A stretch of DNA of 64,000 bases. Origin: Flectonema sp. DT1601. Taxonomy: Eukaryota; Euglenozoa; Diplonemea; Diplonemida; Diplonemidae. Both the position numbers and the translations under genes were made by a program. This document shows, piece after piece, positions 1 through 64,000 of the stretch (positions within the stretch are counted from its first letter, which is position 1; every line of letters begins with the position of its first letter). The notes beneath the pieces were generated by a model that was not told the origin of the DNA, ran no database searches, and was given only the letters and a program-made list of their open reading frames with translations. The stretch spans positions 930,001 through 994,000 of the forward strand of contig OZ025784.1 of the NCBI GenBank assembly GCA_964019425.1, given 5' to 3'.

Positions 1-853
1 AACCTCCTTTAGCTTTCATCAAGGTTAACTTGTTTTTATATTACTGTTTTCTCTGTATGGTTTTAAGATAACCTCAAATCTACGTGGGAAAAATTCTCCT
101 GCTTTGGTTTTATGTTCTTTATTCATGTTCTGCACCTTTATTATTTAAAAGAGAGACTTTCCAGTCTCTTTTATTGTTTCTTTCTTTCGTATGTTCGATC
201 ACTTTTCAGTGAATGTGATGTTCTTACGGCAATTGTGTTCATCGTAGGAAAAAAAAAAAAAAATTTCTGTTTATACATCGTCAGATTGTTTCAGACGATC
301 ATTCCAACGGTCATGAATTGTGTTCTCTGTTGTTGTGAATTACTCTCTCAGGGTACTTATAAATATACAGTAACGTTTTTTGGTTTAAAAAGTTGACTTA
401 AAACTTAGCGTTTATTCATGCTGCAGTTTAATATAATTGATGTGCGTTGGTGGGTTGAGGGTGGTAATCAGTTTGTGTTTCTACAGGCGGTTGTGCTCCT
501 CAATTGTGTCCTCTGTTGTTGTTAGTTCTTAGACAACTCGGAGTAATTTAAAGTTAAGAGCTATCCTTTTTGGGGTTTTTCTTTTATTATTTCAGACGAT
601 CATTCTGTTTTCTTTTTTTTTATTTATTTGTGTCATCCAACCTGTTGAGATGTCATAGTTTTGATCTTCTCAAGAAATATTTCAATGATAGAGATCCAAT
701 AAGGTGCAATAAAAAGTTAGCTCAATCAATCCGATGTATTTAGTTACACAGACACACACCCCAATGGATGATTAACCACTTTCGGTAGGACAGATTCCTA
801 TAAAAGTCATTTTACAATAATTCACACTTAAACTCAACAGTTAAATATAAACC
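1..853. other. AT-rich 5' intergenic region upstream of DOMON gene 1
   Basis: I see no supportable gene here. The longest frames are low-complexity and rich in F, L and Y from T-rich DNA. A short motif of about 16 bp (tttcagacgatcatt) occurs near 287 and again near 590, suggesting degenerate local duplication. The last 75 bp (about 780-853) resemble the 5' flanks of the three paralogues downstream, including the ataattcaca stretch and an AG (ctcaacag, ending at 840) 13 nt before the ATG. Confidence 0.6.
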
Positions 854-2914
854 ATGAGAGTACTCAGTCTCTTTATATTGTTATCCTTATTGGGTGTTGG
901 TAGTTCACAATGCACGGCTTCGACTCTGATTGTGACGGGAAGCACGACTTACGACTGCAGGATGGATTTGTCGTTGGAAGTAACCCTCCACTGGAACCGT
1001 GTAGCGAGTGGTATGGTTGCTGTTGCGGCCACCACGTCGGTCAACGGATGGTTTTCAGTGTCGTTTCCTAATGCTTTGGGTTCCATGGTGCCTGCTATTG
1101 GTGTCGCATCGACCAGTGCGACGGTTGCGGACATCTTCTCGATTACTGGAAGGTCAGCGGCTGGAATCACTTCAACGACGTCGGCAAACATCAACACCCC
1201 GACGACTGAGATCACGGGTGGCATGCGTATTCTGAGATTCAACGTCCCTTCGACTTTTTTGACGGCTGCCAAGCCAGTAAACTTCGCTTTCCATTCAAAT
1301 GAGATGGCATTTCCCATGAACGTCCATACTTTCCGAGGTACTTTGCTTGTGCATTTCGTAGATGTGACAGTTGCTCCTGCCCCGACTCCATTACCTACTC
1401 CACCACCGACTCCGCTGCCGACTCCACCGCCGCCTCCGCTGCCAACTCCGCCACCAACTCCACCACCGACTCCGCCGCCAACTCCGCTGCCAACTCCGCT
1501 GCCAACTCCGCTGCCAACTCCACCACCAACTCCACCACCGACTCCGCCGCCAACTCCGCCACCAACTCCACCACCGACTCCGCCGCCAACTCCGCTGCCA
1601 ACTCCACCACCAACTCCACCACCGACTCCGCCGCCAACTCCGCCACCAACTCCACCACCGACTCCGCCGCCAACTCCGCTGCCAACTCCACCACCAACTC
1701 CACCACCGACTCCGCCGCCAACTCCGCCACCAACTCCACCACCGACTCCGCTGCCAACTCCACCACCAACTCCACCACCGACTCCGCCGCCAACTCCGCC
1801 GCCAACTCCGCTGCCAACTCCGCCGCCAACTCCACCACCTCCAACTCTGCCACCTACGCCACCTCCAACTTCGCCGCCAACTCCGCTGACGACTCCACCA
1901 CCAACTACATCGGTGGTTCCAACTCCGCCTGCTGTTACTAACGCTCCAACTGATGACACAATTAACTTTGAAGTAGTCGCAGAATTGAGTGATCTGGTTA
2001 GTCAGATTGATACGTTGATAGCTGCCGCTTCCACATCATTAGGTGGTACTGCTCGTTGTAGTATGTTGTGTCAAGGTACTAACTGTGTTAATTGTGATGG
2101 TACTGCTGTTAATCAAAGATCTGTTTCTACACTAGTCAGAGCAAGTTGGAGAGTTGTTTTGATTATAATTAATAATGAAAATGGAAGCATTACGAAAACA
2201 GCTGTCGATAATTCTTTGAAGAATGTCTTGTCAAACAATGCGGTTATTGGATACGTTGAGGGAAGTGTTGCTGTTGTTGTTGCTGCTGCGAATAGTAACT
2301 TCCCACAAGTTGTCGTCGTTAACAGTGACTTTGACGATGCTCACACTCACGGAAGGATCATGGTGGCAATATGGGCGTACTGGGTTCCTTTGGCAGTTAT
2401 TATCAAGGTTCTTGGAGCTTTTGTGTGTAAGGGAGAAGTGTTTGGGTATCCAATACCAGTATTCATTCACATGGTCATGATGATTATTGCAATGTGTTTA
2501 ACTACTGTTTTCGCTTCTATTGCCTTGTCAGACTTTGACAACAGAGTGGACTATGGACATAGAGAACTTGGTGTTACTTTGTTAGCGATTGGTTGGATTC
2601 AAATTTTGAGTGGTATCATAAGGCCAAGCAAGGAATCTGGATACAGAAAGTACTGGGGATGGGGACACGTTCTGTTTGGTATTTCAGTTGTGGTAATTTC
2701 AATCGCTCAAATGGCGACTGGAGTTGAAAATATTAATCGTCTATTCACAAATGACTCGGAGGGGGTTAAGATTGCGATGATCGTTGGAGTGGTCACCATG
2801 GGTGTTATTTATATTATTGGGAAAATCTACGTCGCTGTTACGAAAAAGGAGGAGATTTCAATTGTGGAAGACACTAACGGAGCTAAACGCTGTGAGCCTG
2901 ATGAAGGAATGTAA
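854..2914 (+). CDS. Single-DOMON / cytochrome b561 membrane protein (array gene 1)
   Basis: The 686-aa protein starts with a signal peptide (about residues 1-19) followed by one DOMON domain (about 20-172). A Thr/Pro-rich stalk of PPPT and PLPT units covers about 174-350, a small domain with a C-x3-C-x4-C-x2-C cluster covers about 368-484, and a cytochrome b561 domain covers about 486-655 with five predicted membrane helices. The b561 His residues are visible in HTHGRIM, FIHM, GHREL and GHVLFG. The DOMON has a Met in GSMVPA and a His in VHTFRG, where b-heme ligands sit in known DOMON proteins. DOMON-b561 proteins of the FRRS1/CYBDOM type are transmembrane oxidoreductases, so an outward electron-transfer role is likely. 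The b561 segment is almost identical in DNA to genes 2-4, while the rest has diverged. It is the shortest and most divergent member of the array. Confidence 0.9.
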   Translation: MRVLSLFILLSLLGVGSSQCTASTLIVTGSTTYDCRMDLSLEVTLHWNRVASGMVAVAATTSVNGWFSVSFPNALGSMVPAIGVASTSATVADIFSITGRSAAGITSTTSANINTPTTEITGGMRILRFNVPSTFLTAAKPVNFAFHSNEMAFPMNVHTFRGTLLVHFVDVTVAPAPTPLPTPPPTPLPTPPPPPLPTPPPTPPPTPPPTPLPTPLPTPLPTPPPTPPPTPPPTPPPTPPPTPPPTPLPTPPPTPPPTPPPTPPPTPPPTPPPTPLPTPPPTPPPTPPPTPPPTPPPTPLPTPPPTPPPTPPPTPPPTPLPTPPPTPPPPTLPPTPPPTSPPTPLTTPPPTTSVVPTPPAVTNAPTDDTINFEVVAELSDLVSQIDTLIAAASTSLGGTARCSMLCQGTNCVNCDGTAVNQRSVSTLVRASWRVVLIIINNENGSITKTAVDNSLKNVLSNNAVIGYVEGSVAVVVAAANSNFPQVVVVNSDFDDAHTHGRIMVAIWAYWVPLAVIIKVLGAFVCKGEVFGYPIPVFIHMVMMIIAMCLTTVFASIALSDFDNRVDYGHRELGVTLLAIGWIQILSGIIRPSKESGYRKYWGWGHVLFGISVVVISIAQMATGVENINRLFTNDSEGVKIAMIVGVVTMGVIYIIGKIYVAVTKKEEISIVEDTNGAKRCEPDEGM
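1374..1905 (+). repeat. Thr/Pro-rich minisatellite stalk in gene 1
   Basis: A 12-bp unit encoding TPPP or TPLP repeats throughout this stretch. PLPT recurs at intervals of five to seven units, giving a higher-order pattern. Length changes in 12-bp steps would keep the frame. The encoded segment is probably an extended, possibly O-glycosylated stalk, which is inferred from composition. Confidence 0.85.
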
Positions 2915-3733
2915 ACATAAAAAGAAGGCTATCCTCACATTGAATAATCAGCTGTGGGCGAGTCTTTTGTCAAGTCAGCGCGTATAGCATGAATTAACAA
3001 AGATAAATTATTGCTTTTTTTTTTTTTTTTTAATTATTTTATTTACTACAATTTGAAATCATTAATGACCAAATTCCACGGATAGAGTGAAAGTCCCCAA
3101 CAGTGTTTTTGTTCTTAACAAACAGAAGCACCTGCTGGTTTCAGTCTTTCACTCGTTTTTAGTTCCCGTGTATTGAGTTAATGATCAACGTTGTTTTTTG
3201 TGTTGTTTGTTTTTTGACGAGGGATCCACCCCGTCGAATAAGAACTACACTCTTCCTCTCTCTCTCTTTATCTCTCTTCTTATTTTCATCTTGTTAAACA
3301 TAAAATTAATTTCTGAAGATGATTTTTTGATGAAATCGTAATAAAAATAATTTGTTAAAAACATATCAAATAATTGACGTATTCTTAACTATAGATATGG
3401 ACGTGAAGGAAGGGTATCGTTTTTGGATTTCTTTTTTTTTTTTTTCAATTTCAAAAAAACTAGCAAATCCATTGTTCCTTCATTTCCTTTCATATCCCTC
3501 TCCCTTATCCTTCCTTTTTATGAGCACAAGCATTTCCTTGAATCAGAGGAGATAGTCTTCATTCGTTGAAGGAGAAAAAGAAAGAATATAAATATAAATA
3601 TAAAAGATAAGTCTAGTCTTAGTTCTGAAGATGAAATTCGCAGGGCAAAAATATATATTTTGGACCTACTTTGATACTTAATGAAAACACTTGTACAACA
3701 CTTTCTTTATATGAAGTCACAACTTATGATGAA

Positions 3734-4122
3734 TTATGAGCTATCTGAGCCACATGAAGTGATATCATCATCATCATCATCATAGCTAGTGATGATGGAA
3801 GACTTCTCATACTCGGAAGAAGTGCTGTCTGACTCCTCAGTAGTGCTATCTGACCCCTCGGAGGTACTACTTGGCGGGTGAGATTTGACTATTTTATATC
3901 CAACAGATCCCTGTATTGTATGGTTCTGATGCCTCGGACATCCACCATTCGGTGATATCCTGAGTGAGGCTCCGGTTTCCTGATTTACACGAGGGAGTAG
4001 TTGATCATAGTGACACGTGACTCAGAAGTAACATTCTCAGCACGTCGAACCAATGTTTTGACAACTACTTCAGGGAAGCTTCTAACAAGTGGGCCATTAT
4101 CACCACAGATGCAACATTTTCC
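3734..4122 (-). pseudogene. Unidentified minus-strand coding remnant, possibly spliced or broken
   Basis: Two overlapping minus-strand open frames have protein-like composition. One covers 3985-4122 and includes a CCICGDNG cysteine motif. The other covers 3734-4021 and ends in an acidic Ser/Glu/Asp-rich tail containing six consecutive Asp codons (the ATC/GAT microsatellite near 3765-3782). Neither has a start codon, so this could be the 3' end of a decayed gene or exons of a spliced one. On the minus strand a gtatgc donor-like site and a tactaac branch-point-like motif lie just upstream (about 4130-4175). I do not recognise the family. It would be the only minus-strand gene in the window. Confidence 0.3.
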
Positions 4123-4350
4123 TTACATAATTGCTACTAGGGTTGATTAGTTAGTAAAAAGGTGCATACCTCTTGAGTGCGGGAGAAGCAAAAAAAAATA
4201 GTAAAAAGAAAAAATTAGGGGTGTTTTTTACTCAGATTTTCTCGATCTTTCCATTCCAGGTCTGGGATTAATATTTATCATTGAGTAGTACCAAGGAAAT
4301 CTTGCAAAGAGACGTTTATCTCTTTTTAGCAGCACCATGTTTAAAATCCG

Positions 4351-4626
4351 TTGTTGTTGAAGTTTCCGCTTCAGGGTATTTTTGTGAGGAAGAAACTAAT
4401 CACACACATCGAAAGGAAGACAAGTTTCTCGCTACTGGGTTCTGATGTGAAGGAATATGTTATGGAACTTATTGATAACGCTTATAAAGCTACCGATTTA
4501 AATGTTGTTATTGACGACCTTTCTATAGTTAATGTGCTGGTCAATCCTGATTGGTCGGAATCCAAGCTTTCTAAGTTCCTCTCTCGCTTGAGTCGCCTCC
4601 TGCGAAGTAATCCCCGAGGTAGATAA
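4351..4626 (+). CDS. Short unidentified ORF, possible exon or gene fragment
   Basis: The frame is open for 91 codons and has ordinary amino-acid composition, unlike the low-complexity frames around it. It ends in an Arg-rich tail (RLLRSNPRGR). The only in-frame ATG is near 4460, so either a short protein starts there or the upstream part is an exon. A cttcag acceptor-like site lies just before the GIFVRKK stretch. No domain was recognised. It may be a remnant of a gene displaced by growth of the DOMON array. Confidence 0.3.
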   Translation: MLLKFPLQGIFVRKKLITHIERKTSFSLLGSDVKEYVMELIDNAYKATDLNVVIDDLSIVNVLVNPDWSESKLSKFLSRLSRLLRSNPRGR

Positions 4627-4879
4627 TGAACGTCTCTTTCCTTTAGTGTAATTTCTTATCTTATTTATTAGTATCATTTCTCTTACTTATCATTACCTTA
4701 TTTCTTATTTTCTGATCTAATGTGGCGTGTTCTCCCTCTCTTTGGCGAAAATTGGCGTTATCAGCCGTCTCTAACACTGTCTGCTCGCGTGGACGGTGGG
4801 TTTAGGTAGTCATTTGTTCCAGGTTATTCTACGTCTCTTATCGTCTGTGAGAGTCTCACGGTTGCTGGTAGCGATATAA

Positions 4880-4952
4880 CTGTTACTCTGTGAGCTTTTC
4901 CTGGCTTTTGGCTTCCTAGGCTTCGTAAATAAATAAATAAAATAAATAAAAG
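4880..4952. repeat. Dispersed repeat copy (ggcttcctaggcttcg element)
   Basis: The stretch 'ggcttcctaggcttcg' followed by AAATA repeats recurs almost exactly near 62780-62825. A diverged form containing 'ttcctgacttttggctcg' lies near 62525-62600, about 58 kb away. The shared core is roughly 35-60 bp. It may be a short transposable fragment or a mobile 3'-end signal. No coding potential was seen. Confidence 0.5.
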
Positions 4953-5536
4953 TATATCCCTATGCCTAATCTTACAGATCGCACCCTCCCCAATTCCAAA
5001 AAATAAAAAATCGAGCAAAAGTAACATATCGTGTAACCTTGCTCTGGCGGTGAGAAAATGGTGTTTTTTGTTCGCAAAAAAAAGAAATGACTGATATATT
5101 ATATTTTATTGTACCTCCCTGTTCGTAGTCGTTTTTTAGTATTATATTTTGTTTTCAATAACAACGTAGTGAAAACAAGTTGTTTTCCTCTTCTCGTATT
5201 CTTTTCTCCTCTCTCTCACTCTCTCTCTCTCTTTTCTTCATCTTCTCATCCTTTTACACGCAGAAACATATCCTTCATTGGGGGTAAGTGTTTTTCGAGC
5301 GTCTATATTTCTTGGAGTCATTTTTTCATTAAATATAAATTTAAAAATTCCAACATGATTAATTTATTCTCACTTTTCCAGCAAAGCATGCATTCGACAT
5401 TCGAAGTGATTACCTCAGTATGCCAACAGTGCAGCGTATTTAGCAGGACTTCCTTTTAATTTGATTAGGATACCTCACTGCTATAGTTGTAAAGTACCTC
5501 TTTAAGACTTACATGCTTTCGACAATATTTTGAATC

Positions 5537-5716
5537 TGTCTCTCTCTTTACGTGACTCGTCTGGTCTTTCTGCTCTCGATATCTACTTCTCGTTGACATC
5601 TTGAGTTCATATTTCTTAGATACTCACGCCCTTAGTTCAATTCGGAAGTTAACTTAAATTACTTTCCATTAAATCACTTTATTATAATTCACATCCTCAA
5701 CAGTTATATTTAAACT
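5537..5716 (+). promoter_or_regulatory. Conserved 5' flank and 5' UTR of DOMON gene 2
   Basis: About 180 bp before the ATG are nearly identical to the regions before gene 3 (14381-14554) and gene 4 (26836-27009), and recognisable over a shorter length before gene 1. The block begins with a ctctctctttacgtgactcg stretch and ends with a pyrimidine-rich segment and ctcaacag. The AG at 5702-5703 lies 13 nt before the start codon. This spacing fits a 3' splice acceptor for spliced-leader addition or a 5'-UTR intron, with a promoter possibly upstream. No TATA-like element was singled out. Confidence 0.5.
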
Positions 5717-8700
5717 ATGAGATTACTCAGTCTCTTTATATTGTTATCTAATTATGCGGACGTTATAGCAGCTCCTGTCCCTGCTCCTGTTCCACCTTGC
5801 ACGGCTTCAACTCTGGTTGTGACGGGAAGCACGACTTACGACTGCATGATGACATTGGCACCGACTGTAAACATCCATTGGAACCGTGAAACGAGCGGAA
5901 TGGCTGCGGTTGCGGCGACGACGACGTCGGTCAACGGATGGTTTTCAGTGGCGTTTCCTGATGCTTTGGGTTCGATGATCCCTGCTGTTGGTGTCTCATC
6001 GACCAGTGCGACGGTTGCGGACGTCTTCTCGATTACCGCAAGGAATGCGGGTGGAATCACTTCAACGACGTCGGCAAACATCAACACCCCGACGACTGGG
6101 ATCACGGGTGGCCTGCGTATTCTGAGATTCAACGTCCCTTTTGCATTTTTGACAGCTGCCAAGCCGGTGAACTACGCTCTGCATGCGAGTGAAATGGCGT
6201 TTCCGATGAGCAAACATACCTCAGTAGGAAGTGTGGCAGTGAATTTCTTGGCTCCTGTCCCTGCTCCTGTTCCACCTTGCACGGCTTCAACTCTGGTTGT
6301 GACGGGAAGCACGACTTACGACTGCATGATGGCATTGGCACCGACTGTAAACATCCATTGGAACCGTGAAACGAGCGGAATGGCTGCGGTTGCGGCGACG
6401 ACGACGTCGGTCAACGGATGGTTTTCAGTGGCGTTTCCTGATGCTTTGGGTTCGATGATCCCTGCTGTTGGTGTCTCATCGACCAGTGCGACGGTTGCGG
6501 ACGTCTTCTCGATTACCGCAAGGAATGCGGGTGGAATCACTTCAACGACGTCGGCAAACATCAACACCCCGACGACTGAGATCACGGGTGGCCTGCGTAT
6601 TCTGAGATTCAACGTCCCTTTTGCATTTTTGACAGCTGCCAAGCCGGTGAACTACGCTCTGCATGCGAGTGAAATGGCGTTTCCGATGAGCAAACATACC
6701 TCAGTAGGAAGTGTGGCAGTGAATTTCTTGGCTCCTGTCCCTGCTCCTGTTCCACCTTGCACGGCTTCAACTCTGGTTGTGACGGGAAGCACGACTTACG
6801 ACTGCATGATGGCATTGGCACCGACTGTAAACATCCATTGGAACCGTGAAACGAGCGGAATGGCTGCGGTTGCGGCGACGACGACGTCGGTCAACGGATG
6901 GTTTTCAGTGGCGTTTCCTGATGCTTTGGGTTCGATGATCCCTGCTGTTGGTGTCTCATCGACCAGTGCGACGGTTGCGGACGTCTTCTCGATTACCGCA
7001 AGGAATGCGGGTGGAATCACTTCAACGACGTCGGCAAACATCAACACCCCGACGACTGAGATCACAGGTGGCCTGCGTATTCTGAGATTCAACGTCCCTT
7101 TTGCATTTTTGACAGCTGCCAAGCCGGTGAACTACGCTCTGCATGCGAGTGAAATGGCGTTTCCGATGAGCAAACATACCTCAGTAGGAAGTGTGGCAGT
7201 GAATTTCTTGGCTCCTGTCCCTGCTCCTGTTCCACCTTGCACGGCTTCAACTCTGGTTGTGACGGGAAGCACGACTTACGACTGCATGATGGCATTGGCA
7301 CCGACTGTAAACATCCATTGGAACCGTGAAACGAGCGGAATGGCTGCGGTTGCGGCGACGACGACGTCGGTCAACGGATGGTTTTCAGTGGCGTTTCCTG
7401 ATGCTTTGGGTTCGATGATCCCTGCTGTTGGTGTCTCATCGACCAGTGCGACGGTTGCGGACGTCTTCTCGATTACCGCAAGGAATGCGGGTGGAATCAC
7501 TTCAACGACGTCGGCAAACATCAACACCCCGACGACTGAGATCACGGGTGGCCTGCGTATTCTGAGATTCAACGTCCCTTTTGCATTTTTGACAGCTGCC
7601 AAGCCGGTGAACTACGCTCTGCATGCGAGTGAAATGGCGTTTCCGATGAGCAAACATACCTCAGTAGGAAGTGTGGCAGTGAATTTCTTGGCTCCTGTCC
7701 CTGCTCCTGTTCCACCTTGCACGGCTTCAACTCTGGTTGTGACGGGAAGCACGACTTACGACTGCATGATGGCATTGGCACCGACTGTAAACATCCATTG
7801 GAACCGTGAAACGAGCGGAATGGCTGCGGTTGCGGCGACGACGACGTCGGTCAACGGATGGTTTTCAGTGGCGTTTCCTGATGCTTTGGGTTCGATGATC
7901 CCTGCTGTTGGTGTCTCATCGACCAGTGCGACGGTTGCGGACGTCTTCTCGATTACCGCAAGGAATGCGGGTGGAATCACTTCAACGACGTCGGCAAACA
8001 TCAACACCCCGACGACTGAGATCACGGGTGGCCTGCGTATTCTGAGATTCAACGTCCCTTTTGCATTTTTGACAGCTGCCAAGCCGGTGAACTACGCTCT
8101 GCATGCGAGTGAAATGGCGTTTCCGATGAGCAAACATACCTCAGTAGGAAGTGTGGCAGTGAATTTCTTGGCTCCTGTCCCTGCTCCTGTTCCACCTTGC
8201 ACGGCTTCAACTCTGGTTGTGACGGGAAGCACGACTTACGACTGCATGATGGCATTGGCACCGACTGTAAACATCCATTGGAACCGTGAAACGAGCGGAA
8301 TGGCTGCGGTTGCGGCGACGACGACGTCGGTCAACGGATGGTTTTCAGTGGCGTTTCCTGATGCTTTGGGTTCGATGATCCCTGCTGTTGGTGTCTCATC
8401 GACCAGTGCGACGGTTGCGGACGTCTTCTCGATTACTGCAAGGAATGCGGGTGGAATCACTTCAACGACGTCGGCAAACATCAACACCCCGACGACTGAG
8501 ATCACAGGTGGCCTGCGTATTCTGAGATTCAACGTCCCTTTTGCATTTTTGACAGCTGCCAAGCCGGTGAACTACGCTCTGCATGCGAGTGAAATGGCGT
8601 TTCCGATGAGCAAACATACCTCAGTAGGAAGTGTGGCAGTGAATTTCTTGGCTCCTGTCCCTGCTCCTGTTCCACCTTGCACGGCTTCAACTCTGGTTGT

Positions 8701-11700
8701 GACGGGAAGCACGACTTACGACTGCATGATGGCATTGGCACCGACTGTAAACATCCATTGGAACCGTGAAACGAGCGGAATGGCTGCGGTTGCGGCGACG
8801 ACGACGTCGGTCAACGGATGGTTTTCAGTGGCGTTTCCTGATGCTTTGGGTTCGATGATCCCTGCTGTTGGTGTCTCATCGACCAGTGCGACGGTTGCGG
8901 ACGTCTTCTCGATTACCGCAAGGAATGCGGGTGGAATCACTTCAACGACGTCGGCAAACATCAACACCCCGACGACTGAGATCACGGGTGGCCTGCGTAT
9001 TCTGAGATTCAACGTCCCTTTTGCATTTTTGACAGCTGCCCAGCCGGTGAACTACGCTCTGCATGCGAGTGAAATGGCGTTTCCGATGAGCAAACATACC
9101 TCAGTAGGAAGTGTGGCAGTGAATTTCTTGGCTCCTGTCCCTGCTCCTGTTCCACCTTGCACGGCTTCAACTCTGGTTGTGACGGGAAGCACGACTTACG
9201 ACTGCATGATGGCATTGGCACCGACTGTAAACATCCATTGGAACCGTGAAACGAGCGGAATGGCTGCGGTTGCGGCGACGACGACGTCGGTCAACGGATG
9301 GTTTTCAGTGGCGTTTCCTGATGCTTTGGGTTCGATGATCCCTGCTGTTGGTGTCTCATCGACCAGTGCGACGGTTGCGGACGTCTTCTCGATTACCGCA
9401 AGGAATGCGGGTGGAATCACTTCAACGACGTCGGCAAACATCAACACCCCGACGACTGAGATCACGGGTGGCCTGCGTATTCTGAGATTCAACGTCCCTT
9501 TTGCATTTTTGACAGCTGCCAAGCCGGTGAACTACGCTCTGCATGCGAGTGAAATGGCGTTTCCGATGAGCAAACATACCTCAGTAGGAAGTGTGGCAGT
9601 GAATTTCTTGGCTCCTGTCCCTGCTCCTGTTCCACCTTGCACGGCTTCAACTCTGGTTGTGACGGGAAGCACGACTTACGACTGCATGATGGCATTGGCA
9701 CCGACTGTAAACATCCATTGGAACCGTGAAACGAGCGGAATGGCTGCGGTTGCGGCGACGACGACGTCGGTCAACGGATGGTTTTCAGTGGCGTTTCCTG
9801 ATGCTTTGGGTTCGATGATCCCTGCTGTTGGTGTCTCATCGACCAGTGCGACGGTTGCGGACGTCTTCTCGATTACCGCAAGGAATGCGGGTGGAATCAC
9901 TTCAACGACGTCGGCAAACATCAACACCCCGACGACTGAGATCACGGGTGGCCTGCGTATTCTGAGATTCAACGTCCCTTTTGCATTTTTGACAGCTGCC
10001 AAGCCGGTGAACTACGCTCTGCATGCGAGTGAAATGGCGTTTCCGATGAGCAAACATACCTCAGTAGGAAGTGTGGCAGTGAATTTCTTGGCTCCTGTCC
10101 CTGCTCCTGTTCCACCTTGCACGGCTTCAACTCTGGTTGTGACGGGAAGCACGACTTACGACTGCATGATGGCATTGGCACCGACTGTAAACATCCATTG
10201 GAACCGTGAAACGAGCGGAATGGCTGCGGTTGCGGCGACGACGACGTCGGTCAACGGATGGTTTTCAGTGGCGTTTCCTGATGCTTTGGGTTCGATGATC
10301 CCTGCTGTTGGTGTCTCATCGACCAGTGCGACGGTTGCGGACGTCTTCTCGATTACCGCAAGGAATGCGGGTGGAATCACTTCAACGACGTCGGCAAACA
10401 TCAACACCCCGACGACTGAGATCACGGGTGGCCTGCGTATTCTGAGATTCAACGTCCCTTTTGCATTTTTGACAGCTGCCAAGCCGGTGAACTACGCTCT
10501 GCATGCGAGTGAAATGGCGTTTCCGATGAGCAAACATACCTCAGTAGGAAGTGTGGCAGTGAATTTCTTGGCTCCTGTCCCTGCTCCTGTTCCACCTTGC
10601 ACGGCTTCAACTCTGGTTGTGACGGGAAGCACGACTTACGACTGCATGATGGCATTGGCACCGACTGTAAACATCCATTGGAACCGTGAAACGAGCGGAA
10701 TGGCTGCGGTTGCGGCGACGACGACGTCGGTCAACGGATGGTTTTCAGTGGCGTTTCCTGATGCTTTGGGTTCGATGATCCCTGCTGTTGGTGTCTCATC
10801 GACCAGTGCGACGGTTGCGGACGTCTTCTCGATTACTGCAAGGAATGCGGGTGGAATCACTTCAACGACGTCGGCAAACATCAACACCCCAACGACTGAG
10901 ATCACAGGTGGCCTGCGTATTCTGAGATTCAACGTCCCTTTTGCATTTTTGACAGCTGCCAAGCCGGTGAACTACGCTCTGCATGCGAGTGAAATGGCGT
11001 TTCCGATGAGCAAACATACCTCAGTAGGAAGTGTGGCAGTGAATTTCTTGGCTCCTGTCCCTGCTCCTGTTCCACCTTGCACGGCTTCAACTCTGGTTGT
11101 GACGGGAAGCACGACTTACGACTGCATGATGGCATTGGCACCGACTGTAAACATCCATTGGAACCGTGAAACGAGCGGAATGGCTGCGGTTGCGGCGACG
11201 ACGACGTCGGTCAACGGATGGTTTTCAGTGGCGTTTCCTGATGCTTTGGGTTCGATGATCCCTGCTGTTGGTGTCTCATCGACCAGTGCGACGGTTGCGG
11301 ACGTCTTCTCGATTACCGCAAGGAATGCGGGTGGAATCACTTCAACGACGTCGGCAAACATCAACACCCCGACGACTGAGATCACGGGTGGCCTGCGTAT
11401 TCTGAGATTCAACGTCCCTTTTGCATTTTTGACAGCTGCCAAGCCGGTGAACTACGCTCTGCATGCGAGTGAAATGGCGTTTCCGATGAGCAAACATACC
11501 TCAGTAGGAAGTGTGGCAGTGAATTTCTTGGCTCCTGTCCCAAGTATGCCAGCAACTCCACCACCAACTCCACCACCAACACCACTACCGACTCCACCGC
11601 CAACTCCGCCGCCAACTCCGCCGCCTACTCCACCGCCAACACCGCCACCAACTCCACCACCTACTCCGCCTCCTGTTACGAGCCCTCCAGCTGATGACAC

Positions 11701-13135
11701 GATTAATTTTACAGTTGTAGCGGAATTGAGTGATCTTGTTAACCAGATTGATACGTTGGTAGCTGCTGCTGCTACAGCTGTTGGTGGTACTGCTCGTTGT
11801 AGTATGTTGTGTCAAGGTACTAACTGTGTTAATTGTGATGGCACTGCTGTTAATCAAAGATCTGTTTCTACATTAGCCAGAGAAAATTGGAGAGTTGTTT
11901 TTGTCATTCTTAGCGATGCAAATGGAGAAACTCCGCAAGCAACTGTTGACAATGCTTTGAAGGATCTCTTGTCAAGTAATGCGGTCATTGCTTACGTTGA
12001 GGGAAGTGCTGTTGTTGTTGTAGCTGCTGCGAATAATAACAACCGTGCACAGAGATGTTTGCCATCTTCATTCATAAGAGAAGGAACAACAACTTTTGAT
12101 TGCATGATTGAATTATCTGGAACTGTATCTATGCATTGGACTACGGAGTCTAATGGAGCTAATACTCACATTGCCGTAACTGCTTCAGCTGTGTCTGGAT
12201 GGTTGTCAATCGGTTTCCCTGAAGTTGCGGCGTCAATGAGTCCCGCGACAGCCATTACGGGAAGTTCATCAGTTGCCAATGTGTATTCGATTACTGGAAG
12301 AAGTGCTGCTGGAATATCTCAAATCACGTCTGGTAGTTTCAATGGAATTTCAACAGAAGTTGTAAGCAGTCAGCGTATTCTCAGATTCTCAATGCTTAAA
12401 TCATTCTTGAGGAGCAGTATGCCTGTAAACTTTGCTTATCACGTTAGTAGTACAGCATTCCCAGATAGTAATGCTCAGCATACAACTAGGGGATCGGGTA
12501 TTGTGGATCTTCTTACTGGAACATCACAGGTTGTCGTCGTTAACAGTGACTTTGACGATGCTCACACTCACGGAAGGATCATGGTGGCAATATGGGCGTA
12601 CTGGGTTCCTTTGGCAGTTATTATCAAGGTTCTTGGAGCTTTTGTGTGTAAGGGAGAAGTGTTTGGGTATCCAATACCAGTATTCATTCACATGGTCATG
12701 ATGATTATTGCAATGTGTTTAACTACTGTTTTCGCTTCTATTGCCTTGTCAGACTTTGACAACAGAGTGGACTATGGACATAGAGAACTTGGTGTTACTT
12801 TGTTAGCGATTGGTTGGATTCAAATTTTGAGTGGTATCATAAGGCCAAGCAAGGAATCTGGATACAGAAAGTACTGGGGATGGGGACACGTTCTGTTTGG
12901 TATTTCAGTTGTGGTAATTTCAATCGCTCAAATGGCGACTGGAGTTGAAAATATTAATCGCCTATTCACAAATGACTCGGAGGGGGTTAAGATTGCGATG
13001 ATCGTTGGAGTGGTCACCATGGGTGTTATTTATATTAGCGGAAAGGTTTATGCCGTTGTTATTAAAAATGAAGACGTGATTGCGATTTCAGAAAACAACG
13101 GGGGTAAATCCAATGGTCCTGATCATGAGGCGTAA
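5717..13135 (+). CDS. Giant 12-module DOMON / cytochrome b561 protein (array gene 2)
   Basis: This 2472-aa intron-free ORF encodes a signal peptide (about 1-18) and twelve tandem 160-aa DOMON units (19-1938) joined by short APVPAPVPP linkers. A TPPP-rich stalk (about 1939-1993), the small Cys-cluster domain (about 1995-2110), a divergent DOMON (about 2112-2268) and a b561 domain (about 2271-2448, five predicted helices, four conserved His) follow. Every unit keeps two Cys (CTAS and YDCMM), likely a disulfide, plus Met in GSMIPAV and His in KHTSVGS as probable heme ligands. If all sites fill, the protein holds about 13 DOMON hemes and two b561 hemes. It is predicted to sit in the plasma membrane with the modules outside. 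FRRS1-type relatives usually have one DOMON, so the size is exceptional. Function as a surface electron conduit is inferred. Confidence 0.9.
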   Translation: MRLLSLFILLSNYADVIAAPVPAPVPPCTASTLVVTGSTTYDCMMTLAPTVNIHWNRETSGMAAVAATTTSVNGWFSVAFPDALGSMIPAVGVSSTSATVADVFSITARNAGGITSTTSANINTPTTGITGGLRILRFNVPFAFLTAAKPVNYALHASEMAFPMSKHTSVGSVAVNFLAPVPAPVPPCTASTLVVTGSTTYDCMMALAPTVNIHWNRETSGMAAVAATTTSVNGWFSVAFPDALGSMIPAVGVSSTSATVADVFSITARNAGGITSTTSANINTPTTEITGGLRILRFNVPFAFLTAAKPVNYALHASEMAFPMSKHTSVGSVAVNFLAPVPAPVPPCTASTLVVTGSTTYDCMMALAPTVNIHWNRETSGMAAVAATTTSVNGWFSVAFPDALGSMIPAVGVSSTSATVADVFSITARNAGGITSTTSANINTPTTEITGGLRILRFNVPFAFLTAAKPVNYALHASEMAFPMSKHTSVGSVAVNFLAPVPAPVPPCTASTLVVTGSTTYDCMMALAPTVNIHWNRETSGMAAVAATTTSVNGWFSVAFPDALGSMIPAVGVSSTSATVADVFSITARNAGGITSTTSANINTPTTEITGGLRILRFNVPFAFLTAAKPVNYALHASEMAFPMSKHTSVGSVAVNFLAPVPAPVPPCTASTLVVTGSTTYDCMMALAPTVNIHWNRETSGMAAVAATTTSVNGWFSVAFPDALGSMIPAVGVSSTSATVADVFSITARNAGGITSTTSANINTPTTEITGGLRILRFNVPFAFLTAAKPVNYALHASEMAFPMSKHTSVGSVAVNFLAPVPAPVPPCTASTLVVTGSTTYDCMMALAPTVNIHWNRETSGMAAVAATTTSVNGWFSVAFPDALGSMIPAVGVSSTSATVADVFSITARNAGGITSTTSANINTPTTEITGGLRILRFNVPFAFLTAAKPVNYALHASEMAFPMSKHTSVGSVAVNFLAPVPAPVPPCTASTLVVTGSTTYDCMMALAPTVNIHWNRETSGMAAVAATTTSVNGWFSVAFPDALGSMIPAVGVSSTSATVADVFSITARNAGGITSTTSANINTPTTEITGGLRILRFNVPFAFLTAAQPVNYALHASEMAFPMSKHTSVGSVAVNFLAPVPAPVPPCTASTLVVTGSTTYDCMMALAPTVNIHWNRETSGMAAVAATTTSVNGWFSVAFPDALGSMIPAVGVSSTSATVADVFSITARNAGGITSTTSANINTPTTEITGGLRILRFNVPFAFLTAAKPVNYALHASEMAFPMSKHTSVGSVAVNFLAPVPAPVPPCTASTLVVTGSTTYDCMMALAPTVNIHWNRETSGMAAVAATTTSVNGWFSVAFPDALGSMIPAVGVSSTSATVADVFSITARNAGGITSTTSANINTPTTEITGGLRILRFNVPFAFLTAAKPVNYALHASEMAFPMSKHTSVGSVAVNFLAPVPAPVPPCTASTLVVTGSTTYDCMMALAPTVNIHWNRETSGMAAVAATTTSVNGWFSVAFPDALGSMIPAVGVSSTSATVADVFSITARNAGGITSTTSANINTPTTEITGGLRILRFNVPFAFLTAAKPVNYALHASEMAFPMSKHTSVGSVAVNFLAPVPAPVPPCTASTLVVTGSTTYDCMMALAPTVNIHWNRETSGMAAVAATTTSVNGWFSVAFPDALGSMIPAVGVSSTSATVADVFSITARNAGGITSTTSANINTPTTEITGGLRILRFNVPFAFLTAAKPVNYALHASEMAFPMSKHTSVGSVAVNFLAPVPAPVPPCTASTLVVTGSTTYDCMMALAPTVNIHWNRETSGMAAVAATTTSVNGWFSVAFPDALGSMIPAVGVSSTSATVADVFSITARNAGGITSTTSANINTPTTEITGGLRILRFNVPFAFLTAAKPVNYALHASEMAFPMSKHTSVGSVAVNFLAPVPSMPATPPPTPPPTPLPTPPPTPPPTPPPTPPPTPPPTPPPTPPPVTSPPADDTINFTVVAELSDLVNQIDTLVAAAATAVGGTARCSMLCQGTNCVNCDGTAVNQRSVSTLARENWRVVFVILSDANGETPQATVDNALKDLLSSNAVIAYVEGSAVVVVAAANNNNRAQRCLPSSFIREGTTTFDCMIELSGTVSMHWTTESNGANTHIAVTASAVSGWLSIGFPEVAASMSPATAITGSSSVANVYSITGRSAAGISQITSGSFNGISTEVVSSQRILRFSMLKSFLRSSMPVNFAYHVSSTAFPDSNAQHTTRGSGIVDLLTGTSQVVVVNSDFDDAHTHGRIMVAIWAYWVPLAVIIKVLGAFVCKGEVFGYPIPVFIHMVMMIIAMCLTTVFASIALSDFDNRVDYGHRELGVTLLAIGWIQILSGIIRPSKESGYRKYWGWGHVLFGISVVVISIAQMATGVENINRLFTNDSEGVKIAMIVGVVTMGVIYISGKVYAVVIKNEDVIAISENNGGKSNGPDHEA
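5771..11530 (+). repeat. 12 x 480-bp tandem DOMON repeat array
   Basis: Twelve head-to-tail copies of exactly 480 bp fill this interval with no indels. Only scattered substitutions separate them, for example one Lys-to-Gln change in unit 7, one Gly in place of Glu in unit 1, and a few silent changes. Near identity without length variation points to recent amplification or continuing homogenisation. The linker is APVPAPVPP, unlike the TPPP linkers of genes 3 and 4. Confidence 0.95.
12529..13038 (+). repeat. b561-coding segment shared almost identically by all four array genes
   Basis: This segment matches 2309-2816 of gene 1 and the equivalent parts of genes 3 and 4 (about 24127-24636 and 39513-40022). 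Only one or two substitutions are visible, around the 'cgcctattcac' site. Identity with gene 1 ends sharply at both edges, where the flanking coding sequence is clearly diverged. It spans the b561 transmembrane core. Confidence 0.85.
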
Positions 13136-14554
13136 ATATTCCTTTTTACTCAAAGTAAGTCATAACTGAACTGTATTTATATTTATATTCAGCCCCTCCT
13201 GCTTTGTTCACCTGAATCCTAAAACAGATTGTTGTTTATATCTTTTGCGTTAATGAGATACAAATACAGTTGGATTTTACAAACATAAATATTCTCTCTC
13301 CCACCCTACTACGTAGCTCCCCTCCCTACGTAGCTTACTACATGACGTGCGTAGTCCCCTTGCGGGTTGTGTAAAGACCTGCAGTATTTCCCCCAGATAA
13401 ATCTTTTCGTATCGTATCAAAGTCCCCCCCTACGTAGTTTACAACTGGAGTATTCTTCCAGATAAGAAAATTATAGAAGTATATTATAATTATAGAAATC
13501 ATTAATTAGTACTCAAACTTGATAACGGATTGAGTGGAACGCCTGTTGGTTCTAATCACTCGTTTATGCTCCCCGTGTGTTGAGTTTGTGTATGTTTTGT
13601 GATTACAATCGTTTTTATGTTTTGACGAGTTTTGTACTTGTCAAATAGAAACCATCTTCCTCTCTCTTTCTCTTTGTCTCAAATAAGTATTACATTGGAT
13701 GACATTTGGGTGTGGTGTTGAAGTTTGAAAAAGCTTTTTTTACGATTGCCTTAAATTATTCAATTCGTTCCTTCGTTTCGACTCCTCTTCCTCTCTACCT
13801 TATTTGAAGCATGCGATTCTGTGTAGGCGAGGGATCCAGTTATAATGAATTCATGTCTGTATCTCTATGTTGTTGTGTGTTAACCTTGATATACTTATCC
13901 AAGTCCCCTCCTTGAACGTTCTTAAATCATTTACTATACTTCGGTATCATATTTGGTGATCTTTCTCTCTTTTTTTTGCAACTTTTTATGCAACAAAACA
14001 AAGAAGCAGATTTGCATACATTGTTTTATTTTAATTAATTTCCTTGTGGCATGCGCCTCCTCTCATGGACCCGCTATCTACTATCTTATGTTCTCTAACA
14101 CTTTCTCTTAAGACTTATTAATTAAAATAAATATTTCTTCTTTGTGAACTTTTAAACATTGTTAACAAACAGACTATGGGAAGGGATCTTGCTCGCGATT
14201 ATTAAGGTCGCGTACAGTTGGTTCCTTCGTAGTTGTTATCGAGATGTTTATTTTACGTTGAATTCATTTTTTTTTATACATGTTTTCTTTCACTCTCTCT
14301 CTTCTAATTATTAGCACGTTTCTTCCTTTATGTCACTAACAGTGGCAACTGTAGTCGTCAGGCTAACAATTAGAATCTTTCTCTTTACGTGACTCGTCTG
14401 GTCTTTCTGCTCTCGATATCTACTACTCGTTGACATCTTGAGTACATATTTCTTTAGATACTCACGCACTTAGTTCAATTCGGAAATTAACTTAAATTCC
14501 TTTCCCTTAAGTAACTTTATTATAATTCACATCCTCAACAGTTATATTTAAACT
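13136..14554. other. Intergenic region between genes 2 and 3
   Basis: No gene was found. The 3' flank (about 13200-13700) is homologous to the 3' flanks of genes 3 and 4. Three copies of the palindrome ctacgtag lie at 13309-13316, 13326-13333 and 13430-13437, absent from the equivalent flanks of genes 3 and 4. From 13808 onward the sequence is the first copy of the large tandem duplication and is nearly identical to 26262-27009. The last 175 bp are the conserved DOMON-gene 5' flank. Confidence 0.7.
14381..14554 (+). promoter_or_regulatory. Conserved 5' flank and 5' UTR of DOMON gene 3
   Basis: This block is nearly identical to the 5' flanks of genes 2 and 4. It contains the tttacgtgactcgtctgg block, the ttcaattcgg block and the terminal cctcaacag. 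The AG ends at 14541, 13 nt before the ATG, as in the other three genes. Confidence 0.5.
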
Positions 14555-17500
14555 ATGAGATTACTCAGTCTCTTTATATTGTTATCCTATTATGCGGACG
14601 TTACAGCTGCTCCTGCTCCGACTCCACCACCTACGCCGCCACCAGCAACTTCTGCTCCATCTTGCACGGCTTCAACTCTGGTTGTGACGGGAAGCACGAC
14701 TTACGACTGCATGATGACATTGGCAGGGACTGTAATCATCCATTGGAACCGTGAAACGAGCGGAATGGCTGCGGTTGCGGCGACGACGACGTCGGTCAAC
14801 GGATGGTTTTCAGTGGCGTTTCCTGATGCTTTGGGTTCGATGATCCCTGCTGTTGGTGTCTCATCGACCAGTGCGACGGCTGCGAACGTCTTCTCGATTA
14901 CCGCAAGGAATGCGGGTGGAATCACTACAACGACGTCGGCAAACATCAACACCCCGACGACTGAGATCACAGGTGGCCTGCGTATTCTGAGATTCAACGT
15001 CCCTTTTGCATTTTTGACAGCTGCCCAGCCGGTGAACTACGCTCTGCATGCGAGTGAAATGGCATTTCCAGTGAGCGTACATACCGCGCGTGGAAGCGTG
15101 GCAGTAGATTTTGTGGTCGGAACGGCTGCTCCTGCGCCGACTCCACCACCAACTCCACCACCTACACCGCCACCTGCAACCCCTGCTCCATCTTGTACAG
15201 CTTCAACTCTGGTTGTGACGGGAAGCACGACTTACGACTGCATGATGACATTGGCAGGGACTGTAATCATCCATTGGAACCGTGAAACGAGCGGAATGGC
15301 TGCGGTTGCGGCGACGACGACGTCGGTCAACGGATGGTTTTCAGTGGCGTTTCCTGATGCTTTGGGTTCGATGATCTCTGCTGTTGGTGTCTCATCGACC
15401 AGTGCGACGGCTGCGAACATCTTCTCGATTACTGCAAGGAATGCGGGTGGAATCACTACGACGACGTCGGCAAACATCAACACCCCGACGACTGAGATCA
15501 CAGGTGGCCTGCGTATTCTGAGATTCAACGTCCCTTTTGCATTTTTGACAGCTGCCCAGCCGGTGAACTACGCTCTGCATGCGAGTGAAATGGCATTTCC
15601 AGTGAGCGTTCATACCGCGCGTGGAAGCGTGGCAGTAGATTTTGTGGTCGGAACGGCTGCTCCTGCGCCGACTCCACCACCAACTCCACCACCTACACCG
15701 CCACCTGCAACTCCTGCTCCATCTTGTACAGCTTCAACTCTGGTTGTGACGGGAAGCACGACTTACGACTGCATGATGACATTGGCAGGGACTGTAATCA
15801 TCCATTGGAACCGTGAAACGAGCGGAATGGCTGCGGTTGCGGCGACGACGACGTCGGTCAACGGATGGTTTTCAGTGGCGTTTCCTGATGCTTTGGGTTC
15901 GATGATCCCTGCTGTTGGTGTCTCATCGACCAGTGCGACGGCTGCGAACATCTTCTCGATTACCGCAAGGAATGCGGGTGGAATCACTACAACGACGTCG
16001 GCAAACATCAACACCCCGACGACTGAGATCACAGGTGGCCTGCGTATTCTGAGATTCAACGTCCCTTTTGCATTTTTGACAGCTGCCCAGCCGGTGAACT
16101 ACGCTCTGCATGCGAGTGAAATGGCATTTCCAGTGAGCGTTCATACCGCGCGTGGAAGCGTGGCAGTAGATTTTGTGGTCGGAACGGCTGCTCCTGCGCC
16201 GACTCCACCACCAACTCCACCACCTACACCGCCACCTGCAACCCCTGCTCCATCTTGTACAGCTTCAACTCTGGTTGTGACGGGAAGCACGACTTACGAC
16301 TGCATGATGACATTGGCAGGGACTGTAATCATCCATTGGAACCGTGAAACGAGCGGAATGGCTGCGGTTGCGGCGACGACGACGTCGGTCAACGGATGGT
16401 TTTCAGTGGCGTTTCCTGATGCTTTGGGTTCGATGATCCCTGCTGTTGGTGTCTCATCGACCAGTGCGACGGCTGCGAACATCTTCTCGATTACTGCAAG
16501 GAATGCGGGTGGAATCACTACGACGACGTCGGCAAACATCAACACCCCGACGACTGAGATCACAGGTGGCCTGCGTATTCTGAGATTCAACGTCCCTTTT
16601 GCATTTTTGACAGCTGCCCAGCCGGTGAACTACGCTCTGCATGCGAGTGAAATGGCATTTCCAGTGAGCGTTCATACCGCGCGTGGAAGCGTGGCAGTAG
16701 ATTTTGTGGTCGGAACGGCTGCTCCTGCGCCGACTCCACCACCAACTCCACCACCTACACCGCCACCTGCAACCCCTGCTCCATCTTGTACAGCTTCAAC
16801 TCTGGTTGTGACGGGAAGCACGACTTACGACTGCATGATGACATTGGCAGGGACTGTAATCATCCATTGGAACCGTGAAACGAGCGGAATGGCTGCGGTT
16901 GCGGCGACGACGACGTCGGTCAACGGATGGTTTTCAGTGGCGTTTCCTGATGCTTTGGGTTCGATGATCCCTGCTGTTGGTGTCTCATCGACCAGTGCGA
17001 CGGCTGCGAACATCTTCTCGATTACTGCAAGGAATGCGGGTGGAATCACTACGACGACGTCGGCAAACATCAACACCCCGACGACTGAGATCACAGGTGG
17101 CCTGCGTATTCTGAGATTCAACGTCCCTTTTGCATTTTTGACAGCTGCCCAGCCGGTGAACTACGCTCTGCATGCGAGTGAAATGGCATTTCCAGTGAGC
17201 GTTCATACCGCGCGTGGAAGCGTGGCAGTAGATTTTGTGGTCGGAACGGCTGCTCCTGCGCCGACTCCACCACCAACTCCACCACCTACACCGCCACCTG
17301 CAACCCCTGCTCCATCTTGTACAGCTTCAACTCTGGTTGTGACGGGAAGCACGACTTACGACTGCATGATGACATTGGCAGGGACTGTAATCATCCATTG
17401 GAACCGTGAAACGAGCGGAATGGCTGCGGTTGCGGCGACGACGACGTCGGTCAACGGATGGTTTTCAGTGGCGTTTCCTGATGCTTTGGGTTCGATGATC

Positions 17501-20500
17501 CCTGCTGTTGGTGTCTCATCGACCAGTGCGACGGCTGCGAATATCTTCTCGATTACCGCAAGGAATGCGGGTGGAATCACTACGACGACGTCGGCAAACA
17601 TCAACACCCCGACGACTGAGATCACAGGTGGCCTGCGTATTCTGAGATTCAACGTCCCTTTTGCATTTTTGACAGCTGCCCAGCCGGTGAACTACGCTCT
17701 GCATGCGAGTGAAATGGCATTTCCAGTGAGCGTTCATACCGCGCGTGGAAGCGTGGCAGTAGATTTTGTGGTCGGAACGGCTGCTCCTGCGCCGACTCCA
17801 CCACCAACTCCACCACCTACTCTGCCACCTGCAACCCCTGCTCCATCTTGCACGGCTTCAACTCTGGTTGTGACGGGAAGCACGACTTACGACTGCATGA
17901 TGACATTGGCAGGGACTGTAATCATCCATTGGAACCGTGAAACGAGCGGAATGGCTGCGGTTGCGGCGACGACGACGTCGGTCAACGGATGGTTTTCAGT
18001 GGCGTTTCCTGATGCTTTGGGTTCGATGATCCCTGCTGTTGGTGTCTCATCGACCAGTGCGACGGCTGCGAACATCTTCTCGATTACCGCAAGGAATGCG
18101 GGTGGAATCACTACGACGACGTCGGCAAACATCAACACCCCGACGACTGAGATCACAGGTGGCCTGCGTATTCTGAGATTCAACGTCCCTTTTGCATTTT
18201 TGACAGCTGCCCAGCCGGTGAACTACGCTCTGCATGCGAGTGAAATGGCATTTCCAGTGAGCGTACATACCGCGCGTGGAAGCGTGGCAGTAGATTTTGT
18301 GGTCGGAACGGCTGCTCCTGCGCCGACTCCACCACCAACTCCACCACCTACACCGCCACCTGCAACTCCTGCTCCATCTTGTACAGCTTCAACTCTGGTT
18401 GTGACGGGAAGCACGACTTACGACTGCATGATGACATTGGCAGGGACTGTAATCATCCATTGGAACCGTGAAACGAGCGGAATGGCTGCGGTTGCGGCGA
18501 CGACGACGTCGGTCAACGGATGGTTTTCAGTGGCGTTTCCTGATGCTTTGGGTTCGATGATCCCTGCTGTTGGTGTCTCATCGACCAGTGCGACGGCTGC
18601 GAACATCTTCTCGATTACTGCAAGGAATGCGGGTGGAATCACTACGACGACGTCGGCAAACATCAACACCCCGACGACTGAGATCACAGGTGGCCTGCGT
18701 ATTCTGAGATTCAACGTCCCTTTTGCATTTTTGACAGCTGCCCAGCCGGTGAACTACGCTCTGCATGCGAGTGAAATGGCATTTCCAGTGAGCGTTCATA
18801 CCGCGCGTGGAAGCGTGGCAGTAGATTTTGTGGTCGGGACGGCTGCTCCTGCGCCGACTCCACCACCAACTCCACCACCTACACCGCCACCTGCAACCCC
18901 TGCTCCATCTTGCACGGCTTCAACTCTGGTTGTGACGGGAAGCACGACTTACGACTGCATGATGACATTGGCAGGGACTGTAATCATCCATTGGAACCGT
19001 GAAACGAGCGGAATGGCTGCGGTTGCGGCGACGACGACGTCGGTCAACGGATGGTTTTCAGTGGCGTTTCCTGATGCTTTGGGTTCGATGATCCCTGCTG
19101 TTGGTGTCTCATCGACCAGTGCGACGGCTGCGAACATCTTCTCGATTACCGCAAGGAATGCGGGTGGAATCACTACGACGACGTCGGCAAACATCAACAC
19201 CCCGACGACTGAGATCACAGGTGGCCTGCGTATTCTGAGATTCAACGTCCCTTTTGCATTTTTGACAGCTGCCCAGCCGGTGAACTACGCTCTGCATGCG
19301 AGTGAAATGGCATTTCCAGTGAGCGTTCATACCGCGCGTGGAAGCGTGGCAGTAGATTTTGTGGTCGGAACGGCTGCTCCTGCGCCGACTCCACCACCAA
19401 CTCCACCACCTACACCGCCACCTGCAACTCCTGCTCCATCTTGTACAGCTTCAACTCTGGTTGTGACGGGAAGCACGACTTACGACTGCATGATGACATT
19501 GGCAGGGACTGTAATCATCCATTGGAACCGTGAAACGAGCGGAATGGCTGCGGTTGCGGCGACGACGACGTCGGTCAACGGATGGTTTTCAGTGGCGTTT
19601 CCTGATGCTTTGGGTTCGATGATCCCTGCTGTTGGTGTCTCATCGACCAGTGCGACGGCTGCGAACATCTTCTCGATTACTGCAAGGAATGCGGGTGGAA
19701 TCACTACGACGACGTCGGCAAACATCAACACCCCGACGACTGAGATCACAGGTGGCCTGCGTATTCTGAGATTCAACGTCCCTTTTGCATTTTTGACAGC
19801 TGCCCAGCCGGTGAACTACGCTCTGCATGCGAGTGAAATGGCATTTCCAGTGAGCGTTCATACCGCGCGTGGAAGCGTGGCAGTAGATTTTGTGGTCGGA
19901 ACGGCTGCTCCTGCGCCGACTCCACCACCAACTCCACCACCTACACCGCCACCTGCAACTCCTGCTCCATCTTGTACAGCTTCAACTCTGGTTGTGACGG
20001 GAAGCACGACTTACGACTGCATGATGACATTGGCAGGGACTGTAATCATCCATTGGAACCGTGAAACGAGCGGAATGGCTGCGGTTGCGGCGACGACGAC
20101 GTCGGTCAACGGATGGTTTTCAGTGGCGTTTCCTGATGCTTTGGGTTCGATGATCCCTGCTGTTGGTGTCTCATCGACCAGTGCGACGGCTGCGAACATC
20201 TTCTCGATTACTGCAAGGAATGCGGGTGGAATCACTACGACGACGTCGGCAAACATCAACACCCCGACGACTGAGATCACAGGTGGCCTGCGTATTCTGA
20301 GATTCAACGTCCCTTTTGCATTTTTGACAGCTGCCCAGCCGGTGAACTACGCTCTGCATGCGAGTGAAATGGCATTTCCAGTGAGCGTTCATACCGCGCG
20401 TGGAAGCGTGGCAGTAGATTTTGTGGTCGGAACGGCTGCTCCTGCGCCGACTCCACCACCAACTCCACCACCTACACCGCCACCTGCAACTCCTGCTCCA

Positions 20501-23500
20501 TCTTGTACAGCTTCAACTCTGGTTGTGACGGGAAGCACGACTTACGACTGCATGATGACATTGGCAGGGACTGTAATCATCCATTGGAACCGTGAAACGA
20601 GCGGAATGGCTGCGGTTGCGGCGACGACGACGTCGGTCAACGGATGGTTTTCAGTGGCGTTTCCTGATGCTTTGGGTTCGATGATCCCTGCTGTTGGTGT
20701 CTCATCGACCAGTGCGACGGCTGCGAACATCTTCTCGATTACCGCAAGGAATGCGGGTGGAATCACTACGACGACGTCGGCAAACATCAACACCCCGACG
20801 ACTGAGATCACAGGTGGCCTGCGTATTCTGAGATTCAACGTCCCTTTTGCATTTTTGACAGCTGCCCAGCCGGTGAACTACGCTCTGCATGCGAGTGAAA
20901 TGGCATTTCCAGTGAGCGTTCATACCGCGCGTGGAAGCGTGGCAGTAGATTTTGTGGTCGGAACGGCTGCTCCTGCGCCGACTCCACCACCAACTCCACC
21001 ACCTACTCTGCCACCTGCAACCCCTGCTCCATCTTGCACGGCTTCAACTCTGGTTGTGACGGGAAGCACGACTTACGACTGCATGATGACATTGGCAGGG
21101 ACTGTAATCATCCATTGGAACCGTGAAACGAGCGGAATGGCTGCGGTTGCGGCGACGACGACGTCGGTCAACGGATGGTTTTCAGTGGCGTTTCCTGATG
21201 CTTTGGGTTCGATGATCCCTGCTGTTGGTGTCTCATCGACCAGTGCGACGGCTGCGAACATCTTCTCGATTACCGCAAGGAATGCGGGTGGAATCACTAC
21301 GACGACGTCGGCAAACATCAACACCCCGACGACTGAGATCACAGGTGGCCTGCGTATTCTGAGATTCAACGTCCCTTTTGCATTTTTGACAGCTGCCCAG
21401 CCGGTGAACTACGCTCTGCATGCGAGTGAAATGGCATTTCCAGTGAGCGTACATACCGCGCGTGGAAGCGTGGCAGTAGATTTTGTGGTCGGAACGGCTG
21501 CTCCTGCGCCGACTCCACCACCAACTCCACCACCTACACCGCCACCTGCAACTCCTGCTCCATCTTGCACGGCTTCAACTCTGGTTGTGACGGGAAGCAC
21601 GACTTACGACTGCATGATGACATTGGCAGGGACTGTAATCATCCATTGGAACCGTGAAACGAGCGGAATGGCTGCGGTTGCGGCGACGACGACGTCGGTC
21701 AACGGATGGTTTTCAGTGGCGTTTCCTGATGCTTTGGGTTCGATGATCCCTGCTGTTGGTGTCTCATCGACCAGTGCGACGGCTGCGAACATCTTCTCGA
21801 TTACTGCAAGGAATGCGGGTGGAATCACTACGACGACGTCGGCAAACATCAACACCCCGACGACTGAGATCACAGGTGGCCTGCGTATTCTGAGATTCAA
21901 CGTCCCTTTTGCATTTTTGACAGCTGCCCAGCCGGTGAACTACGCTCTGCATGGGAGTGAAATGGCATTTCCAGTGAGCGTTCATACCGCGCGTGGAAGC
22001 GTGGCAGTAGATTTTGTGGTCGGAACGGCTGCTCCTGCGCCGACTCCACCACCAACTCCACCACCAACTCCACCACCTACACCGCCACCTGCAACCCCTG
22101 CTCCATCTTGCACGGCTTCAACTCTGGTTGTGACGGGAAGCACGACTTACGACTGCATGATGACATTGGCAGGGACTGTAATCATCCATTGGAACCGTGA
22201 AACGAGCGGAATGGCTGCGGTTGCGGCGACGACGACGTCGGTCAACGGATGGTTTTCAGTGGCGTTTCCTGATGCTTTGGGTTCGATGATCCCTGCTGTT
22301 GGTGTCTCATCGACCAGTGCGACGGCTGCGAACATCTTCTCGATTACCGCAAGGAATGCGGGTGGAATCACTACAACGACGTCGGCAAACATCAACACCC
22401 CGACGACTGAGATCACAGGTGGCCTGCGTATTCTGAGATTCAACGTCCCTTTTGCATTTTTGACAGCTGCCCAGCCGGTGAACTACGCTCTGCATGCGAG
22501 TGAAATGGCATTTCCAGTGAGCGTACATACCGCGCGTGGAAGCGTGGCAGTAGATTTTGTGGTCGGAACGGCTGCTCCTGCGCCGACTCCACCACCAACT
22601 CCACCACCTACACCGCCACCTGCAACCCCTGCTCCATCTTGCACGGCTTCAACTCTGGTTGTGACGGGAAGCACGACTTACGACTGCATGATGACATTGG
22701 CAGGGACTGTAATCATCCATTGGAACCGTGAAACGAGCGGAATGGCTGCGGTTGCGGCGACGACGACGTCGGTCAACGGATGGTTTTCAGTGGCGTTTCC
22801 TGATGCTTTGGGTTCGATGATCCCTGCTGTTGGTGTCTCATCGACCAGTGCGACGGCTGCGAACGTCTTCTCGATTACCGCAAGGAATGTGGGTGGAATC
22901 ACTACAACGATGTCGGCAAACATCAACACCCCGACGACTGAGATCACAGGTGGCCTGCGTATTCTGAGATTCAACGTCCCTTTTGCATTTTTGACAGCTG
23001 CCCAGCCGGTGAACTACGCTCTGCATGCGAGTGAAATGGCATTTCCAGTGAGCGTTCATACCGCGCGTGGAAGCGTGGCAGTAGATTTTGTGGGTGGGAC
23101 TGCTGCTCCTGCGCCAACACCACCACCAACTCCACCGCCTACTCCACCGCCAACACCACCACCAACTCCGCCGCCTACTCCACCACCAACACCACCACCG
23201 ACTCCGCCGCCAACTCCGCCGCCTACTCCACCGCCAACACCGCCACCAACTCCACCACCTACTCCGCCTCCTGTTACGAGCCCTCCAGCTGATGACAAGA
23301 TTAATTTTACAGTTGTAGCGGAATTGAGTGATCTTGTTAACCAGATTGATACGTTGGTAGCTGCTGCTGCTACAGCTGTTGGTGGTACTGCTCGTTGTAG
23401 TATGTTGTGTCAAGGTACTAACTGTGTTAATTGTGATGGCACTGCTGTTAATCAAAGATCTGTTTCTACATTAGCCAGAGAAAATTGGAGAGTTGTTTTT

Positions 23501-24733
23501 GTCATTCTTAGCGATGCAAATGGAGAAACTCCGCAAGCAACTGTTGACAATGCTTTGAAGGATCTCTTGTCAAGTAATGCGGTCATTGCTTACGTTGAGG
23601 GAAGTGCTGTTGTTGTTGTAGCTGCTGCGAATAATAACAACCGTGCACAGAGATGTTTGCCATCTTCATTCATAAGAGAAGGAACAACAACTTTTGATTG
23701 CATGATTGAATTATCTGGAACTGTATCTATGCATTGGACTACGGAGTCTAATGGAGCTAATACTCACATTGCCGTAACTGCTTCAGCTGTGTCTGGATGG
23801 TTGTCAATCGGTTTCCCTGAAGTTGCGGCGTCAATGAGTCCCGCGACAGCCATTACGGGAAGTTCATCAGTTGCCAATGTGTATTCGATTACTGGAAGAA
23901 GTGCTGCTGGAATATCTCAAATCACGTCTGGTAGTTTCAATGGAATTTCAACAGAAGTTGTAAGCAGTCAGCGTATTCTCAGATTCTCAATGCTTAAATC
24001 ATTCTTGAGGAGCAGTATGCCTGTAAACTTTGCTTATCACGTTAGTAGTACAGCATTCCCAGATAGTAATGCTCAGCATACAACTAGGGGATCGGGTATT
24101 GTGGATCTTCTTACTGGAACATCACAGGTTGTCGTCGTTAACAGTGACTTTGACGATGCTCACACTCACGGAAGGATCATGGTGGCAATATGGGCGTACT
24201 GGGTTCCTTTGGCAGTTATTATCAAGGTTCTTGGAGCTTTTGTGTGTAAGGGAGAAGTGTTTGGGTATCCAATACCAGTATTCATTCACATGGTCATGAT
24301 GATTATTGCAATGTGTTTAACTACTGTTTTCGCTTCTATTGCCTTGTCAGACTTTGACAACAGAGTGGACTATGGACATAGAGAACTTGGTGTTACTTTG
24401 TTAGCGATTGGTTGGATTCAAATTTTGAGTGGTATCATAAGGCCAAGCAAGGAATCTGGATACAGAAAGTACTGGGGATGGGGACACGTTCTGTTTGGTA
24501 TTTCAGTTGTGGTAATTTCAATCGCTCAAATGGCGACTGGAGTTGAAAATATTAATCGCCTGTTCACAAATGACTCGGAGGGGGTTAAGATTGCGATGAT
24601 CGTTGGAGTGGTCACCATGGGTGTTATTTATATTAGCGGAAAGGTTTATGCCGTTGTTATTAAAAATGAAGACGTGATTGCGATTTCAGAAAACAACGGG
24701 GGTAAATCCAATGGTCCTGATCATGAAGCGTGA
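14555..24733 (+). CDS. Giant 16-module DOMON / cytochrome b561 protein (array gene 3)
   Basis: The 3392-aa ORF has a signal peptide (about 1-19) and sixteen DOMON units (about 37-2846) separated by APAPTPPPTPPPTPPPATPAPS-type linkers. These are followed by a long TPPP stalk (about 2847-2912), the Cys-cluster domain, a divergent DOMON and a b561 domain almost identical to gene 2. The unit period is 177 aa, longer than in gene 2 because of the linker. Met in GSMIPAV (GSMISAV in unit 2) and His in VHTARG persist in every unit, so about 17 DOMON hemes plus two membrane hemes are predicted. Unit 16 carries unique changes (RNVGG, TTMSAN) shared with the last unit of gene 4, showing that their membrane-proximal ends correspond. 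The role in surface electron transfer is inferred from the families. Confidence 0.9.
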   Translation: MRLLSLFILLSYYADVTAAPAPTPPPTPPPATSAPSCTASTLVVTGSTTYDCMMTLAGTVIIHWNRETSGMAAVAATTTSVNGWFSVAFPDALGSMIPAVGVSSTSATAANVFSITARNAGGITTTTSANINTPTTEITGGLRILRFNVPFAFLTAAQPVNYALHASEMAFPVSVHTARGSVAVDFVVGTAAPAPTPPPTPPPTPPPATPAPSCTASTLVVTGSTTYDCMMTLAGTVIIHWNRETSGMAAVAATTTSVNGWFSVAFPDALGSMISAVGVSSTSATAANIFSITARNAGGITTTTSANINTPTTEITGGLRILRFNVPFAFLTAAQPVNYALHASEMAFPVSVHTARGSVAVDFVVGTAAPAPTPPPTPPPTPPPATPAPSCTASTLVVTGSTTYDCMMTLAGTVIIHWNRETSGMAAVAATTTSVNGWFSVAFPDALGSMIPAVGVSSTSATAANIFSITARNAGGITTTTSANINTPTTEITGGLRILRFNVPFAFLTAAQPVNYALHASEMAFPVSVHTARGSVAVDFVVGTAAPAPTPPPTPPPTPPPATPAPSCTASTLVVTGSTTYDCMMTLAGTVIIHWNRETSGMAAVAATTTSVNGWFSVAFPDALGSMIPAVGVSSTSATAANIFSITARNAGGITTTTSANINTPTTEITGGLRILRFNVPFAFLTAAQPVNYALHASEMAFPVSVHTARGSVAVDFVVGTAAPAPTPPPTPPPTPPPATPAPSCTASTLVVTGSTTYDCMMTLAGTVIIHWNRETSGMAAVAATTTSVNGWFSVAFPDALGSMIPAVGVSSTSATAANIFSITARNAGGITTTTSANINTPTTEITGGLRILRFNVPFAFLTAAQPVNYALHASEMAFPVSVHTARGSVAVDFVVGTAAPAPTPPPTPPPTPPPATPAPSCTASTLVVTGSTTYDCMMTLAGTVIIHWNRETSGMAAVAATTTSVNGWFSVAFPDALGSMIPAVGVSSTSATAANIFSITARNAGGITTTTSANINTPTTEITGGLRILRFNVPFAFLTAAQPVNYALHASEMAFPVSVHTARGSVAVDFVVGTAAPAPTPPPTPPPTLPPATPAPSCTASTLVVTGSTTYDCMMTLAGTVIIHWNRETSGMAAVAATTTSVNGWFSVAFPDALGSMIPAVGVSSTSATAANIFSITARNAGGITTTTSANINTPTTEITGGLRILRFNVPFAFLTAAQPVNYALHASEMAFPVSVHTARGSVAVDFVVGTAAPAPTPPPTPPPTPPPATPAPSCTASTLVVTGSTTYDCMMTLAGTVIIHWNRETSGMAAVAATTTSVNGWFSVAFPDALGSMIPAVGVSSTSATAANIFSITARNAGGITTTTSANINTPTTEITGGLRILRFNVPFAFLTAAQPVNYALHASEMAFPVSVHTARGSVAVDFVVGTAAPAPTPPPTPPPTPPPATPAPSCTASTLVVTGSTTYDCMMTLAGTVIIHWNRETSGMAAVAATTTSVNGWFSVAFPDALGSMIPAVGVSSTSATAANIFSITARNAGGITTTTSANINTPTTEITGGLRILRFNVPFAFLTAAQPVNYALHASEMAFPVSVHTARGSVAVDFVVGTAAPAPTPPPTPPPTPPPATPAPSCTASTLVVTGSTTYDCMMTLAGTVIIHWNRETSGMAAVAATTTSVNGWFSVAFPDALGSMIPAVGVSSTSATAANIFSITARNAGGITTTTSANINTPTTEITGGLRILRFNVPFAFLTAAQPVNYALHASEMAFPVSVHTARGSVAVDFVVGTAAPAPTPPPTPPPTPPPATPAPSCTASTLVVTGSTTYDCMMTLAGTVIIHWNRETSGMAAVAATTTSVNGWFSVAFPDALGSMIPAVGVSSTSATAANIFSITARNAGGITTTTSANINTPTTEITGGLRILRFNVPFAFLTAAQPVNYALHASEMAFPVSVHTARGSVAVDFVVGTAAPAPTPPPTPPPTPPPATPAPSCTASTLVVTGSTTYDCMMTLAGTVIIHWNRETSGMAAVAATTTSVNGWFSVAFPDALGSMIPAVGVSSTSATAANIFSITARNAGGITTTTSANINTPTTEITGGLRILRFNVPFAFLTAAQPVNYALHASEMAFPVSVHTARGSVAVDFVVGTAAPAPTPPPTPPPTLPPATPAPSCTASTLVVTGSTTYDCMMTLAGTVIIHWNRETSGMAAVAATTTSVNGWFSVAFPDALGSMIPAVGVSSTSATAANIFSITARNAGGITTTTSANINTPTTEITGGLRILRFNVPFAFLTAAQPVNYALHASEMAFPVSVHTARGSVAVDFVVGTAAPAPTPPPTPPPTPPPATPAPSCTASTLVVTGSTTYDCMMTLAGTVIIHWNRETSGMAAVAATTTSVNGWFSVAFPDALGSMIPAVGVSSTSATAANIFSITARNAGGITTTTSANINTPTTEITGGLRILRFNVPFAFLTAAQPVNYALHGSEMAFPVSVHTARGSVAVDFVVGTAAPAPTPPPTPPPTPPPTPPPATPAPSCTASTLVVTGSTTYDCMMTLAGTVIIHWNRETSGMAAVAATTTSVNGWFSVAFPDALGSMIPAVGVSSTSATAANIFSITARNAGGITTTTSANINTPTTEITGGLRILRFNVPFAFLTAAQPVNYALHASEMAFPVSVHTARGSVAVDFVVGTAAPAPTPPPTPPPTPPPATPAPSCTASTLVVTGSTTYDCMMTLAGTVIIHWNRETSGMAAVAATTTSVNGWFSVAFPDALGSMIPAVGVSSTSATAANVFSITARNVGGITTTMSANINTPTTEITGGLRILRFNVPFAFLTAAQPVNYALHASEMAFPVSVHTARGSVAVDFVGGTAAPAPTPPPTPPPTPPPTPPPTPPPTPPPTPPPTPPPTPPPTPPPTPPPTPPPTPPPVTSPPADDKINFTVVAELSDLVNQIDTLVAAAATAVGGTARCSMLCQGTNCVNCDGTAVNQRSVSTLARENWRVVFVILSDANGETPQATVDNALKDLLSSNAVIAYVEGSAVVVVAAANNNNRAQRCLPSSFIREGTTTFDCMIELSGTVSMHWTTESNGANTHIAVTASAVSGWLSIGFPEVAASMSPATAITGSSSVANVYSITGRSAAGISQITSGSFNGISTEVVSSQRILRFSMLKSFLRSSMPVNFAYHVSSTAFPDSNAQHTTRGSGIVDLLTGTSQVVVVNSDFDDAHTHGRIMVAIWAYWVPLAVIIKVLGAFVCKGEVFGYPIPVFIHMVMMIIAMCLTTVFASIALSDFDNRVDYGHRELGVTLLAIGWIQILSGIIRPSKESGYRKYWGWGHVLFGISVVVISIAQMATGVENINRLFTNDSEGVKIAMIVGVVTMGVIYISGKVYAVVIKNEDVIAISENNGGKSNGPDHEA
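14663..23094 (+). repeat. 16-unit 531-bp DOMON array with a 6-unit higher-order period
   Basis: Units start at the CTAS codons every 531 bp, with one 543-bp spacing before unit 15 caused by an extra 12-bp TPPP. Diagnostic variants recur every six units (3186 bp). Units 1, 7 and 13 share gtacat where most units have gttcat, TLPP linkers precede units 7 and 13, and the accgca/actgca pattern of units 1-6 repeats in units 7-12. This indicates block duplication of about six units rather than single-unit growth only. Confidence 0.9.
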
Positions 24734-25483
24734 ATTTCTTTTTGAGGTTTTAATTTTTTTTTTAGTTTTATTTTTATTTACTCGCGTTAAATGATTAGTT
24801 GTAGTATCTCATCATCAATAAGAAAAAAATTACATTTTTTTTCGTTGAACGACACTTTTACATCATCATTTTTGTATTTTTCTTTTATTTAAAAAAATAG
24901 AAGAACGAGCCACTTATAAATCTCGGGGGGTGTGGTATTTATTATTTCCCCTTAACCGAAAGAGAAGGTAAGCTTCACGAAGTAATTTCAATTCTTTGTA
25001 CCGACAGTCTGTCTAGATTGTACAAGACTTGTATCTCATGAGGCTTGATTTCTGACCCCTCGGTATCAGATTTACCTGAGGAAGTTACAGTGTTGTTGTT
25101 TGAAAGAATTAAATTTTGTTTTTCGTGACGTTGCATGTTTCTAGATGTGGCTTTACAATTACAATTTCTTTTGTTCTTTTTTTTTTTTTTAGACTGTCGA
25201 TTTCTTTTTTAAAGTTTGTTTCTGTTTTCTACATTAAAAAAAAAACCTGCAAGGAAAAATTATTATTATTTTTATTTCTTTCCCCGATGTTTCAATGAGG
25301 GAGTCTGTACCGTATCGTGTCAGACTGTTTTCATCACATGTGATGTTGGTCTTTTGATTAGTTAAGCGTTTAAATTAATGTTGTTCTTTTGAAGCCGCTT
25401 CCCTGATTCTTTTTATCATTATTCGGGGATGATTTAAGATGTGTTCCCCTCCAAAATGTAAACTTTATAATCGTGATGTCTAG

Positions 25484-25493
25484 TTGCCCGAAT

Positions 25494-25526
<33 letters not shown>

Positions 25527-25621
25527 CCTCGTTAGTATTAACGAAAAAAGAAGAAAAAAAAAAATAATTTGAAATCGTTGAAACAATAAACAATTAAAAA
25601 AAAAAAAAAAAAATCGGGCAA
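25484..25621. repeat. Foldback element with 8-bp perfect terminal inverted repeats, copy A
   Basis: The ends are TTGCCCGA and TCGGGCAA, perfect inverted repeats. Just inside are a T-run of nearly 30 and an A-run of about 20, and the middle has a second perfect hairpin (tcgtta-gtat-taacga). The 138-bp stretch could fold into a long hairpin with a T:A stem. It resembles a very short MITE or foldback element, or an accidental cruciform. No clear target-site duplication was seen. Confidence 0.55.
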
Positions 25622-26835
25622 TTTTAGATAGTCCAGCTCCTCCTACTTAGTTCATCTGCATCCTTAAGCAGATAGTTATTTTTATCGTTTAGGTTAATGA
25701 GATACAAATACAGTTAAATTTTACAAACATAAATATTCAAAACCCCTCCCTCGTACTATAAATCATTTCGTATTGTATCAAATTTCCCCCCTAGGACCAG
25801 CGATGTGATTGAATTTGCAGTGTTAGCGATGTATGGGCTCCCTTTTTTTTTTTTTTATTATTATTGGATAATAAAAAAGAATTATAAAACTATCATTAAT
25901 TAATACTCAAACTTGATAACGGATTGAGTGGAACGCCAACACCTGTTGGTTCTAATCACTCGTTTATGCTCCCCGTGTGTTGAGTTTGTGTATGTTTTGT
26001 GATTACAATGGTTTTTATGTTTTGACGAGTGCTTCACTTGTCAAATAGAAAAACTACAATCTTCCTCTCTCTCTCTTTGTCTCTTGTTTCTTATAAAATA
26101 AGACATAAACTTGGATGACATTGTTGTGTTTGGTGTTGGAGTTGGAAAATCTTTTTTACGATTGCCGCTGAGAATCTCACAGGCTGCATCGGGAAATAGA
26201 AGCTGTTTCTATTTCTCGTAAAAGATATTTTCCCCAGATTTTTCCCCCCCCCTTCTTCCCCAAGCATGCGATTCTGTGTAGGCGAGGGATCCAGTTATAA
26301 TGAATTCATGTCTGTATCTCTATGTTGTTGTGTGTTAACCTTGATATACTTATCCAAGTCCCCTCCTTGAACGTTCTTAAATCATTTACTATACTTCGGT
26401 ATCATATTTGGTGATCTTTCTCTCTTTTTTTTGCAACTTTTTATGCAACAAAACAAAGAAGCAGATTTGCATACATTGTTTTATTTTAATTAATTTCCTT
26501 GTGGCATGCGCCTCCTCTCATGGACCCGCTATCTACTATCTTATGTTCTCTAACACTTTCTCTTAAGACTTATTAATTAAAATAAATATTTCTTCTTTGT
26601 GAACTTTTAAACATTGTTAACAAACAGACTATGGGAAGGGATCTTGCTCGCGATTATTATGGTCGCGTACAGTTGGTTCCTTCGTAGTTGTTATCGAGAT
26701 GTTTATTTTACGTTGAATTCATTTTTTTTTATACATGTTTTCTTTCACTCTCTCTCTTCTAATTATTAGCACGTTTCTTCCTTTATGTCACTAACAGTGG
26801 CAACTGTAGTCGTCAGGCTAACAATTAGAATCTTT

Positions 26836-27009
26836 CTCTTTACGTGACTCGTCTGGTCTTTCTGCTCTCGATATCTACTTCTCGTTGACATCTTGAGTAC
26901 ATATTTCTTTAGATACTCACGCACTTAGTTCAATTCGGAAATTAACTTAAATTCCTTTCCCTTAAGTAACTTTATTATAATTCACATCCTCAACAGTTAT
27001 ATTTAAACT
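26836..27009 (+). promoter_or_regulatory. Conserved 5' flank and 5' UTR of DOMON gene 4
   Basis: This is almost identical to the flank of gene 3. The acceptor-like AG (cctcaacag) ends at 26996, 13 nt before the ATG. Having the same block before genes 2, 3 and 4 predicts coordinated expression, which is an inference. Confidence 0.5.
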
Positions 27010-30000
27010 ATGAGATTACTCAGTCTCTTTATATTGTTATCCTATTATGCGGACGTTACAGCTGCTCCTGCTCCGACTCCACCACCTACGCCGCCACCAG
27101 CAACTCCTGCTCCATCTTGCACTGCTTCAACTCTAGTTGTGACGGGAAGCACGACTTACGACTGCATGATGACATTGGCAGGGACTGTAATCATCCATTG
27201 GAACCGTGAAACGAGCGGAATGGCTGCGGTTGCGGCGACGACGACGTCGGTCAACGGATGGTTTTCAGTGGCGTTTCCTGATGCTTTGGGTTCGATGATC
27301 CCTGCTGTTGGTGTCTCATCGACCAGTGCGACGGCTGCGAACATCTTCTCGATTACCGCAAGGAATGCGGGTGGAATCACTACAACGACGTCGGCAAACA
27401 TCAACACCCCGACGACTGAGATCACAGGTGGCCTGCGTATTCTGAGATTCAACGTCCCTTTTGCATTTTTGACAGCTGCCCAGCCGGTGAACTACGCTCT
27501 GCATGCGAGTGAAATGGCATTTCCAGTGAGCGTTCATACCGCGCGTGGAAGCGTGGCAGTAGATTTTGTGGTCGGAACGGCTGCTCCTGCGCCGACTCCA
27601 CCACCAACTCCACCACCTACACCGCCACCTGCAACCCCTGCTCCATCTTGTACAGCTTCAACTTTGGTTGTGACGGGAAGCACGACTTACGACTGCATGA
27701 TGACATTGGCAGGGACTGTAATCATCCATTGGAACCGTGAAACGAGCGGAATGGCTGCGGTTGCGGCGACGACGACGTCGGTCAACGGATGGTTTTCAGT
27801 GGCGTTTCCTGATGCTTTGGGTTCGATGATCCCTGCTGTTGGTGTCTCATCGACCAGTGCGACGGTTGCGAACATCTTCTCGATTACCGCAAGGAATGCG
27901 GGTGGAATCACTACAACGACGTCGGCAAACATCAACACCCCGACGACTGAGATCACAGGTGGCATGCGTATTCTGAGATTTAACGTCCCTTTTGCATTTT
28001 TGACAGCTGCCCAGCCGGTGAACTACGCTCTGCATGCGAGTGAAATGGCATTTCCAGTGAGCGTTCATACCGCGCGTGGAAGCGTGGCAGTAGATTTTGT
28101 GGTCGGAACGGCTGCTCCTGCGCCGACTCCACCACCAACTCCACCACCTACACCGCCACCTGCAACTCCTGCTCCATCTTGTACAGCTTCAACTCTGGTT
28201 GTGACGGGAAGCACGACTTACGACTGCATGATGACATTGGCAGGGACTGTAATCATCCATTGGAACCGTGAAACGAGCGGAATGGCTGCGGTTGCGGCGA
28301 CGACGACGTCGGTCAACGGATGGTTTTCAGTGGCGTTTCCTGATGCTTTGGGTTCGATGATCCCTGCTGTTGGTGTCTCATCGACCAGTGCGACGGCTGC
28401 GAACATCTTCTCGATTACCGCAAGGAATGCGGGTGGAATCACTACAACGACGTCGGCAAACATCAACACCCCGACGACTGAGATCACAGGTGGCCTGCGT
28501 ATTCTGAGATTCAACGTCCCTTTTGCATTTTTGACAGCTGCCCAGCCGGTGAACTACGCTCTGCATGCGAGTGAAATGGCATTTCCAGTGAGCGTTCATA
28601 CCGCGCGTGGAAGCGTGGCAGTAGATTTTGTGGTCGGAACGGCTGCTCCTGCGCCGACTCCACCACCAACTCCACCACCTACACCGCCACCTGCAACCCC
28701 TGCTCCATCTTGCACGGCTTCAACTCTGGTTGTGACGGGAAGCACGACTTACGACTGCATGATGACATTGGCAGGGACTGTAATCATCCATTGGAACCGT
28801 GAAACGAGCGGAATGGCTGCGGTTGCGGCGACGACGACGTCGGTCAACGGATGGTTTTCAGTGGCGTTTCCTGATGCTTTGGGTTCGATGATCCCTGCTG
28901 TTGGTGTCTCATCGACCAGTGCGACGGCTGCGAACATCTTCTCGATTACCGCAAGGAATGCGGGTGGAATCACTACAACGACGTCGGCAAACATCAACAC
29001 CCCGACGACTGAGATCACGGGTGGCCTGCGTATTCTGAGATTCAACGTCCCTTTTGCATTTTTGACAGCTGCCCAGCCGGTGAACTACGCTCTGCATGCG
29101 AGTGAAATGGCATTTCCAGTGAGCGTTCATACCGCGCGTGGAAGCGTGGCAGTAGATTTTGTGGTCGGAACGGCTGCTCCTGCGCCGACTCCACCACCAA
29201 CTCCACCACCTACACCGCCACCTGCAACCCCTGCTCCATCTTGCACGGCTTCAACTCTGGTTGTGACGGGAAGCACGACTTACGACTGCATGATGACATT
29301 GGCAGGGACTGTAATCATCCATTGGAACCGTGAAACGAGCGGAATGGCTGCGGTTGCGGCGACGACGACGTCGGTCAACGGATGGTTTTCAGTGGCGTTT
29401 CCTGATGCTTTGGGTTCGATGATCCCTGCTGTTGGTGTCTCATCGACCAGTGCGACGGCTGCGAACATCTTCTCGATTACTGCAAGGAATGCGGGTGGAA
29501 TCACTACAACGACGTCGGCAAACATCAACACCCCGACGACTGAGATCACAGGTGGCATGCGTATTCTGAGATTTAACGTCCCTTTTGCATTTTTGACAGC
29601 TGCCCAGCCGGTGAACTACGCTCTGCATGCAAGTGAAATGGCATTTCCAGTGAGCGTTCATACCGCGCGTGGAAGCGTGGCAGTAGATTTTGTGGTCGGA
29701 ACGGCTGCTCCTGCGCCGACTCCACCACCAACTCCACCACCTACACCGCCACCAGCAACTCCTGCTCCATCTTGTACAGCTTCAACTCTGGTTGTGACGG
29801 GAAGCACGACTTACGACTGCATGATGACATTGGCAGGGACTGTAATCATCCATTGGAACCGTGAAACGAGCGGAATGGCTGCGGTTGCGGCGACGACGAC
29901 GTCGGTCAACGGATGGTTTTCAGTGGCGTTTCCTGATGCTTTGGGTTCGATGATCCCTGCTGTTGGTGTCTCATCAACCAGTGCGACGGCTGCGAACATC

Positions 30001-33000
30001 TTCTCGATTACCGCAAGGAATGCGGGTGGAATCACTACAACGACGTCGGCAAACATCAACACCCCGACGACTGAGATCACAGGTGGCCTGCGTATTCTGA
30101 GATTCAACGTCCCTTTTGCATTTTTGACAGCTGCCCAGCCGGTGAACTACGCTCTGCATGCGAGTGAAATGGCATTTCCGGTGAGCGTTCATACCGCGCG
30201 TGGAAGCGTGGCAGTAGATTTTGTGGTCGGAACGGCTGCTCCTGCGCCGACTCCACCACCAACTCCACCACCTACACCGCCACCAGCAACTCCTGCTCCA
30301 TCTTGTACAGCTTCAACTCTGGTTGTGACGGGAAGCACGACTTACGACTGCATGATGACATTGGCAGGGACTGTAATCATCCATTGGAACCGTGAAACGA
30401 GCGGAATGGCTGCGGTTGCGGCGACGACGACGTCGGTCAACGGATGGTTTTCAGTGGCGTTTCCTGATGCTTTGGGTTCGATGATCCCTGCTGTTGGTGT
30501 CTCATCGACCAGTGCGACGGCTGCGAACATCTTCTCGATTACTGCAAGGAATGCGGGTGGAATCACTACAACGACGTCGGCAAACATCAACACCCCGACG
30601 ACTGAGATCACAGGTGGCATGCGTATTCTGAGATTTAACGTCCCTTTTGCATTTTTGACAGCTGCCCAGCCGGTGAACTACGCTCTGCATGCGAGTGAAA
30701 TGGCATTTCCAGTGAGCGTTCATACCGCGCGTGGAAGCGTGGCAGTAGATTTTGTGGTCGGAACGGCTGCTCCTGCGCCGACTCCACCACCAACTCCACC
30801 ACCTACACCGCCACCAGCAACTCCTGCTCCATCTTGTACAGCTTCAACTCTGGTTGTGACGGGAAGCACGACTTACGACTGCATGATGACATTGGCAGGG
30901 ACTGTAATCATCCATTGGAACCGTGAAACGAGCGGAATGGCTGCGGTTGCGGCGACGACGACGTCGGTCAACGGATGGTTTTCAGTGGCGTTTCCTGATG
31001 CTTTGGGTTCGATGATCCCTGCTGTTGGTGTCTCATCGACCAGTGCGACGGCTGCGAACATCTTCTCGATTACTGCAAGGAATGCGGGTGGAATCACTAC
31101 GACGACGTCGGCAAACATCAACACCCCGACGACTGAGATCACAGGTGGCCTGCGTATTCTGAGATTCAACGTCCCTTTTGCATTTTTGACAGCTGCCCAG
31201 CCGGTGAACTACGCTCTGCATGCGAGTGAAATGGCATTTCCAGTGAGCGTTCATACCGCGCGTGGAAGCGTGGCAGTAGATTTTGTGGTCGGGACGGCTG
31301 CTCCTGCGCCGACTCCACCACCAACTCCACCACCAACTCCACCGCCAACACCACCACCTACACCGCCACCTGCAACCCCTGCTCCATCTTGCACGGCTTC
31401 AACTCTAGTTGTGACGGGAAGCACGACTTACGACTGCATGATGACATTGGCAGGGACTGTAATCATCCATTGGAACCGTGAAACGAGCGGAATGGCTGCG
31501 GTTGCGGCGACGACGACGTCGGTCAACGGATGGTTTTCAGTGGCGTTTCCTGATGCTTTGGGTTCGATGATCCCTGCTGTTGGTGTCTCATCGACCAGTG
31601 CGACGGCTGCGAACGTCTTCTCGATTACCGCAAGGAATGCGGGTGGAATCACTACAACGACGTCGGCAAACATCAACACCCCGACGACTGAGATCACAGG
31701 TGGCCTGCGTATTCTGAGATTCAACGTCCCTTTTGCATTTTTGACAGCTGCCCAGCCGGTGAACTACGCTCTGCATGCGAGTGAAATGGCATTTCCAGTG
31801 AGCGTTCATACCGCGCGTGGAAGCGTGGCAGTAGATTTTGTGGTCGGAACGGCTGCTCCTGCGCCGACTCCACCACCAACTCCACCACCTACACCGCCAC
31901 CTGCAACCCCTGCTCCATCTTGCACGGCTTCAACTCTGGTTGTGACGGGAAGCACGACTTACGACTGCATGATGACATTGGCAGGGACTGTAATCATCCA
32001 TTGGAACCGTGAAACGAGCGGAATGGCTGCGGTTGCGGCGACGACGACGTCGGTCAACGGATGGTTTTCAGTGGCGTTTCCTGATGCTTTGGGTTCGATG
32101 ATCCCTGCTGTTGGTGTCTCATCAACCAGTGCGACGGCTGCGAACATCTTCTCGATTACCGCAAGGAATGCGGGTGGAATCACTACAACGACGTCGGCAA
32201 ACATCAACACCCCGACGACTGAGATCACAGGTGGCCTGCGTATTCTGAGATTCAACGTCCCTTTTGCATTTTTGACAGCTGCCCAGCCGGTGAACTACGC
32301 TCTGCATGCGAGTGAAATGGCATTTCCAGTGAGCGTTCATACCGCGCGTGGAAGCGTGGCAGTAGATTTTGTGGTCGGAACGGCTGCTCCTGCGCCGACT
32401 CCACCACCAACTCCACCACCTACACCGCCACCTGCAACCCCTGCTCCATCTTGCACTGCTTCAACTCTGGTTGTGACGGGAAGCACGACTTACGACTGCA
32501 TGATGACATTGGCAGGGACTGTAATCATCCATTGGAACCGTGAAACGAGCGGAATGGCTGCGGTTGCGGCGACGACGACGTCGGTCAACGGATGGTTTTC
32601 AGTGGCGTTTCCTGATGCTTTGGGTTCGATGATCCCTGCTGTTGGTGTCTCATCGACCAGTGCGACGGCTGCGAACATCTTCTCGATTACTGCAAGGAAT
32701 GCGGGTGGAATCACTACGACGACGTCGGCAAACATCAACACCCCGACGACTGAGATCACAGGTGGCCTGCGTATTCTGAGATTCAACGTCCCTTTTGCAT
32801 TTTTGACAGCTGCCCAGCCGGTGAACTACGCTCTGCATGCGAGTGAAATGGCATTTCCAGTGAGCGTTCATACCGCGCGTGGAAGCGTGGCAGTAGATTT
32901 TGTGGTCGGGACGGCTGCTCCTGCGCCAACTCCACCACCAACTCCACCACCTACACCGCCACCTGCAACCCCTGCTCCATCTTGTACAGCTTCAACTTTG

Positions 33001-36000
33001 GTTGTGACGGGAAGCACGACTTACGACTGCATGATGACATTGGCAGGGACTGTAATCATCCATTGGAACCGTGAAACGAGCGGAATGGCTGCGGTTGCGG
33101 CGACGACGACGTCGGTCAACGGATGGTTTTCAGTGGCGTTTCCTGATGCTTTGGGTTCGATGATCCCTGCTGTTGGTGTCTCATCGACCAGTGCGACGGC
33201 TGCGAACATCTTCTCGATTACCGCAAGGAATGCGGGTGGAATCACTACAACGACGTCGGCAAACATCAACACCCCGACGACTGAGATCACAGGTGGCCTG
33301 CGTATTCTGAGATTCAACGTCCCTTTTGCATTTTTGACAGCTGCCCAGCCGGTGAACTACGCTCTGCATGCGAGTGAAATGGCATTTCCAGTGAGCGTTC
33401 ATACCGCGCGTGGAAGCGTGGCAGTAGATTTTGTGGTCGGGACGGCTGCTCCTGCGCCGACTCCACCACCAACTCCACCACCAACTCCACCACCTACACC
33501 GCCACCTGCAACCCCTGCTCCATCTTGCACGGCTTCAACTCTAGTTGTGACGGGAAGCACGACTTACGACTGCATGATGACATTGGCAGGGACTGTAATC
33601 ATCCATTGGAACCGTGAAACGAGCGGAATGGCTGCGGTTGCGGCGACGACGACGTCGGTCAACGGATGGTTTTCAGTGGCGTTTCCTGATGCTTTGGGTT
33701 CGATGATCCCTGCTGTTGGTGTCTCATCGACCAGTGCGACGGCTGCGAACATCTTCTCGATTACCGCAAGGAATGCGGGTGGAATCACTACAACGACGTC
33801 GGCAAACATCAACACCCCGACGACTGAGATCACAGGTGGCCTGCGTATTCTGAGATTCAACGTCCCTTTTGCATTTTTGACAGCTGCCCAGCCGGTGAAC
33901 TACGCTCTGCATGCGAGTGAAATGGCATTTCCAGTGAGCGTTCATACCGCGCGTGGAAGCGTGGCAGTAGATTTTGTGGTCGGGACGGCTGCTCCTGCGC
34001 CAACTCCACCACCAACTCCACCACCAACTCCACCACCAACTCCACCACCAACTCCACCACCTACACCGCCACCTGCAACCCCTGCTCCATCTTGCACGGC
34101 TTCAACTCTAGTTGTGACGGGAAGCACGACTTACGACTGCATGATGACATTAGCAGGGACTGTAATCATCCATTGGAACCGTGAAACGAGCGGAATGGCT
34201 GCGGTTGCGGCGACGACGACGTCGGTCAACGGATGGTTTTCAGTGGCGTTTCCTGATGCTTTGGGTTCGATGATCCCTGCTGTTGGTGTCTCATCGACCA
34301 GTGCGACGGCTGCGAACATCTTCTCGATTACTGCAAGGAATGCGGGTGGAATCACTACAACGACGTCGGCAAACATCAACACCCCGACGACTGAGATCAC
34401 AGGTGGCCTGCGTATTCTGAGATTCAACGTCCCTTTTGCATTTTTGACAGCTGCCCAGCCGGTGAACTACGCTCTGCATGCGAGTGAAATGGCATTTCCA
34501 GTGAGCGTTCATACCGCGCGTGGAAGCGTGGCAGTAGATTTTGTGGTCGGGACGGCTGCTCCTGCGCCGACTCCACCACCAACTCCACCACCAACTCCAC
34601 CGCCAACACCACCACCTACACCGCCACCTGCAACCCCTGCTCCATCTTGCACGGCTTCAACTCTAGTTGTGACGGGAAGCACGACTTACGACTGCATGAT
34701 GACATTAGCAGGGACTGTAATCATCCATTGGAACCGTGAAACGAGCGGAATGGCTGCGGTTGCGGCGACGACGACGTCGGTCAACGGATGGTTTTCAGTG
34801 GCGTTTCCTGATGCTTTGGGTTCGATGATCCCTGCTGTTGGTGTCTCATCGACCAGTGCGACGGCTGCGAACATCTTCTCGATTACTGCAAGGAATGCGG
34901 GTGGAATCACTACGACGACGTCGGCAAACATCAACACCCCGACGACTGAGATCACAGGTGGCCTGCGTATTCTGAGATTCAACGTCCCTTTTGCATTTTT
35001 GACAGCTGCCCAGCCGGTGAACTACGCTCTGCATGCGAGTGAAATGGCATTTCCAGTGAGCGTTCATACCGCGCGTGGAAGCGTGGCAGTAGATTTTGTG
35101 GTCGGGACGGCTGCTCCTGCGCCGACTCCACCACCAACTCCACCACCAACTCCACCACCAACTCCACCACCTACACCGCCACCTGCAACCCCTGCTCCAT
35201 CTTGCACGGCTTCAACTCTAGTTGTGACAGGAAGCACGACTTACGACTGCATGATGACATTAGCAGGGACTGTAATCATCCATTGGAACCGTGAAACGAG
35301 CGGAATGGCTGCGGTTGCGGCGACGACGACGTCGGTCAACGGATGGTTTTCAGTGGCGTTTCCTGATGCTTTGGGTTCGATGATCCCTGCTGTTGGTGTC
35401 TCATCGACCAGTGCGACGTCTGCGAACATCTTTTCGATTACTGCAAGGAATGCGGGTGGAATCACTACGACGACGTCGGCAAACATCAACACCCCGACGA
35501 CTGAGATCACGGGTGGCCTGCGTATTCTGAGATTCAACGTCCCTTTTGCATTTTTGACAGCTGCCCAGCCGGTGAACTACGCTCTGCATGCGAGTGAAAT
35601 GGCATTTCCAGTGAGCGTTCATACCGCGCGTGGAAGCGTGGCAGTAGATTTTGTGGTCGGGACGGCTGCTCCTGCGCCGACTCCACCACCAACTCCACCA
35701 CCAACTCCACCGCCAACACCACCACCTACACCGCCACCTGCAACCCCTGCTCCATCTTGCACGGCTTCAACTCTAGTTGTGACGGGAAGCACGACTTACG
35801 ACTGCATGATGACATTAGCAGGGACTGTAATCATCCATTGGAACCGTGAAACGAGCGGAATGGCTGCGGTTGCGGCGACGACGACGTCGGTCAACGGATG
35901 GTTTTCAGTGGCGTTTCCTGATGCTCTGGGTTCGATGATCCCTGCTGTTGGTGTCTCATCGACCAGTGCGACGGCTGCGAACATCTTCTCGATTACTGCA

Positions 36001-39000
36001 AGGAATGCGGGTGGAATCACTACGACGACGTCGGCAAACATCAACACCCCGACGACTGAGATCACAGGTGGCCTGCGTATTCTGAGATTTAACGTCCCTT
36101 TTGCATTTTTGACAGCTGCCCAGCCGGTGAACTACGCTCTGCATGCGAGTGAAATGGCATTTCCAGTGAGCGTTCATACCGCGCGTGGAAGCGTGGCAGT
36201 AGATTTTGTGGTCGGGACGGCTGCTCCTGCGCCGACTCCACCACCAACTCCACCACCAACTCCACCACCTACACCGCCACCTGCAACCCCTGCTCCATCT
36301 TGCACGGCTTCAACTCTAGTTGTGACGGGAAGCACGACTTACGACTGCATGATGACATTGGCAGGGACTGTAATCATCCATTGGAACCGTGAAACGAGCG
36401 GAATGGCTGCGGTTGCGGCGACGACGACGTCGGTCAACGGATGGTTTTCAGTGGCGTTTCCTGATGCTTTGGGTTCGATGATCCCTGCTGTTGGTGTCTC
36501 ATCGACCAGTGCGACGGCTGCGAACATCTTCTCGATTACCGCAAGGAATGCGGGTGGAATCACTACAACGACGTCGGCAAACATCAACACCCCGACGACT
36601 GAGATCACAGGTGGCCTGCGTATTCTGAGATTCAACGTCCCTTTTGCATTTTTGACAGCTGCCCAGCCGGTGAACTACGCTCTGCATGCGAGTGAAATGG
36701 CATTTCCAGTGAGCGTTCATACCGCGCGTGGAAGCGTGGCAGTAGATTTTGTGGTCGGGACGGCTGCTCCTGCGCCAACTCCACCACCAACTCCACCGCC
36801 AACTCCACCACCAACTCCACCACCAACTCCACCACCAACTCCACCACCAACTCCACCACCTACACCGCCACCTGCAACCCCTGCTCCATCTTGCACGGCT
36901 TCAACTCTAGTTGTGACGGGAAGCACGACTTACGACTGCATGATGACATTGGCAGGGACTGTAATCATCCATTGGAACCGTGAAACGAGCGGAATGGCTG
37001 CGGTTGCGGCGACGACGACGTCGGTCAACGGATGGTTTTCAGTGGCGTTTCCTGATGCTTTGGGTTCGATGATCCCTGCTGTTGGTGTCTCATCGACCAG
37101 TGCGACGGCTGCGAACATCTTCTCGATTACTGCAAGGAATGCGGGTGGAATCACTACGACGACGTCGGCAAACATCAACACCCCGACGACTGAGATCACA
37201 GGTGGCCTGCGTATTCTGAGATTCAACGTCCCTTTTGCATTTTTGACAGCTGCCCAGCCGGTGAACTACGCTCTGCATGCGAGTGAAATGGCATTTCCAG
37301 TGAGCGTTCATACCGCGCGTGGAAGCGTGGCAGTAGATTTTGTGGTCGGGACGGCTGCTCCTGCGCCGACTCCACCACCAACTCCACCACCAACTCCACC
37401 ACCAACTCCACCACCAACTCCACCACCTACACCGCCACCTGCAACCCCTGCTCCATCTTGCACGGCTTCAACTCTGGTTGTGACGGGAAGCACGACTTAC
37501 GACTGCATGATGACATTGGCAGGGACTGTAATCATCCATTGGAACCGTGAAACGAGCGGAATGGCTGCGGTTGCGGCGACGACGACGTCGGTCAACGGAT
37601 GGTTTTCAGTGGCGTTTCCTGATGCTTTGGGTTCGATGATCCCTGCTGTTGGTGTCTCATCGACCAGTGCGACGGCTGCGAACGTCTTCTCGATTACCGC
37701 AAGGAATGCGGGTGGAATCACTACAACGACGTCGGCAAACATCAACACCCCGACGACTGAGATCACAGGTGGCCTGCGTATTCTGAGATTCAACGTCCCT
37801 TTTGCATTTTTGACAGCTGCCCAGCCGGTGAACTACGCTCTGCATGCGAGTGAAATGGCATTTCCAGTGAGCGTACATACCGCGCGTGGAAGCGTGGCAG
37901 TAGATTTTGTGGTCGGAACGGCTGCTCCTGCGCCAACTCCACCACCAACTCCACCGCCAACTCCACCACCAACTCCACCACCAACTCCACCACCTACACC
38001 GCCACCTGCAACTCCTGCTCCATCTTGCACGGCTTCAACTCTGGTTGTTACGGGAAGCACGACTTACGACTGCATGATGACATTGGCAGGGACTGTAATC
38101 ATCCATTGGAACCGTGAAACGAGCGGAATGGCTGCGGTTGCGGCGACGACGACGTCGGTCAACGGATGGTTTTCAGTGGCGTTTCCTGATGCTTTGGGTT
38201 CGATGATCCCTGCTGTTGGTGTCTCATCGACCAGTGCGACGGCTGCGAACGTCTTCTCGATTACCGCAAGGAATGTGGGTGGAATCACTACAACGATGTC
38301 GGCAAACATCAACACCCCGACGACTGAGATCACAGGTGGCCTGCGTATTCTGAGATTCAACGTCCCTTTTGCATTTTTGACAGCTGCCCAGCCGGTGAAC
38401 TACGCTCTGCATGCGAGTGAAATGGCATTTCCAGTGAGCGTTCATACCGCGCGTGGAAGCGTGGCAGTAGATTTTGTGGGTGGGACTGCTGCTCCTGCGC
38501 CAACACCACCACCAACTCCACCGCCTACTCCACCGCCAACACCACCACCAACTCCGCCGCCTACTCCACCACCAACACCACCACCGACTCCGCCGCCAAC
38601 TCCGCCGCCTACTCCACCGCCAACACCGCCACCAACTCCACCACCTACGCCGCCTCCTGTTACGAGCCCTCCAGCTGATGACACGATTAATTTTACAGTT
38701 GTAGCGGAATTGAGTGATCTTGTTAACCAGATTGATACGTTGGTAGCTGCTGCTGCTACAGCTGTCGGTGGTACTGCTCGTTGTAGTATGTTGTGTCAAG
38801 GTACTAACTGTGTTAATTGTGATGGCACTGCTGTTAATCAAAGATCTGTTTCTACATTAGCCAGAGAAAATTGGAGAGTTGTTTTTGTCATTCTTAGCGA
38901 TGCAAATGGAGAAACTCCGCAAGCAACTGTTGACAATGCTTTGAAGGATCTCTTGTCAAGTAATGCGGTCATTGCTTACGTTGAGGGAAGTGCTGTTGTT

Positions 39001-40119
39001 GTTGTAGCTGCTGCGAATAATAACAACCGTGCACAGAGATGTTTGCCATCTTCATTCATAAGAGAAGGAACAACAACTTTTGATTGCATGATTGAATTAT
39101 CTGGAACTGTATCTATGCATTGGACTACGGAGTCTAATGGAGCTAATACTCACATTGCCGTAACTGCTTCAGCTGTGTCTGGATGGTTGTCAATCGGTTT
39201 CCCTGAAGTTGCGGCGTCAATGAGTCCCGCGACAGCCATTACGGGAAGTTCATCAGTTGCCAATGTGTATTCGATTACTGGAAGAAGTGCTGCTGGAATA
39301 TCTCAAATCACGTCTGGTAGTTTCAATGGAATTTCAACAGAAGTTGTAAGCAGTCAGCGTATTCTCAGATTCTCAATGCTTAAATCATTCTTGAGGAGCA
39401 GTATGCCTGTAAACTTTGCTTATCACGTTAGTAGTACAGCATTCCCAGATAGTAATGCTCAGCATACAACTAGGGGATCGGGTATTGTGGATCTTCTTAC
39501 TGGAACATCACAGGTTGTCGTCGTTAACAGTGACTTTGACGATGCTCACACTCACGGAAGGATCATGGTGGCAATATGGGCGTACTGGGTTCCTTTGGCA
39601 GTTATTATCAAGGTTCTTGGAGCTTTTGTGTGTAAGGGAGAAGTGTTTGGGTATCCAATACCAGTATTCATTCACATGGTCATGATGATTATTGCAATGT
39701 GTTTAACTACTGTTTTCGCTTCTATTGCCTTGTCAGACTTTGACAACAGAGTGGACTATGGACATAGAGAACTTGGTGTTACTTTGTTAGCGATTGGTTG
39801 GATTCAAATTTTGAGTGGTATCATAAGGCCAAGCAAGGAATCTGGATACAGAAAGTACTGGGGATGGGGACACGTTCTGTTTGGTATTTCAGTTGTGGTA
39901 ATTTCAATCGCTCAAATGGCGACTGGAGTTGAAAATATTAATCGTCTATTCACAAATGACTCGGAGGGGGTTAAGATTGCGATGATCGTTGGAGTGGTCA
40001 CCATGGGTGTTATTTATATTAGCGGAAAGGTTTATGCCGTTGTTATTAAAAATGAAGACGTGATTGCGATTTCAGAAAACAACGGGGGTAAATCCAATGG
40101 TCCTGATCATGAAGCGTGA
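27010..40119 (+). CDS. Giant 21-module DOMON / cytochrome b561 protein (array gene 4)
   Basis: At 4369 aa this is the largest protein in the window. It has a signal peptide (about 1-19), twenty-one DOMON units (about 37-3823), a TPPP stalk, the Cys-cluster domain, a divergent DOMON with Met (AASMSPA) and His (QHTTRGSG), and a C-terminal b561 domain with five predicted helices. Linkers between the first eight units have a constant length. After unit 8 they vary from three to eight TPPP repeats, always in 12-bp steps that keep the frame. All units keep the paired Cys, the Met and the His, giving about 22 DOMON hemes plus two b561 hemes if fully loaded. The rigid-looking PT linkers would string the modules out from the membrane. 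No intron or frame break was seen. Function is inferred from family membership. Confidence 0.9.
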   Translation: MRLLSLFILLSYYADVTAAPAPTPPPTPPPATPAPSCTASTLVVTGSTTYDCMMTLAGTVIIHWNRETSGMAAVAATTTSVNGWFSVAFPDALGSMIPAVGVSSTSATAANIFSITARNAGGITTTTSANINTPTTEITGGLRILRFNVPFAFLTAAQPVNYALHASEMAFPVSVHTARGSVAVDFVVGTAAPAPTPPPTPPPTPPPATPAPSCTASTLVVTGSTTYDCMMTLAGTVIIHWNRETSGMAAVAATTTSVNGWFSVAFPDALGSMIPAVGVSSTSATVANIFSITARNAGGITTTTSANINTPTTEITGGMRILRFNVPFAFLTAAQPVNYALHASEMAFPVSVHTARGSVAVDFVVGTAAPAPTPPPTPPPTPPPATPAPSCTASTLVVTGSTTYDCMMTLAGTVIIHWNRETSGMAAVAATTTSVNGWFSVAFPDALGSMIPAVGVSSTSATAANIFSITARNAGGITTTTSANINTPTTEITGGLRILRFNVPFAFLTAAQPVNYALHASEMAFPVSVHTARGSVAVDFVVGTAAPAPTPPPTPPPTPPPATPAPSCTASTLVVTGSTTYDCMMTLAGTVIIHWNRETSGMAAVAATTTSVNGWFSVAFPDALGSMIPAVGVSSTSATAANIFSITARNAGGITTTTSANINTPTTEITGGLRILRFNVPFAFLTAAQPVNYALHASEMAFPVSVHTARGSVAVDFVVGTAAPAPTPPPTPPPTPPPATPAPSCTASTLVVTGSTTYDCMMTLAGTVIIHWNRETSGMAAVAATTTSVNGWFSVAFPDALGSMIPAVGVSSTSATAANIFSITARNAGGITTTTSANINTPTTEITGGMRILRFNVPFAFLTAAQPVNYALHASEMAFPVSVHTARGSVAVDFVVGTAAPAPTPPPTPPPTPPPATPAPSCTASTLVVTGSTTYDCMMTLAGTVIIHWNRETSGMAAVAATTTSVNGWFSVAFPDALGSMIPAVGVSSTSATAANIFSITARNAGGITTTTSANINTPTTEITGGLRILRFNVPFAFLTAAQPVNYALHASEMAFPVSVHTARGSVAVDFVVGTAAPAPTPPPTPPPTPPPATPAPSCTASTLVVTGSTTYDCMMTLAGTVIIHWNRETSGMAAVAATTTSVNGWFSVAFPDALGSMIPAVGVSSTSATAANIFSITARNAGGITTTTSANINTPTTEITGGMRILRFNVPFAFLTAAQPVNYALHASEMAFPVSVHTARGSVAVDFVVGTAAPAPTPPPTPPPTPPPATPAPSCTASTLVVTGSTTYDCMMTLAGTVIIHWNRETSGMAAVAATTTSVNGWFSVAFPDALGSMIPAVGVSSTSATAANIFSITARNAGGITTTTSANINTPTTEITGGLRILRFNVPFAFLTAAQPVNYALHASEMAFPVSVHTARGSVAVDFVVGTAAPAPTPPPTPPPTPPPTPPPTPPPATPAPSCTASTLVVTGSTTYDCMMTLAGTVIIHWNRETSGMAAVAATTTSVNGWFSVAFPDALGSMIPAVGVSSTSATAANVFSITARNAGGITTTTSANINTPTTEITGGLRILRFNVPFAFLTAAQPVNYALHASEMAFPVSVHTARGSVAVDFVVGTAAPAPTPPPTPPPTPPPATPAPSCTASTLVVTGSTTYDCMMTLAGTVIIHWNRETSGMAAVAATTTSVNGWFSVAFPDALGSMIPAVGVSSTSATAANIFSITARNAGGITTTTSANINTPTTEITGGLRILRFNVPFAFLTAAQPVNYALHASEMAFPVSVHTARGSVAVDFVVGTAAPAPTPPPTPPPTPPPATPAPSCTASTLVVTGSTTYDCMMTLAGTVIIHWNRETSGMAAVAATTTSVNGWFSVAFPDALGSMIPAVGVSSTSATAANIFSITARNAGGITTTTSANINTPTTEITGGLRILRFNVPFAFLTAAQPVNYALHASEMAFPVSVHTARGSVAVDFVVGTAAPAPTPPPTPPPTPPPATPAPSCTASTLVVTGSTTYDCMMTLAGTVIIHWNRETSGMAAVAATTTSVNGWFSVAFPDALGSMIPAVGVSSTSATAANIFSITARNAGGITTTTSANINTPTTEITGGLRILRFNVPFAFLTAAQPVNYALHASEMAFPVSVHTARGSVAVDFVVGTAAPAPTPPPTPPPTPPPTPPPATPAPSCTASTLVVTGSTTYDCMMTLAGTVIIHWNRETSGMAAVAATTTSVNGWFSVAFPDALGSMIPAVGVSSTSATAANIFSITARNAGGITTTTSANINTPTTEITGGLRILRFNVPFAFLTAAQPVNYALHASEMAFPVSVHTARGSVAVDFVVGTAAPAPTPPPTPPPTPPPTPPPTPPPTPPPATPAPSCTASTLVVTGSTTYDCMMTLAGTVIIHWNRETSGMAAVAATTTSVNGWFSVAFPDALGSMIPAVGVSSTSATAANIFSITARNAGGITTTTSANINTPTTEITGGLRILRFNVPFAFLTAAQPVNYALHASEMAFPVSVHTARGSVAVDFVVGTAAPAPTPPPTPPPTPPPTPPPTPPPATPAPSCTASTLVVTGSTTYDCMMTLAGTVIIHWNRETSGMAAVAATTTSVNGWFSVAFPDALGSMIPAVGVSSTSATAANIFSITARNAGGITTTTSANINTPTTEITGGLRILRFNVPFAFLTAAQPVNYALHASEMAFPVSVHTARGSVAVDFVVGTAAPAPTPPPTPPPTPPPTPPPTPPPATPAPSCTASTLVVTGSTTYDCMMTLAGTVIIHWNRETSGMAAVAATTTSVNGWFSVAFPDALGSMIPAVGVSSTSATSANIFSITARNAGGITTTTSANINTPTTEITGGLRILRFNVPFAFLTAAQPVNYALHASEMAFPVSVHTARGSVAVDFVVGTAAPAPTPPPTPPPTPPPTPPPTPPPATPAPSCTASTLVVTGSTTYDCMMTLAGTVIIHWNRETSGMAAVAATTTSVNGWFSVAFPDALGSMIPAVGVSSTSATAANIFSITARNAGGITTTTSANINTPTTEITGGLRILRFNVPFAFLTAAQPVNYALHASEMAFPVSVHTARGSVAVDFVVGTAAPAPTPPPTPPPTPPPTPPPATPAPSCTASTLVVTGSTTYDCMMTLAGTVIIHWNRETSGMAAVAATTTSVNGWFSVAFPDALGSMIPAVGVSSTSATAANIFSITARNAGGITTTTSANINTPTTEITGGLRILRFNVPFAFLTAAQPVNYALHASEMAFPVSVHTARGSVAVDFVVGTAAPAPTPPPTPPPTPPPTPPPTPPPTPPPTPPPTPPPATPAPSCTASTLVVTGSTTYDCMMTLAGTVIIHWNRETSGMAAVAATTTSVNGWFSVAFPDALGSMIPAVGVSSTSATAANIFSITARNAGGITTTTSANINTPTTEITGGLRILRFNVPFAFLTAAQPVNYALHASEMAFPVSVHTARGSVAVDFVVGTAAPAPTPPPTPPPTPPPTPPPTPPPTPPPATPAPSCTASTLVVTGSTTYDCMMTLAGTVIIHWNRETSGMAAVAATTTSVNGWFSVAFPDALGSMIPAVGVSSTSATAANVFSITARNAGGITTTTSANINTPTTEITGGLRILRFNVPFAFLTAAQPVNYALHASEMAFPVSVHTARGSVAVDFVVGTAAPAPTPPPTPPPTPPPTPPPTPPPTPPPATPAPSCTASTLVVTGSTTYDCMMTLAGTVIIHWNRETSGMAAVAATTTSVNGWFSVAFPDALGSMIPAVGVSSTSATAANVFSITARNVGGITTTMSANINTPTTEITGGLRILRFNVPFAFLTAAQPVNYALHASEMAFPVSVHTARGSVAVDFVGGTAAPAPTPPPTPPPTPPPTPPPTPPPTPPPTPPPTPPPTPPPTPPPTPPPTPPPTPPPVTSPPADDTINFTVVAELSDLVNQIDTLVAAAATAVGGTARCSMLCQGTNCVNCDGTAVNQRSVSTLARENWRVVFVILSDANGETPQATVDNALKDLLSSNAVIAYVEGSAVVVVAAANNNNRAQRCLPSSFIREGTTTFDCMIELSGTVSMHWTTESNGANTHIAVTASAVSGWLSIGFPEVAASMSPATAITGSSSVANVYSITGRSAAGISQITSGSFNGISTEVVSSQRILRFSMLKSFLRSSMPVNFAYHVSSTAFPDSNAQHTTRGSGIVDLLTGTSQVVVVNSDFDDAHTHGRIMVAIWAYWVPLAVIIKVLGAFVCKGEVFGYPIPVFIHMVMMIIAMCLTTVFASIALSDFDNRVDYGHRELGVTLLAIGWIQILSGIIRPSKESGYRKYWGWGHVLFGISVVVISIAQMATGVENINRLFTNDSEGVKIAMIVGVVTMGVIYISGKVYAVVIKNEDVIAISENNGGKSNGPDHEA
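27118..38480 (+). repeat. 21-unit DOMON array with variable TPPP linkers
   Basis: Spacing is 531 bp for units 1-8, then 555, 531, 531, 531, 543, 567, 555, 555, 555, 543, 591, 567 and 567 bp. All differences are multiples of 12 bp. A Leu-to-Met variant (gcatgcgt with the following tttaac) marks units 2, 5 and 7 only. The units are otherwise nearly identical to one another and to those of gene 3. Confidence 0.9.
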
Positions 40120-40869
40120 ATTTCTTTTTGAGGTTTTAATTTTTTTTTTAGTTTTATTTTTATTTACTCGCGTTAAATGATTAGTTGTAGTATCTCATCA
40201 TCAATAAGAAAAAAATACATTTTTTTTCGTTGAACGACACTTTTACATCATCATTTTTGTATTTTTCTTTTATTTAAAAAAATGGAAGAACGAGCCACTT
40301 ATAAATCTCGGGGGGTGTGGTATTTATTATTTCCCCTTAACCGAAAGAGAAGGTAAGCTTCACGAAGTAATTTCAATTCTTTGTACCGACAGTCTGTCTA
40401 GATTGTACAAGACTTGTATCTCATGAGGCTTGATTTCTGACCCCTCGGTATCAGATTTACCTGAGGAAGTTACAGTGTTGTTGTTTGAAAGAATTAAATT
40501 TTGTTTTTCGTGACGTTGCATGTTTCTAGATGCGGCTTTACAATCACAATTTCTTTTGTTCTTTTTTTTTTTTTTTTAGACTGTCGATTTCTTTTTAAAA
40601 GTTTGTTTCTGTTTTCTACATTACATTACAACCTGCAAGGAAAAATTATTATTATTTTTATTTCTTTCCCCGATGTTTCAATGAGGGAGTCTGTACCGTA
40701 TCGTGTCAGATTGTTTTCATCACATGTGATGTTGGTCTTTTGATTAGTTAAGCGTTTAAATTAATGTTGTTCTTTTGAAGCCGCTTCCCTGATTCTTTTT
40801 ATCATTATTCGGGGATGATTTAAGATGTGTTCCCCTCCAAAATGTAAACTTTATAATCGTGATGTCTAG

Positions 40870-40879
40870 TTGCCCGAAT

Positions 40880-40910
<31 letters not shown>

Positions 40911-41006
40911 TCCTCGTTAGTATTAACGAAAAAAGAAGAAAAAAAAAAATAATTTGAAATCGTTGAAACAATAAACAATTAAAAAAAAAAAAAAAAAATC
41001 GGGCAA
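40870..41006. repeat. Foldback element, copy B
   Basis: This is the second copy of the T-run/A-run foldback, present because it lies inside the large tandem duplication. The TTGCCCGA and TCGGGCAA ends are intact. The T-run and A-run lengths differ slightly from copy A. Confidence 0.55.
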
Positions 41007-41646
41007 TTTTAGATAGTCCAGCTCCTCCTACTTAGTTCATCTGCATCCTTAAGCAGATAGTTATTTTTATCGTTTAGGTTAATGAGATACAAATACAGTT
41101 AAATTTTACAAACATAAATATTCAAAACCCCTCCCTCGTACTATAAATCATTTCGTATTGTATCAAATTTCCCCCCTAGGACCAGCGATGTGATTGAATT
41201 TGCAGTGTTAGCGATGTATGGGCTCCCTTGTTTTTTTTTTTTTATTATTGGATAATAAAAAAGAATTATAAAACTATCATTAATTAGTACTCAAACTTGA
41301 TAACGGATTGAGTGGAACGCCAACACCTGTTGGTTCTAATCACTCGTTTATGCTCCCCGTGTGTTGAGTTTGTGTATGTTTTGTGATTACAATGGTTTTT
41401 ATGTTTTGACGAGTGCTTCACTTGTCAAATAGAAAAACTACAATCTTCCTCTCTCTCTCTTTGTCTCTTGTTTCTTATAAAATAAGACATAAACTTGGAT
41501 GACATTGTTGTGTTTGGTGTTGGAGTTGGAAAATCTTTTTTACGATTGCCGCTGAGAATCTCACAGGCTGCATCGGGAAATAGAAGCTGTTTCTATTTCT
41601 CGTAAAAGATATTTTCCCCAGATTTTTTCCCCCCCCTTCTTCCCCC

Positions 41647-41935
41647 CACCCCTCCTTGCAGGATATTTACATTCTCTTACGGTACTTTGGTATCACATTT
41701 TTTACATTTTTTTTTTTTTCAATTTTTCGCAAAAAAAAAAAAAAAAAAAAAAGAATAGCATTGAAATAATAATTTTCATCGCATTCTTTACTCTTCAGTG
41801 CACTTTTAAACATTGTTAATAAAAAAAACAACAAGAAGGGATCTTGCTCGCGATTGTTATGGTCGCGGACAGTTGGTTCCTTCGTAGTTGTTAGTCCCGT
41901 GTTTATATTACATTGAATTCATTTTTATTCCTCTC
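41647..41935. repeat. Decayed 5' flank of a lost DOMON gene copy
   Basis: Segments such as cccctccttg, the tttggtatca block, the cttttaaacattgttaa block and the gggatcttgctcgcgatt / ggtcgcg / agttggttccttcgtagttg run match the 5' flanks at about 13899-14270 and 26350-26720 in the same order. The match is clearly weaker than between those two. No DOMON coding sequence follows. It marks an older array unit that lost its gene or was truncated when joined to the myosin region. Confidence 0.7.
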
Positions 41936-42298
41936 TCACTTAGTTATTCCCTCTCTTCCTCTCTTCCTCTCTTCTCTTTTTTTTATTTTTATTTTTTTTT
42001 GCTTACAGAATTTTTTTTGACACTTTTTTTCTAATGAAAACCATTTCAACATATCCTGTTCTCATTATGAGACGTGATCGACTTGAATTTTCGTTTGTTA
42101 TTTTTTTTTATTTCAAAATAATATCCGTCATAAGCATCCTGATGAGGATGTTTATTTTTTTGATATTTCTTTTGGTAATGAAAAAAGGGGTGTCGTATAA
42201 ATGGATTTGACTATAAATATATTTTTTTTTTTGTGTTTTCTTTTCCACACATTATGTCATTATAATTTTTTTCAAGATGCTCCCAATATAAATGGAAG

Positions 42299-45200
42299 AT
42301 GATCGAACCGGGAGCACTTTGCTACTTTGTACATAAAGAAGAACATAGTTGGTTGCTTGGAAATGTGAAATCATGGGATGGCAAGAAGGGAAGCTGTGTA
42401 AGTTCCGATCCCAAAGTCCCAAACATGGTATGCGAAAAGTTAAAAGAAGACGACATTTACCCGATTTCAAAAGACGTTTTGGGTGAAGACGTGAACGACT
42501 TGCTCTCTCTCACGATATTACACGACGCGACTCTTCTCAATTGTTTGAAAATGAGGTACTACAAAGATGTCATTTATACGAATATTGGAGCCATTGTAGT
42601 CGCATTGAACCCTTTCAACTTCAAAATACCGCACTACATGGATGCAGAGATGCCGAAATACCTCGCAGAGGGTGACAGGATAGAAACAAACATTCCTCAC
42701 TCTTGGGCAGTGGCTCACAATACTTACTACGAGATGATGAACGATCAACAAAATCAGTGTATTCTAGTTTCCGGAGAGTCGGGTGCGGGTAAAACAGAGG
42801 CTTCGAAAATTGTGATGAAATACTTGGGAGCGATCTCATCGAAGAGGGGTGAAGACCACCAAAAAGAAGCAGCTCAAGTAGTTGGAAAGAAAATTCAACT
42901 CGCATCTCCAATCCTTGAAGCATTCGGTAATGCGAGAACTGTTCGTAATGACAACTCTTCTCGTTTTGGTAAGTTCATGAAAGTTCAATTCAACGACACT
43001 GGATTCTTGGTAGGAGCGTTCGTTATAAAATACCTCCTGGAAAAGTCTCGAATTATAACAGCGGCGAAGGGTGAGCGGGTGTACCATTCATTCTACTTAG
43101 CGTGCAGGGCATCAACGGAGTTTAGAGAAAAATATAACATCGGAGAAGACAAGACCTACACCTCATTATCATCAGGTAAACAGTTTGATAATAAAGAATT
43201 CAACACACTCGATGACTTCACTGAAGTACTCGACGCAATGGGTGCCGTTGGAATGAACGAAACTGAAAAAGACGGAGTCTGGAGAGCTGTCTGCGGTGTT
43301 CTACATATTGAAAACACTCGATTTGTAGAAGACGGTGAAGGCTCAAAATTAGATGACAAAACAAGCTCATATGTCGATATGTGTACTCAGTGTTGGGATG
43401 TTGACACCGCCACAATGAGACAAGAATTTCATTTCACCACACTAATAGTTGCTGGAACTAAAGTAGTAAGAACTCTTAGACCTGTTCAGGCTTATGATGG
43501 AAGAGATGCCTTAGTAAAAACCTTATACGACGAAGTATTCGGTTGGCTTGTTGTAAAGATCAACGGAACTCTTGACGTGGAAGAGGATTGTTTTCAGTGG
43601 GTTGGGTTGTTGGATATATTTGGATTCGAAGATTTCGATACCGGGAATTACTTTGAACAACTTTGTATTAACTTAGCGAATGAAACAATTCAAGGTCACT
43701 ACAATCAGTTTATCTTTCAAAAAGACATGGACGAATGCAGAGCAGAAGGCATTGACGTTGCATGCATTCAATTTCCAGACAACACACCCTGTCTTCATAT
43801 GATAGCAGGTAAAGGTGGAATCTTAGCGTTACTCGATGAAGAGTGTTCACTCGGAAAAGGATCTGATTTAGGGTTTCTTGATGCTGTGTCCAGAACATTC
43901 GCTAAAACAGAATTCTTTTTAAAAAAAACTCTTGCGAAAAACAGTTTTATAATCCACCACTATGCTGGATCCGTTTCTTATGAAGTTACTGGTGCTTTGG
44001 ATAAAAACAGAGATACTCTGAAAGATGCTTATAAAATTATGATGAGAAACAGTAATCACGATTTTATAAAAGAGTTAATCGCTGCTCCAATTGAGAAGAC
44101 TGGGAAAAGAGTTTCAGTTGGAGGGTTTTTTAAAAACCAACTCAAAGATTTAATGGACCTCATCAACTCAACTAACCCGCATTGGATTCGATGTGTGAAA
44201 CCTCATCCAGCAAAGAAACCGTTAAACTTTCACGGTGTTTCAACTATGTCTCAACTTGGTAGTAGTGGAGTACTCGGTACTGTGAAAATCAGAAAAGCAG
44301 GATACCCCGTCAGACTTCAATTTGATCTATTCTGGCCACGTTATCGAGTCATAGCTCTCTCACATGGTAAGGGTTCTGACGTAACACTTTCCCAATCTCT
44401 GGATGGTTCCAAACTAGTAGTATTCGACATCCTAAGTTGGGACAATACGATGGTTCAAATGGGTAAGACACGTGTATTCCTAAAAGCACATGCTTACATC
44501 GCTCTTGAAAAAGCCAAAAAAGTGGCTCTTGGAGTCAGCGCTATCAAACTTCAAGCCGCAGCCAGATGGAAAACAGTTCTTCCGATAATTAGAAAGAAAC
44601 GATGGGAAGCGTCATGCAGACTGATTCAGTTTGAGTTCAGAGATTTCATGGTCAGGTGTGCAGAGATAAGAAAAGAGAGGGAGATTAGAAGAAAACAATT
44701 GCAAGCACAGCATGAGCAAGAGAGAGAACAATTAATAAGTGAAGGCCTCAATGGAATAGAACCAATATACGTCGAATTCGAAGCTCCACTTGCAAACTGG
44801 AAACATGAAATGGAACAGCAGGCTATTGACATTGAGAAGATGATTGAGCAGTTTGGTGATTCTCGTCAGCTCATCAGAACTGAACACGCATCCGGCGCTC
44901 AGGCGATTGAACTGCAATGTGAGAAAGAGTTTCAAGACCTTCAGAGATTACTACTCGAGATGCTACTCGATTGCATCAGTCTTTCTGAGAATGATGCTCG
45001 CAATGACGTCAAACGGATCGAACGCGTTGAAAGAGAACAATTATATCTCCGATTAGAAGAAGGATTTGCTTTCGTTGATGTGTTGTTGTACATCGAGTCT
45101 GAAGTCGTCGTTCGAGACTCCATCTCTCAACTTGAAAAGGGAGCTCGTCTCGAACTGACCCGTCGTTGGGATATAATGGAAGAAGAGAAGTGTGAATGGG

Positions 45201-46591
45201 ATTCTATGATGGGGGTTCTGTTACCGAAATGTCAGGGTGTTCGGAAGGAAATTCAAAAATATCAGCGTCGGTTGCAAAAACGCGAAGATATCGTCCGAGA
45301 ACGACAAAGTCTGGGAGGCGGTGGTGGCGGTGGTGGTGGAGGTCAATCTGTTGGCTCACCAAGTGGGTCGGGTAGACACTACGTTCAATGTATGCCTGGA
45401 GGTAAACCTGTAATGGTAGAAATAAGTAATCAATTCAAAGACACAAGTAAACCTGCCTGGGTAGGTTCTGGTAACGTCGCTGCATTAGATCAAACACAAC
45501 GAGCAACTGTTAGATCTCGTGAGGACTTAGCGAAGATGATGGCACCCAAAGCACCTCCTGGTCAGCCATCATCTCCTCTCTCAACCTCACCAAAGTTCGC
45601 AAATTCGAGTGTCAGTCCTCAGCGAGGTGTGACATCACCTAGTGGTTCCCCTCGTAGATCTGTTGCAGCGATGCAGTCTCGAATATCAACGACGTCAAAA
45701 ATAAAACCTGCGGCTTGGGAAGAAGCTCCTCGACTGACTTCTGTTGACCCATCGAGTAGTATTGATCATAAGGTATGAGTTATTGAGTTTTATTTATTAC
45801 ATTCTGCTGTCTTAACTTTAAAAAAAAAAAACAGATCGTGGGAGCAGCAGCAGACGCTCTACAAAAGATGGGAGACCAGAACCCAATGTTCAAACCGTTA
45901 TTTATAAGTTCGAGAACGGAAGTAGCTGCACAGCTAAGTTGGCTTAAGGAACAAGGAGCATACAAATCACTAAAATTCATAAATCCTCACGAAGTAAGAA
46001 CTTTGAAACAACTTCGGAGTGCTGAAGCAACTCTTCGAAAATATAAATTTGAACATTGTGAGAAAATGAGAATAGAATTAGCTCGGTTGGATGGGATTTG
46101 CAAGCTCTGTAAAGTACCTGAAAGGCATCCAGTCACAATGCAACACACGAGAATGACAGCTGTTCACAAATCACTAATTGTTAACTACCCTCCGACTACT
46201 GACGTCTTTCAAGTAGTTGAAGAAGTCACTCGACTCTCAACAGCTATCCATGAGCACAAAGAAGAGGTTCTCAGAGTACTTCTTTCAGCTATGAAACAAG
46301 GTCTCATCCCACCTCAGATCGAATAGTATGTACTCAGTCGTTGTCTTCTTTTTATATTATTATTACATCATAATAAACAACAACAGTAAACCATCAAAGT
46401 CTTCACCTCCAGTGACTGATGTCATCAGTGAGAAGGTTCCATATAAACATCTAAAGCTTCATTTAGATAAAAGTATTAATATAACAAAATATGACGTCTA
46501 TGTCAGGTGTACGTCGTGTAATACTTTTTACAGAGAGACTGTCGGGAGGTGTTGGTCATGCGGTGGAACAGCTGAGGAGGAGTTCGCTTAG
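42299..46591 (+). CDS. Unconventional myosin with C-terminal zinc ribbon, three exons
   Basis: Exons 42299-45772, 45835-46325 and 46387-46591 join in frame to give about 1389 aa. Residues 1-50 resemble the myosin N-terminal SH3-like fold. The motor spans about 60-740, with P-loop GESGAGKT at 159, switch I (NDNSSRFGK, about 217), switch II (DIFGFEDFDTGNYFEQ, about 438) and the STNPHWIRCVKP actin-binding/relay region near 620. One to three degenerate IQ motifs, a Glu/Arg-rich helical region with coiled-coil stretches (about 780-1000), a poly-Gly run and a Ser/Pro-rich disordered tail follow. The end is a C-x2-C-x10-C-x2-C ribbon (RCTSC...RCWSC). It is an actin-based motor; cargo and class are not determined. 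A second ATG frame overlaps the start, but the chosen one gives the full motor. Confidence 0.9.
45773..45834 (+). other. Myosin intron 1 (62 nt)
   Basis: The intron runs from gtatga to aaaacag and contains a stop in the exon-1 frame. It is phase 0, and removing it restores a continuous reading frame between HK and IVGAAADAL. Short length and a T-rich body with an A-run before the acceptor match intron 2. Confidence 0.85.
46326..46386 (+). other. Myosin intron 2 (61 nt)
   Basis: The donor is a canonical gtatgt and the acceptor is caacaacag. It is phase 2. Removing it replaces an apparent stop (tag) with a Tyr codon and continues into the zinc-ribbon exon. Without splicing, the ribbon would have no upstream coding sequence. 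Confidence 0.85.
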
Positions 46592-46701
46592 TCGATTTCG
46601 TCATCTACTGACAGACGAAATAAACACATCGGTAGTATCGCTGGGCAATCTCCTTTCCTCGTATAGTTGTGTTGTGCGTTAGTTTATATATTTCATAGAT
46701 T

Positions 46702-46868
46702 TACGTCAGGTGTACGTCGTGTAATACTTTTTACAGAGAGACTGTCGGGAGGTGTTGGTCATGCGGTGATACAGCTGAGGAGGAATTTGCTTAGTTGTTT
46801 TCGTTATTTACTGACAGACGAAATAAACGTCAGTAGAAGTGATCCATCTCTGGCAATCTCCTTTCCTA
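46702..46868 (+). pseudogene. Tandem duplicate of the myosin zinc-ribbon exon end
   Basis: This segment repeats about 46499-46660 at an offset of 203 bp, including the ribbon codons, the stop codon and part of the 3' flank (gacagacgaaataaac and caatctcctttcct). The encoded ribbon is preserved (RCTSC...RCWSC) with one Gly-to-Asp change and otherwise silent changes. An AG 12 bp upstream of the ribbon is in phase 0, whereas exon 2 of the myosin ends in phase 2, so simple alternative splicing from that exon would be out of frame. Confidence 0.6.
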
Positions 46869-47657
46869 AATTTGATGACCATCCTCCCTCTCAACTTTTT
46901 TCAAACAAATTGTGTAATAATAACAATTGGAAGGCAAACGTTAAAATCAGATTCTCTGTCTGGAGGGAAAAAAAAAATAAAAGAAAAAGTGGGGAAAAAA
47001 AAATAAATAAAGAAAAAGGTGCGATTTTATACCACACTTTTTTATATTTGTTCGTGTCCCTGCGTATAGTTTAAAGAAAAAACTGCAAGTCTTTTTTTTT
47101 TTTTTTTTTCCCCCTTTAGATTTTTTTTTTTTTTTTTTTTACTCTTAGAGCCCACCCATTCCTTTTTTAGGAAAGATGTTGCTTTAGTGTGTTTCTCCCT
47201 TTGTGTATTATGTAAGATCGTGTAACACCTTTCCATCTTATAGAAGTTGCAGTTGGTCCCCTTTACTGGGCGACTCGCAACATTTCAGTTGTGTTTGTTT
47301 TTCTTCATTGTACTCACTAAAATTGTTTTACCTGGGAGAGACAAGTCGAGGAGGGGGAAAAAAAAAAAAAAAAATAATAGAAAAACAGAAAAACAGAATA
47401 AACAGAAATCGTAGAACGAAAAAAAAAAAAAAACAAAAAAAACCAAAAAATAACCGACATCTGTTTGTACATCCGAAAGAAAATACATTCTGAGAAAAAA
47501 CAAAAAAAAAAAAAAAAGGATTCGAGTTAATTTTTATTATTATAAGGCAGGCAGTCCCTTCACTGTTGTAATGAACTCTTCTGATTAGTTCGTTGAATTT
47601 AAGTAAACAAAATTCCTGTCAAAAATGTATCTAAAATTTCTTTAATAAAACAGAAAC
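46869..47657. other. Intergenic region, homopolymer-rich
   Basis: Long A-runs and T-runs dominate this 0.8 kb. No gene was seen. The last bases before the HPP gene are tttctttaataaaacag, an acceptor-like AG ending at 47653, four nucleotides before the ATG. Confidence 0.6.
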
Positions 47658-48302
47658 ATGACATCCACAACAAACAATGAACCAGATAATGAGGAGCTCA
47701 AAGAAGAAGAATGTTTCCGTTCGTTTGTTGGTTGGAAGGAATACATCGACAGATGGAAAGGAAAAGAAATTGGAAACAGTAATTATAAACCTGTCCTAGA
47801 GAGAGTTATAGATGGAAGCCTATCAGCTATCGGGGCTTTTATTGGACTTTTTGTTGTGTGTGTCCTTCACTACAAAAGTGATCCTCTCGAAGGAAATATG
47901 TTCGTCGCATCATTTGGAGCCAGCGCGGTATTGATCTACGCAGCTCCGGAGGCTCCGTTATCCCAGCCTTGGAATTTTATTTTTGGTCATTTGTTGGCTG
48001 CTTTCATTGGAGTGACATTTCGAAATATATTTGGAAACGACTCGGAGTATTATTACGTGTCGGCACCACTTTCTTGTGCAGTTACTATATTATTTCAGCA
48101 TGTGTTTCTTTGTGTTCATCCACCCGGAGGTGCCACTGCGATGATCGCTAATGCGTTGCCAATAACAGCTCGTTGGAGTGGATACTACTTCTTGGTAACT
48201 CCGATTGGTTTCGGTGTTGTCATTCTGACGGTTGTTGCTTTTGTTTTTAATAATATATTCCATCGTAGACAGTATCCTCACAGGTGGGCTGCTTTTTTTT
48301 GA
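47658..48302 (+). CDS. HPP-family integral membrane protein
   Basis: This 214-aa protein carries the family signature HPPGGATAMI, with the His of HPP at residue 154. Four to five hydrophobic segments lie at about 50-70, 78-97, 101-121, 130-153 and 175-198. It ends with the YPHRW-type motif usual after the last helix. HPP proteins occur in bacteria, algae and other protists, and some plant and cyanobacterial members are reported to move nitrite across organelle or cell membranes. The substrate here cannot be read from the sequence. The N-terminal 45 residues are acidic and probably cytosolic. No signal peptide or transit peptide is evident. Length is normal for a stand-alone HPP domain. Confidence 0.9.
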   Translation: MTSTTNNEPDNEELKEEECFRSFVGWKEYIDRWKGKEIGNSNYKPVLERVIDGSLSAIGAFIGLFVVCVLHYKSDPLEGNMFVASFGASAVLIYAAPEAPLSQPWNFIFGHLLAAFIGVTFRNIFGNDSEYYYVSAPLSCAVTILFQHVFLCVHPPGGATAMIANALPITARWSGYYFLVTPIGFGVVILTVVAFVFNNIFHRRQYPHRWAAFF

Positions 48303-48934
48303 AAAAAAAAAAAAAAGAATTGGCTTTTTTTCTTAAACTTATACAGAAAACAGTAATATAACACTTGTTGATGTTTTTGTTTGTTTCTTACAATACTTGT
48401 TAAATTGCAAAAAAAAAAAACTTTTTTTAAAAAGTTTTTTTTTCGAGTTTTCGCATCTTATTTCAAATTGCAGTCTTATCATCTCTTCTGTGAGATGATT
48501 AACTTTTTTAATTCCACAAAACGTACAAAAAACATTAAGTTGTTTCGTGTTTTTTTTTTTTTTTTTTTAAATTATCAAAACAAAAAAAACTTCGCGTCTT
48601 TCTTCTGAAAGAATACGTGGAGTGCTTATCCGTATGCCCTTCCTCACATTTTATTCCGTAAAAGGTACTTATTTAAATGTAATCAATGTTTTTTTAAAAA
48701 AAAGAAACATAAATTTTCTTGGCTTCTTAAAAAGCGGAATTACTCTGGTTGGTCAAAATAAAAAAAAAAATAAAGACCCCCAGCAGACAACAGCTTTGTT
48801 CTGTGCGGAAGAGTTAGTTTTAATGCCCGTTGAAGGGTTCAAAAAATAATGTGGTTTTATTTAGAAGGTGAGTTTTTTTTTTATTTTATTAAATTTATAG
48901 TATTTCGTTCTTTACAAAAGAAGCTTTGTTGTTG
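48303..48934. other. Intergenic region before the ligase gene
   Basis: This is T-run and A-run rich with no convincing gene. A 75-codon frame at 48622-48849 has mixed composition and no recognisable domain. The last T-rich stretch ends in aaatttatag (AG at 48900), 34 nt before the ligase ATG. Confidence 0.5.
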
Positions 48935-51361
48935 ATGAATTCCGATAGTAAAGGAAGTGGAACTATCTTGGCTGAATCTCTGAAGAAGGGAACGTTACCG
49001 ATATGGTGTAAAGAGTTTGCAGAGGGGAGTTCAACTGGTCGAAGTATGGACAGAGTTCGTAATCTGTTAAAGCAATTGGGATATCGGAAATCATCATTGG
49101 AAGACGAGTCCTTGTTAATGGGATGTAAAATAACATTAAAATCCAATCTAATTCTCCAACTGTCAAACAAACTACTAAACATCGATGAGAACAATAACAC
49201 CTCTATCACCGCAGCAGCTTTATCAGAACTAACTTCCGATTTAATAAAATCGTTGTTGGTATCATCAAAAAACACTCAGCTGTCAGAAACCGCATCCAAA
49301 CTAATTCTACTCACAACAAGGGATATGTTTACTCACATTATTATTCCTGTTTTGGTGTCTGGATCTATTCCGGCACTGGTTGATGGATGTGATAAAATTG
49401 ACGTTCAAAAAAGATGTGAAAATAAAAACAAAACACCTCCATCAGATGCTAGTCAAGTAAAAAAAATAAAACTGAACACGAAAACTGAAGAAGAGCGTTG
49501 CTTGACATCAGTTTTGGAAAGATTTCCAATTCCGATTGGGGAGGTGAAAGGATTTAGTTTCGGAGATCATTTTGATTGTGTTCATCCAAAAAAACCAACT
49601 CATTGGAATACGATTATGGGAATCCAAGGACCCTTAATAGCCGATACAAAGTATGACGGTGAGAGACTCTTAATTCATAGAAAAGGTCAAAATGACTACG
49701 CGTTCTATTCTCGAAACCGATTTCCAATTCCGGAAAAGAAAACAAAAGACATAATAACAGTTCTTGATGATGCTTTACAAAAATTCTCAACTTGCGTGTT
49801 GGATTCGGAAATCATCTCAGAATTCACTTTCGGAGGTGCTGTCGGAGGTATTGACAAAACCACTCTAATAAAGAAACCGCTTCTATTCGTTTTCGACATC
49901 ATGTACTTATGTGAGACCTGCATATCACATGTCCCCTTAAGAGTTAGAAAAATGCTACTTAACCAACTTCTTACTGTCGTCAACGGAAGAATTCAAGTTG
50001 GTGAATACAAAACCGTCAGCGGTACCGCAACTCAAAAACGAGATGTTTTGATGCATTCAATGGATGGGTTGCTTAAAAAACGAATGGAGGGCTTGGTTGT
50101 TAAACCAGCAGACTCTCCTTATGTATTTGGTAACAAGACTACTTGGATAAAGATAAAAAGAGGATACCTTGATTTCACTGACAAGCTACCAACGATCCCA
50201 GCGCAACAAGCTTGTAAAGTTTTTCAAGAATTCATGGAAGGTGAGAGTGATCGATTGTTTGGTAAACGTAGTGATCCGATTGAAGTTGGAAATGTCATCG
50301 CACCGGCGTATGAAAAGGTTGGAAACCTTCCCAACACTGTCGACTGCGCTGTTGTGGGATGTCGATTTAACGATGGAGACAGTCTCCCTGAATCACTGCT
50401 ACTCGGACTCTGGGATCCAAGAAAGTCTAGATTTTGCACACTCTGTTACGCCTCGACTTCTAAGGTTAATATTTCTATTCTAAAATCCATGTGGAAGATA
50501 ATTAAGAAAACGATGTTTCGAATTGACAGGAAGAAATCAAAAGTTCCTCGGCATGCAGCGATTCACGAAAACAATCTCCCAGACATGTGCATTGAAAGTG
50601 CTAAGCGGTGTTCTGTCATTGAGATTGACGGTGAGCGATTTGAAGAGTCTTGGGAGCATAGTTGTGATTTCATCTCTGTTATAAAACCAATTATAGTCAG
50701 ACTCCGTGAAGACAAAGATTTAGGAACTCTAACGCCAATGAACGAACTAATTGAAATGTACACAAACTCCGCAGCAAACAAAACTACTTTCAATCCAAAC
50801 GCTCAGTGTGATGACATCGGTGGAATGAAACCGACTGCTAACCAGCTTCTACTACTGAAACCTGCCTCAGCTAAGCAACTATTAACACTAACGACTACCC
50901 CTTCAATCACTTCTATTAGAGTTCTTACTGTTAGTGTTGCTGTAGTCGGAAGATGGTCACAAAAAGGAGTCATGAAATCTATTAATAAATTATTCGGTCC
51001 TTCAGTTCAGAAATCATACGAACAGATTAGTACGAAATCAAAACTAGGCGACGTCCATTTCATCAAAGTATCAAATTCTGGTAGTGGTGGTGATGTTTTT
51101 GTTTGTTTGTTGTTATGTCAGAAGTACACAAACAACAATCCCGTGATACCTAAATTAGATATTCCGTCTTGGGAACTTTGTATCCGAAAACTCGGTCGAT
51201 TCTGTCAGCAGCAAACAGTTGCGGTAGAAGTCCATTTGGCTGCACCTGCTCCTCCGGTTCCAAATGCAAACTGGGAAGTTATGAAAGAAGTGGTTGAGAA
51301 ATTTATTCTTTCTAAAGAAGTTCGTATTGTGAACTACCTCCCAAGTGATATCGGAGTATAG
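48935..51361 (+). CDS. ATP-dependent DNA ligase fused to a C-terminal macro domain
   Basis: From the first ATG the protein has 808 aa. Residues about 1-190 may hold a diverged DNA-binding domain. The adenylation domain has motif I KYDGER with the nucleotidyl Lys at about 239, then LDSEI, FVFDIMYL, MEGLVVKP and WIKIKRGYL in the canonical order. An OB-fold region follows (about 420-520, with TVDCAVVGCRF). Residues about 657-808 resemble the ALC1-type macro domain: V-x-V-G-x-W-x-x-K-G, then KSYE, a VHLAAP strand, NWEVMKEVVEK and VNYLP. Macro domains of this type bind ADP-ribose, so the fusion would target a nick-sealing enzyme to poly-ADP-ribosylated DNA breaks, as XRCC1 and PARP do for LIG3. 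The ligase assignment is firm. The macro assignment rests on pattern similarity. Confidence 0.85.
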   Translation: MNSDSKGSGTILAESLKKGTLPIWCKEFAEGSSTGRSMDRVRNLLKQLGYRKSSLEDESLLMGCKITLKSNLILQLSNKLLNIDENNNTSITAAALSELTSDLIKSLLVSSKNTQLSETASKLILLTTRDMFTHIIIPVLVSGSIPALVDGCDKIDVQKRCENKNKTPPSDASQVKKIKLNTKTEEERCLTSVLERFPIPIGEVKGFSFGDHFDCVHPKKPTHWNTIMGIQGPLIADTKYDGERLLIHRKGQNDYAFYSRNRFPIPEKKTKDIITVLDDALQKFSTCVLDSEIISEFTFGGAVGGIDKTTLIKKPLLFVFDIMYLCETCISHVPLRVRKMLLNQLLTVVNGRIQVGEYKTVSGTATQKRDVLMHSMDGLLKKRMEGLVVKPADSPYVFGNKTTWIKIKRGYLDFTDKLPTIPAQQACKVFQEFMEGESDRLFGKRSDPIEVGNVIAPAYEKVGNLPNTVDCAVVGCRFNDGDSLPESLLLGLWDPRKSRFCTLCYASTSKVNISILKSMWKIIKKTMFRIDRKKSKVPRHAAIHENNLPDMCIESAKRCSVIEIDGERFEESWEHSCDFISVIKPIIVRLREDKDLGTLTPMNELIEMYTNSAANKTTFNPNAQCDDIGGMKPTANQLLLLKPASAKQLLTLTTTPSITSIRVLTVSVAVVGRWSQKGVMKSINKLFGPSVQKSYEQISTKSKLGDVHFIKVSNSGSGGDVFVCLLLCQKYTNNNPVIPKLDIPSWELCIRKLGRFCQQQTVAVEVHLAAPAPPVPNANWEVMKEVVEKFILSKEVRIVNYLPSDIGV

Positions 51362-51482
51362 AATCTCTTCACACCTGTTGTTGTTGTCGTTGTCGTTGGT
51401 TTTCCACATTTATTTACCAAAACTTTTTATATTCACAGCCGATGAATCAAAATATATTATTTCACAAAATGTAATTAAAAAG

Positions 51483-54410
51483 ATGTACTCTGCCGTACCT
51501 AAAGGAGTTGGAGAAGGAGTTGGAGAAGGTTATAAAGAAGTTCTTCGCAGGGGGATCTCTGCGGGGAATAGAACTCCGAAAACCAAAAGGAAAACTCCTC
51601 AAAAAATACCAAAAAGAGAACCGATAAATACAAAGAAGACGGGAGTTAAGTTCTCACCGCATGACATTACAGTGCAGTCAGACGAAGTGAGGACGTCGCC
51701 AACTTCAGAAAGAAAATCAAGATTGAAATCTCCACCGTCACACAAGAGGAACACATCACTGACAGGCAATAAACCAACTCACAGAGTAGTCGACAACTTC
51801 AGTGGGTTGAGAACATTGCCCGTGGGAGCGACCTCTCAGTCAGCACTCTCTAACATTAATAATCCTCCTCACGTTGTTGTCAGAGATGATTTCTATGAGA
51901 AGCAATCCACTCCAACAAGAGAAGCGAGGAAGTTAAAAACAAAAACACAACACTCAAAGAGTAGTGACTACGATATGTTGTCAACAACTACTATCGGAAA
52001 TAATTGTTATGAGTTGGTAACAAATAGAAATCAAAACAACAAACTGATGTCATCTGCTGTGTCAACAATAAGATCGTCACCGTATCGTCATAATGATGAC
52101 TCTTTAAAAGATTCGAATGATGTTCGTAAACCTCATCGTCAGCAGAGAAAGACGATCGAAGACCCGAGAGATCAACTCACTCCTACAGCTTCTGAGAAGA
52201 GTCTTTATAACGTGAGAAGGCAGCAACGTCAACAGAGAACAGTTGAGAGAAGTGAGGACGAGTTTATTGCAATCGATGAAGATCCTCAGCAACTCAGAAG
52301 TACTTCCGCGTCTACGGCTACGGCTATGGCTGTGGGTAGTGAGAGGCCCTCAGCTATTATGATTGGTGACGATCTGTACGACATTAGGAAACCAGCAAAT
52401 AGAAAGTCGTTCTCTCAACAGAGAAATGACAACGAGTTTACGATAAGCGAAGCAGACACTCCTACGGCCACGACCATGACCACGGCTACGACTACTGAGA
52501 GGAGACCCTCGACTGTTACTTTCGGTGACGATCTCTACGACATAAGGAAGACACCGACGGTTGTGAGAAATGACTACCGCGATATGATACCAACACCAAG
52601 AAGAAGTGAGAAACCCTCCACAGTTGTAATCGATAATAATTATTACGACTTACGACAGCCACCACCGTCAGCAGTGAGACGATCGGAAAGTCTAATCGAA
52701 GACGATCACTACGACACGCGGGGAACACCAGCGAGGAAGCTGCACTTTCATCAGAGAAATATCGACGAGTTTGCGGCAATCCAATCAGATCCTCAACAAC
52801 AATACATAAATACTCTTACTCCTTCGACTGTTGCTTTCGGTGATGATCTCTACGACATGAGGAAGACACCGACGGTTGTGAGAAATGACTACCGCGATAT
52901 GATACCAACACCAAGAAGAAGTGAGAAACCCTCCACAGTTGTAATCGATAATAATTATTACGACTTACGACAGCCACCACCGTCAGCAGTGAGACGATCA
53001 GCAGCTTCTCGTCGATCAAGTCGCGAAGATGTTTTTGAAATGTCTGATGAAGAATGCGTCGACATCGTTCAGTTTGTTTTATCTGACAACCAAATAATGT
53101 TCGAAGAACAGTTCTCAGATGAAGAGTGTGTCTATTTAGTTCATAAAGCAGCTTGTTGCCTTCCATCAAATACAATAATATCTAACAATGAACTTCTACA
53201 CTTACTCACAACTGAATTAAAATATCATCTCCGACGATATACAAATCGTCATCCTCATCCCCAAAGAAAAATAACATTTAGCGATGTTGAAGATGAAGTA
53301 AATCGTCAGAAACAACGTCGACGGATATCATTTAAAGAAAGTAGTCTGCGGACCTCTTCAAATGATAATATTAATAAACAACTGTTTGATAGGAATACTA
53401 ATAGTGGTTATCGATATACTCCCCGAAAGGTAGCTCCGCGACCACATCAGTTGTCATCACCTCAGGAGAGTAATCGATATCCTCAAAAACGATTATCACA
53501 TAATGATGAGATGTTTGATAAAGAAGTGTTAGATCCAATGGACCCGGTTAGTACGTCAGGTTTTATTAAATTAAATCGAAACAACAATCAGACTTGCAAC
53601 TCACCAGTTGGAGTTGATGATCGGGAGACACCTTTTAGAAGGAAACCAATGACAGACAGTCACAGTCGTGATATTTATGAAAGAAAGAAACCAAAGTCAG
53701 ATGACTTCATCGATTCACCAATTCGATCAAAGGAATACTTTGAGACGTCAATTAGTGAAATCTACAGAAGGAAACCAGTGAGAGACAATCACCGTCAACA
53801 ACATTCTTCAAGGAATCGAAGTGATCATCAGTTTGATAACGACAAGTATAACAGTCGTGATGTTTATGAGAGAAGGAAACCAACGACACGAACTCACTCA
53901 GATGACTTCATCGATATACCAATCCGATCCCGAGATCTGAATACTGGTGAAGTAAGACACTCAAATAAACACAGCGATGGAATGACAGAGTTTGATCATC
54001 GTACTCATCTTTACGAAGGAAAACATCCAACGAGAGGAATTGAACTGGACGACTATCATCAAACAGGTGAATCACAAACTCAATTATACTGCACGATAGT
54101 CTCTGAGGGTTCTACTCGTAGAGAAGTGGAATTAAAACTACCACATCCCCCTCCTTGGAAACTACGAGACATTTCTTCGTATCTGTCACTAGCTGGTGTG
54201 ACTCCACCTGACGATAAGTGTCCCGACTCGGTTATATTTTGTGTTGAAAGGATGTCAGTTCGTACGGTTGTTGACACGCCTGATATGAATATACTTTTTG
54301 GAGATCGATTGTTTATTATTATCCTCTTACCTTATGATGGGTTTGTATCAAACGTTCAAAGAATTGATACGAGAAAACTTTGGAAACAACACAACAGAAG
54401 TTTTATTTAA
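51483..54410 (+). CDS. Large disordered protein with repeated DDxYD-R motifs, function unknown
   Basis: The likely start at 51483 gives 975 aa, although the frame is open further upstream. The sequence is hydrophilic and rich in R, S, T, P and N. A motif like D-D-x-Y-D-I-R-K occurs many times (DDLYDIRK, NNYYDLRQ, DDHYDTRG), and YERRKP/YERKKP-like motifs recur towards the C-terminus with DDFIDxPIR. About 175 bp at 52511-52684 repeat nearly perfectly at 52826-52999. A more ordered part (residues about 510-590) contains two SDEEC motifs. The last 110 residues look folded, with beta-strand-like segments, perhaps a ubiquitin-like fold. No known family was recognised. Recurring Tyr motifs suggest a scaffold or a phosphorylated cytoskeletal protein, which is speculative. 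Confidence 0.75.
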   Translation: MYSAVPKGVGEGVGEGYKEVLRRGISAGNRTPKTKRKTPQKIPKREPINTKKTGVKFSPHDITVQSDEVRTSPTSERKSRLKSPPSHKRNTSLTGNKPTHRVVDNFSGLRTLPVGATSQSALSNINNPPHVVVRDDFYEKQSTPTREARKLKTKTQHSKSSDYDMLSTTTIGNNCYELVTNRNQNNKLMSSAVSTIRSSPYRHNDDSLKDSNDVRKPHRQQRKTIEDPRDQLTPTASEKSLYNVRRQQRQQRTVERSEDEFIAIDEDPQQLRSTSASTATAMAVGSERPSAIMIGDDLYDIRKPANRKSFSQQRNDNEFTISEADTPTATTMTTATTTERRPSTVTFGDDLYDIRKTPTVVRNDYRDMIPTPRRSEKPSTVVIDNNYYDLRQPPPSAVRRSESLIEDDHYDTRGTPARKLHFHQRNIDEFAAIQSDPQQQYINTLTPSTVAFGDDLYDMRKTPTVVRNDYRDMIPTPRRSEKPSTVVIDNNYYDLRQPPPSAVRRSAASRRSSREDVFEMSDEECVDIVQFVLSDNQIMFEEQFSDEECVYLVHKAACCLPSNTIISNNELLHLLTTELKYHLRRYTNRHPHPQRKITFSDVEDEVNRQKQRRRISFKESSLRTSSNDNINKQLFDRNTNSGYRYTPRKVAPRPHQLSSPQESNRYPQKRLSHNDEMFDKEVLDPMDPVSTSGFIKLNRNNNQTCNSPVGVDDRETPFRRKPMTDSHSRDIYERKKPKSDDFIDSPIRSKEYFETSISEIYRRKPVRDNHRQQHSSRNRSDHQFDNDKYNSRDVYERRKPTTRTHSDDFIDIPIRSRDLNTGEVRHSNKHSDGMTEFDHRTHLYEGKHPTRGIELDDYHQTGESQTQLYCTIVSEGSTRREVELKLPHPPPWKLRDISSYLSLAGVTPPDDKCPDSVIFCVERMSVRTVVDTPDMNILFGDRLFIIILLPYDGFVSNVQRIDTRKLWKQHNRSFI
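52511..52999 (+). repeat. Internal 315-bp-spaced duplication in the disordered protein
   Basis: Two nearly identical copies of about 175 bp (52511-52684 and 52826-52999) are separated by a diverged stretch. The offset of 315 bp equals 105 codons, so the frame is kept. Near identity of the DNA, not just the protein, indicates a recent duplication. Confidence 0.85.
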
Positions 54411-54583
54411 TCTAATTTGTGAACTTCTTCTTCTTCTTCATCTTTCCTCAACTTGTTTTAACAATTTAAATAGATACGATAGATTACTGTTATTTTTTGG
54501 TTGTTTCTGTGTGTTGTATACTTAACAAAAAAAATCGTTTTTATTTTTATCAGAGAGAGAGAAAAATAATAACAGAAAACACC

Positions 54584-55078
54584 ATGAACAGACTCTCCAT
54601 AGTAATGGTTTCTGTAATGTGCCTGCTGGTGGCCGCTGAAGATGATGATATCGGGATAGAAGATGAGAGAGTTGAAGAGTTGGAGACTTTAAGTAAAGTA
54701 TTTTGGTATGAATCGACGTACGTCATTCACAAAGAAAATAAAAAAGGAAAATGTGTTTTAGTTTGGTTCTGTGATCCAGAGAGAGTAGAGTCTCAAATTT
54801 ATAGAGAGAAGGGTGATTGGGAACGACTGACCTCTTTATTTGATGAACATCAATCAAAGATACGACTTTTAGAAGTCGATTCCAACAATCCACATGCAGA
54901 AAACCCAGCCTTCTGGACACTACTTGAGCCATTCAGTCACAATTATTGGCATAATTTTATTCTCTTTAAACCTGATGGTAGACACCAACAGGTTGCTGTT
55001 CCCAGAACTGTTCCTCACATGTCAGATTTTATAAAGCTTTCCTGTCTGTTGGATACAAATCACGGTGGAGATTTGTAA
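54584..55078 (+). CDS. Small secreted protein, probably thioredoxin-like fold without CxxC
   Basis: The ORF from the ATG at 54584 encodes 164 aa and begins with a signal peptide (about 1-18, cleaved near VAA). An acidic stretch follows. The core has the alternating pattern of a thioredoxin fold: a hydrophobic strand (CVLVWFCD), a helix, a second strand with LLEVDSNN, a helix and the FILFKPDG strand. The CxxC active site is missing; the first strand has Cys then WFCDP. A chaperone or lumenal binding role is more likely than a redox role. It starts 174 bp after the previous stop, with the acceptor-like AG at 54553. The fold assignment is tentative. Confidence 0.75.
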   Translation: MNRLSIVMVSVMCLLVAAEDDDIGIEDERVEELETLSKVFWYESTYVIHKENKKGKCVLVWFCDPERVESQIYREKGDWERLTSLFDEHQSKIRLLEVDSNNPHAENPAFWTLLEPFSHNYWHNFILFKPDGRHQQVAVPRTVPHMSDFIKLSCLLDTNHGGDL

Positions 55079-55205
55079 TTAGATATCGATTTTTAGAACT
55101 TTTTTTTTTATTTTTTTTAAATATTCAAATTCAACAACTATGGTAACCCTTTTCTTTTCCTTCATTACAGTAAGTGCAAAAAAAAAAAAAATAATAATAA
55201 TAAAG

Positions 55206-58200
55206 ATGAGAACATTGCTAATCATTACTTTGTTCTGTTTAACGACAGCTAGCAGTCCGTGGGATGGCTTTAATGAATTTATGAACGGAGTTGATATTGA
55301 GATTCCTCGTTTGGAACTCAACCTCAAAAAGAAAACAATTGAACTGACTAAATTAAGCATCAGTAAGATAAGCAGTCAAGGTATAGCAATATCACATACT
55401 AAAACAAAAGGCGGAATTGGAGTCACGGTCACTATCGATAACACCGCAGTTACTGTTGACACAACAGTGACGATCACTAAGAAGAAGAAACATGAATTGG
55501 AAAGCAAACCGACGTCAGGTGTTATAAAGATTGATGCGTTGATTGAAAAACTAACAATCGACTTAACTCTTGACACTGACAGCTCGTCAGTACCAACATC
55601 GATATCTGACATATCAGTCAAAGGAACTAACAAAATAAAAACAAAGTGTTCCTGTCCTTGCAGTGACACAATCATATGGTACACTGAATGTGATGTAATT
55701 TCTGGAGTCTTAAGTGGATCAGGTAGCGTTGCGACGCTACTCAGTACTGTGCTGTCACTTAAAAAGAAAGAAATATCATCGATACTAACAAACATCGCAA
55801 CAGTAATGGAGTCGTTTAATAGAACTGTACCGAAACCTCCTTCATCTGAAGGTTGGGAACCTCAATATGATGGATATTTAAATCTAAACAGCTCGGTTAC
55901 TAAGAATATTGGAATGATATTAAACAAAGTCTACGGAGTGAATGGAACAGGTCTAAACTCTGATAGGCTTGTCATCAATCAAGTAATCGACAAAATGATA
56001 TCAAAATTACAACTTCCGCAACTCGTATTTGATAAACTGATTTCAACTGATTACCTTCCAATTGACGGTATCAACATCAGAGTAAAAGGTTTGGATACTA
56101 TTTCTGTATTTAATCCATTAGTGATCGCAGGTAATCACACCGTTCATACCGAACTTGAAATCCACAATGTAACTTTAGAAGTCTCATTGCCTTTGACGTT
56201 ATTAAATAAAACTACTCCTCCTCACAAAATTGAAGTTACAGCGGAATTAAGAGGAGTCGATTTGTCTGTTGATTTGCTTCTCGCGTTGGGTATCAACGCC
56301 ACGCTTGCTAACAGTCTTGAGATTGGATCATTTTTTGAAAGTTGGGGAAACCTAATTCAATGCGCTGGGTATCCCGTTGGTAATGTCGAAGTTAAATACC
56401 TAAACGCCGCGATAAAGAAAATATCAAACATATCAGTGAGCAGTGAAGTCTTATCACCGAAGAACATCCCAACGACGGGTGGAGTCAATTCGTTGGTCGC
56501 AGATATTTTTAGTTTGGTGTCAGCGATGTATGGTTCTGAATTAGCTGTGGTATTCCCTTATGCTTTGTATGCTTTTGGTCCTCTTGAAATCAACAAGATC
56601 TTAAAAGAAACCATCGTGAAGACCAACAGCTGTCCAAGTCCTAAAACACATGACGGGATTGTCAACTTTACTAATTCAGATTTGATCTCCATAATTGATT
56701 TCGTAGCTCATGATGTTCTGGGTGATATTCCGAGTGATATGAGTTTTAATAAAGTTATTCACGTTTTGTTAACCGATGCGAACACTATTGTTTTGGGAAA
56801 TGGAAGTGTCATTGTGAATGCTCCGATCGTATCTACTCCTCAGAATATGGACATTGGATACTTTCAATTGACTACTAAGAATGGATTTATAAAAGGACTC
56901 GAATCGTTTTCAGACGTCAAAATACTACAATCCTCATCTGACAACAATTACAAACTAAGCACCGAGTTAGTGATGTCGAATTTGAATATCTCGTCTGACA
57001 TTAGTTTGTTGTGGGACGAGATGGGTCCTCACGTCGCTGATATTTTTCACTTAGCTCTTGACATGGAGAATGTTACTTTAAAATTAGATTTTGTAGTTCA
57101 TTTTGAGAAAAAAACTTTTGATCTGCTTCACACAAATCAACTAAGCGAACCTTGTCTGTTTTCAGCCATGTCACCACAGGCAGGTTTAAGAGTTCCAGTG
57201 AGTAAATTAACAACAGAAAAAGCACACATGGCAGCATCGTGTTACTCATGTACGTCGGGTACAATAGACGCGTGGGGTGCAAAACTTAAAAAACCAGAAG
57301 CGCATGTTGCTATTGCTAATACGTTAAATAATATAACAACGTACCTGCTTCAGACCTATCAAACTGACAAAGCAAACACTCAGTTGGATTTAAGACAGCA
57401 CAACGGAGCTCAGCAATGCATCAGTGAGACACCATCACCATCACCAGAAGTTGAAAGTGAGACTACTTTTGGATCTACGTTATTACTATTAGAAGTAGTT
57501 GGTATCCCAGCTCTGTTGTGTGTAGTGGTTCTGATATTTAGTGCAAAGAGAGCTAACGATGCTTTAGAAGCAGCAAAGAACTTAGACAACGAACCTCTTC
57601 TGAATGAACAACACAATGATGATGAAGATGACGCTGAGTCTGTCGTTTCGACGTCTCCGTCAGCATACGAGACGACTTGGTACAGAACTCTTCGATTCGA
57701 TGAAAGTATTTCAGGCCATGCCGTGACACCGAAATATATGAAAACGCTCGTCCCAATTGCTTTGGTCGGTTTGTTCGTTCTTCTCCTGACGTCTATGCTT
57801 TACTACAAGGCTATCGTTATTGCTAATGTTACCTGGATAGCTGGTCAGGGAAAAATTATTTCCGCATACGACTATACGACTTTTAAATTCACAAGAGACG
57901 GATTCAATCACGGAGGAGTCATTCGTTTGCTCGCTATTGGATTTGGTCTACTGGCGGGAAGTCTGTCGTACATTAAGTTATTAGCGATGTTTTACCTGTT
58001 CTACGTCCCTCCAACCATCCTAAGTCACAAATCGAGAACTACATGCATTGAATGGATCGACTACGGTGCTAAATGGTCACTTTTAGACATGTTTGTAATC
58101 TTATTCCTTTGTACTGTCGTTGATTGTAATTTAGCTCTGCCACCTGATTGGGTTGCTTGGGAAGATAGACTTATTGAGGCTGATTTAATAGTTTCGACTT

Positions 58201-59348
58201 GGTTTGGAATGCATGGGTTTGTACTAGCTCAGGTTGGAGGTATGACCATAGGTCAATTATTAGTAATAAAGAACAGAGATGTAATTGCGAGTATGAGAGC
58301 GACATTCAACGCAACGATGACCGCGAAGAAGAATGGAATGTCATCAGCTGGAAGTGCTATCTCGGGATACTCCAGAGCTAGTGTCGCTACTACTACTTGG
58401 TTTCAAGATGGAGCTGAAGATTTGAGACGTGAAGCTCTTCGAGTCCATCATTATCCAACTAGAAATACGATTCTTGGTAAAATATTCCTATCACCTGACA
58501 CACCAGTGACAGTACCTGGAAAGAATAAAGAACCAACAAAACAACGTAGTCACATTAATATTCTTGGAAGAGTTTTAGTTGTCTTCGCTCTGGTATTGTG
58601 CATCACTTTAGTTATCATCGGATTGAACATTCCGTTTATCGGAGTTCACAACACAGGATTTCTTATTCCAGTTTTAAACACCTCACCTGGAGAGGGGTAT
58701 AAGAGAAGTTGGTCATTTACGGGATTCGCAAAACAATTTCTAAACGTAGTCGGTGATTCCTCAACTCAGAAGGTGATTCATTATATTTTATTTTGTTTTG
58801 GGATCATCGTTGTTATTATCGTTCCGCTTTTACAGTTTATTCTGTTGGTTGTGGTTTGGGTTATGCCACTGACGTTGAAGGAGCATAAGAAGTTATTTTT
58901 TATAACTGAATGCCTGGCATCGTGGTCAGCACTTGAAGTATTCATCGTGGCATTGGGTGTAATCACACTAATGATGCATGATCTGATGAGTTTTGTGATT
59001 GGTAATAAGTTTGACGGAGTAACACCGATACTTCACTCTCTAGTAAATTGGGGTACGAGTGACTTGGAACCTCTTGCTGCTGGTGCTGAAGGAGATTGGT
59101 GTCTTGGATTTGTATTTCTAGCAACCGGATGCGTCTTATTTCACATCGCCTACTTCATGTTGCATAGAGCTAACAAAGCAGCAATTCGAGACAGAGAGCG
59201 AACTGCCGCATTAAACTTAGAAACTCATTCAAAACGAACATACGATGACTCCCTTTGTGATAGTGACAGTCAGTGTGTCAGTGATGTTGATATCGATATT
59301 AAAAACTTAACAACTCCTCCTGCTGAGGATATTCAAGTGACCGAATAA
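55206..59348 (+). CDS. Polytopic protein: large lipid-binding-like ectodomain plus PqiA-like membrane domain
   Basis: From the ATG at 55206 the protein has 1380 aa, with a signal peptide (about 1-16). Residues about 20-755 form a large extracellular or lumenal region with many NxS/T sites and alternating amphipathic strands, which recalls TULIP (BPI/LBP-like) lipid-binding proteins. A helix at about 757-780, an acidic cytosolic segment and roughly eight more helices (to about 1325) follow. Two copies of a W-S/A-L-x-D/E-M/V-F-I/V motif (AKWSLLDMFVILF and SWSALEVFIVALG) match the W-x-M-x-E/D-V-F signature of the bacterial paraquat-inducible protein A (PqiA) domain. PqiA works with MCE proteins in lipid movement across envelopes, so a lipid-transport role is plausible. 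The ectodomain call is weaker than the membrane call. Confidence 0.75.
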   Translation: MRTLLIITLFCLTTASSPWDGFNEFMNGVDIEIPRLELNLKKKTIELTKLSISKISSQGIAISHTKTKGGIGVTVTIDNTAVTVDTTVTITKKKKHELESKPTSGVIKIDALIEKLTIDLTLDTDSSSVPTSISDISVKGTNKIKTKCSCPCSDTIIWYTECDVISGVLSGSGSVATLLSTVLSLKKKEISSILTNIATVMESFNRTVPKPPSSEGWEPQYDGYLNLNSSVTKNIGMILNKVYGVNGTGLNSDRLVINQVIDKMISKLQLPQLVFDKLISTDYLPIDGINIRVKGLDTISVFNPLVIAGNHTVHTELEIHNVTLEVSLPLTLLNKTTPPHKIEVTAELRGVDLSVDLLLALGINATLANSLEIGSFFESWGNLIQCAGYPVGNVEVKYLNAAIKKISNISVSSEVLSPKNIPTTGGVNSLVADIFSLVSAMYGSELAVVFPYALYAFGPLEINKILKETIVKTNSCPSPKTHDGIVNFTNSDLISIIDFVAHDVLGDIPSDMSFNKVIHVLLTDANTIVLGNGSVIVNAPIVSTPQNMDIGYFQLTTKNGFIKGLESFSDVKILQSSSDNNYKLSTELVMSNLNISSDISLLWDEMGPHVADIFHLALDMENVTLKLDFVVHFEKKTFDLLHTNQLSEPCLFSAMSPQAGLRVPVSKLTTEKAHMAASCYSCTSGTIDAWGAKLKKPEAHVAIANTLNNITTYLLQTYQTDKANTQLDLRQHNGAQQCISETPSPSPEVESETTFGSTLLLLEVVGIPALLCVVVLIFSAKRANDALEAAKNLDNEPLLNEQHNDDEDDAESVVSTSPSAYETTWYRTLRFDESISGHAVTPKYMKTLVPIALVGLFVLLLTSMLYYKAIVIANVTWIAGQGKIISAYDYTTFKFTRDGFNHGGVIRLLAIGFGLLAGSLSYIKLLAMFYLFYVPPTILSHKSRTTCIEWIDYGAKWSLLDMFVILFLCTVVDCNLALPPDWVAWEDRLIEADLIVSTWFGMHGFVLAQVGGMTIGQLLVIKNRDVIASMRATFNATMTAKKNGMSSAGSAISGYSRASVATTTWFQDGAEDLRREALRVHHYPTRNTILGKIFLSPDTPVTVPGKNKEPTKQRSHINILGRVLVVFALVLCITLVIIGLNIPFIGVHNTGFLIPVLNTSPGEGYKRSWSFTGFAKQFLNVVGDSSTQKVIHYILFCFGIIVVIIVPLLQFILLVVVWVMPLTLKEHKKLFFITECLASWSALEVFIVALGVITLMMHDLMSFVIGNKFDGVTPILHSLVNWGTSDLEPLAAGAEGDWCLGFVFLATGCVLFHIAYFMLHRANKAAIRDRERTAALNLETHSKRTYDDSLCDSDSQCVSDVDIDIKNLTTPPAEDIQVTE

Positions 59349-59801
59349 ATAAGTGAAAAAAAAAGGTTTAACTTTTTTTTGTTATGGTTTATATCTCGAG
59401 TGACTTACCCCAGTAACTACTGAGCCGTCGCATCGTACCTAATTACAAAAATGCATAACACGCGTTGCTACTTAAAAAGACATTTGTGTTGATATTTCTA
59501 TTTTTTTCCTTTTCTTAGCTATTTGTTGTTGTTGTTTTTTATATATCCAAAGGATTGACGCAGGTGTGTTATGTATGGCATCTGCGTATGAATTTAGTTT
59601 TGAAAATTTTTCACACGACTTTTCACAATTAACTGTTCAATAATATATCGAAAATACATTCATTCTTCTCTTTGATTCTATTCTTTCCTGTCCTTTTTTT
59701 CTTCTTTTTTTTTTCCTCAATTTGGTATTCCACCTTACCCATCCGTAAGACATCACATCCGTCCCTATCATGTTAAGAAAGAAGGGGAACTTGAGAGGGA
59801 G

Positions 59802-59835
<34 letters not shown>

Positions 59836-61000
59836 AGCAAGCTCTGAGTATCAATATTGAAAGAAGAGATACCTGTAATAAAGATGTTGTGAGTGAGCAG
59901 TTATTCAGGGGGTTGGTTGCCCCATTGACGGGTAGTCGAAATGCTGTTTATCATATTCTAATGGTATCTTTTTTTAAAAAAAATAAAATAATAATAATTT
60001 CTTTCCTCAAGCTCCGAGATTCGTTCCCAGTTTGCTCCATATTATCCAATCTTTGGAAAGTTGTGCCCTTTTTTTTCTGTGTATCCTCGTCTGTTGTCGG
60101 GTTTCATTTATTTTCAGTTTGTTTTTTTCGTCGTTTTACGTTAGTGTGGTTCCTACTGATTACGATTGAGCCTGTTTTATTGTTTTTTTTTTTATACCTT
60201 TTTTAAGTACTTGTTTTTTACGGAAGTAAAGTGCGTCGGGGGGGGGGCTGATTTTGTTAAAAAAACGAAATTCCTCGTTTTGGAATCTGGTAGTAGGAAA
60301 GGAAAAAAGAATTTAGTTTTTTTTTTTTTTTTTTTTAAAAACGGGTGCAAACAAATTATCCGTTATGTTGGATGGCTATGTTTTTCTATCAACAATCCCT
60401 CCCCTACAATATGAAAGCCGTGACTTCTATAAAAAAAAATAATTTTATCTATTTTACTTTAGGTATTTTTAATATTTCAGAGTTTTTGGCTGATGATTTC
60501 TTTTTTTTTTTTATTAATGTTGTTTGTCTGACTACGTCGTGGCGTTATATTACAAATTTACAATATTTTTATATTAATGTGCGACATCTCTCTGCTTCAG
60601 TAACAATTTTTTTTAAAAAAAAAATGAACTCAGAGATGGAAAGGCAGGGTGAGGTCTACTAAGCTAACTGCCGTCGCGCATTAATTTTTTTTTTGTCGTT
60701 TCATTATTATTTTTTTTTTTTTTTAAAAAATCGACTTTTTCGTGGCATCTTCTAAAAGTGTATATTTTGTTGAAAGGGAAAAAGGTGGGGAGGAAAAAAA
60801 AAAAAAAATAATAATAATAATAATAATAACCAAAACCCACATATGATCAACCAGGTTTCTTGTTACTCTAACCAACAGGGAGTACCCGAAAGTACGCACC
60901 CTGAGAGTTGAAAGCGTCAAGACGATATATATTATTGCATTACTTTGCTGTTGTTGTTAATTTTCAACGTTGATTTTTTTTTTTTTTTTTTTTTTTTTTT

Positions 61001-61170
61001 ACCGACGAAGTCGGAGAAACCATTCAGATTGAAAGCCGGTTATTTCTCATAGTCATGACAGGATTCTGTCTGCGCTCGACGAACTATAAGGTTAGTCTGA
61101 ATTTGGTCTGACTGGTTTTTATCGTTGCTTGCTGCTCACCAGCTGGCAAGCATCGTTTTTTCATCGTGTG
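61001..61170. ncRNA. Possible structured RNA with several stem-loops
   Basis: This GC-richer island directly follows a T-run of about 30. It contains hairpins ccgac-gaa-gtcgg (about 61003), gagaaa...tttctc (about 61014-61048), gacag-gatt-ctgtc (61057-61070) and gcttgc...gcaagc (61137-61151). An aatttgg Sm-like site lies near 61100. No known snRNA or tRNA signature was recognised. It could equally be a gene remnant or chance structure. Confidence 0.2.
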
Positions 61171-61865
61171 TTTTTCTTAGTACTGAAGTCTTTAAGGGAG
61201 AAGAAGTAATTATCACATTAGGTACATGATACTGAGGAAAGGAGTAGTAATTTAAAGAAAGAACTCAACATCTGATTCGAGAACTCGAAATGATCGGTTC
61301 GATCGACTTCGAGAATAATAAAAAAAAAGAATACTCGAAAAGTAGCCTTTGTGTCAAAAAAAAAAAAAAAAAAATAGGTGCTCACCAAGGGTATAACTTG
61401 GTAGGCGTATAATTATCGTGTGCGGGATCTTACATCGTGTTATGCATTCTTGGAGTGCAACAATAAAAAAAAAAAAAAAAATACTACATCAAACTCTTCA
61501 TGGTCGAAATCATTCTTTTTTTTTTTTTTTTTTTTTTTTGAAATTCTGATGAAATTTCGGTTTCTTAAAAGTACCATCGAATGACCCTTTTTAAGACTGA
61601 TCGTAGGGTACAATGTCCTTAGTTAGACAGGTGGAGGATTAGAGCAACAAAGTTACCGTTCACTAACTACTTGAAGTTGCATTCTTGTTTGCGAGTTATT
61701 ATTTTATTTTAACTCTTGAAACTAATGCTCACCTGCAATGCTTGGCATGTTCTGCGATGACCATTTATGAGTTATTCCTTATTTTTTTTTTCCCCTACTC
61801 CTTTTCAATTTTATTGATATTCGATTTCTATTTAGTCTTTTCTTTTTCTATCCATCAGCAGCGTT

Positions 61866-61901
<36 letters not shown>

Positions 61902-62219
61902 ATCGATGAAGGCCAGTAGTACTCTCTGCGATCAAACAAAATATAAAAAAAAGGCTATTTTATCTGAATAGTTTTTTTTTTTTTTATAGTTTGAACCTTC
62001 TGTTATGTCGCATTTCAAGATTGAGTGAATTTCTTACTTCTCACAAAAAACTGCGGGACGAGATTTAAATAAAGACCATTTTTCGACATAGATGTTACAG
62101 AATTGCCGTTCGTATCGTAAAGAAAGGATTCGTGCGTGTGAAAAAGAAAGTGTCATGGATTGCTCTTTCTGTTTTTTAAATTTTATACCAAATAAAAAGA
62201 AGTAGATTTTCGTGTGTTA

Positions 62220-62710
62220 GACTGCCTGTTGTACATCGGAACTTTGTGTTTTGTGGACTCTTTGAGTTTTTCCATAATATGATAACAAAAAAAAAAAAAA
62301 AAAGTCTATAAAAAAAAATATTGTTTTTCGTAAGAACAACTATTTCGGATTTTCTTCTACGCGAGAGATTTCACATTCTTCGTGTTCCAAACCATATTGG
62401 GGTTGGATGTTGTACGTCGGAACTTTGTGTTTTGGGGACTCCAGAGTTCTTCAATATGATAACAAAATAAAAGTCTACTAAAAAGAATGTTTTGAAGATG
62501 TGTTGTTGTTCGTTAGATAACTGGAGTGTCTTTTCCTGACTTTTGGCTCGTAGGCTTCGAAGGCTTCGGAGATGAATAAAATAAGAAATAGAACATGTTT
62601 TGAAGATGTGTTTTTCGTAAGAAAAACTATTTCAGATTTTCTTCTACGTCGCTTTATTTTATTGGCCTTGCGACTAATTTTCAACTTCGAGAGATTTCAC
62701 ATTATTCGGG
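62220..62710. repeat. Degenerate local duplication
   Basis: The block 'ggaactttgtgttttg' followed by gatataacaaaa-type sequence occurs near 62237 and again near 62418. A second block (tcgtaagaa, aactattt, ggattttcttctacg, gagatttcacatt) occurs near 62328-62375 and near 62612-62702. The copies are diverged and order is partly kept. This suggests one or two old tandem duplications. Confidence 0.6.
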
Positions 62711-62779
62711 TTCGATGTCTCTACTGCTCACAAAATTGAAAGACTTTTTTTTTCCTCTTCTTTTTATAAATTTTTTCTA

Positions 62780-62830
62780 ATTTGGCTTCCTAGGCTTCGT
62801 AAATAAATAAATAATAAAAATGAATAAATT
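62780..62830. repeat. Dispersed repeat, second and third copies nearby
   Basis: The stretch tggcttcctaggcttcgtaa followed by AAATA units repeats the sequence at about 4908-4950. A more diverged version is at about 62525-62600 (ttcctgacttttggctcgtag). The three copies define a dispersed element of roughly 40-70 bp. Confidence 0.5.
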
Positions 62831-63854
62831 CTTTTCTTCGTGTATTGTTGCGGCAGAGTGGTATACTTGTGATGTTTTTTTCCCCTCCCTCTTTTTTTTC
62901 CCCCTTTTTTTCTATTAACTTTTTACATCACGGAGCTGATAACGTCGGTAGTCCTCCTTCTTAATACTTTCCTAGTACAACAATCTCGTGGGACGACGAC
63001 TTTCCAGCATACGATGTTTGATTGTTTTGTGATGGAGATGTTTGATTTTTTTGTCGGGTGAGTGGGATTGTTCAGGATTTTATGCTGTGTGGACCTTGCT
63101 GAAATTTTAAAAAAAAAAAAAAAAAAAATCAACTTTTCTTACGGTGGTGTAAGGATGTTATCAGAATATTTTTTCCCCCCCCCGTGATTTTTCTCGTGTC
63201 TATGGGCGATGTCTTTTAATAACAACAATGAGCAGATGAGCAGTCGACTTTTTTTTTTTTTTTTTGGTCTTTAATCGGTGCTTAATCAATAAATAGTACT
63301 TCTAAAGGGATCTTAAATGATGGGTTCTTTCCAACGGCTTGCATGCTCACAGCAAAAAACAAACTTTTTTTTTTTGTGTGTGTGTTGTGTTGTGTTGTGT
63401 TTTTTTTTTTTTTTGTTTTCTCCTGTTCACAAGAAGGTGTCGAACTTCTTCGGCTGCTGAAACTAACGGCATTGGTAAAAATTAGACAGCAGTTTTTGCA
63501 TTATACCTATATAAGAAGTGAAAGTTAGAGTGAGTTTAGAGTGAGTTTGCCTGAGTGGGTGCATTGAAGAAATATGAGGTGGCCTCTAAAGGGCCCTTTC
63601 TCCCCCACTCCCCTCCATCCCACAGCAGCTGACTTGAAATGGACAAGTTGCCTTCAATAATACAGCTGAGTAGTCAGATTAGGATAATAATGTTCTGAAG
63701 AACGGACTTTAATAATCAGTTTTTTGCAATTGAAAATATTATAAAATAGGTCAATTAATGGTGTTTTGTTTATTTTTTTATTTTTTCATCCCCTCACAAC
63801 AGTTCGACGTGGTGACGTCAGAGGGGGTCGTACGGCCCCCTCTCAACCACAACA

Positions 63855-64000
63855 ATGAATGAACCATTGAACTTAGAAACTGACAAGGTCCTAATGCCGA
63901 TAATAAACCCACCAATACCGCAATTAAATTTAAAGGGACTATACGCTTTGTGGCATGCACGAAAGATACACGCTGGTGGAGATGGCATTAAGGGAGTTGA
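63855..64000 (+). CDS. Partial ORF running off the right end
   Basis: An ATG at 63855 opens a frame of 48 codons that is still open at the window end. The composition is protein-like (LKGLYALWHARKIHAGGDG), unlike the homopolymer-rich DNA just upstream. A GC-richer stretch (about 63560-63850) with CCCTCT and GGGGGTC segments precedes it. No family was recognised from this short piece. It may be the 5' end of the next gene or a mobile element. Confidence 0.4.
   Translation, partial: MNEPLNLETDKVLMPIINPPIPQLNLKGLYALWHARKIHAGGDGIKGV

Follow-up and report, generated by a model that had tools for sequence, protein, structure and literature searches.

Giant proteins of tandem DOMON units on a cytochrome b561 core: candidate three-heme relays carrying a length-variable distal brush

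Gene architecture at the locus

Analysis of the window (the whole stretch of DNA under study, 64,000 nucleotides) revealed four genes of a single family, arranged in tandem on the plus strand. Genes 2–4 are uninterrupted single-frame ORFs of 2472, 3392, and 4369 aa, sharing the domain order DOMON array, Pro/Thr stalk, Cys-bearing juxtamembrane domain, membrane-proximal DOMON, and b561. Gene 1 is a further member of this family, situated outside the span 5717..40119 considered in an earlier sequence-only reading; it has a long Pro/Thr stalk between its DOMON unit and the Cys domain and is devoid of a proximal DOMON. The features are as follows:

854..2914, +, gene 1, ORF, 686 aa
911-1363, +, gene 1, single DOMON unit (motif and profile)
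1964-2281, +, gene 1, Cys-bearing juxtamembrane domain
2342-2911, +, gene 1, b561
5717..13135, +, gene 2, whole ORF, 2472 aa
5798..11530, +, gene 2, array of 12 DOMON units with 10-aa LAPVPAPVPP linkers (motif and profile)
11705..12022, +, gene 2, juxtamembrane Cys domain (CxxxCxxxxCxxC), without Pfam family
12056..12514, +, gene 2, membrane-proximal DOMON (basis including the identical copy in gene 4)
12563..13132, +, gene 2, b561 domain starting at an HTHG motif, five predicted helices, four invariant His
14555..24733, +, gene 3, whole ORF, 3392 aa
14663..23092, +, gene 3, array of 16 DOMON units with 26-30 aa Pro/Thr linkers (motif and profile)
23303..23620, +, gene 3, juxtamembrane Cys domain
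23654..24112, +, gene 3, membrane-proximal DOMON
24161..24730, +, gene 3, b561 domain (Pfam match below cut-off)
27010..40119, +, gene 4, whole ORF, 4369 aa
27118..38478, +, gene 4, array of 21 DOMON units with 26-46 aa Pro/Thr linkers (motif and profile)
38689..39006, +, gene 4, juxtamembrane Cys domain
39040..39498, +, gene 4, membrane-proximal DOMON
39547..40116, +, gene 4, b561 domain (Pfam match below cut-off)

Motif and profile searches agreed on 1, 12, 16, and 21 distal units in genes 1–4, respectively (the profile count for genes 2–4 also takes in the proximal DOMON), bearing out the earlier description of 12, 16, and 21 tandem units accompanied by a proximal DOMON and b561. Each distal unit of genes 2–4 carries a GSM[IV][PS]A motif and a [KV]HT site, the corresponding motifs of the proximal DOMON in genes 2, 3, and 4 being ASMSPA and QHTT.

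The gene 2 repeat has a period of 480 bp, found 12 times at 99%. Synonymous differences exceed nonsynonymous ones among the units (mean per pair 4.3 vs 0.9 in gene 4, 2.5 vs 0.7 in gene 3, and 0.9 vs 0.5 in gene 2, at about 115 synonymous and 334 nonsynonymous sites), and both observations argue against chance arrays. Many units are distinct on DNA level (20 out of 21 in gene 4, 11 out of 16 in gene 3, 6 out of 12 in gene 2), which disfavors copies created by assembly error, with the exact unit counts still depending on the assembly. The proximal DOMONs of genes 2–4 are DNA-identical, genes 1 and 2 share a 513-base b561 coding stretch at 99.6% identity, and genes 3 and 4 agree at 99.2% over 3 kb spanning their ends and the sequence downstream.

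By eye, all four proteins begin with a signal-like M-R-[LV]-L-S-L-F. Hydropathy analysis of genes 1, 2, and 4 placed the N-terminal peak above threshold in genes 1 and 2 and below it in gene 4. A conserved CAACAG, likely representing a trans-splice acceptor, is located 13 bases before each ATG (854, 5717, 14555, and 27010). Downstream neighbors (window 42299-59348) encode a myosin head protein (42299-45778), an HPP transmembrane protein (47658-48302), an ATP-dependent DNA ligase domain protein (48926-51361), and a PqiA-like protein (55140-59348).

Assignment of the repeat units

None of the four window proteins matched Pfam DOMON at E<=1, and all 56 DOMON matches obtained genome-wide lie outside the window. 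Within an alignment of 28 divergent units, 11 matched PF03351 at E<=1 (best 4e-11), the first window unit not being among them. An iterated profile built from window units reached PF03351-matching relatives at E<1e-4, and the P0008 transcript, found in the database searches described below, matched PF03351 at 60.9 bits.

When two tandem units were modelled, the prediction (mean pLDDT 83, pTM 0.49, 18 sequences) matched the beta-sandwich fold of solved DOMON domains. It was nearest to the dopamine beta-hydroxylase DOMON and the pyranose dehydrogenase heme-b domain, well above unrelated entries, and Foldseek alone again ranked dopamine beta-hydroxylase first. Sequence-only PDB searches gave no significant DOMON structure (best DOMON 4zel, E 1.2), and a single-unit profile gave no alignment to cellobiose dehydrogenase. 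A broader DOMON profile placed the conserved Met on cellobiose dehydrogenase Met65 at a probability of only 19–31%; the query fragment stops one residue short of His163, with the His register only implied. Profiles, predicted structure, and relatives scoring over the Pfam cut-off all point to DOMONs as the identity of the repeat units. Further Pfam matches within the arrays (Gp53-like, ATPgrasp_Ter, CsgC, herpes US8A, and others), several of them over cut-off, were rejected as summed repeat-driven noise; one window unit alone falls below the Gp53-like cut-off.

Conservation of the putative heme ligands

According to the sequence-only reading, every unit keeps a Met and a His. Within one array this retention is not independent evidence because the units are nearly identical: 10 out of 12 in gene 2, 12 out of 16 in gene 3, and 14 out of 21 in gene 4 are identical protein units. 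The statement gains its weight from the 28 divergent units, in which M60 is present in 28 and H140 in 27 (the one deviating unit carries a His two residues upstream), although only 6 out of 151 alignment columns are fully invariant. All 58 distinct units carry the Met, and the His is in register in 44 of them; in the other 14 it lies a few residues upstream, off register through gaps. The second DOMON array family of the genome (contigs C16 and C37) retains both residues in 16 of 16 units, a count in which 7 of the 10 C16 units are distinct.

By their sequence positions, these residues appear to be a conserved counterpart of the ligand pair of heme-b DOMONs of the AA8/AIR12 type. The units would probably be loaded with heme, and the totals of 15, 19, and 24 hemes put forward earlier for genes 2–4 hold as arithmetic, if every site is loaded. 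His27 is likewise invariant across the units. The spacing H54/M90/H174 of plant HYP1 resembles H27/M60/H140 of the units, and the conserved HYP1 His that resembles His27 by spacing alone was judged too far to bind heme (PMC10784544).

The ligand pair also bears on an adhesin or mucin-like stalk. In this view, b561 would mainly anchor the protein or reduce substrates locally, the DOMON and Pro/Thr repeats would provide spacing or, as ligand-binding modules, contact prey, surfaces, or the cell coat, and selection would act on length. We regard such a stalk as a possible but rather doubtful explanation. The Met/His pair is retained in strongly diverged units and in the C16/C37 arrays; simple spacers are disfavored since they would need no such pair.

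Membrane anchor and similarity to known systems

Pfam b561 was matched in the window proteins only below cut-off. The b561 His set is complete, as had been stated: four His columns are invariant in all 16 aligned C-termini (a chosen set leaving out two short C5 paralogues at 888620 and 895554), a retention that again speaks against a mere adhesin. Each of the four His of gene 2 is situated on a separate predicted helix, and the b561 part shows five hydrophobic peaks in the hydropathy plots of genes 1, 2, and 4. The predicted core fold resembles the solved structures of Dcytb and plant cytochrome b561 (5zle, 4o6y), with which the His set is shared as well; to our knowledge, these proteins come without a DOMON.

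In genes 2–4, the proximal DOMON is separated from b561 by 17 residues, so these proteins have the DOMON directly adjoining b561 in one chain that defines CYBDOMs. Together, the two parts correspond to the established three-heme relay. The pattern CxxxCxxxxCxxC is invariant in six aligned copies of the juxtamembrane domain, for which no Pfam family was found. A SEA domain was rejected for this region, which contains a GSVVV-like motif that we take to be SEA-like: Pfam and PDB gave no support, and the fold search barely covered that part.

Known CYBDOMs (plant HYP1/CRR, animal SDR2/FRRS1, insect CG8399) similarly present a DOMON, extracellular in their case, with Met/His beside a four-His b561. 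Whereas one or two DOMONs are given for them in the accessible parts of the literature, the proteins investigated here add 12–21 distal units, a Cys domain, and a Pro/Thr stalk. The architecture enlarges the CYBDOM design (DOMON plus b561, known ferric reductases) considerably and has an unusual array size. In cellobiose and pyranose dehydrogenases (1d7b, 4qi3, 6jt6), the AA8 heme-b domains share the predicted fold of the units and, by low-probability profile alignment, the Met position. AA8 is a secreted single domain joined to a flavin or PQQ enzyme and is not known from tandem arrangements.

Gene family and separation of modules

Searching the genome (89.5 Mb, 92 contigs) with gene 1 as query revealed at least 31 places reaching the b561 part, i.e., an expanded family. 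DOMON numbers differ widely among 21 family ORFs, window genes included: none in four, one in three, two in one, three in six, four in two, five in one, ten in one, and 13, 17, and 22 in genes 2–4 with the proximal one counted. The ORFs devoid of DOMONs have the same anchor, their stalks reaching as many as 2,695 Pro-rich positions; the member on C17 shows no visible signal peptide, and one on C48 is incomplete at the edge of the sequence read. All 12 places on C48 match gene 1 only from the stalk onward. Three frames read from the b561 gene array at G000:C48:725-800 kb (loci L027 and L028) carry a PPTEPVVS-type outer repeat without DOMONs, the frames reaching up to 3032 aa. Among ten aligned C-termini with a Cys domain, the proximal DOMON is present only in gene 2.

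Locus L029 (G000:C16:991701-997790, minus strand) encodes ten tandem heme-type DOMONs (PF03351 in 10 stretches, 250.6 bits), with no b561 match and, by eye, one C-terminal hydrophobic stretch. As b561 without DOMONs and an array without b561 occur in one genome, the two modules vary independently, and neither requires the other.

Several further loci were recorded. At G000:C37:203-213 kb (L030), tandem DOMON units are combined with very long PTAVPT stalks; the frame 208473-212540 ends with several hydrophobic stretches, and this part gave no Pfam family at E<=0.01. In two short family frames (G000:C5:888620-889861 and 895554-896801, 414 and 416 aa), the b561 match ends before the fourth His, and they represent degenerate or spliced genes. 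A single ORF at G000:C57:168959-172750 (minus strand, L026) joins DOMON (26.4 bits, below cut-off), b561 (27.2 bits), cytochrome b5 (70 bits), and nucleotide cyclase (94.8 bits), making it a candidate transmembrane redox-controlled cyclase. Six tandem 737-aa frames at G000:C56:757-776 kb gave near-equal matches to the DOMON part of P0008. LPMO_10, as an LPMO partner, had no match in the genome.

In the protein-database searches, about 8,000 candidates of limited length were scored per search. The matches P0001, P0002, P0003, P0005, and P0121 are 100% identical to loci of this genome and P0004 shows 95% identity; P0006, P0007, P0009, and P0125-P0132 are further family members. The P0008 transcript probably originates from another species, as its best matches in this genome are only 64–77% identical. 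Pro/Thr-rich database matches were discarded as noise. Neighbors on contig C5 were present at 100%, and no second assembly of genes 1–4 was among the database matches listed. Among the literature matches listed for DOMON, CYBDOM, and b561 proteins, none showed a tandem DOMON plus b561 protein of this kind, and there was no literature match for a diplonemid b561. With up to 22 heme-type DOMONs and a b561 core in one protein, the set described here is the largest among the matches found.

Linker lengths and electron transfer along the arrays

The sequence-only reading had proposed a polyheme surface conduit. In gene 2, all 11 gaps between units are filled by LAPVPAPVPP (10 aa), and the likewise Pro-rich linkers measure 26–30 aa over 15 gaps in gene 3 and 26–46 aa over 20 gaps in gene 4, a second choice of unit boundary adding one residue in both genes. 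A Pro/Thr stalk of 58–70 aa leads from the array to the Cys domain. Extended polyproline rises 0.31 nm per residue, giving linker spans of ~3 nm (gene 2), 8–10 nm (gene 3), and 8–15 nm (gene 4), and a stalk of 18–22 nm, if extended. Electron tunnelling covers about 14 A or less. Pro-rich linkers of 10–46 residues and the stalk would thus place the distal arrays too far away for fixed heme-to-heme tunnelling; arguing from length alone, electrons could pass along an array only if the chains fold back or collide, and the linker lengths make a continuous electrical wire unlikely.

A true polyheme b-type conduit, its distal hemes handing electrons along the string to distant acceptors, therefore appears improbable to us, even though much of its basis stood: the DOMON fold (as predicted), the complete set of ligand residues, the complete b561 with a CYBDOM-like proximal relay adjoining it, 15–24 possible hemes, and the short linkers of gene 2. 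The continuous heme chain itself found no support. Linkers, stalk, and Cys domain intervene at distances beyond tunnelling range unless the chain folds back, and paralogues separate the modules, with 4 of the 21 family ORFs having no DOMON at all and 9 of the 10 aligned Cys-domain C-termini having no proximal one. The bacterial systems MtrCAB and OmcS use c-type CXXCH motifs and close-packed hemes. What they have in common with the present proteins is no more than the concept of a surface protein with many hemes; here, no CXXCH was found in any of the four window proteins, and the units are set apart by Pro-rich linkers. The anatomy is better matched by a tethered redox brush, or by an adhesive stalk of heme-type beads, than by a polyheme conduit.

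Spliced leader and heme synthesis of the host

The pattern CAGTTTCTGTACTWTATTG, which we take to be the Diplonema spliced leader pattern, occurs 718 times in the genome vs zero times for a reversed control, with many copies in arrays of 610- or 623-base spacing. Ahead of four dispersed copies, ACCAACGATTCTAAAGCTA was found. One leader array piece hosts five 5S rRNA genes, 610 bases apart, and no U2 match was obtained in the 3 kb of leader array scanned. Leader copies, arrays, and linked 5S fit a euglenozoan spliced leader, which looks diplonemid-type when compared with the Diplonema leader. By this resemblance, the host is probably a diplonemid flagellate. Loci L031-L034, dispersed single leader copies with a differing sequence after each, are possibly retroposed mRNAs. 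In the accessible part of the literature, linkage of spliced leader and 5S is described for D. papillatum (with U2) and also for euglenids and kinetoplastids (PMC10161547).

The heme supply of the host bears on heme capture or storage, i.e., surface DOMON arrays taking heme from prey or water. Tandem heme-type DOMONs also exist without b561, and, in the part of the source available, kinetoplastids are often without heme synthesis and none was found in limited 2016 Diplonema papillatum data (PMC4870792). However, ALAD, UROD, and ferrochelatase gave nearly full-length matches in the genome, so the host probably makes its own heme; auxotrophy was rejected as unlikely on these matches. AA8-type Met/His sites are typical of electron transfer and less of heme capture. 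We consider heme capture or storage very improbable.

Proposed function and biological meaning

Based on these data, we favor, at a probability of roughly 0.5, CYBDOM-type giants consisting of a three-heme relay anchor and a probably heme-bearing, unwired, length-variable distal brush. In genes 2–4, an ordinary three-heme relay would consist of the b561 core together with the DOMON located directly outside the membrane. Presumed to be redox active, it would carry electrons from a donor in the cytosol, which is ascorbate in known CYBDOMs, toward external acceptors, for example ferric or cupric ions. The 12–21 distal DOMONs would be probable heme-b beads on Pro/Thr strings at no fixed distance to this relay, together forming a long brush at the presumed cell surface. 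For this brush, whose stiffness and purpose we infer, electron exchange would be possible only via tethered contact or soluble mediators, and it may additionally bind or adhere.

If the arrays are fully heme-loaded, they might even constitute a dense b-heme surface brush fed by b561, in which tethered collisional hopping would bring electrons tens to hundreds of nm out, an extension that we consider unlikely. If true, such a fed brush would correspond, in a eukaryote and with modular b-type hemes, to the polyheme surfaces of bacteria. The separation of modules in both directions within one genome opens this question to comparison. Heme-loaded arrays would provide a test case for extended redox surfaces in eukaryotes, and likewise for selection on the repeat number of a redox module.
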